Positions 1 through 64,000 of a DNA stretch of 64,000 nucleotides are shown in pieces. Position 1 is the first letter of the stretch. The number at the start of each line of letters is the position of its first letter. The notes below the pieces were generated by a model. It was not told where the DNA came from. It saw only the letters and a program-made list of their open reading frames with translations, and did not search any database. Made by a program: the position numbers and the translations under genes. Source of the stretch: Nannobrachium achirus (lineage: Eukaryota; Chordata; Actinopteri; Myctophiformes; Myctophidae); contig OY997657.1 of NCBI GenBank assembly GCA_963921795.1, forward strand, positions 30,615,043 to 30,679,042. The letters are read 5' to 3'.

Positions 1-429
1 AATCTAAAGAATTAGGTATAGGCCTCAGAAGACAATGTAGGTCAAAATGTTGCTGATTTTGAGCAGTTAAGCAAGTTTTCTGCTAAAAATGTAATTTATA
101 TTCTACCATAGCATCTACCAAGGCAGTTCAAAGGTTAATCACCTTGGTTTTCAGCTGTTTATTATGGCGTAATAGTACAACATCTTGCTTCCCTCTTTGG
201 CTGTCACGTATAAGTAAGTAAGTAGGTCGGAGAGGCTTATTGTGGGTATCAGATGATGTATGAGTGTCCTTATACTGTAAATCTGCTTATTAACCTCCAT
301 GCCAGGGAGCAGAGGTGACAGCCTTCATTTGGCAAGTGACACGGTGAGAGAACCTCTGTGACATCGAGGGACGGATTATGTCTTGCACACCATTGTTGGC
401 GTGCTACGCTGCATGCCTGGGAGCGTGTA

Positions 430-528
<99 letters not shown>

Positions 529-529
529 C

Positions 530-560
<31 letters not shown>

Positions 561-2740
561 TGTGCCTGGTTCTGTATTAAAACTGTTGTCAGAGTCCTCT
601 GAGTGAAGCCACTGATAGCTCTTCTAGCTCATTCTCGGAATTCTTTCCGATGGAAACAATCCCGTCACTGATCCCAGTGTGTCAGCAGAGTCAGACCTCT
701 CCAGCCTCTGACTCCCCTTTGACTCCCAACTAGCCCACACCAACACCTTATAAAAACACACTCACACCCTGACCAGCACCTTCACCCACACATCACTATC
801 TGTCTGTCTCACTCAGATCTGGGGTCTCGGTGGGGGAACAAAAGGCTTATCCTATGAACTCCTTTTCCAACCTCTTTCCATATGTTGTTTCCATTCTCCT
901 TTTTCAGTCTATGTTCTCTTGTGATTTTATTCTCTATTTCTCCCTCTCCCAGACCTTCATCCTACTATGTTGTTTCAGCAAGGTTCCCATACTTAAATGG
1001 CAACAGAAACATAGCCTGCATTCCCACAGCAGAGGTTATGTAATAGAAGTTAACATGTCATTATAAACAGTGCCTGTTGTAACAGCACTATATGTTGCGG
1101 AGTAGGACTATTCTCTTAGTGTGCGTGCGTGCGTCCATGCGTGCTTGTGTGTGTGCGCGCGCGCGCGCCTCTGTCTGTGTGTAGCTTGCCAGTGGGTGCA
1201 TATGCCTGGAGATTTTGTATATAACCGTGTGTTATTATGAGTACCATGTGCGTAAGGGAAAGATTCTTTTCCCATGGTTCCTCAAGTGTGAGAAGAAAGT
1301 AGAGCTCTCAGGACATGAGGCAAAACCCCTGCTAGATATTTATAACCTGTCTAGAGACTGGACACCAAGCATAGACACATATCTGGCACTGCCAACAAGG
1401 GATGATATGCAGGGGGGCATACAGTACAACAAGAGTGGGAGGATGAAAAGGTGAAGGGAAAAAAGCATTGCAGTACAGGGACATATTAAAGATTTGGTTG
1501 GCCAAGTAACATAAGACTCGTGAGAAAAGACAAGATGAAAACACAGCAAAAGTCATCTTGGAATCCATCACCGTATATCCATAGAATTGAACCAGTGTGA
1601 TTTAAGAAAAATAAAAAAGCTTATTCTTTTCTGCCATCATGTGTCTTTCCCCTGAAAACATTTCACATCTAAAAATCCCATAGCCTCAAACGATACATCC
1701 ATCGAGGATAAGGGAGAATGACGCAGTGATTGCTATTCAAAACAAAGCCTCAGTGACTTCATAATTAATCAATGTCAAGCACAGTCTATTCTGCCAAACA
1801 GCTCTGCGCTCACGTTCTTCAAGAGGCAAATATTGTACTAGACAGTGAACCTACATCACAACACACACTATTTGGACATATGACTCTCAGCGCCATGGGA
1901 TTCATACACGGTTTAATAGGGTGATGTAAGAGTATATTGCCTTCTTGTCTCCAAGCTTTCAAAGCTTTGATCAATGCAAGTCTATTGGGGTCCACTTACG
2001 TATGTACTTTTGTGTGTTAATGTGCTAAGCCACAGACTGCTGCCCTTCCATAGGCCAGCACTGATATAAATAGAACACGTTTGCCCCACCACTCTAACCC
2101 TTACTGCCTAGAGACCAGGGTGGAAAAAGGACAAAAAAGGGAGTGTGCAAGACAAGAGACAGACAGAAAGAGATACAGACTGAAACAGAGAGAGATGGGG
2201 AGTACATGGGGGAAGCACAATTAAGTGCTGTAGATGTAGTTAGAATTCCAAAACAGAATAATATGTTGAGATGCATTGCAAGGAGGAAGGGAAGGGTAAA
2301 AGGAAAGAAGACTTAAAGACTTAAATCATCCATGTCCCTTCTTTGAACCCCTTCAAACTCCTTTTTCCTCCTCCCTCCCTGCTATACGGAAAAGCACAAG
2401 AGGTCATAAGAGGCAAGAATGTTTAAAAACAACAAACCAGATGAGGTTTTCTTTTTTAACAAAAACTTGTTTAAATGCTATCAATACACAGATTTAAAAA
2501 TAAACCCCAAACATGGTATTCGGTGCCTGAAAAAAGTCATTCTTCTTCCCCCCACAGACTAGCATAAATGGAATGGCATGTCTAATGTACGAATTTTGTT
2601 TGACCTCTACCTTTATTAATTCCCTTCTGACCTTCTCTTGTGAAAATAAGATTTCGCCTCCATTTGCCCACAATTGTAAACTATACTGCACTCTGTCGAG
2701 GTGCCAACTTGCGATTTGTGCACTCGTGGCCATGTATGGC
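1..2740. other. intergenic sequence with GT repeats; no gene seen
   Basis: Short open frames only, none resembling a known protein. A (GT)n tract grading into GCGT units runs from 433 to 559, and a GT/GC-rich stretch lies at 1118-1172. A TATA-like TTATAAAA at 748 has no recognisable gene behind it. Confidence 0.6.
433..559. repeat. (GT)n / (GCGT)n microsatellite
   Basis: An uninterrupted GT run from 433 is followed by CG and GCGT units to 559. It produces spurious Cys-Val reading frames. Confidence 0.95.
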
Positions 2741-2787
2741 CTACTTGTGCGCCATCAACAAGGTCGCACTTGTTGATGGTGGTGTCA

Positions 2788-2868
2788 CCAAGAATGATGG
2801 TCCCTGATTGGCCACGTGGACATTGATACCAAGAATGCTGGTCCCTGATTGGCCACACGGACATTGAC
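2788..2868. repeat. two-copy tandem repeat of about 37 bp with CCAAT boxes
   Basis: The unit (ACCAAGAATG.TGGTCCCTGA ending GGACATTGA) occurs twice back to back with few differences. Each copy holds GATTGGCC, an inverted CCAAT box. Confidence 0.75.
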
Positions 2869-3372
2869 GGACAATGCATACAACGCATACAAAATCACCG
2901 AACGCAGTACTTGCACACTCTGCTGGCAAGTAATTATGAGAGCACTCACACCATAACACATGACAGTGGACTTGGTCAAAAGCTTGGATTTATTAAAGTG
3001 AGTGGATGATGATCACATTGTTCCCGATAAATAGTTTTAGACCAGGGCCATTAACTGTTGATGCAATGATGAAGGAGAATTCATAATTTTATAGATGTGC
3101 TCGTCTGTTGGGGACTAAAGAGGAACCCAGAGAGCTTGTTTCGAGGCGAGGTTTCATACTCCCTCTGAAGTGATGCGTTGACCCTCTGGAAGTTTATACT
3201 GATAAAGCTATACAGTACACTCAGCCTCTCAGATAGAGTGCATGCCATAGGGAGCAAGTCATGGAAAAGTCTTGAGTTTGACTAAGTGCACTCTCTTTTA
3301 CTCTCTATCTGTACCTCATTCAGCACACATGCACACACTCCACACAGAACACACATGCAAGCACACGCAAGC

Positions 3373-3498
<126 letters not shown>

Positions 3499-3730
3499 CT
3501 CTCACTTCTGATGTAATTCGTAACACTAGAATAGCTCAACTGTGGGTAAAAGAAACAAATGACACATACAAGGATTTACACTGCTTTAAAAGGTTATGCT
3601 AAAGGACTCTGTCAAGCAATAGAATGAATTCTGACATATCAACACACTGGTAACCTACAGTGTGGAACACTTTGTTCAAAAATAAGTTAATTAATGTCAC
3701 TAGACTTAGAAGATTAAAAAGGTTGTCACT

Positions 3731-3900
3731 GGGGCACCCGCTGGCCTTACTGGTCCAGGCGCATACCACTTAGCGTCTGGATCGGGAATCAAACCGGCGA
3801 CACAGCCAGGCATCCATGCCTGGCGGTGTCGCCGGTTCAATTCCTGATCAGTCTACTGTCCTATCAATAAAGGCATAAAAGCCCAAAAACAAATCGTAAA
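3731..3900 (+). mobile_element. tRNA-derived SINE with target-site duplication
   Basis: A 15-base direct repeat (AAAAAGGTTGTCACT) at 3716-3730 and 3901-3915 flanks the element, as expected for target-primed retrotransposition. It has an RNA polymerase III B-box-like GGTTCAATTCC near 3834 and an A-rich tail. Its 3' part (CAGTCTACTGTCCTATCAAT) matches the element at 11468-11649. The middle holds an inverted duplication of the B-box side (about 3775-3845). Confidence 0.8.
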
Positions 3901-4070
3901 AAAAAGGTTGTCACTGTTGTTAAGGGAAAAGCCTTGTCTTACAGTACACTACTGACAAATGAGGTTGTGGTTCGCCTAGGCCTACCAGTGTTCTGAATAT
4001 GACCTTATTATAAACCAGTGGTGTAAAGTAACTAAGTACATTTACTTAAGTACTGTATTTGTACTTTACT

Positions 4071-4507
4071 CAGGGGCGTCACAGGGGGGGGGGGGACTGA
4101 GTTACTAGAGCCCAAGGTGAAGGGGCCTGTCTTTAGCTATTGAAAAAAAGCAGATATGTAGATCTATGCTATTTTTGAAAAGTCGTGAAAATGTGTGCAA
4201 ATCTTTGAATGTATGTATTTTTTACGCGAACATTTGTAACTCAAATTTTGCTTCTGGGGGGTCCCTGGAACTAAAAGAGATGGGGGTCCGTTGCCAAATA
4301 TATATCATTTTTGGGGGTCCTTCACATGAAAAGGTTTGAGCACCACTTAGATATAGAAACCTAGAAGGATTTGAAATATTCAGACTCCGCACAAATTGTC
4401 ACAGCCGTGCTGTGTGAGCTTGTATATCTGCTATTTTTCAATAGTTAAAGCACAAAATGTGAGTGAATCCTTGTACCCAGGGCCCAGAATTTGGTGCGAC
4501 ACCCCTG
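4071..4507 (+). mobile_element. nested transposon, CAGGGGCGTC ends (copy 1)
   Basis: Ends are CAGGGGCGTC and GACACCCCTG, inserted inside the outer hAT-like element. It includes a G-run and two partial copies of the small hairpin family (4144-4177, 4407-4438). A related copy lies at 33556-34994. The target duplication is unclear (ACT at most), so the superfamily is not assigned. Confidence 0.65.
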
Positions 4508-4661
4508 ACTAGGATTTCCAATTTCCAATACTTTTACTTGTACTCCACTACATCTTGGATCCAAATAGGCTATTGTACTTTAGTTGCTAATTACTTTGCA
4601 GATTTTTTCAAACATTTTGTACTTTAAGTACATTTTGATGCCAACACTTTCATACTTTTAC

Positions 4662-5071
4662 TTAAAGAGGCACTCCACCACTTTTCAAACTATGTTCATA
4701 TAATTGGTCCTCACTCAAAAATAGCTTTTTTTTTTTTTTTTTCAGAGGAGGGCTGTGGGCAGGTCAGAAACCCATTGTCTTGTGACATCATCGATTGCCA
4801 ATCCAGCTTATAGAAACTGCAGGCTTTCTATTCCTGAAAAGTTGCAATTTTAAAGTGGAAGCCATTGTTCTCGCGATAATAAAAATCTAATTTTTTTTTC
4901 AAAAATATTGATATTCTTTTTTTTTAAAACGATGTCACAAGACATGGATTCTGAACTTCCCACAGCTCTCCTAGGAGACTTGGACTGAGTAGAAAAAAAT
5001 TTGATATTTTATCATGAAGTGAGGACCTATTATATGAAGACAGGTTGAAAAGTGGTGAACTACTCCTTTAA
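4662..5071. mobile_element. TTAA-flanked MITE (CACCACTTTTCAA ends), copy 1
   Basis: The arms begin TTAAAGAGGCACTCCACCAC and end in its approximate inverse (GTGGTGAACTACTCCTTTAA). It is non-coding, with A/T-rich inner sequence. A related copy lies at 35640-36003. TTAA ends suggest a piggyBac- or Kolobok-type source. Confidence 0.7.
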
Positions 5072-5559
5072 AGTTGTACCATGTAACTTTTTTTATAAAA
5101 CAAATCTTAAAATTGTCCTAACTCTTAAATCGCTAAAGTTTTAGAACACCCACTCCGTTATTTTCAGCTTCTGAAGCCTTCTCTTTATATGTTTTCTATG
5201 ATCCTGACCGGGGTCCGGTTTTCGCGCAAAAATTACGTCATCATACACTATCGGCCAATCACAGCGAGGGTTATACACTGCCGGCCAATCACAGCGCATC
5301 TTGAAGTGGGGTCGCTAGCTATCACAATAGGGCGGCCATATTTGTAGGCGCCCGTGTGTCTCTACTCGGGTGAAACACTCCGTTTCTCCGGAATGCCTGA
5401 ACGCACAGGAACCAGGGACCCCTCTAAAGATAGATCTCGGCGAGGTGGAGGCAGGCGGGGGTGACGCGGGGGTGTGAGGCCCGGTCCGCGGCGAAAAGCG
5501 GCCGAAAGACGCGGACGCTACTGACCACTAGTTGAGCAACTTACACAGTATAGCTTTAA
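5068..5559 (+). mobile_element. TTAA element with promoter-like module, copy 1
   Basis: TTAA at both ends; inner termini AGTTGTACCATGTAAC and GTTACACAGTATAGCT-like form imperfect inverted repeats. It contains an E2F-like TTTTCGCGC, a TTACGTCA CRE-like site, two GGCCAATCACAGCG boxes, GGGCGGCCAT, and an ATG opening a short frame (PERTGTRDPSKDRSRRGGG). It shares the left TTAA with the preceding MITE. Confidence 0.75.
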
Positions 5560-5591
5560 GTACATTTTGAATTCCGGACTTTTACTTATAT

Positions 5592-6211
5592 TTAAATAAA
5601 GGAGTAGTTCACCCCCAAAATGACTTTTCTTCTATTGATTAGTCACACCATGGAGACTTGAGTTCAATAATATATATATTCTTTTGTATTTTTTGCATTC
5701 CTAAGACAAAAAAAAAAAAAAAGATTATAAAATGTACCCGCTTGATTCTGGATGGGGACCGAAATGCATGGCCCTTAGCCTAGTTCCAGACCCTGAATCG
5801 CTAGCCACTACCCTTTAATTTTTTTGTTGAATAATGAAGTGAAACGAAATGTCAATTCAGGCTGAGTGTCAGGCTACATGGCCCTGGATGGGGACCCAAA
5901 TAAGGTCCTGGATGGGGACCCAAATGCATTTCGGTCAGAATCAATAGGGGGTAAATTTAGGGTTGAGGGTCAAGTAACCCCAATTGATTCTCACACAAAT
6001 TCATGTTTTGGTCCCCGTCCAGGGCCTTGTATTTGGGTCCAGGCCCATGCATTTGGGTCCCCATCCAGAATCAATGGGGTAAATTTACTCTAATACATTT
6101 TTTGTCTTAGGAATGCGAGAAAAACAAAAAAATATTATTGAACTCAAGTCTCCATGGTGTGACTAATCAATCGAAAAAAAATCAAACCTCGGTTCGAAGT
6201 GGAGCGGTGAA

Positions 6212-6270
<59 letters not shown>

Positions 6271-6495
6271 TGTGTGTGTGTGTGTGTGCGTGTGCGTGTG
6301 TGTTTGTGCCTGCACAACAGCGCCCCTCCTTTAACTTGTGTGGCCACTCAAGGTATTGCCAGGCTACAGACATACCCAGCCAGCCAGCCAGCCAGCCACA
6401 TAGCCAGCCAGCCACAGACATACCTGTCTATTGGGAGCGCTTTCACCGCTCCAAAAAGGCATTTGGGGGGTGAACTGCGTGAACTACTCCTTTAA
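5592..6495. mobile_element. large palindromic TTAA-type element with internal GT repeat
   Basis: The ends are AAAGGAGTAGTTCACCCCC and the inverse GGGGGTGAACTG...ACTACTCCTTTAA. Internal inverted arms (about 5626-5720 and 6095-6175, sharing CACCATGGAGACTTGAGTTC) flank a unit with repeated GGATGGGGACC blocks. A (GT)n tract (6213-6303) and a CAGC run lie in the right half. Confidence 0.65.
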
Positions 6496-7340
6496 GATAT
6501 AGTGCAGTAATAAATGTGAGTACTTTTTCCACCACTGGTATAAACAGCACCCCCTGTTGATACAGGGGCGTAAGGACAGGTGAGAGTTAGAAGTTGAGAG
6601 GTCGAGTCGGAGTGGCATGGCGACTATTTTCCTGTTGCAGACAGTAGTCAAAACGAAAGTACTATAATATGTGCCATTGCAATTGTGTCAGGTTTAGCTT
6701 ACACGTCCCTGGCTTTAAACTACGACGCTTGTGAATTGTTTCCATTGTCTTCTTATGGGATTGTTTATGTGTTCATATCTGCCAATATAGCGTAGCTACA
6801 TGCTAACATGCTATCTACTTAATTATGTGGAGTTGTTGACACGGATGTCGTCTGGCCGCACCTCTCGGATGAGCTGAACTGACTGTGAAGAAAACCCCAA
6901 CAAGACGATAAAGAGGTGGGTGCTGTACTGCCGTTGATATCTTTTTGCCATTATCATGGAGGCATAGGATATATACAGATAGTGCACCCAAAATTAGCAA
7001 GACAGTGTACTGTAAACTAAAGTGACAGTATCTTCGCAGGCTAACGTTAATTTGGCTTTATTATCTTGTTGTATATCAGTTGATTTCTAATTATTCGCTC
7101 TATGAAAATGAATTTAATGTAAATCGTGTGTACACCATGAAACGATATTTTGTGGCAGTGGTCCAGAAATGTGGCGCATTGCACCTTCAAACTACACCGC
7201 TATTTAATCCTGTGTCTGCATGTCTGGTCAGATTGTCAAACTCGGAAAAGCGCACAGTATCTATCCATATGTTCAGGCGTCATCGCCACGCTGGCTTGTG
7301 GTGCACACGTGTCAAAATTAAAATGTTGCCACGCACATAT

Positions 7341-7490
7341 TATTATTATTGATTGATTGATTGATTGATTGAATACATTATTGGAAGTTTGCACAGGAGA
7401 TACAGGATAGTACAGTTCAGTGAGTTCACTGATACAAGGTCAACTAAACGGATAGACCCCAAGAAAGCTTTTGGGCTTGTTTAAATTGGG
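7341..7490 (-). mobile_element. LINE 3' end fragment with ATTG tail
   Basis: The sequence after the (GATT)n run (TTGGAAGTTTGCACAGGA, then CAAGGTCAACTAAACGG) is the reverse complement of the 3' end of the LINE fragment at 36115-36640. A second minus-strand copy is at 35041-35180. Confidence 0.65.
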
Positions 7491-8375
7491 GTCGCTTTTT
7501 CTCAATTCATACAATATTTACCAACAAAATGAGAAGACAATAATATTACCAGAAACACCAAGAGATAAACCCTGAATGACTATATCAGGTCTGTAACACT
7601 GAGAGTGTACACATGGGAAATGGAACCCATTTGTACACAGTTGGTGTTATGGAGGTCCACTGAGAACCATAGTACTAGTGGATTACTAATATGCCATAGT
7701 GTCGCAGTAAATCAGTGTTGCTCATATTCTGAAGAAAACCATGAGAGTGACATTCAGTAATTGGGTATTATTATGAAAATAAGAACATTATAAGGGTGTG
7801 TAAAAAAAAAAATAAAAAAAAATCTAAGATTTGATATGGACAAGACCAAGTCTTCTTTACCACGGACACATTTGTCCATGTACGGGCATGTTGATGACCC
7901 CTGTCATGTGTATGTTGTGTGTGATGTCGAAAAGGTGTTGGGCCATCACGAGCCGACACCTTCAATGCGCCTTAAATTGTCATAGTTTGTACAAGTCAGA
8001 GGAATAACAAAATGTGTTTCGAAGGGTCCGTGGGGAGGAGTTCTTAAATGCCGTTCTAAAATCTACCATAGGTGAGTTCTGGTGACTGCAAACTGATATA
8101 GAATAATGACTCCCATCAAACCTTTGGTGACACCTCATGTCCTTGTATCTGGTTCATGCACACTGTGGTGCGCTGCCCTCCTCTATGTAGATTGTTGACG
8201 GACTTGCTCAACAAGCCAGCCAGTCTTGCTAGCTCTTACCACATCACATTGGTCACCCGAGGAAGAGATGCACTTCTGTTTTTCCTTCATATTACACTAG
8301 TATACATCAGTTTGATTTATTATATCACGAAGTACAATATGGTCTAAATATGTCCCTATGGTATGCAACAACTTG

Positions 8376-8377
<2 letters not shown>

Positions 8378-8446
<69 letters not shown>

Positions 8447-8550
8447 CTCTTGGACAGAGACTCTAGGAAGCTATCCAAGTGTTGTCCAACCTGTGTGGTC
8501 ACTCATGAGAGTGACCACATGCCTGCACTCAGGCTCATAGGAAGCTGTTA

Positions 8551-8593
<43 letters not shown>
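8378..8593. repeat. two (AC)n microsatellites flanking a short hairpin
   Basis: AC runs at 8378-8444 and 8551-8593. Between them the perfect hairpin at 8496-8519 has a 4-base ATGA loop. Confidence 0.9.
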
Positions 8594-8594
<1 letters not shown>

Positions 8595-9178
8595 CGCGCA
8601 CGCCGCACGAAACCTTCAAAGCCAGAGGATACTACTGTAACTTGTTTGACCACGACCACCACTCCCTGCTCACTCTCTGTTTCCTTGTAATTATCTTATG
8701 TATGTATTGTATTGATTATTCAATGTATGTAACAAAACCTGTTTGTGTTTGTATGGTTTCACCCCATTGTATACTGCTCCATCCCCTTATGCTTAAGGGA
8801 CAGAGCCAGTCAATATATACTGTATGTTTCCGGTCATTCTGTGTGATTCTCTGGTGACAGCCACATGCTGTCACTAGACTTTACCACCCGGACATGTATG
8901 CAAGTGTCTTATTCTGGTGACAGTCCATTGGACTGCCAGTAGACTAGCACACACTTTTGCTATGTTCGTTAAATAAACAAACGCTCAGAGACTCAACCTA
9001 GTGACTTCTTATTGAACACTCAGTACCGTTTTTGCCTCAGAGTGTACGATAATGTACACCCCAAAAAACGCCACCTGAAGCTCCTGTTCTCTGTGCCCCA
9101 ATAAATACCCCTCTTTCATTAGACATAACATCTTTTTGCTTGTCATCTTGGTCCAAAATCAAGCTAATATGGGCATTG

Positions 9179-10630
9179 CAGACCTGCCAACCCGTACGCA
9201 TTTTGCGTACTTTGCACGCATTTTAAGTGTCAATACGCAGGTACGCTATTTCCCCTCATTGCTACGCAACTTTGGGGGATCTGCAGCGCACGCATCTGCA
9301 GCACACTATTGAAGTGAAACATTTTTGGTCCCTGCCGTGTAGTTCCTCCCAGGCACCACTTGATGGTGTGTGAATGGGGCGCATGGCGCTGGGGAGCACT
9401 AGAACAGAAGGTATGCTCTTTTTTTGTCGTCAGAAGAAGAATTTAACCGGATGGAAAGCGGTTTGTTTTGGTTTCATGTCAGCATGTAGTCAGCTGTCGC
9501 CGCTCGGTTTGTACGTCGGAGTCGATGCAGTTGCACAGGGACAATTCGCCCCCCACAATGCTGCCTGTAGTATAACAGGTAATATATAAACGTACAATAA
9601 TATTACACTATTAAATTGCGGTCGCCACCGCTACAGCTTGTTGTGTATGAAGCCCGTGTTATACTGTACTTCGTCATACGACGGTGTTGCACGCGAGCAA
9701 AGTCGGAAAACTTGTGACGCAGGTCGTAGTACAGTAAACTGGAACATACATTGACCATGATTGGGCTTTAGAGTAAATATCCATCTCTAAAGCTATCTCT
9801 AAATGAGTATGAATGAATGAATTAGGAGGACTATATGTATTGTCAAAAACAAAGGTGAACAAGTTATTTATCACCTGTGAATATATGAAGACATTAATGG
9901 TTTGTTAACAATGAGTAGCCTGTATCCTCTATGAATGAATATACAGACTAGACGGTATGTGATCTATACACAATGTAGGCCTATATATCAATTAATGAAT
10001 GCACTAGAAACCTACATGAGTTGAATACTTTCAACTTCATGCAAATCATGCACAGAAAGGTGGTTTTATTTAGGCTGCTCAATTAACAATGTTTAACAAA
10101 GACACAGGTAAATATTTAAAGGTAAATAGCCTACCTGACAATGTAAAGCTATTTTGCTATTTGAATAACATGATTATGTTGATGTATGTTCATTCATTAA
10201 GTCACTGGTGAGACTGTTTTGCTAGTCTATTGTTAACTAACTCTGAGCAAGTGCAGTTAGTATATTTTATTAAAGATTTGCCAACAATATTGCCAAAGCA
10301 ACATTACTGTATTGCCTGGTAATACTAGCCTACTTTTTCTCCAGACCAAATGGCATTTTTATTTAAAAGGTTGTTCTAACATCTTGCCTCCTCCTATTAG
10401 TGTAAGTCAAGACATGCAATGTGCTACATTTCTGGTGTGAAATTTTGTTAACATAACTGTAAACGTCCCACCCAAAAAGGTGCATGGAACCCCCCAAAAT
10501 ATACGCTGTTTTGTGCGGGAAAACAACAAAAATTGCACCGCGGGCGCTGCGCGGGCGCTGCGGGCGCCGCGCGGGCACTTCGTGCCCGCGCATGAGTACT
10601 CAAAAAAATTTGCCAGGGTTGGCAGGTCTG
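9179..10630. mobile_element. DNA transposon with 15-bp perfect terminal inverted repeats
   Basis: CAGACCTGCCAACCC (9179-9193) and its exact inverse complement (10616-10630) bound a 1452-bp unit, flanked by the direct repeat GCATTG (9173-9178 and 10631-10636). The left end has repeated TACGCA motifs. The right end is a very GC-rich stretch of GCGGGCGC units with a GGGCACTTCGTGCCC hairpin. No transposase was seen, so it is non-autonomous. A 6-bp duplication fits few superfamilies; assignment is left open. Confidence 0.8.
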
Positions 10631-10639
10631 GCATTGTTA

Positions 10640-11455
10640 TACATGCCACAGTCAGTCATGCTCATTTCTATTGTTGCAGACCACTTGTATGGATGCAGAT
10701 ACATTCATTCTGTTTCTCCATCCACAGTACTAAACTAGGTTTTCCTTTAATCAATTTGTTGTAAGTTAATCAATGAAAGTAACGTAACTTACTTACAGTA
10801 AGTGGTATTTTTGTTGTTAAAACGAGAAGTGTTAAATGGCTCTATATACTCTGACAGCAATCACTGCTAAAGTGTTTGTTCAGTGACAGAGGTCTCTCTG
10901 AGTCTCTGTCTCTCCGGCTTTTTAGTAAATAGGAAATACATTTTCAAGTCAGGATTCCAATATTATATCTATATATCTATATATTTATCTGATTATCAGG
11001 AGACATTATTCATATCTATCCCATACAGGAACAGGATGCAGTTGTAAGTGATTGTCAAATTTGAAAGTGAGACAAATTTGAAATTGAAACTATGCATTTT
11101 AAACTGATGAATTGATATACTGAAATTGACAACCCACCTGAAAATGCATTTTCTGTTTATTAAATAATTGGAGAGATGGGGAGACTGTATACTGTGTAGA
11201 ATTCTAACTTTTTGTTTTAACATCAAATATCACTTACACTACCTGTGTAACTTGATAATGTATATGACAATATGGTGGTGTGCAACATATAGCACCTGTG
11301 TTGGGATATCTTGTTTCAGACTGCTTTTGTGAATTTGTATATTATTCAATCAAAGCCATTTTTTAAACACAAATAAGTTTTATCTACACCTCTTATCTAA
11401 CACCTTTTTTAATATTCCACTCAAGTCCTGCCCTACCTTTTTTATATGATAAAAT
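10640..11455. other. intergenic sequence with an unclassified diverged repeat
   Basis: The stretch 10856-11190 shares blocks with 60060-60366 (AGTAAATAGGAAATACATTT-like, CAACCCACCT, GGAGAGATGGGGAGAC) in the same order. It therefore appears to be a diverged interspersed repeat of unknown class. Nothing coding was seen. Confidence 0.5.
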
Positions 11456-11467
11456 ATGTATATGATG

Positions 11468-11649
11468 GGGAGCCTAGTGGACCAGGCGCATACCAGGCAT
11501 TGCCATTGCGGCATCGATGCCAGTCAGCGTCGCCGATTCGATTCCCGATCCAGGCGACCTTTACCGCGTGTCACTCCCTGTCTCTCCCCCATTTCCTGTC
11601 AGTCTACTATCCTATCCAATAAAGGCAAAAAAAAAACATAAAAAAAAAG
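11468..11649 (+). mobile_element. tRNA-derived SINE with 12-bp target-site duplication
   Basis: ATGTATATGATG flanks the element at 11456-11467 and 11650-11661. The head has GGGGAGCCTAGTGGACCAGG, a B-box-like GATTCGATTCC, then CTGTCTCTCCCCCATTTCCT and an A-rich tail. It is the more complete relative of the SINE at 3731-3900. Confidence 0.85.
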
Positions 11650-12125
11650 ATGTATATGATGAAAGATTAATACTGTACGGTATGTGCTGCTTGTCATCCA
11701 GTGATTTGATTAAGCCTTTTTATACTGATACTTCTTAATGTCACTAATTCATGGGGATTACCCAGAGCTGATTAATAAACCTAGGCAGATGCCCTCTGTG
11801 TTCTGCCACAAACACAAATCTCTCCAGTGGAAATAATATCCATTTGCAAATTGAACAGGTCCAACATATTCCACTCTAATTCGCATTCATTTGAGGTCAA
11901 TAACAACAGATGCACTTGCACACACAGTATATGAGTATATTGACTGATGTTTGACAGTTATTTATTTTTTTGGGCTTAAAAATTGTTGTCTCTAATGTGA
12001 TGAAGTGCCAAGCTAAAATGTGAACTGATGGATTTGGAAACGTCTAAAGTAATTACCCTGTTCATGTATGACTCATGGCAGTACATTTGAACATTTGTAA
12101 AGGAAATTAAAGCCAATGTGTTGAC

Positions 12126-13284
12126 TTAAAGCTATTAGTCCATGGGCCATACGAGATGTCGGTATCAAAAAGGTGGCAAAGGTTATCATGCATTTTATAA
12201 AAGCTCTATATCAGTAGATTATATTTTGGTATGATAACCCTTTCTTAGACACATCTAAATTGGTGTTATCAGCCGCTAGAGTTGTTGTCCCATTAACTTC
12301 ACATTACAGGAAAAAAAAGCTAAAAATGAATCTGCTTTAATTAGCATAAGAGGGGTCCAACTAGGAGGTTTTCATGATGCTGAATCCATTGCAAGCATCT
12401 GTTTTGCACGAAAAACATCCGTGGGGCTAAAACGCCCCCCACAACAGTGTGAAAAGTGATGACTCATCACTAAACCATAGTCTTGTGGGACAGTTTTTAG
12501 CCCAATGAATGTTTTTTGTGCAAAACAGATGCTTGCAATGGATTCAGCATCATGAAAACCCCCTAGTTTGACCCCTCATATGCTAATTAAAGCAGATTCA
12601 TTTTTTGCTTTTTTTCCCCTGTAATGTAAAGTTAATGGGACAACAAATCTAGAGGCTGATAACACCAATTTAGCTGTGTCTAAGAAAGGGTTATCATATC
12701 AAAATATAATCTACAGATATAGAGCTTTTATAAAATGCATGATAACCTTTGCCACCTTTTTGATACCGACAACTCGTATGGCCCATGGACTAGTTGCTCA
12801 GCTAGTGGTCAGTAGCTCTATAGCAAACCGCGGTCGCGTCCGCGTCTTTCGGCCGTTTTTCGCCGCGGACCGGGCCTCACACCCCCGCGTCTGCCTCCAC
12901 CTCGCCGAGATCTATCTTTAGAGGGGTCCCTGGTTCCTGTGCGTTCAGGCATTCCGGAGAAACGGACTCCTTCACCCGAGTATTAGAGCTATAGAGACAC
13001 ACGGGCGCCTACAAATATGGCCGCCCTATTGTGATAGCGACCCCACTTCAAGATGCGCTGTGATTGGCCGGCAGTGTATAACCCTTGCTGTGATTGGCCG
13101 GTAGTGTATGATGACGTAATTTTTCCGCGAAAACCGGGCCCCGGTCAAGATCATAGAAAACATATAAAGAGAAGGCTTTAGAAGCTGAAAATAACGGAGT
13201 GGGTGTTCTAAAACTTTAGCGATTTAACAGTTAGGACAATTTTAAGATTTGTTTTATAAAAAAAGTTACATGGTATAACTTTAA
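12126..13284 (-). mobile_element. TTAA element with promoter-like module, copy 2, carrying a palindromic insertion
   Basis: Reading on the minus strand from 13284, it follows copies 1 and 3: AAAGTTATACCATGTAAC, CRE-like TGACG, paired CCAAT boxes and the PERTGTRDPSKDRSRRGGG frame. Close to its other end, a 650-bp palindromic element (12138-12790) interrupts it, leaving TTAAAGCTAT as the outer tip at 12126. TTAA is present at both ends. Confidence 0.7.
12138..12790. mobile_element. long palindromic transposon with TA target site
   Basis: Arms of about 270-290 bases (GTCCATGGGCCATACGAG at the left, its inverse at the right) pair almost end to end, leaving a short middle near 12420-12505. TA dinucleotides flank both tips, consistent with a Tc1/mariner-type target. 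No coding capacity. Confidence 0.7.
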
Positions 13285-13774
13285 TGGTTTTCCAGTTTAA
13301 ATAAAATCTTTATCATTAAGACATAATTTATACTTTGACTGTATTGGCGCTATAAATATAATAGTTTAGACTACTTAATTACTATGTGTGCCCTGGAACA
13401 GGGCCTCTATTTCCTGACTTTTGGACAGCTAGTAATGTTGTCAAATCCTAAAGGTCATCTGATGGCAAAAACTCATTAAAGAGATTTAGTTTTCCACTCC
13501 AGCCTAAGGAACCATTGAGACTAATTAGCTGCTCAGTCTAATCCAAGAGTATTGGAAGTGCTGTGTGTCCACTGATCTACATGGTCATGTCCAGTTACCT
13601 ATTTTATACTACCATAACTACTTGAAAACACTGTTAGTTGTGGCTATATTTTTCTGTTTTTCATTGACAGCTTGAGTGTTCAGTGCTGAGGGACGTGAGG
13701 GTGTATTGGCATTCATCAAACTCCAGTGTTTTTCTTGGTGGGTTAGAGGCAGTTTTAGACCAAAAACTCAATTC

Positions 13775-14509
13775 TTAAAGGGATATTCCACTTTTAAAAA
13801 CCTTTGGTCATTTTATCGTCTACTCAGGCTTTTGTGAACACCCTGGACAGTATTTTTTTAGCTTGATTCAATATTTAGATATTTGACATTAATTTTTTCT
13901 GACACTCCCCACCCAGGGCCCATAACTATATCCCATTGTAACTCCATTTTAACCATGATAGATTGATCTAAAACACCGTCTTTTTTCTGTTGACTCATAC
14001 TACCCTCCTAATACGATATTTATTTATTTATTTTTCATTTATTTTTAATTATTGTATTATTTTTCCATTTTCCCAAAAAGTTAGCGAAAAAAACATGGCC
14101 AGTCCATTGATCCAAGCCGATCAATTGATTGATAATGGAAAATAAACATGAAAAATGCACACAGCCCACCCATCAAATGAGTGTGCTGCGAACGCCTTTG
14201 AGATTTTCAAGTAGGCACTGAGCCAGAACAGGTTGAGAACCTACTGATGAAGCAGCCTACTGATGAAGGCATCGGATGCTTCTTTTCACCTGACAGCGAG
14301 GAAGAGACATTTTACCGGGACAGCAGAATCTCTCCCAGTCCCCCTCCCCGAATCCCTGCTGAACGGGTGCCTGACCAGCCATATAGTGCTGGTGCTGAGC
14401 GAGTGTTTTAGTTTTACCTCTATACCCCAATTCTTAAGACTATATACTGTATAAACCAAGCACAAAAAGAAAGGAAACTTGACTTTGGTCCATTATATAT
14501 CCCCTTTAA
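13775..14509. mobile_element. TTAA-flanked element with TTAAAGGGATAT ends
   Basis: TTAAAGGGATAT (13775) and ATATCCCCTTTAA (ending 14509) are imperfect inverse ends. The inside is A/T-rich and includes one short open frame that resembles no known protein. Confidence 0.55.
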
Positions 14510-14631
14510 TAATACCAATTTGTATTGTGTTTTATATCATTTTTTATCGTTGATTCGTCACCTTTACGACGAGGTACAGCTTGTAAGCATCGGGCATTCG
14601 AGGCATGAGCTACACAGCCAAACGTGTGGGT

Positions 14632-14672
<41 letters not shown>

Positions 14673-15292
14673 ACACAGAGAGAGAGAGAGCTTTAGCTGA
14701 ATGTTTAGCCTAGACCAGGGTCACCTCTTTATTCAGGGATGTCTGCTCTTGGCACTTAAAGGAAGGAATGCAGGATGATTGCCAGAGAATTTGGGCTTGG
14801 ATTTAGGAGCAGCGTGCTGTGCATTGCATGTGGACATTGTTTAGGGAAGTCTTTTGTGATGATTACTATGGTGATTGAATAAATGTTTAATCAACTCAGA
14901 TGGTGAGACTTAAATCAAATTCACAAATGTTACTGGCCCAGGGTATGGAAAAACAAAAAGTAGGCAACAACAGCAGTCTAGTACAGTAGACAGACCTCCC
15001 TGCTCTCCTGGATGGAAGGAAGAAAAACATGTTGTGTTAACTTAGTATTGTGTTGGGTTCATAATTCCATTCAGGTTTCACCTTTCAGTCTCTAGGTGTG
15101 TTCATGCCCGTTTGCCACATGTGTGTGAGAGGGCTCATTTGCTTGTTCAGTGGGCACCCAGGGGTGTGTGTGTGCACTGGGGCATAATTGTGACAATTGT
15201 GCTGAGCCAGCTTGTTCCTCACCTCTCATGCCTCACATTTTCCGTTGTTAAAACCCAACAACCCTTAAACCCATATTGCTTGTGTGCACGTG

Positions 15293-15362
<70 letters not shown>

Positions 15363-17180
15363 TTTAAATGCACCCTCAGTCATGTTGCATGATACAGTGA
15401 GACCTGCTGCATCATGGTGCCGGGGTTGCCAAGCGTGTCATTGATGGCAAGAAGACACTGGTGGTTAGGGCTAGGAGTCTAGAGACTTAAGAGGCCAGAA
15501 CTAAAGGCCTGTGCAATAACTGTAGCATTTGGAGGTGGAAAGGTGTGAACCAACCAGAGTTCACAGAAGGGAAGAAAACACCTGCTGCATGAGACTGCGG
15601 TCTATGACTGGGTTCTAATCAGATTCCCTTTGTCAGCACAACTCTTGGCTTTGTCAAATTGGCAATTTCCCTAATTGTATACAATTCATGGGACATGTTT
15701 GTACTGTACTTTAAATGATGTGCCTAGACCCAGGTACCAGACTGGTGTGTCCTAGTCATTTTACTCTACAGTCTCTCAAAAAAAGAATATTATTTGTTTG
15801 TCATTGAATTGGTTTAGCATGTTTCATTTTGTATTGGCCATGTCTGAATGACGTCCTATTGTTGGTTGCTGAGGCGATGGAGAATTTTACTCATTCACTT
15901 TCAATGTGGATATTATGAGAGTAGGTCTGTGCCTGGCCCTGTGGTGGGTCATTTCACTTGTTGCTGCTGCTTGATGTTTTTTTTGTAAGATATGTTTTTG
16001 CAGTTGAAACATTGAGGCTGCCTGCAAGCACAATGCTCTCCAGTGACTCTTGTCATTGAAGATATTAGGGTTGGGATATAGCTCCCTCCATTTCTTCACA
16101 TAGAAGTCCCTTCATCTCTGACTTGTGTGTACTGGGTGCTTGCCACACATATGTATGTATGTCATCGTGCACCAAACTCCTTTTGCACACTTTCTCATTG
16201 TTTTATTTTATTTTTCTTTCTTTAATGTCAGCACTTTGGGACATGATTTGTGATATACTGGGCTATAATGAAATTTGACTTTGCTTGGTTAGCAGCTGAA
16301 GAGCTCATATGTTGAACTGCTCATAAATTGGTTTGTGTGTCAGTATGTTTACAAACTATGATTGCATACCCCAGGGATGTAAGGCCTTGTGTGGCATTTC
16401 TGCTTATGTGTGTATGTATGTGTATCTACTGGTACAAACTTGATTAACAAAAACAAACAAAGTGTACTTCCTCTTACAATAGAGAATATTCAAATGTGAC
16501 TTTTGACATGCTTGGCCAGTGATTTAACCAAAATATCAGCGCTGCCTTTCTCAGAATGTAAACACACCTAAAGTTTGTCTCTGTTCGCACACTATGTGAC
16601 CGAATATTCTTTTTTTAATATTGTGTTTTTCGTGTGTGTGTGTGTGTGTGTTTACACATGCATGTATAATATTTGATATGTGTCCATTTATGTATTGTAT
16701 GTTTAAAGACATATTTACATAACTGCTATAGAATATAGAGGAAGCAAGTCTTTACTCTTTGAGAATGTCACAGCGTGAGACAGAACGCTACACAATACGG
16801 GCTAGGCCTTTTGGAAATCCAAATGAAGACACTTTCTCCTTGAACTGTTGATTCAGTGACTGTGCACCCACAATGTATTGCCAGCAGTCAGAAATGTTCC
16901 CCTATTTACATTCCGCACTAGGAATGTCTGCCTCGGATTTTCCACTGTTTGTGGGAAAGTGTTTCGGAAGTACAACAGAACAGCAGGCTTTGCTATTGAT
17001 GAGACCTTTGATAATTCCATTTGTCATGTGTTACATGGTCCTTACACTTCACAGCAGAGCAAAGAGGGGACCACTTTAAGAAAGAATTCCACTTGTCATG
17101 TGTTATTCCAATTCACAACAAAGAGGGGATCACATTAATAATGAATTCCACATCAGCCACCTTGCCTTCTGTATTTCCTT
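14510..17180. other. intergenic sequence upstream of lclat1; no gene seen
   Basis: Contains (AC)n at 14634-14672 followed by an AG run to 14690, (AC)n at 15299-15360, and a short GT run at 16634-16650. A possible L2-type LINE 3' end lies near 16130-16280 (GGGCTATAATGAAATTTGAC). A diverged tandem repeat of about 60-72 bp starts at 17013 and 17085 (AATTCCA.TTGTCATGTGTTA). A 5' UTR exon of lclat1 could lie here, but none stands out. Confidence 0.5.
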
Positions 17181-17184
17181 TTAT

Positions 17185-17896
17185 ACCAGTAAGACTCCCT
17201 AATCGGGAGATAAGCGACCGTAGGTCACTTATCTCCACAAATAGGGCAAACATTTTTTATTCCATAAACTTCCTGATCCATGTTGATGACATGAGTGTAG
17301 ACATACTGTGTAGTGATTTTCGGGCCAAAACTGTAGGAGCAGTGGCCAAAAATGTGTTTTAAAAATTGGCCTGTAGGTGGCGCTAGAAGAGGGCCATGTG
17401 AGAAATGAGGGGTGGGCTGTCCGCGTTGCCTTGGCGGACGAATAGGTACTGGCCCCGGCTCTCCCGGACGCTCCTAGCCTGAGTTACGGCATTTTATGTG
17501 AGCTGCAGTGGCAGGGGGTCCTCCACTGGGGGCGCCACCACTTTTGCATCCGTTCTGGAGCACCAGGAGTGGGTGGTCCCCAGGAATTCCCCGTGAGCAG
17601 CTCCGTTGGGGTGGTCATTTGGTCATTTTTGCACATTTGGTATTTTTTTTACACCTGGGGGTCCCCCAGGGACCTGGGGGTCCCTGGAACTCCGGGGGTC
17701 CTTGGAGGTTGTAGTTTGGCAGGCAAGGAGTTTGTGTGGAAATTTTGGCATGGATCGGGCCAACGGTGGCCAAGATATGAGCTGGCCAAAAGTGTGACGT
17801 GTGAGGTGTGACGGACTGACGTGTGACGTGTGACGGACTGACGCACGGACACCTCGAGCAGCTTTCTGTAGTAAGATGCGACCTACGGTCGCAATC
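17185..17896. mobile_element. element with GGTCGC hairpins at both ends, copy 1
   Basis: It begins ACCAGTAAGACTCCCTAATC, then a hairpin (GGAGATAAGCGACC/GGTCACTTATCTCC). It ends with tandem GTGTGACG units and a GCGACC-TAC-GGTCGC hairpin. The same start and end occur at 59120-59940 with a different middle. It is non-coding and lies just upstream of the first lclat1 coding exon. Class unknown. Confidence 0.6.
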
Positions 17897-18004
17897 ATGC
17901 CTTTGTATAACCAATTAAAGGTATAACTCGATTACACTGCACCATCTCCAACATTTAGCTGGTGTGCCATCATGAACTTTCTCCCTGCTGTTCCTCCCAC
18001 AGAT

Positions 18005-25092
<7,088 letters not shown>

Positions 25093-27060
25093 GGAAACGA
25101 AGAAGAAAGGGACAGCCTGGAAGTGTCCATGAGCAATCAGCAGGGATGCTGAGGACAGAGTTGTCTTGGCTGGGCTCAGCCCAGAAGACTGGAGGTTCCT
25201 CCTTTGGGGCCATATCATCCTCTGCCTTTAGGGAAGAAAGAGTGCATTATGCATCAGCGAGTGAGTCAGCTTACCTTACTGTGGAAGGGGGCTAAGAAGC
25301 TATGTTCTATTATCAGCATAAAAGCTGTGCAGGGTTGACGTTTTTTCATCAGTGATGACGTTGTGATAGGTGCCCCACTGTTATATGTCCCTCTATTGTG
25401 CATAGTCACTGTATATCCCTTGCTGTCAGCAGTCAAATAATGCTATTTATCTGTTCATGCGGACTGCAGTAGTTTTATCTCTGGTGGTTTGCCCAGAACT
25501 TAAGTGTCAACGAATGTCTCACGAAAACTACACTTAGTTTTTAGCTCATTTACAGTACACATTAGCTTATGTTTTTTAAAGGTTTATTTAAAAAAAAAAA
25601 ATATGTTATTTCTCTTTTTTATATTGTATCCATGTGTTTGAAGGGAGGGAACACACAGCCATAATGCAGAGCACATACACAGTCTAATATAATGTATTAT
25701 TTAGCCAATCTTGACTAGTCTAGTCAAATTTCTCACTGTTGCCATTAGTAATTTTAGGCCAAGTAAATGTCATCCTAGAAGAGTTCCTTGCCCAAAAGAA
25801 TAATCAAGAAGATAACACAGACTGTGTAAACTGTGTTTACATTCATTTTGAACACCCCTTGACAGTATAATTTGTTTAGTCCTTTTTACATTAGTTATAT
25901 TGTTTTTTCATGTTATTTAGCTCTGCAACAAAAAAAGCTATTTTTACGCATGCTCGCTCAAGTAGCTTTTGCACATAAAAGCCAAAGGTGAGAACCAGAT
26001 GTGAAAAAAACTAAAGATGTTAACCAAACAGAATGCTATCTGGGGAGCCATCATCAACAGAATGTAGTATGAGCAGGACAGGGGAGATGGTCAAAGATAA
26101 TCAGGCCAGATGAGGACAAGCCTGATGATCAAAGATATGACTGAGCTCTAATGTCTAGGTATCCATAGAAGCAGCTGAGCTTTTTCCGCCCTTTCCAGGA
26201 ACAGAGAGATGCCTTGTAGAGGCAGGATGTGGGTGGTACTGGGGTGGAAGAATGTCCTGTTGGGACAACATAACCCTCGGTGTACAGGGTGGCAATGAGG
26301 ACCAGACTTGGAGTGGAAAATTGGCCCTGAACTCAACCTAATCCAAAAAGCCCTGTAATGCCCACCTCTCTCTGTGTCCATCTCTGTCTAGGGAACTGGC
26401 ATCGATGCGCCTGCTAAACTCAATTAGCAAATGACAGCTGAGAAAGCTACTCCAATTGTGCCAAAAAAGGACAGAAATCGAAGCATTAGATTGGAGCAGC
26501 GCTTAATACACTCTTTCAGACACCGTCCTTTTTTTGCCATTGCTCTAGTACCACCTCAAACCTGGCAATATTGAGTTATGAAAGATGTCTTCTGGACAAT
26601 CTGTAAATGTTTTTATGACACGGTGCAATGTCTAATTTAACTGACCCACCTCAATTGCTGCAGGTCAGGTAATATTGTTTTGTAGAAGGAAAGAGGAAAA
26701 TGGTTATCTTCCCAGTCGGCCACAACTAAAAAAAAAAGCTGACTGAGATGTCTTTGTTTATGTGAACCTGAAGGCCCTATGGTTAAAGTGTAACGAGACT
26801 GGTTTAAGTCACTGCGATGAGCTGTTAACAAATCTCTCATCAGCATGTCAATAGTTTACCAAATATACCACTGTTTTCTCTTTCCTTAATAGAACCTTGA
26901 GCTCTTCATGGGACATACATATACATGCTCTTTTTGCCACTTTTGTTGCCAATCACTTACTGATGCTGGACTTTTTTTGCTGTCACTGTCCTCAGGTAAA
27001 TACACCGGTCATTGTTATAAAGGAGTACATATATTGAATAAATATGTAATAAAAATAAAT
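25093..27060 (+). other. probable lclat1 3' UTR and downstream flank
   Basis: This follows the lclat1 stop codon and has no other gene signal. An AATAAA at 27037-27042, in an A/T-rich cluster, is a candidate polyadenylation signal. An earlier one is possible, so the UTR end is uncertain. Confidence 0.35.
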
Positions 27061-28680
27061 ATGCCATCACAATTCATTCAATTGCCCCAGACACGTTCGT
27101 TTTTTGCACGAGTTTGAAATGTTTGTCGACTGCCATTCACTTGAATTGTCAAACAGTCCAGTGAGGGAGAAATATTGCAGGATTTTAACTATTGTCCGGA
27201 TTGCCCCTTAAGGTAGAGTGGGCATATAGTAACACCAGTGAATGAGTCAACACAACCCTGAATACTCATGTTGTTACACAACATCAAGCCTTTGTGTGCT
27301 CGCTCTCCATTTGTCTCTCACACATACACACCCTTTCCAGTACACAGCAGACACAGAGGTCGGAAGATTTGAAGGTGAAGTCGGGTTGCCGTAGCAACAA
27401 ATGTTGACTCTCCCGTTGCCTAGCAACGGGATGTGGAGTGATGTCAATGGAAAGCATGCTATTTTCTATCTCCTGACTGAATGATGTCATTCCTTTGTAT
27501 GTGAGTGGTGGAAAGAGATTAATTTCTCTACGCTATTCTTGTGTTTCTTTTATTTAACATCACAAATCAATCTCGACTGCATAGAAGGGGGTGTGATTCA
27601 GGAAAATGGAAGGGCAAGCTTGGATAAACTTGAGGTTGATAGAAGCACTTTAAAAATAGCTTCCCAGGGACTATGAATCATTGTCCAATTATGTTGCCAG
27701 TTCTTTTCATGTCTTTTTTAAGCATCTGCTTGAAATTCACCATGACACATTTTGACAGTGGAGGGAATGCTGATGTACAATTGTACATAGGCCTACATAG
27801 ATTCCATAATTCTGTACAACATACAGCGTTGCTACATCACTAAACTGGCTCTCCTTTGTTATCATTGGCAAATGTTACAAAAGCCATCTTTCTCTTCTGT
27901 CACAGCTCAATACTTGCTTTTCCTCTTAATGGACAAAACCACCTGACCTATATTAATGAAATCCTATTGATATTCATTGTGGTCATTCTGTCTACTGCTG
28001 AAAATAGCGTCCTCCCTGACATGGATTTCCAGACTGCAGTGAAGCAGAAAAGAAAAACCATCTCAAGAGGGTAACCATCAGACAGGCAAAGGACTAGGCA
28101 TAATGCCTCTCATCCTTCACCTTCTTGGGAAATCCTAATTATAGACGTGCTACTGCCACTTAGTGGCACTAGGTACACATTACACCATCAGAATGCTTTC
28201 TAAAGAGGCACTGTCTTTCGCATTCTTTCTATGAAATTACCTGCCAAAATGATCTACTTAAAATTAAAATTAATTTACTACATTGTTTTCGAAAGACTAG
28301 TTGACAGCGCCCTTGTTATGGTTGACACAAGTCAAATCAAAGAATGATGATACATTGTTCAGTCATGGCAGAGGATAATGTTAGAGACAGACTACAAACT
28401 ATGTTTCGTTTACAGCAGAGCATAATTTTGTAAGACTGTTTTAATTTACATTTATAGCGTTATAATCAAGAGAAATGAATGGCAAATATCTATATCTTTG
28501 TGTGTATGTTATTTTCATCCCCAGTCCCCACTCTTAACAAGGTTGGAGATCCCTGCTACATATCATTGTGTAAAACCTCACTGCAGAACAAGCAAAGCAT
28601 TCAGTCTGTGAATGAGTAAACAAACCTTACAAATCCCAGAATGTAGACTCAATACAACGAATGGCCCCGTGACACTGACA
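27061..28680. other. intergenic stretch between lclat1 and ypel5
   Basis: Both flanking genes point towards this stretch. Apart from the X-box pair listed separately, nothing coding or repetitive stands out. Confidence 0.5.
27385..27427. promoter_or_regulatory. pair of RFX-type X-box motifs
   Basis: GTTGCCGTAGCAAC (27385-27398) and GTTGCCTAGCAAC (27415-27427) both fit the X-box consensus GTNRCC-N(0-3)-RGYAAC bound by RFX factors. The second sits inside a larger dyad (27412-27430, CCCGTTGC/GCAACGGG). They are 16 bases apart, between lclat1 and ypel5. RFX sites are typical of ciliary-gene promoters and some enhancers. No adjacent exon was recognised, so a distal element is the likelier reading. 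Confidence 0.55.
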
Positions 28681-28684
28681 TAAA

Positions 28685-28908
28685 TGGTAAATGGTGCATT
28701 TATATAGCGCCTTTATCAAAGGTACTTTACAATGATTGTCCATTACATTCATACACCGATGGTGGAGGAAACCATGCAAGACACCAACCTGCACATCGGT
28801 AGCAATTAGGGGTTCAGTGTCTTGCTCAAGGACACTTCGACACAAACTCTGGGGAAGCCCAGGATCGAACTAGGCAGCCGCTCTACCTCCTGAGCCTCTG
28901 CCGCCCTT
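28685..28908 (-). mobile_element. tRNA-headed SINE, minus strand
   Basis: Read on the minus strand, it opens with a tRNA-like head (GGGCGGCAGAGGCTCAGGAG, then a B-box-like AGTTCGATCCT). It continues through GTGTCGAAGTGTCCTTGAGC and ends with AAGGCGCTATATAAATGCAC-like sequence. This is a very common teleost repeat, sitting in the presumed ypel5 3' flank. Confidence 0.7.
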
Positions 28909-28978
28909 AATGTAATTCAAGACTATCAGCCACTCAAAAAACAAACTACACCAAGATTATATTCAGCAAGACTACACC

Positions 28979-28984
28979 TTTATT
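28979..28984 (-). terminator. candidate ypel5 polyadenylation signal
   Basis: TTTATT on the plus strand is AATAAA on the minus strand, about 1.4 kb downstream of the ypel5 stop. That would give a long 3' UTR (about 28960-30410), as is usual for this gene. No other gene uses this stretch. Confidence 0.35.
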
Positions 28985-30410
28985 CTGAAATGGTCACAAA
29001 GTAAATTTTGCAAAAGCCAATAAAGGAAAAGACCACCCTTTGTTTTTTTAATACTCAGCAAGAAACATGGCATATAAGATAACCAAATAAGTCAATAGAA
29101 TATTCCTACGTATAGTTACACAATGATACCAATTAGCCTATCAATAAAATAAAACTAAATGAAAATATATTCTGTCACATCCATTCTATTGCACGCTGAC
29201 TTGGGCATCGGGATGTTCTCCTGCCGAAACCTTCCCTCTCTAGTGTGTTACTTTGTTTGTGTAATACTCCTGCATATGTCAAATATGTCATTAACCACAT
29301 AAAAGCCAAAACAAACTTAAAATACAATCATTGTAGAATGTTAAAATGACAGTCAACCCAATTTGTTTCTATTCCTGAAACATTTTTTGGATAGTTTGAA
29401 TTTGGTTTATTACTTGCTTATTTGCAGGAACTAAATCAGAGAGACAGGCCATCTTCAAAAATAATACCTTTACAGTTGACTGGCATGAGGTTTTGAAAAA
29501 CGGTCAGTCCACACACACAGAAAGACACACAATCCTGACAGGTCAGTAAAGATGTCACTCTGCACAGCACACTACACACACAGTAAGCGTAGCATCCATA
29601 CAGAGGGATGGGAAAACCATAGAACAGAACACAAATGTGGCATGTTCGAGCATAGTACTTCCAAAGCCTGTATTTAAGCTATTCTGCGAACCTAAAAAAT
29701 ATATTCATGTCAATCAAAAGCAGATGAGAACTGCAGATGAGAAACTCAAAGGTTACCCAATCCAAATGGTCTCAGAATCTGTGAATTCTGAGTGAAAGTG
29801 AAAAGATATTAAATAAACATACATTCCATAAGTGGCAGCATTATAATAGCATTCAATGTTCACCAATGGCAAATACTCACTAGGACAAAACAACACAAAA
29901 ACACAAGCCCACCAAAAGCCATATGTACCACATCTGGGTATATTTTGTAAGCTGTGTTGTGTAGAGTGGACTAGTTGCTTTTCTCATGTCTGCAATCTTA
30001 ATGAAAGTTATTTTTCCCATAATAATGCTTCCTCCATTTATCTAACAGACATTGTAATTAACGATGTCTGCTAACATGCAAGCATCTAAGTACATATGAA
30101 CAACGTGGTGCATGGCTTGTGCAGGAGTGTTGAAGATTCTGTGTGAGCGTGCAGGGACATTTAAACAAGTGAAATCTGACTCCTTATCTATGTCCTCAGC
30201 TTTTTGGGGGGTTCCCTGTGAGGGATAAATCAGGATGTATACAGGGGGCAAAGCCTACACCGTAAGAACAGATCCAACCAATGGATCCTCCAATTGGCAG
30301 AGCCGAGACGTCAATGACCACCAGCTCTGCAGATGGTGGTGTGCAGCGTAGACGCAGGGGGATAAGGAAGAGGGAACGAGGGCATGGGAGTGAGCATACT
30401 ACGGGCCGTC

Positions 30411-31518
30411 TCATGAGTTGTCTGAGGGCACATGTTCTTCGAAGCCCTCACTCTCCCTGACCAATGCCCTCTCCAGGATGACACGTCCCTCCTTGTACCG
30501 CTGGCTGTCCTCGGTAGCAAATTCGTAGATCCAGCCCAGTTTGCTGTTACAGTTCTTGCAGCTCACATCTCTCACCATGTGCCTGCCAGTAAGCATCACT
30601 CTATCCTGCACCTCGCTGTATTGAAGATTCACCACCTAAGAACATAAACAAATATCATATATAATTGTCAGGAAGTATAATGTTACATTACCGGAACTTC
30701 CTGTACTTCTGGTTCACTTTCAACAGTAGTTCTTGTTCAGACTAGCCAATAATATTGTCTTGAAAGTGTAGCAATTATTGCCAAGTCCACTTATTAACTG
30801 CGAATTTTGTCTTGTTTTTTTCCCCCCAGAGAGAAGAGAGAATTACGTGTCACAAGTTGTTTTTTTGGGGTCTTGTTTTAAAAGCACTGGGCTTCTTTGG
30901 AAAATATAAACAAGACAACATTTCTTTGATGTATATACTATAATTCCCCATAGGTTTGGTGAGGAGTGTGAATCACATTGAGTGGGGGGTATCGGGTAAT
31001 CATTCTGGTTGGTGCCTCTACTTATTAAGCCCTAGATCAAGTATGTGTGTAATATTATAATAAATAACTTTTTTTATTTAGGAATATATGGCCATATTAT
31101 TGGGCTTATTTCTCTCGCAAGATTTGGCTTGTCTTTGGAGGTGGGTTTACTTATTTTTCTCACAAGAGTTGGCAACACTGTTCCACCGTGGAGGGAAGCC
31201 TGGTATTTGTTTACAAACTGGCCCGTGTGATCAGTTTGGAACAAATATCAGGCTGGTGGTGGGTTCCGGTTGGCGTCACATTATTTTTGTTTTGTTGTCG
31301 ATTGCTTGCTACACTTACAAGGTGAAATTTTTTGAGTAAAAATGCTATTGACAATGGATTGTTAGTGAACTCCATACCTTATTGAACAGAAAGGCTCTTC
31401 CTGTAGCTCCAGTGAAGCGTGTGGAGATGAGCTCCGACCGGTTTGTAAGAATAGTGTCACAGTTGGCACATGAGAAAAGACGTGTTCCACCAATATGGTC
31501 CAGGAAGATGCGCCCCAT
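30411..31518 (-). CDS. ypel5: Yippee-like 5 zinc-binding protein (two coding exons)
   Basis: On the minus strand, coding exon A is 31518-31378 (47 codons) and exon B is 30635-30411 (74 codons plus TGA), joined in phase 0 through a GT-AG intron of 742 bases. The 121-residue product matches the length and sequence of vertebrate YPEL5, one of the most conserved members of the Yippee family. The zinc-binding cysteines are visible as C17-x2-C20 and C73-x2-C76, giving the family spacing C-x2-C-x52-C-x2-C. YPEL5 is reported as a nuclear/centrosomal protein and as a RanBPM and CTLH E3-ligase associated factor; that is family knowledge. It is transcribed towards lclat1 (tail to tail). The start ATG begins [11 protein letters not shown], as in orthologues. 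Confidence 0.97.
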
Positions 31519-32057
31519 TGTTCAATGGTTCCTTTGGCACTTAATTAACTGAGGCAGGGAAAAGGAGGATAAAAGCACAAACTTAATTTAACATTTAGGG
31601 AAATTGATTAAATACATTCCATGCATACCAGTAGTATAGTAACAACCAGTCCAATGTTGCATCAAATCTAATCAAATACCTTATACTTTGTCTTGTCACG
31701 AAAAAAATAGAGAAAATGGCAGTTGAGGTTTTGAAGAGTGCTCAACAAATAGCCGCTAGCAACTCTAAATTATATTTTTAATGTCTTGAATCTAGACTAG
31801 AGTTGCAATACTACAGCCCATACATCCAAACTGAAAAGTCCTATCTGATTGTATTAAACGACATTAAACTCACCAACATTGCTGCTGTATGGAAAGCTTT
31901 TCTATCTTTTTTCTATCTATGTTTGTTTCATAAAAATCCACTATAGACATGTTATGAGCTACTTTCTGTCAATAGATTCTGTGCAGGTGGTTATTTATAG
32001 TGTTGGAGTTTGGAAGCGCTCATTTTCAATAACACAACGTCCTGTTAACGCCTGCAT

Positions 32058-32492
32058 TTAGGGATGGGCAATTAATCGGTCATCATATCGGTATCAGGCG
32101 ATGTTGGCCTTACAATGCAATATCGGTATCGAACCGATATCAAAATAATATATCGGTTTAGCCATTTGTGATGATGAAGACTGCAGATTCTATCAGTGTT
32201 TTCTGGGGAAGCTTTGAAAAGGGTCAAGAAGTTGGATTCAAATACAAATTAAAACATTACCTTAAAGCTGTGATGTTGGGATATGAGCCAACAATTCAAT
32301 AACGGTGCCGACCCTAGTCTTGGAATAAAGAGGCAATGCTTTTTTCAAATATAGTGTTTATATGCCCTTTTCAGAATGGACAAAACGTTATTATTTTTTA
32401 ACACAGAATGAGATCATATTGACATCGGTTTAAATCGGTTAACGACCATAACAGCAACTAATTATTGGATATCGATATCGCCCACCCCTACC
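32058..32492. mobile_element. transposon with AGGGATGGGC ends and ATCG-rich body
   Basis: TAGGGATGGGCAAT at the left and ATCGCCCACCCCTA at the right are imperfect inverse ends. The body has many TATCGGTAT/ATCGATAT motifs, typical of a widespread vertebrate hAT-derived repeat. Confidence 0.6.
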
Positions 32493-32907
32493 TGCATTAT
32501 GTGCAATTTAGAAACAGGTACACAGGACCGTAATGTGATTTCCAACCTCGAACACTTTAAAAATTATCACCTGCACAGAATTCCTTGGCAGAAAGTATCT
32601 CATTACATGTCTACGGTGGATTTTTATGAAACACTTTGCAGATAGAGGATAATTCAAGCTTTCAGTACAACTGCAATGTTGGTGAGTTTAACGTCATTGA
32701 TTTAATACATTCTGTTTGTATGGGTTGTCAAAGGTTGGTGTTGCAACTCTAGTTTCAAGAAATTAAAAATAGAATTGTGGCTACAGTACTCACCCACCAA
32801 TGCCAATGCAAGTCACAATGATAATTAAACTAATCCTCCCTATGTTTACTTTCTGAGATTTCCTTGGACTCTTGGAGTTAGACATGTTTGCCGAGTTCTG
32901 ATGTTCT

Positions 32908-33190
32908 GAAAGTAACTAAGTACATTTAAGTAATACAAGTTTGAGGTATTTGTATTTCCAATTTTCAATATTTTTACTTCTACATCTACAGAGGCAAATA
33001 TGGTACTTGTACTCCCTATGGTAAACTTTAGTTACTTACTGTTGTAGACGCATTGTGAGCTTGTAGATCTGCTTTTAGACATTTGAAAACTAATGGGACA
33101 CTGCCTCTAATGAGTACTTTTACTTTTGTTACTTCAAGTACATTTTGAAACCAATACTATAAAAACTGTGAGTACTTTTTTATACCACTG
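32908..33190 (+). mobile_element. fragment of the CAGTGGTG hAT-like family
   Basis: Shares AGTAACTAAGTACATTTAAG and the terminal TACCACTG with the element at 4016-6537. It holds a right arm of the small hairpin family (33051-33076). Confidence 0.6.
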
Positions 33191-33310
33191 TCAACGGGTC
33201 AGAAGTAGGCAAGTAGCTACTCTACTGTCCAGTTAGTAGTTAGCTTTCAGGCTAACAAAGCTACAAGCTAGTGGCGAGGAGACAACAAAAACACATCAAA
33301 GATCGAACTT

Positions 33311-33560
33311 ACGCTTTCGTCCGTGAAACGGTTTCCTACCTTTTAGAATTCGTTTTTTGGCAACAAATCTTCTCGGCTGTAACGAATCCGATGTCACCGA
33401 TATTTTCAGTGTGCTTTCACTTGAACATCAGTTGTTTGTGCGGATCGTCGTCGTCGTTGCTTTGTTGTTCTTTTTCAGCTGTCCCTGTTCTCTCCACCAG
33501 TATCAACATCCGGTCATGGATGACGTAGCTGGCTGCTGCTGCATGTGCACGTGCCCAGGG
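33311..33560 (-). promoter_or_regulatory. candidate ypel5 5' non-coding exon and promoter
   Basis: On the minus strand a strong splice donor (AAGC|GTAAGT, donor GT at 33312-33311) lies about 1.8 kb upstream of the ypel5 start codon. Upstream is CpG-containing sequence with a TGACGTA CRE-like site near 33520. Vertebrate ypel5 has a non-coding first exon, so this is a reasonable place for it. The exon start is not defined. Confidence 0.35.
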
Positions 33561-34028
33561 GCGTCGTCACAAGGGGGGAAAGGTGGGACTGAGTTACTAG
33601 GGCCCAAGGTGGAGGGGCCCTATTTTATATTTTATATTGAAAAATAGCAGATATACAAGCTCTGCAAAACGTCTTGAAAATGTGTGCAAATCTTTGAATA
33701 GCCTATGTATTTTTTAAGTGAACATTTGTAACTCAAATTTAGCTTTTGGGGGGTCCCTGGAACTATATATTTTGAGATGGGGGTCCTTGGCCAAATACAT
33801 ATCATCTTGGGGGTCCTTCACATGAAAAAGTTTGAGCACCACTGACATAGAAACATAGATTTTTCAAAAAAGAAATCACGATTTTAAAAAAAATCACACC
33901 CGTGTGAACTGAGCGGTGGTCGTGGAGGCTGCGCAACAGCAAAACAAATATATAATAATAATAATAATTATAATAAAAAATATTTAAAAAATATTTAAAA
34001 AATAATAATAATAAAAAAATATATATAT

Positions 34029-34053
34029 GGGGGGGGGGGGGGGGGGGGGGGGG
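34029..34053. repeat. poly-G run
   Basis: Twenty-five consecutive G after an AT-rich tract; a likely G-quadruplex former and a likely sequencing or assembly weak point. Confidence 0.95.
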
Positions 34054-34369
34054 TGGTGGTGCTTGCTTGCGTGTGAGAGAGAGAGCCATCCATCCATCCA
34101 TGTCACTCAGGCCACCACTGGTATTGCAGTTGATGCTCAGGGCAGACTAGACTCAACAGCACCTCTCTGGTCACCAGGGGTACTTAGGCTACATACGGAC
34201 CCACATACATAGACGGCTACATACGGACCCACATACATAGACGGATACACACACGGCCACGCTATGGAGACGGTGTGACCACCGCTCAAAAAAAAAAGCA
34301 GATCTACAAGCTCGCAGCACTGCACTCGGTGCTGCACTGTGAGCTTGTATATCTGCTATTTTTCAATAG

Positions 34370-34871
34370 TTAAAGTTATACCATGTAACTTTTTTTATAA
34401 AACAAATCTTAAAATGGTCCTAACTGTTAAATCGCTAAAGTTTTAGAACCCCCACTCCGTTATTTTCAGCTTCAAAAGCCTTCTCTTTATATGTTTTCTA
34501 TGAGCCTGACCGGGCCCCGGTTTTCGCGGCAAAATGACGTCATCATAATATTGGCCAATCACAGCGAGGGTTATACACTGCCGGCCAATCACAGCGCATC
34601 TTGGAGTGGGGTCGCTAGGGCGGCCATATTTGTAGTCTCCCGTGTGTCTCTATACTCGGGTGCACGGTGAAGCATGGGTGAAGGAGTGTATCTCCGGAAT
34701 GGCTGAACGCACAGGAACCAGGGACCCCTCAAAAGATAGATCTCGGCGAGGTGGAGGCAGACGCGGGGGTGTGAGAACCAAAAAACGGCCGAAAGACGCG
34801 GACGCGACCGAGGTTTGCTATAGATAGAGCTACTGACCACAAGTTGAGCAACTTACACAGTATAGCTTTAA
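34370..34871 (+). mobile_element. TTAA element with promoter-like module, copy 3
   Basis: The flanking TTAA is at 34370-34373 and 34868-34871. The host sequence (ATAG|TTAA|AGCAC) exists uninterrupted at 4441-4453, which proves the insertion site. It has a TGACGTCA CRE palindrome, two CCAAT boxes and the longest version of the short frame (AERTGTRDPSKDRSRRGGG, then RRGGVRTKKRPKDADATEV). Confidence 0.85.
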
Positions 34872-35040
34872 AGCACAAAATAATGCATAATAATGCATTC
34901 CCAGTCTAAATGGGTTAAACCCCCTCCCCTTATGAAGAACATTCATGGGGGGCCCTCGCAGTGAATCCTTCCATCATTTGGTGCGACACCCCTGCATGAG
35001 TCCCATATCCCAGAGACACGCAGCCCCTCCAAGGGGCTAC

Positions 35041-35180
35041 ACATTGATTGATTGAAGACTTTATTAGAAGTTTGCATAGGAAAAGGTACAGTTTCATGAC
35101 GGTACAGTTCACTGGTACAAGGTCTACTAAAAGGAGATCCATGAAAAGACTAAGCTTATTTCCACAGGAAACCATTTAAG
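35041..35180 (-). mobile_element. LINE 3' end fragment with ATTG tail
   Basis: Minus-strand copy of the 3' end seen at 36480-36640 (AGGTACAGTTTCATGAC, CAAGGTCTACTAAAAGGAGA), starting at a TTGATTGATTG tail. Confidence 0.65.
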
Positions 35181-35256
35181 TATCTCATATAACATTGAAT
35201 GACAGACGAATAGAACACAGTACTATGCAGTAGATATATAAAGAAAAGAATGAAAT

Positions 35257-35622
35257 CAGTGCCGGTTCTAGGACTCAAGTGGCCCTATGCAAGATTATTT
35301 TAGGTGGCCCCTCACTAACGAATGCGCGCGTACGCGCGCATCCGTTAGTGAGGGGCCACCTAAAATAATCTGTCGCACCAGATCGAAATGTTCTTTTTGG
35401 AGGCATATTGACTTGGCTCATGAATCAAGTACAGTCTAGAGTGAAGTTTGGGATTATGAGGAAGGAGGAAGGGGAGCGCATATTAAATTAATAACGCTAG
35501 TTTTTGGATAGGGGATACATGACATAATGTAACAATAGGTTTAAAAAATATCTTCTTCCTGTGATGTGGCCCCCTAAGCCCTAAGCGGCCGCTTATGTTG
35601 CTTATGCCAGGAACCGGCCCTG
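35257..35622. mobile_element. hAT-like MITE with a 40-bp-arm hairpin
   Basis: Ends CAGTGCCGGTTCTAGG and CCAGGAACCGGCCCTG; 8-bp flanks AATGAAAT (35249-35256) and GATGAAAT (35623-35630). Inside, 35292-35371 is an almost perfect palindrome centred on GCGCGCGTACGCGCGC. Confidence 0.8.
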
Positions 35623-35639
35623 GATGAAATAAAAAACAA

Positions 35640-36003
35640 TTAAAGGACGACTTCACCACTTTTCAACCTTTAGGATTCAAACTATCTTCACATAATTGGT
35701 CCTCACTAATGTTCACAATAAAATAGCACCATCTTTTCCCCCCTACTCAGTCTCTGTGTCTCTGGGGAGTTCAGAAAACCATCTGCCAGTGATATCATCA
35801 TTTGTAAGATTTGATTTAAGTTTTTAAGCAAGATTTAAAAACATAGAAAGCCTACAGATTATTAGCTTGGATTCCCCATCGATGATGTCACTGGACTGCC
35901 CACAGCCCTCTTAGGAAAAGAAATGTGCTATTTTAATGTGCCTCATTTTAGTGAGGACCAGTTATATGAAGATAGGTTGAAAAGTGGTGAAGTCATCCTT
36001 TAA
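35640..36003. mobile_element. TTAA-flanked MITE (CACCACTTTTCAA ends), copy 2
   Basis: TTAAAGGACGACTTCACCAC at the left and GTGGTGAAGTCATCCTTTAA at the right. It has the same layout as 4662-5071, including ATAATTGGTCCTCACT near the left arm and its inverse near the right. Confidence 0.75.
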
Positions 36004-36114
36004 GTCCGGAATGACTCCAAGTAGGGTACAGTGGTGGGAAAAGTACTACATTTCTTGTAAAAGTATCAATACGGCAATGTAGAATACTCTGTTACAAGTA
36101 AATCTGCCCCATCC

Positions 36115-36640
36115 TAGGTGAAGGCCCCCACCTTAAAATACTCCCTAAACGTCAAGGATTTCCACAATTACAACACCAGAGGCAGCTCCACAAATCACGT
36201 TCAACCCAGATTTGCCTCTAAAAAAGGCTCAAATTCGTTCTCCTGCTACCACTAACATGTGGAACGCCCTACCACAAGCTCTAACTAAAGGAGTGTAAAT
36301 CCCTAACCTCCTTCAAAATCGGTATGAAAAGTCACCTACAGACGGCTGCTACTCAAAACGTGTAATAGTCTAAGCCCATACTTACCTCCCCTTTTCCACT
36401 GTAAACTTTCCCCTTTTCTTTTCCATTTTCTTTTCCCATTCCCATGTTACTGATGATATCCTAGTATGTAAAGTACTGTGTTCTATCCGTCTCTCTTTCA
36501 ATGTTTCCTGTGTAAACAAGCCGAAAAGCTTACTAGGATCTCCTTTTAGTTGACCTTGTACCAGTGATTTGTACTGTCATGAAACTGTACTTTTTCCTAA
36601 GCAACCTTCTAATAAATTCTTCAATCAATCAATCAAAACC
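36115..36640 (+). pseudogene. 5'-truncated LINE fragment: broken end of a reverse-transcriptase ORF plus 3' UTR
   Basis: Translation in two frames gives NYNTRGSSTNHVQPRFASKK and then ATTNMWNALPQALTK. This is the typical C-terminal end of a non-LTR retrotransposon ORF2, split by a frameshift near 36245. A 3' UTR follows, ending AATAAATTCTTCAATCAATC. The tail matches the fragments at 7341-7490 and 35041-35180, so this unit identifies that family. The clade (L2/CR1/Rex-like) is not determined. Confidence 0.7.
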
Positions 36641-38440
<1,800 letters not shown>

Positions 38441-38507
38441 GTCTCTCATACTGAGGAAGAGCAGGGAGGAACAATCCTGACTAGGTCCTCAGATAACACC
38501 CCACATC

Positions 38508-54978
<16,471 letters not shown>

Positions 54979-55267
54979 AACTCGCAGTAGTGCTGTACTT
55001 ACTGTGGACTCTGGGACATATACTGTACTAGCCCTTACCCGTTCAAAGATATGAGCTCCAAAATGATGTGCAGTGTGTGGGTTATGGGATGTGCACTGTG
55101 CATACAGTATATGAGGGATGGAAAGTAACTTTAACTGGTGCTGGCATGATAATATGTAGGAGCATCAATGTAAGAAATACCCGTTCCATTTAACGGCTAC
55201 AGAGATGCTGTGTACCGATCTGCATGATTTTTGGACAACATCTGTAACAGGGCCCGCCCGCCCGCAC

Positions 55268-55325
55268 ACACACACACACTCCCCCCCCCCCCCCCCCCCC
55301 CCCCCCCGTGTGTGTGTGTGTGTGT
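55268..55325. repeat. (CA)n, poly-C and (GT)n compound tract
   Basis: CA units, then 27 consecutive C (55281-55307), then GT units. The sequence after it (ACAACAGCGCCCCTCC.TTAA) also follows the GT tract at 6213-6303, so both belong to one repeat. Confidence 0.85.
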
Positions 55326-55560
55326 GGGTTTGTGTGTGATTGTGCATGGCCTGAACAACAGCGCCCCTCCCTTAACATGTGTGGTCACAAAAGGTACTGT
55401 AGGCTAAATAGATATAGATACACCATAAAAATGCAAATATACAGCATATGATTTGTGAAAGTGACAAACGGGCTTCACAGTTATGTTAGGTGTGTTCATC
55501 TGCTAATGGTGATGCGATTTCAGATCAATTGCTCCAGCCACTGAGGAGAAACGCTGTTTC

Positions 55561-55593
<33 letters not shown>

Positions 55594-55600
55594 CTCACTC

Positions 55601-55641
<41 letters not shown>

Positions 55642-55645
55642 CTCA
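55561..55645. repeat. (ACAG)n microsatellite
   Basis: ACAG units, twice interrupted by CACTCACTCAG. Confidence 0.95.
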
Positions 55646-56364
55646 CTCAGACATTCGCAAAATTATAGTATAGATGTGGGGGCAACACTTAATTTTAACT
55701 ACGCAGAAAACATCATTCAAACTGTAATGTGTAATTCTGGAAGAATATGAACAACTAATACTAGGCTGACAACACATGAGGTGAGGTGGTGTCCAAGGCA
55801 GTGATCATGCATTCACACCTTTGGGATTCACACCCAATTTGTACACTTAGATGATGTCCCAGGCTGAGTTGCCTTAATTATTGTCCTTTTCCCTTAAACA
55901 ATGATTTCCCTTGGTGGTAATAACAACAATACACTCAGAGTTGTCATTTTGTTATTTAGAAAGTTATAAAGGAAGAATTTTGTGATGAAAATGTGCACTT
56001 TGTGGTAGCAACAACTGCCACTTAAATTTCAGCTTTTGGATAATTGTTTGTAAATATTGTTTTTATAACATTAAAGGTTCAGATTGGAATTTGACATAAA
56101 ATGTGTCAGTGATTGCAGAAATGTGTACAGCTATCAACAAACCAATTTAAATGTTTTGTACTTATTTGGAAAAAGTACAATTAAAATATATAAAAAAAAA
56201 AGAATTTGCCCCCGGCTGTATTCAAGTGGGAGTGAGAGACATTTGTTTTGTACCTTGTAGGCCAACACAAGAGAATCACCATTTCCAATAATATCACAGT
56301 TGATATCATTCAATTAGGATTCACATGAAACTTTATGAACATGATGTGATGATCCAAAGTAGCA

Positions 56365-56833
56365 CAACAAGGGTCTTCAACAGGGGGTCCGGGACCCCTA
56401 AGGGGTGAGAGTTACAATAGGGGTCCTCCAAATCTTTGCATGTGTGATCGAAACTTTTTTCTCATTTTTTATATTAACCACTTGAACCCTAACCTCGCCT
56501 ACCAGGCTTTCTACTTGAACCCTAACCCCCAGCGTGAGGCGTTGTGAGCTTGTAGATCTGCTATTTTTGGCAAAGAGGTTTGGTGTGGATGGGGGATAGT
56601 ACAGAGTGAAAGGTCAAGTTTATTTAATAAACTAGGCCTATTATTGACAGTTCAAGTGGTTAAATATCAGAAAACACAAATTGACAATTTGACATGAATC
56701 CAAAATACACTGATGATTGCGCTGTCAAACAATGAAACTATATGGAATCTATGAAAAGATTATGGGGGTCCCTGCTTCATCTCTCTCTCAACTAAGGGGT
56801 CCTTGGCCTGGCTGAAAACGTTGAAGACCCCTG
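56365..56833. mobile_element. hAT-like element, second copy of the 48945 family
   Basis: Shares GGGTCTTCAAC and GTTGAAGACCCCTG ends and inner blocks with 48945-49399. AAGTAGCA at 56357-56364 and 56834-56841 is a perfect 8-bp duplication. It ends 103 bases before the ppp1cb start codon and carries a right arm of the small hairpin (56541-56567). Confidence 0.8.
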
Positions 56834-56936
56834 AAGTAGCATATTGACTGCTGTATCCCTGCCCTGGCCTATCAACGCCCTCTGGCGTGCGTTGAGAGAA
56901 TTGAACCGACGAACATTTTGAAACAGCAGTTTGAAG

Positions 56937-59900
56937 ATGGCGGAGAGTGAATTGAACGTGGACAGCATCATCTCAAGGCTTTTGGAAGGTGCGTAAGATA
57001 AAATCAAATGGAATTTAAGCAACCACCAGCATTTTCATTCTTGTTGAATCGGTCCTGTAGTTTGCTATGTACATGCAGTTGATTCACGAGACAAAAAATG
57101 TAACTGGAGAGCATAGGCTAGCGATACCATTAGCTAACGTTACGTGGTGGCTAATGTTAATAGCTACATACACATTTATAGCCTATTTCTATTTCGTCCC
57201 GCCAGCCTGTGTGTCGCTTGACAGAAAATACGTATTTTAAACATTAAAAGGCTGACGTATTTCAGATGAGAATTATTGTAATATTTGTCAAGGGGCAGTT
57301 TCTGGAAAGGCTCGGGCCACGAAGTATAAAATGACCTGCTGTCGTGTTTATAAACAATCTGTCAGCAGCAGGGAACGCCTGCCTGCCTACTTTCTCTGTT
57401 TACTGTTCACTGTACTGGGTCGTTAGGTCCACAGCAAACACAGTACAGGTAAAAGTATCAATACTGCATCGTAGAAATAGTACTACGTCCGTAAAAGTCC
57501 GGGATTCAAAATTTACTTGGGTAAAAAAAGTACGAATGGACTGGCATCAAAATGTACTTCCACTAATAGAAAGTGCTCATTATGCAGAATGTACGTAGCA
57601 TTTCAATTTTTCAAATGTATACAAATCTTTTGAAAATAGACGAAGATCGGCTATTTTCTAAAGGCTGAAATGTATATAGGGTTGGATACTGTTGTTAAGG
57701 TTTTGTAATTATGATCAAAATCTAACTAGTAAAAAAAAGTAACTAGTAATAACGTTTTCAAATAATTGTAGTTGAGTAAAAGTAATATATTTGTATCCAA
57801 GATGTAGTGGTGTAGAAGTAAAGGTATTGGGAATTGGAAATACTAGTAGGAAAGTAAAGTACAAATAACTCAAAATTGAAGTACAGTACTTAAGTAAATG
57901 TACTTTAAGTTACTTTACACCACTGCATTTATCTGTCTTACTTGAGAGTTGCAATGTGAAAGTTTGGTCGCTGGTTGGGAGACAACTCCTAAAGCTATGA
58001 ACCAGAGCGTTAATATGGCATTGTTGTATTCGGATCAATGTTTAAAATATCAAAATGTTAAATGCCCCTTTGCTCCTCTGTACTAGCTGGCATGTCTTGT
58101 AACTTACAACTTGAGTAACTACTCTACTAACTGTACATGTGTCACACAAAAATACAATGACATTTCCCAGCGATGTGATCATCACAGCAACCATGCCTTA
58201 TGGCCTATCCTATCAGCTAGTATGCATTTTGTGAAAGCATATACCTTATCTGACTGACACACTTGGCTTGTAGGTGGACATCTTGCTGTGAGGCAGTAGC
58301 AGTACAAACAGAGATAAAATACTATTCATGGGTTGCATTTGTAGTCCTAAACCGGCCATATTGAGGACCACAGGTGTTCAATTTGTCTCATTGGCATAGA
58401 ACCAATGTTCTATGTTAATCAAAACACCTGTGTTGGTCCTCAAAATGGCTGGTGTAGGACTACAAATGCAACCCATGAATACAATAATATTCAGCCTATT
58501 ACATAATCATTGAAATAGGACAATGACCAAATATAGCAATCACTGGTACAAGGGCCACCAATACTTTTCTGTAGCCAAATCTCACTTCATTCTAGTGCTG
58601 TGCCGGGTCCGGGGCTTGTTAAGAGCTGACTGTTTGCCAGCTTCGGAATGAAAGTTCAATTTACGTTTCCCTGGTGAAGCATCTGTTGAATATAGACATG
58701 GCCACCCATGAACCTTCAAAGCACCTTCAGGCCACCTTGGCACAGCTTCCACAAGAATGTGGAACTGTTGGAAGGACAGACCAGCATGTCTGTTCACAAC
58801 TAGGTTCTCAAGCTCTTCCACTATCTTTGAATGTTTAGTCTGTTATTCTGCCTTGTCATCTGTCATTTATGATTTCGGGAATTACTTGCGCAACTTGCGC
58901 AACATCCACTTAGAAAATAGATTTCCTTGTTAAAATAAATTCTGCATCAAAACTCAAAAAAGGAATATTGGATTTACAGTATGTTGGCTCTGGAAAGTTG
59001 ATTATATCTCAGCTGCAATGCCCACTGCACCTAAATTTGATCTGATCTGAGGGAATCCAGTGAAACTGCTTTTTGTGCTTTGCCTTGACTAATGTTTTAA
59101 GATGTAGCTAAGCCTACTACCAGTAAGACTCCCTAATCAGGAGATAAGCGACCGTTGGTCGCTTATCTCCACAAATAGGCCAAAAGTTTGTTTTACCAAT
59201 TATCAAGACATACGGGCAGTTGACAGTTTGCCATGGTTACTCATTGAAGTTGAATCTCCATATATGGAGATAACCTACGCATCACACTAAGTCTGACCTC
59301 ACCAGCCCATATTTGGGCATGAGCAACTTATGTCTCCATATATGGAGATATGATGACATCACACAGTCCTCAGCCGATGATTTGGCGTGATGTCATACAA
59401 TACACAAACGAGCCCTACAGTATAAAGGGGCAATTCTTGCCAGGAAAGAAGCATTTCTTCGACTCAGACCTTATCGCCAGCTTATCTCCACAAATAGGCC
59501 AAAAGTTTGTTTTACCAATATAAGAGTTGGTTGCTAGGGTAAAAAACATGGTTGCTATGGTAAACAGTTGGTTGCTAAGGTAAAAAAAGACATGGTTGCT
59601 ATGGTAAACAGTTGGTTGCTAGGGTAAAAAAAATGGTTGCTATGGTAAACAGTTGGTTGCTAGGGTAAAAAAACATGGTTGCTATGGTAAACAGTTGGTT
59701 GCTAGGGTAAACAGTTGGTTGCTAGGGTAAAACCATGGTTGCTAAGGTGGTTGCTAACGTACACTAACAGACCAGCAACAACAGACTGTTGCCACAGCAA
59801 CGTACACAAAGGTTCATACTGATGTCAGCAGTGTGATGTCATACTGATGCGGAGATATGAGCAGGGCAAAGGTGTGACGTGTGACGTGACGGACGGCCGG

Positions 59901-62900
59901 TGGAGGTTTTGATACTAAACTGCGACCTTACGGTCGCAATTAACTCCAGAGGTTTTTCACAGCTAGTTTATCTGGGCTTTAGTATTTTTTGGCATTTTTT
60001 AGGCATCTAAAACCTGGTCCTGAGTCCCTACTGAGTGTGTGCTTATTTAGTCGACTTAAAGTGTCACTTTCTGTTGTCAATTTTAGCTCTATATTCTGAT
60101 AGTAATGATTGATGTATTTTGTTCAGTAACAGGGTCTCTCCAGCAGCTCTTTAGTAAACATAAAATACATTTTCAGGTTGCAATATCAATTTGATCCAAA
60201 CAGGAGAGAGAACTCCTACAGGAGCAAGTGAAATTGGAAGTGATGAAGTAAGCAGACAAAATTAGAACTTGGAACAAATTGAAGCTGATTATTGGGTACT
60301 CTTTCCTGATTGGATGAATTTGTCAACCCACCTCAGAATTAAGAGCTGGAGAGATGGGGAGACCCCTAATTGACTTTCCGGGTTGGACGCCACGATTTTC
60401 TTAAAGGGCCAGTTCACCTCTGGGGCAACCAGATCTTATTTTATTGTTGTTTGGGACACGATCAACACAATCCTGGTTATTTTTTTGTGTTCAATCTGTG
60501 TTTTGAGATATTTTTGTATTTCAGCATGAATGATGATGCTTTTTGCATCATATGATGCAGCATGATGACTCATATGATGCAAAACGCAGTCGCGTGCGTG
60601 TCCATAGTCCACAATGATGCACTGATCGTGCACGACGATCGCGAACGCAAACTCATGTGAATCTGAGCTGCCATTCTCCAGTTAGCCCCAGGCCAGCAGT
60701 GTGTTTACAAAGTGAGCAAACAGTCAGAAACAAAGTACAGAGAAACAGCTTCTTCTGGCCCAAAAAAATGCGTATTCTGCTCCAGGTTACTTAGTAACCC
60801 CGGAGCGGCGATCCGATTTTGGATTTTTTAAAAATATGAAATCAAATTAAATTCTCTGGTTTCTCGGGTGAAGCGGCCTGGACAAGTTCAACAAATGTTG
60901 TATAGCAATGGTTATCATATACAGCTTTTACAAAAACTACCTTTAAGAACCAAATTGCTTAAGAAGTGCCAGCCTACAGAAATGCCAAACGGTAACAATA
61001 GGTGTCGTTAACATTATATTATAATGTTAACGACACTGAGCAGTCAAACTTTGCTCACTCAGTCAGTAATGATTCAGCCTTGCTATTGACTGCAGACTCA
61101 AAGCCCTGCTTAAAGCAATTTCATGCTTTGTGACATTCACAGCTCTCAGATATTTGTAGGCAAATCAGATAGTCTAGAATAGATGGCTGATAAGGAAATT
61201 GATTGTGTGAAATTGATGTTGAGAAGCGCACGACCACTTTAGTGAGGTTGGTTGAGCTTTACAGCTGCTTGTTTTGTCACAGCATCACTGCAACAACAAC
61301 AACATTGCACTCATTTACTCGCCTCTTCTCTCTAGGATTTAGAGAGTTGGATTACATGACTAATGAGACTTTGAGAGAAAGTGTGTGTGCGGAGCCTCCG
61401 TGTTCATATGCATGTTTGTGCGAGTGCACGGCTGTCTGGCTGAGTGTGCTACTGCTAACTAAGCCAAGGGACACTAAGCCACACCAATACATACATTAAT
61501 CCATCTTAAACGGTTGCTTGTGGTACCATTCTGCAATTTGTCACCTGTATAGGAAACAAAGAGATGGAGAGGAAAACGCTGTAGGGGAACTGACTGCCTA
61601 ACACACTCTAATTTGGCCAGTCCTAGCTGTCCTAAATAGGAATCTGCAGTGGGTCTGGGTAGCTTGAGGGCAAAACTTTCTTCTTCGTTTCAAATGCAAA
61701 TCCTCCCACAATGCTTTGTTTAGTGTCAGAAACTGGCCGTCGACTCATGTTATTGAAACGAACAGTTGGTCACCGTTCCATTTTTACACCTATATAGCAT
61801 TACATTAATTCATTTGGACATTGACCATGGTTTACGGGTCAGTTTTACTTGAGGCTACATTATGTCTCATTATGAATGATTGTTTATGGCAGAGGACTGG
61901 CTGTTAGATAAAGGAGGCAGTCAGTGGTTATTTGTCAATGTAATGAAGGGGAAAAGAATGTCATAGATTGTTAGCTAGACCACCCTAAATGTAGGCTATA
62001 ATGTCAGTTCATCACTCAGCTCCCCCTCAATAAACTGAAGATGGAACTCAGATTTGCTCATAGATGGTGCATCAGCCAATAGCTACCTTAATAAGGAAAT
62101 TATTTTCATGTTCTCCTCTCAGCTCAAAACACAGCTCTCGAACCACCACTCTCAGCTAGCCAACAACACCAACACGTGCAATTTACTTTCTTCTGTTTAT
62201 CATCTTTATATAAATCTGTACTCTGAACCCTATGGCTGAAGTCCAGAAAGTAGGCTTAGGATCAGAACCGATAAAACCCACACCATTTCTGAAGAAGCAA
62301 GCAGCCTTCATAGTCTTAAGCAACAGCTCTGCTGTGTAGAATGTCTTAGCTTACCCGAGCTGAGGCTCAACTCTATAAAGCTTTAGAAGCACTACGCACA
62401 CTATCAGGGACATGCTGGGCCCCTGATTCAGCCCGGGAAAAAGTGTTGGAGAGGCCCTCATTGTGCACTATAGAGAGAGATCTCTCTCTATAACGCTGCT
62501 GCTACTCAAAGATTTGTGACAAAGTGACAAGCCAGTGGGCCAATTACATGAGTTATTATATTTTGTCCTTGTTGGGCGGAAACCTTGTATGTCCAAAACC
62601 GTTTGTTTTGTATTTATCATTTTAAAAATGATTTAAACTAGTGAAAACAGCCAATCTGTGCTTGTAGATCTGCTGTTTTCACTACTTTTGTGTGACGACA
62701 TTGTATGATGAAGCAAGGCTTCGCTTTGCGAAAAAATGTACAAATTTGAAACTTGGAGGTACGAGGTTTCTGCCCGACAGTGACGATTTACTTTGTTGGC
62801 AGCCCAGCCTCCAAAATGGAACAAAGGCCGACATTTTATTTTAATTTTTCTCCTAATGGCCGGCCTGGACCGGCCGAGAATGAACCGGCCGTTCGGGAGT

Positions 62901-63255
62901 TGTCCCGCTTTTCCCAATGGCCAGCACGTCCCTCCCTGCACACTATTTAGTTAATGCCAAGATATTGGTGTTTTACTGCTGTTGTATACATTTTATTTGA
63001 ATATTAAATAATAATTGTATGATGATGAGATATTTTTTGCTGGCCTGATTCTAATGCTGTCGGTGGTGATGGCAGTGCTACAGAAGTGATTAATGATGCC
63101 AAATGTCCTTGTCTCCTCTCCAGTGCGAGGATGTCGTCCTGGAAAGATAGTCCAGATGACGGAGGCAGAGGTGCGGGGGCTCTGCATCAAGTCCAGGGAG
63201 ATCTTTCTCAGCCAGCCCATCCTCCTGGAGCTGGAAGCTCCCCTCAAGATATGTG
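56937..63255 (+). CDS. ppp1cb: serine/threonine protein phosphatase PP1-beta catalytic subunit, first two coding exons (partial)
   Basis: Exon 1 coding part is 56937-56988 ([17 protein letters not shown] plus one base). Exon 2 is 63124-63255 ([20 protein letters not shown] and onward to LKICG). Both splice sites are GT-AG and the phase-1 junction is kept. PP1-beta is the catalytic core of PP1 holoenzymes, including myosin phosphatase. The ELNVDS N-terminus and [15 protein letters not shown] distinguish the beta isoform from alpha and gamma. Exon 2 ends at the split glycine codon that opens the GDxHG metal-binding motif, so the whole metallophosphatase core lies beyond the window. Intron 1 is 6.1 kb and rich in repeats. 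The promoter is probably just upstream of 56937. Confidence 0.95.
57441..57925 (-). mobile_element. CAGTGGTG hAT-like fragment in ppp1cb intron 1
   Basis: On the minus strand it starts CAGTGGTGTAAAGTAACTT and follows the AAGTACATTTACTTAAGTAC pattern of the 4016-6537 element. It holds a very short hairpin copy (57633-57658). Confidence 0.65.
58324..58480. mobile_element. 157-bp MITE with long arms in ppp1cb intron 1
   Basis: ATTCATGGGTTGCATTTGTA at the left and its exact inverse at the right. The arms pair over about 70 bases with few mismatches. Confidence 0.8.
59120..59940. mobile_element. element with GGTCGC hairpins at both ends, copy 2
   Basis: It starts ACCAGTAAGACTCCCTAATC with a perfect 14-bp-stem hairpin (59140-59170, loop GTT) and ends with GTGTGACG units and a GCGACC-TTAC-GGTCGC hairpin (59922-59938). 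Inside are two TCTCCATATATGGAGA palindromes, a direct repeat of about 40 bases (59161-59200 and 59480-59519) and the minisatellite listed separately. Confidence 0.65.
59525..59757. repeat. minisatellite of GGTTGCTATGGTAAAC-type units
   Basis: Units of roughly 40-43 bases alternate GTTGGTTGCTAGGGTAAA and CATGGTTGCTATGGTAAACA. Each half resembles an imperfect RFX X-box palindrome. Confidence 0.8.
59941..63123. other. rest of ppp1cb intron 1
   Basis: Contains the diverged repeat 60060-60366, a possible TTAA element (60402-60956), a 35-bp palindrome (61002-61036), a 24-bp palindrome (62469-62492), a hairpin copy (62641-62680) and a GC-rich repeat fragment (62753-62945, GGCCGGCCTGGACCGGCC). No coding exon was seen. 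Confidence 0.5.
62641..62680. repeat. small hairpin element, short variant
   Basis: GTGAAAACAGCCAATCTGTG, then CTTGTAGATCTGCTGTTTTC. The outer arms pair (AGTGAAAACAG with CTGTTTTCACT) and the right arm keeps the family core. Confidence 0.55.
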
Positions 63256-64000
63256 GTCAGTAGTGGCCCACGCTGTTCTCAGTGTTGTGTAATGTGTGGT
63301 GTATCCCTACATGGTACAGACAAAGGAACTTTCCATTGTCTCAAGAGTTGAGCAGCACGTTTCTTTTAACTGCCACCCTCATACTTAAATCAGAACAATC
63401 TTGCAATCCTCTTTCTTCTTGACATTTTTTCACTCCCTTTGTTTTCCTCTCCTCTTTAGCTTCATTTCCTTCTATGTAATATCGTCATTTCTCTTGCACC
63501 ATTCATGTCACTTCCTCTGTATTTATTTCTCTTACATTATACAGGCCATGCAAATGTGCTTCTAAATTGAGTTAAGTGGTGCGGAAAAGAAATTTAGGTG
63601 GGTGATCTCAGAAAAACGATTTGAATTTAAAGTTGTGCACAAGCTCCTTTCCAATTTTATGGGTAATATGAATTGAATTTCTGGAATATGTTTTGATTAA
63701 TGAATGCACTATAGAATCCTGACTGAATTCTTGCCTACCTTCACATTTACGTCTATGGGTTTGCCGCTCTGACATCATGCTCTGACATCACGCTCTGGCT
63801 TCACTGTGATGTCACAGAATCCCTTTTATGCCCATATATTGAGTTCCCTGATGTCATCAATATTAATCCCAAATCTAACAGGACTTCATATGGTTATGCC
63901 CATATATGGAGGCCACATCGGCCACATACCACACTAACAGAATCCATATATGACAAAGACAGATGGCCAAGACAGCCCATATCAGTGTGGCTGGTTCTAC

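Follow-up and report, generated by a model that had tools for sequence, protein, structure and literature searches.

A ~72-bp palindromic hairpin in small hAT-type transposon families of Nannobrachium achirus

Main finding

A near-perfect palindrome of ~72 bp recurs within and beside transposons in a 64,000-nucleotide stretch of the Nannobrachium achirus genome (contig OY997657.1 of assembly GCA_963921795.1, positions 30,615,043 to 30,679,042; hereafter the window), and its arm is present in hundreds of thousands of copies in the assembly. The reading to which we lean is that this palindrome is a module that is found in many small non-autonomous hAT-type families as well as beside TTAACCACTT-ended pieces, and that it was amplified as cargo of such elements and only rarely captured by new ones.

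The hairpin in the window

The original prediction counted about twelve recurrences of a palindromic hairpin, and an arm or a hairpin was indeed present in all twelve intervals. A 20-base arm, with up to three mismatches, matched 12 times within nine of these loci, where shuffled sequences lead one to expect 0.01 matches, and the 17-mer CTACAAGCTCACAACGC, which lies further inward in the arm, matched nine times vs. 0.12 expected. A profile built from ten window arms found the same nine loci at E <0.01 and the copy at 62641 at E 0.17. The weakest copies, at 57633 (E 5.5) and 4144 (E 33), have profile scores level with stray matches but are recognisable by eye and by folding; the profile search of the window revealed no convincing thirteenth locus. 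When folded as single-stranded DNA, the eight two-armed copies gave z-scores from -2.0 (4144) to -9.6 (54407). A chance origin of the repeats was rejected on the basis of the arm and 17-mer counts and of a genome-wide control, in which the 26-base arm pattern read backwards occurred 0 times in 1,658,514,493 bases.

Four of the twelve loci belong to two copies of one family, A, which share their ends and have a place for the hairpin near either end. The copy A1 (4071..4507, plus strand; ends CAGGGGCGTC..GACACCCCTG) carries a collapsed hairpin at its left place (4142..4177, plus; sequence and folding) and a single arm at its right place (4407..4438, minus; arm match). The copy A2 (33556..34994, plus; ends as in A1), which contains another repeat at 34370-34871, has a single arm at the left (33638..33661, plus; arm match) and a full hairpin at the right (34288..34363, plus; sequence and folding). 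A clear 8-bp duplication was not seen around A1 or A2 in the window; perfect ones flank family A copies at the genome loci L014 and L045. Two further loci represent copies of family B: B1 (48945..49399, plus; target duplication GCATAGAA) holds a loop-deleted hairpin (49091..49130, plus; sequence and folding), and B2 (56368..56833, plus; duplication AGTAGCACA/AGTAGCATA, with one mismatch) a single arm (56541..56568, minus; arm match). C1 (54338..54685, plus; target duplication ATACTGTC) contains a full hairpin with the two paired changes noted in the original prediction (54408..54473, plus; folding), and C2 (62405..62938, plus; target duplication CACACTAT) a collapsed one (62641..62680, plus; sequence and folding). 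The 8-bp target duplications of B1, C1 and C2 are perfect, that of C2 being assigned by eye. D-type repeats hold a single arm (33051..33076, minus; assigned by eye from the sequence) and a collapsed hairpin (57632..57659, plus), the latter with a repeat end, CAGTGGTGTAAAGTAACT, at 57925-57908. The two remaining loci are full hairpins, X39 (39675..39748, plus) and X48 (48272..48341, plus), both recognised by folding and followed up by searches with their flanks. Since several copies lie in elements of one and the same family (A or B), the twelve window copies are not twelve independent insertions.

The window has other features. The repeat within A2 is one of three copies of a ~500-bp repeat starting with TTATACCATGTAACTTTTTT (34370-34871, 5068-5559 and 12792-13284), the first of which is inserted beside the A2 hairpin. 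Four other long inverted repeats, at 12130-12798, 42110-42717, 52091-52301 and 58323-58481, match their own reverse complement at 79 to 91%. The window also contains an acyltransferase gene, since the reading frames 18494-18964 and 24505-25092 match the Pfam families Acyltransferase (E 2.8e-8) and Acyltransf_C (E 4e-14).

Abundance and anatomy in the genome

A search of the whole assembly with the arm, which had been proposed together with the prediction, yielded 472,185 matches of a 26-base arm with up to three mismatches in 1,658,514,493 bases (236,546 forward and 235,639 reverse), i.e., one arm per 3.5 kb across 1.66 Gb. A sample of twenty 10-kb stretches, one from each of the contigs C1 to C20 at a position that was the same throughout (180,412 called bases), contained 56 arms of this type at the same threshold, and a profile search of the sample gave 98 arm matches, which resolved into 31 pairs and 36 single arms. 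Among all 176 hairpin loci listed, single and paired ones were equally frequent (88 vs. 88), some of the singles merely having a weak second arm.

The arm of the full unit reads GAAAATAGC(A or C)GATCTACAAGCTCACAACGC and is followed by a few family-specific paired bases (GTCGC, CTCGC or GGCAC), a small tip and the mirror arm. Pairing extends ~3 bp outward with letters that again are family-specific: of 60 hairpins, which are not independent of one another, 39, 48, and 39 show agreement at flank positions 1, 2, and 3, against a mean of ~19 and maxima of 32, 29, and 30 in 1000 shuffles. In family A, no pairing was found beyond the arms. Some loci show further rearrangements. Around 1501 and 1690 in L012, two arms with like flanks lie in inverted orientation and form a larger palindrome, and near 1950 in L047 and 1930 in L005, arms are partly repeated in tandem, as slippage would leave them.

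Carrier transposons

The recognised carriers are non-autonomous transposons of hAT type. Their ends have at least six different sequences, of which three resemble one another, and their 8-bp target duplications and short CA..TG terminal inverted repeats are those by which hAT elements are known. Among the 176 listed hairpin loci, in which the window is represented by the twelve loci only, 18 lie in 15 distinct frames of this type, whose 8-bp duplications have no more than one mismatch; the search rule itself required the CA..TG end type. The window carriers C1 and C2 come in addition to these frames. Places picked at random from these sequences fell in such frames 6, 5, 6, 5, and 8 times, and the reversed sequence gave no hAT-type frames. 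The carrier ends are CAGGGGCGTCACA (A), CAGGGGTCTTCAAC (B), CAGTGGTTCTCAAC (F2), CAGTGTTTCTCAAC (L040 and L035), CAGTGTTGATTTCG (F5) and CAGGGACATGC (C1 and C2), those of B, F2 and L040/L035 resembling one another; several of these ends we take to be common in other fish. No transposase was found among the ten window reading frames. The prediction that the palindrome lies within at least three transposon families thus proved correct, as more than three were found.

No recognised frame was present within 900 bp of the other 158 of the 176 loci. As to the immediate flanks, 163 of 238 arms fell into 24 shared-flank groups, in which the two sides of a family are counted apart, and the flanks of the other 75 were unlike any other in the sampled sequence. 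Because most loci have no recognised frame and these 75 flanks are unmatched, the carrier of most copies is not established one by one.

Sharp edges and other shared pieces

In twelve framed elements, likeness between families is confined to the hairpin span, give or take ~15 bp. The exceptions are B and F2, which have similar ends, and C2 and L040, which have different ends and share a 183-bp core with the hairpin at 89%. Likewise, the likeness between families in the window is nearly limited to the hairpin, with two weak exceptions: A2 and B1 are alike at 67% over 66 bp, A1 and X39 at 79% over 28 bp. Within family B, flanks are 80 to 90% identical over ~145 bp. Together, the distinct frames and the comparison of elements rule out that one or two transposon families account for all copies, a possibility that the original prediction had named against itself.

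Besides the hairpin, two short motifs are shared. When the hairpins in the window were masked, CAAATCTTTG was the sole 10-mer printed by the filter as common to three groups. Its five exact window copies, at 4198..4207 (plus) in A1 and at 33687, 49011, 56429 and 62507 (minus), are all in carriers (A, B and C2), and it is missing from the framed F2, F5, C1 and L040 elements. The second, TTAACCACTT, is an end found near the hairpin. Among 98 sites with at most one mismatch, a hairpin lies within 150 bp inward at 47 and outward at 6, with ~7 expected; family B accounts for many of the 47, and a perfect arm had been the reason for choosing 30 of the loci. As this end is common to A, B, D-type and X39-type flanks, the sharing may partly be due to descent. 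B2 contains a nested TTAA-ended piece (56474-56663), and a related end adjoins X39. Another repeat end, of ~40 bases (GATGCCAGGTTGAAAGTGGTTAA), occurs at L076-L081 and in the window at 39800-39860; the sequence upstream of it was unrelated in five of seven fetched places, and L075 and L080 have the hairpin.

Paired changes in the arms

It had been claimed that the two arms change together in a way that keeps them paired. In the window alone, the test of this claim is weak, as the observed value is attained in 44 of 720 permutations; the genome sample bore it out. Across 13 representatives, both sides are changed in 14 of the 34 stem pairs. Shuffles gave a mean of 4.3 and never reached 14 (0/500), and with the partner displaced by 1 to 3 columns the number of double changes dropped to 1 to 6. 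A comparison of the two arms in 61 full hairpins showed mismatches at 219 of 1830 positions. After shuffling the right arms over all hairpins, the mean was 320 and the minimum 287. Shuffling within family labels gave a mean of 259 and a minimum of 224, a contrast that is inflated, since the labels come from rough text rules and the 12 hairpins without a label were shuffled together. None of 2000 shuffles of either kind was as low as 219, in a sample in which thirty loci had been chosen for a perfect arm.

Mismatches in the unbiased set of 31 hairpins are concentrated at positions 10 (13 hairpins), 14 (12), 24 (14) and 28 to 30 (13, 10, and 8), the others having 0 to 6; those at positions 14 and 24 mainly reflect an asymmetry of family A. 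Position 10 is AA in 15, AC in 10, and CC in 2 of the 31 hairpins, and is unpaired in 13. Its A/C variation looks independent between the arms, in contrast to the paired changes elsewhere in the stem. A conserved mismatch at this position was considered and rejected, as by our arithmetic the counts are about those of independent arms.

Loss of the hairpin and flanks of solo copies

A search with the joined flanks of a B copy returned, among 3624 candidates, 40 scored places that match without a full hairpin. Of the 20 that were read, ~12 keep a piece of an arm, in seven, other short sequence lies where the flanks meet, and in one, L066, the flanks are joined exactly at the hairpin edges, which fits a deletion and an empty site alike. 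In thirteen local hairpin-poor cases, part of an arm is present at each joint. The hairpin-poor relatives mostly fit ragged deletions of the palindrome, and no case of gain or capture was seen among those read.

The joined flanks of X48 matched only themselves in the genome search, i.e., no repeated flank was detectable. Within the window, a 10-bp part of its right flank, GTGCGACACC, recurs solely at the A1 and A2 right ends, and X48 may therefore be a carrier remnant. The left flank of X39 also matched only itself, whilst its right flank is repeated and runs into a repeat end. This type of test misjudged L045, for which no left-flank relative was found, yet relatives fetched later carry a flank that is alike by eye. 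The test misses old and short flanks, and the absence of a match does not show rarity; single-copy flanks were dropped as proof of solo insertion after this misjudgement.

How the hairpin may have spread

If the hairpin is a module carried by transposons, as we are inclined to believe, it would owe its copy number mainly to the transposition of carriers that held it as cargo, and would have reached new families by rare captures, probably through copying at breaks or stalled replication forks, where palindromes can promote template switching. The complementarity of the arms could arise when one arm is recopied from the other upon folding, or carriers with a good stem might move better; collapsed hairpins and lost arms would be an alternative outcome of the same folding. 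General arm-to-arm copying fails to explain position 10, because that position varies as if the arms were independent. A more far-reaching view, which we put forward tentatively and consider possible rather than probable, is that the hairpin is a parasite of transposons: 72 bp without genes or ends of its own, passing between unlike families either through template switches at its own fold or by inserting into small palindromes, raised to hundreds of thousands of copies by the carriers' transposase, and with arms kept matched by self-templated repair.

The original prediction implied independent insertions of the hairpin, and it could be thought of as a tiny foldback element that inserts alone, often into transposons or the centres of small palindromes. 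The sharp edges in unlike families, the position of X48 between flanks without other matches in the genome, and the outward pairing over the first three flank positions, which is what insertion into small palindromes should produce, are in line with this idea. Yet in the readable frames with a target duplication the hairpin is an internal part of a transposon that was moved in its entirety, and a target-site duplication belonging to the hairpin itself, the proposed mark of insertion, was not found around the window copies. Moreover, the flank test is fallible, as the case of L045 illustrates, and the outward pairing may be a remnant of a longer ancestral palindrome; we consider solo insertion rather unlikely. 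Descent of all carriers from one ancient palindromic transposon, with a conserved core and outer parts diverged beyond recognition, would account for the inward hairpins at 47 of the 98 TTAACCACTT sites and for the presence of CAAATCTTTG in A, B and C2. Against it, carriers that differ in ends and duplications have only the hairpin span in common, the family B flanks are well preserved over ~145 bp, and it is this family that supplies many of the 47 sites, and so we regard complete common descent as unlikely.

Improbable, in our opinion, is a stem that acts in cis, as a site for transposase or a host factor or as an aid to transposition, and is selected in each family. Family-specific changes found in both arms would fit such a signal, as would the core of the Acropora CMITEs, which is more conserved than their ends and for which the authors suggested a role in transposition (PMC2872659). 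However, single-arm and collapsed copies are common, even allowing for singles with a weak second arm, and position 10 is often unpaired. We hold it to be very improbable that the hairpin is a gene for an RNA, for instance a microRNA precursor. At a relaxed threshold, mir-3145 matched the copy at 54407 with 29.8 bits (E 0.0001), but the gathering score of this family is 98, and another hairpin matches other microRNA families instead, as stems do; no Rfam family reached its gathering score in the window.

Significance

The usual view is that small transposon families originate from autonomous ones through internal deletion. A sharply bounded module in frames with different ends implies that families can also trade internal parts, and the present data suggest that transposons can share and pass on a common folded part. 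With ~470,000 arms and family-specific paired changes, the genome offers a natural experiment on the evolution of palindromes, in which the rates of arm-to-arm copying, centre deletion and capture are directly measurable. There is also a consequence for annotation: clustering of repeats by likeness may merge unlike families via the shared core, as it did in our first clustering, which placed 125 of 176 loci in one cluster.

Comparison with known systems

Searches for relatives gave no matches in viral contigs, and a scan of genome contigs with the arm gave four single 19-mer matches in bacterial assemblies, where about two are expected by chance. The arm letters matched none of the paper texts searched, and no report of the palindrome sequence was found in a literature with sparse coverage of subscription journals.

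Foldback elements have inverted folding arms in common with the hairpin, for which, however, no ends or target duplication of its own were found in the window copies. The V domain that is spread by MER6 forms, to our knowledge, no hairpin. It is likewise a conserved domain that rides on a DNA transposon, but it is derived from SINEs (PMC6887750). The fish hAT transposon Tol2, with its internal Angel element, also holds an internal palindromic repeat; it is one family as portrayed in the source, and the likeness is one of description (PMC8151067).

The nearest precedent is found in corals. The Acropora CMITEs are several small families of elements of ~100 bp with different terminal repeats, TTAA duplications and ties to piggyBac; their internal core of ~75 bases, the origin of which was unknown to the authors, is better conserved than the ends, and ~1600 copies were estimated in one species (PMC2872659). 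Like this core, the hairpin is common to families with different ends. In contrast, its carriers, where frames are readable, are hAT-type with 8-bp duplications instead of TTAA duplications and piggyBac-type ends, the TTAACCACTT-ended pieces being nested or adjacent; the core is a palindrome whose two arms match, and such arms number ~470,000. Because duplications and ends differ and the core is palindromic, the hairpin is no member of the CMITEs, and the coral elements are its closest parallel (PMC2872659).
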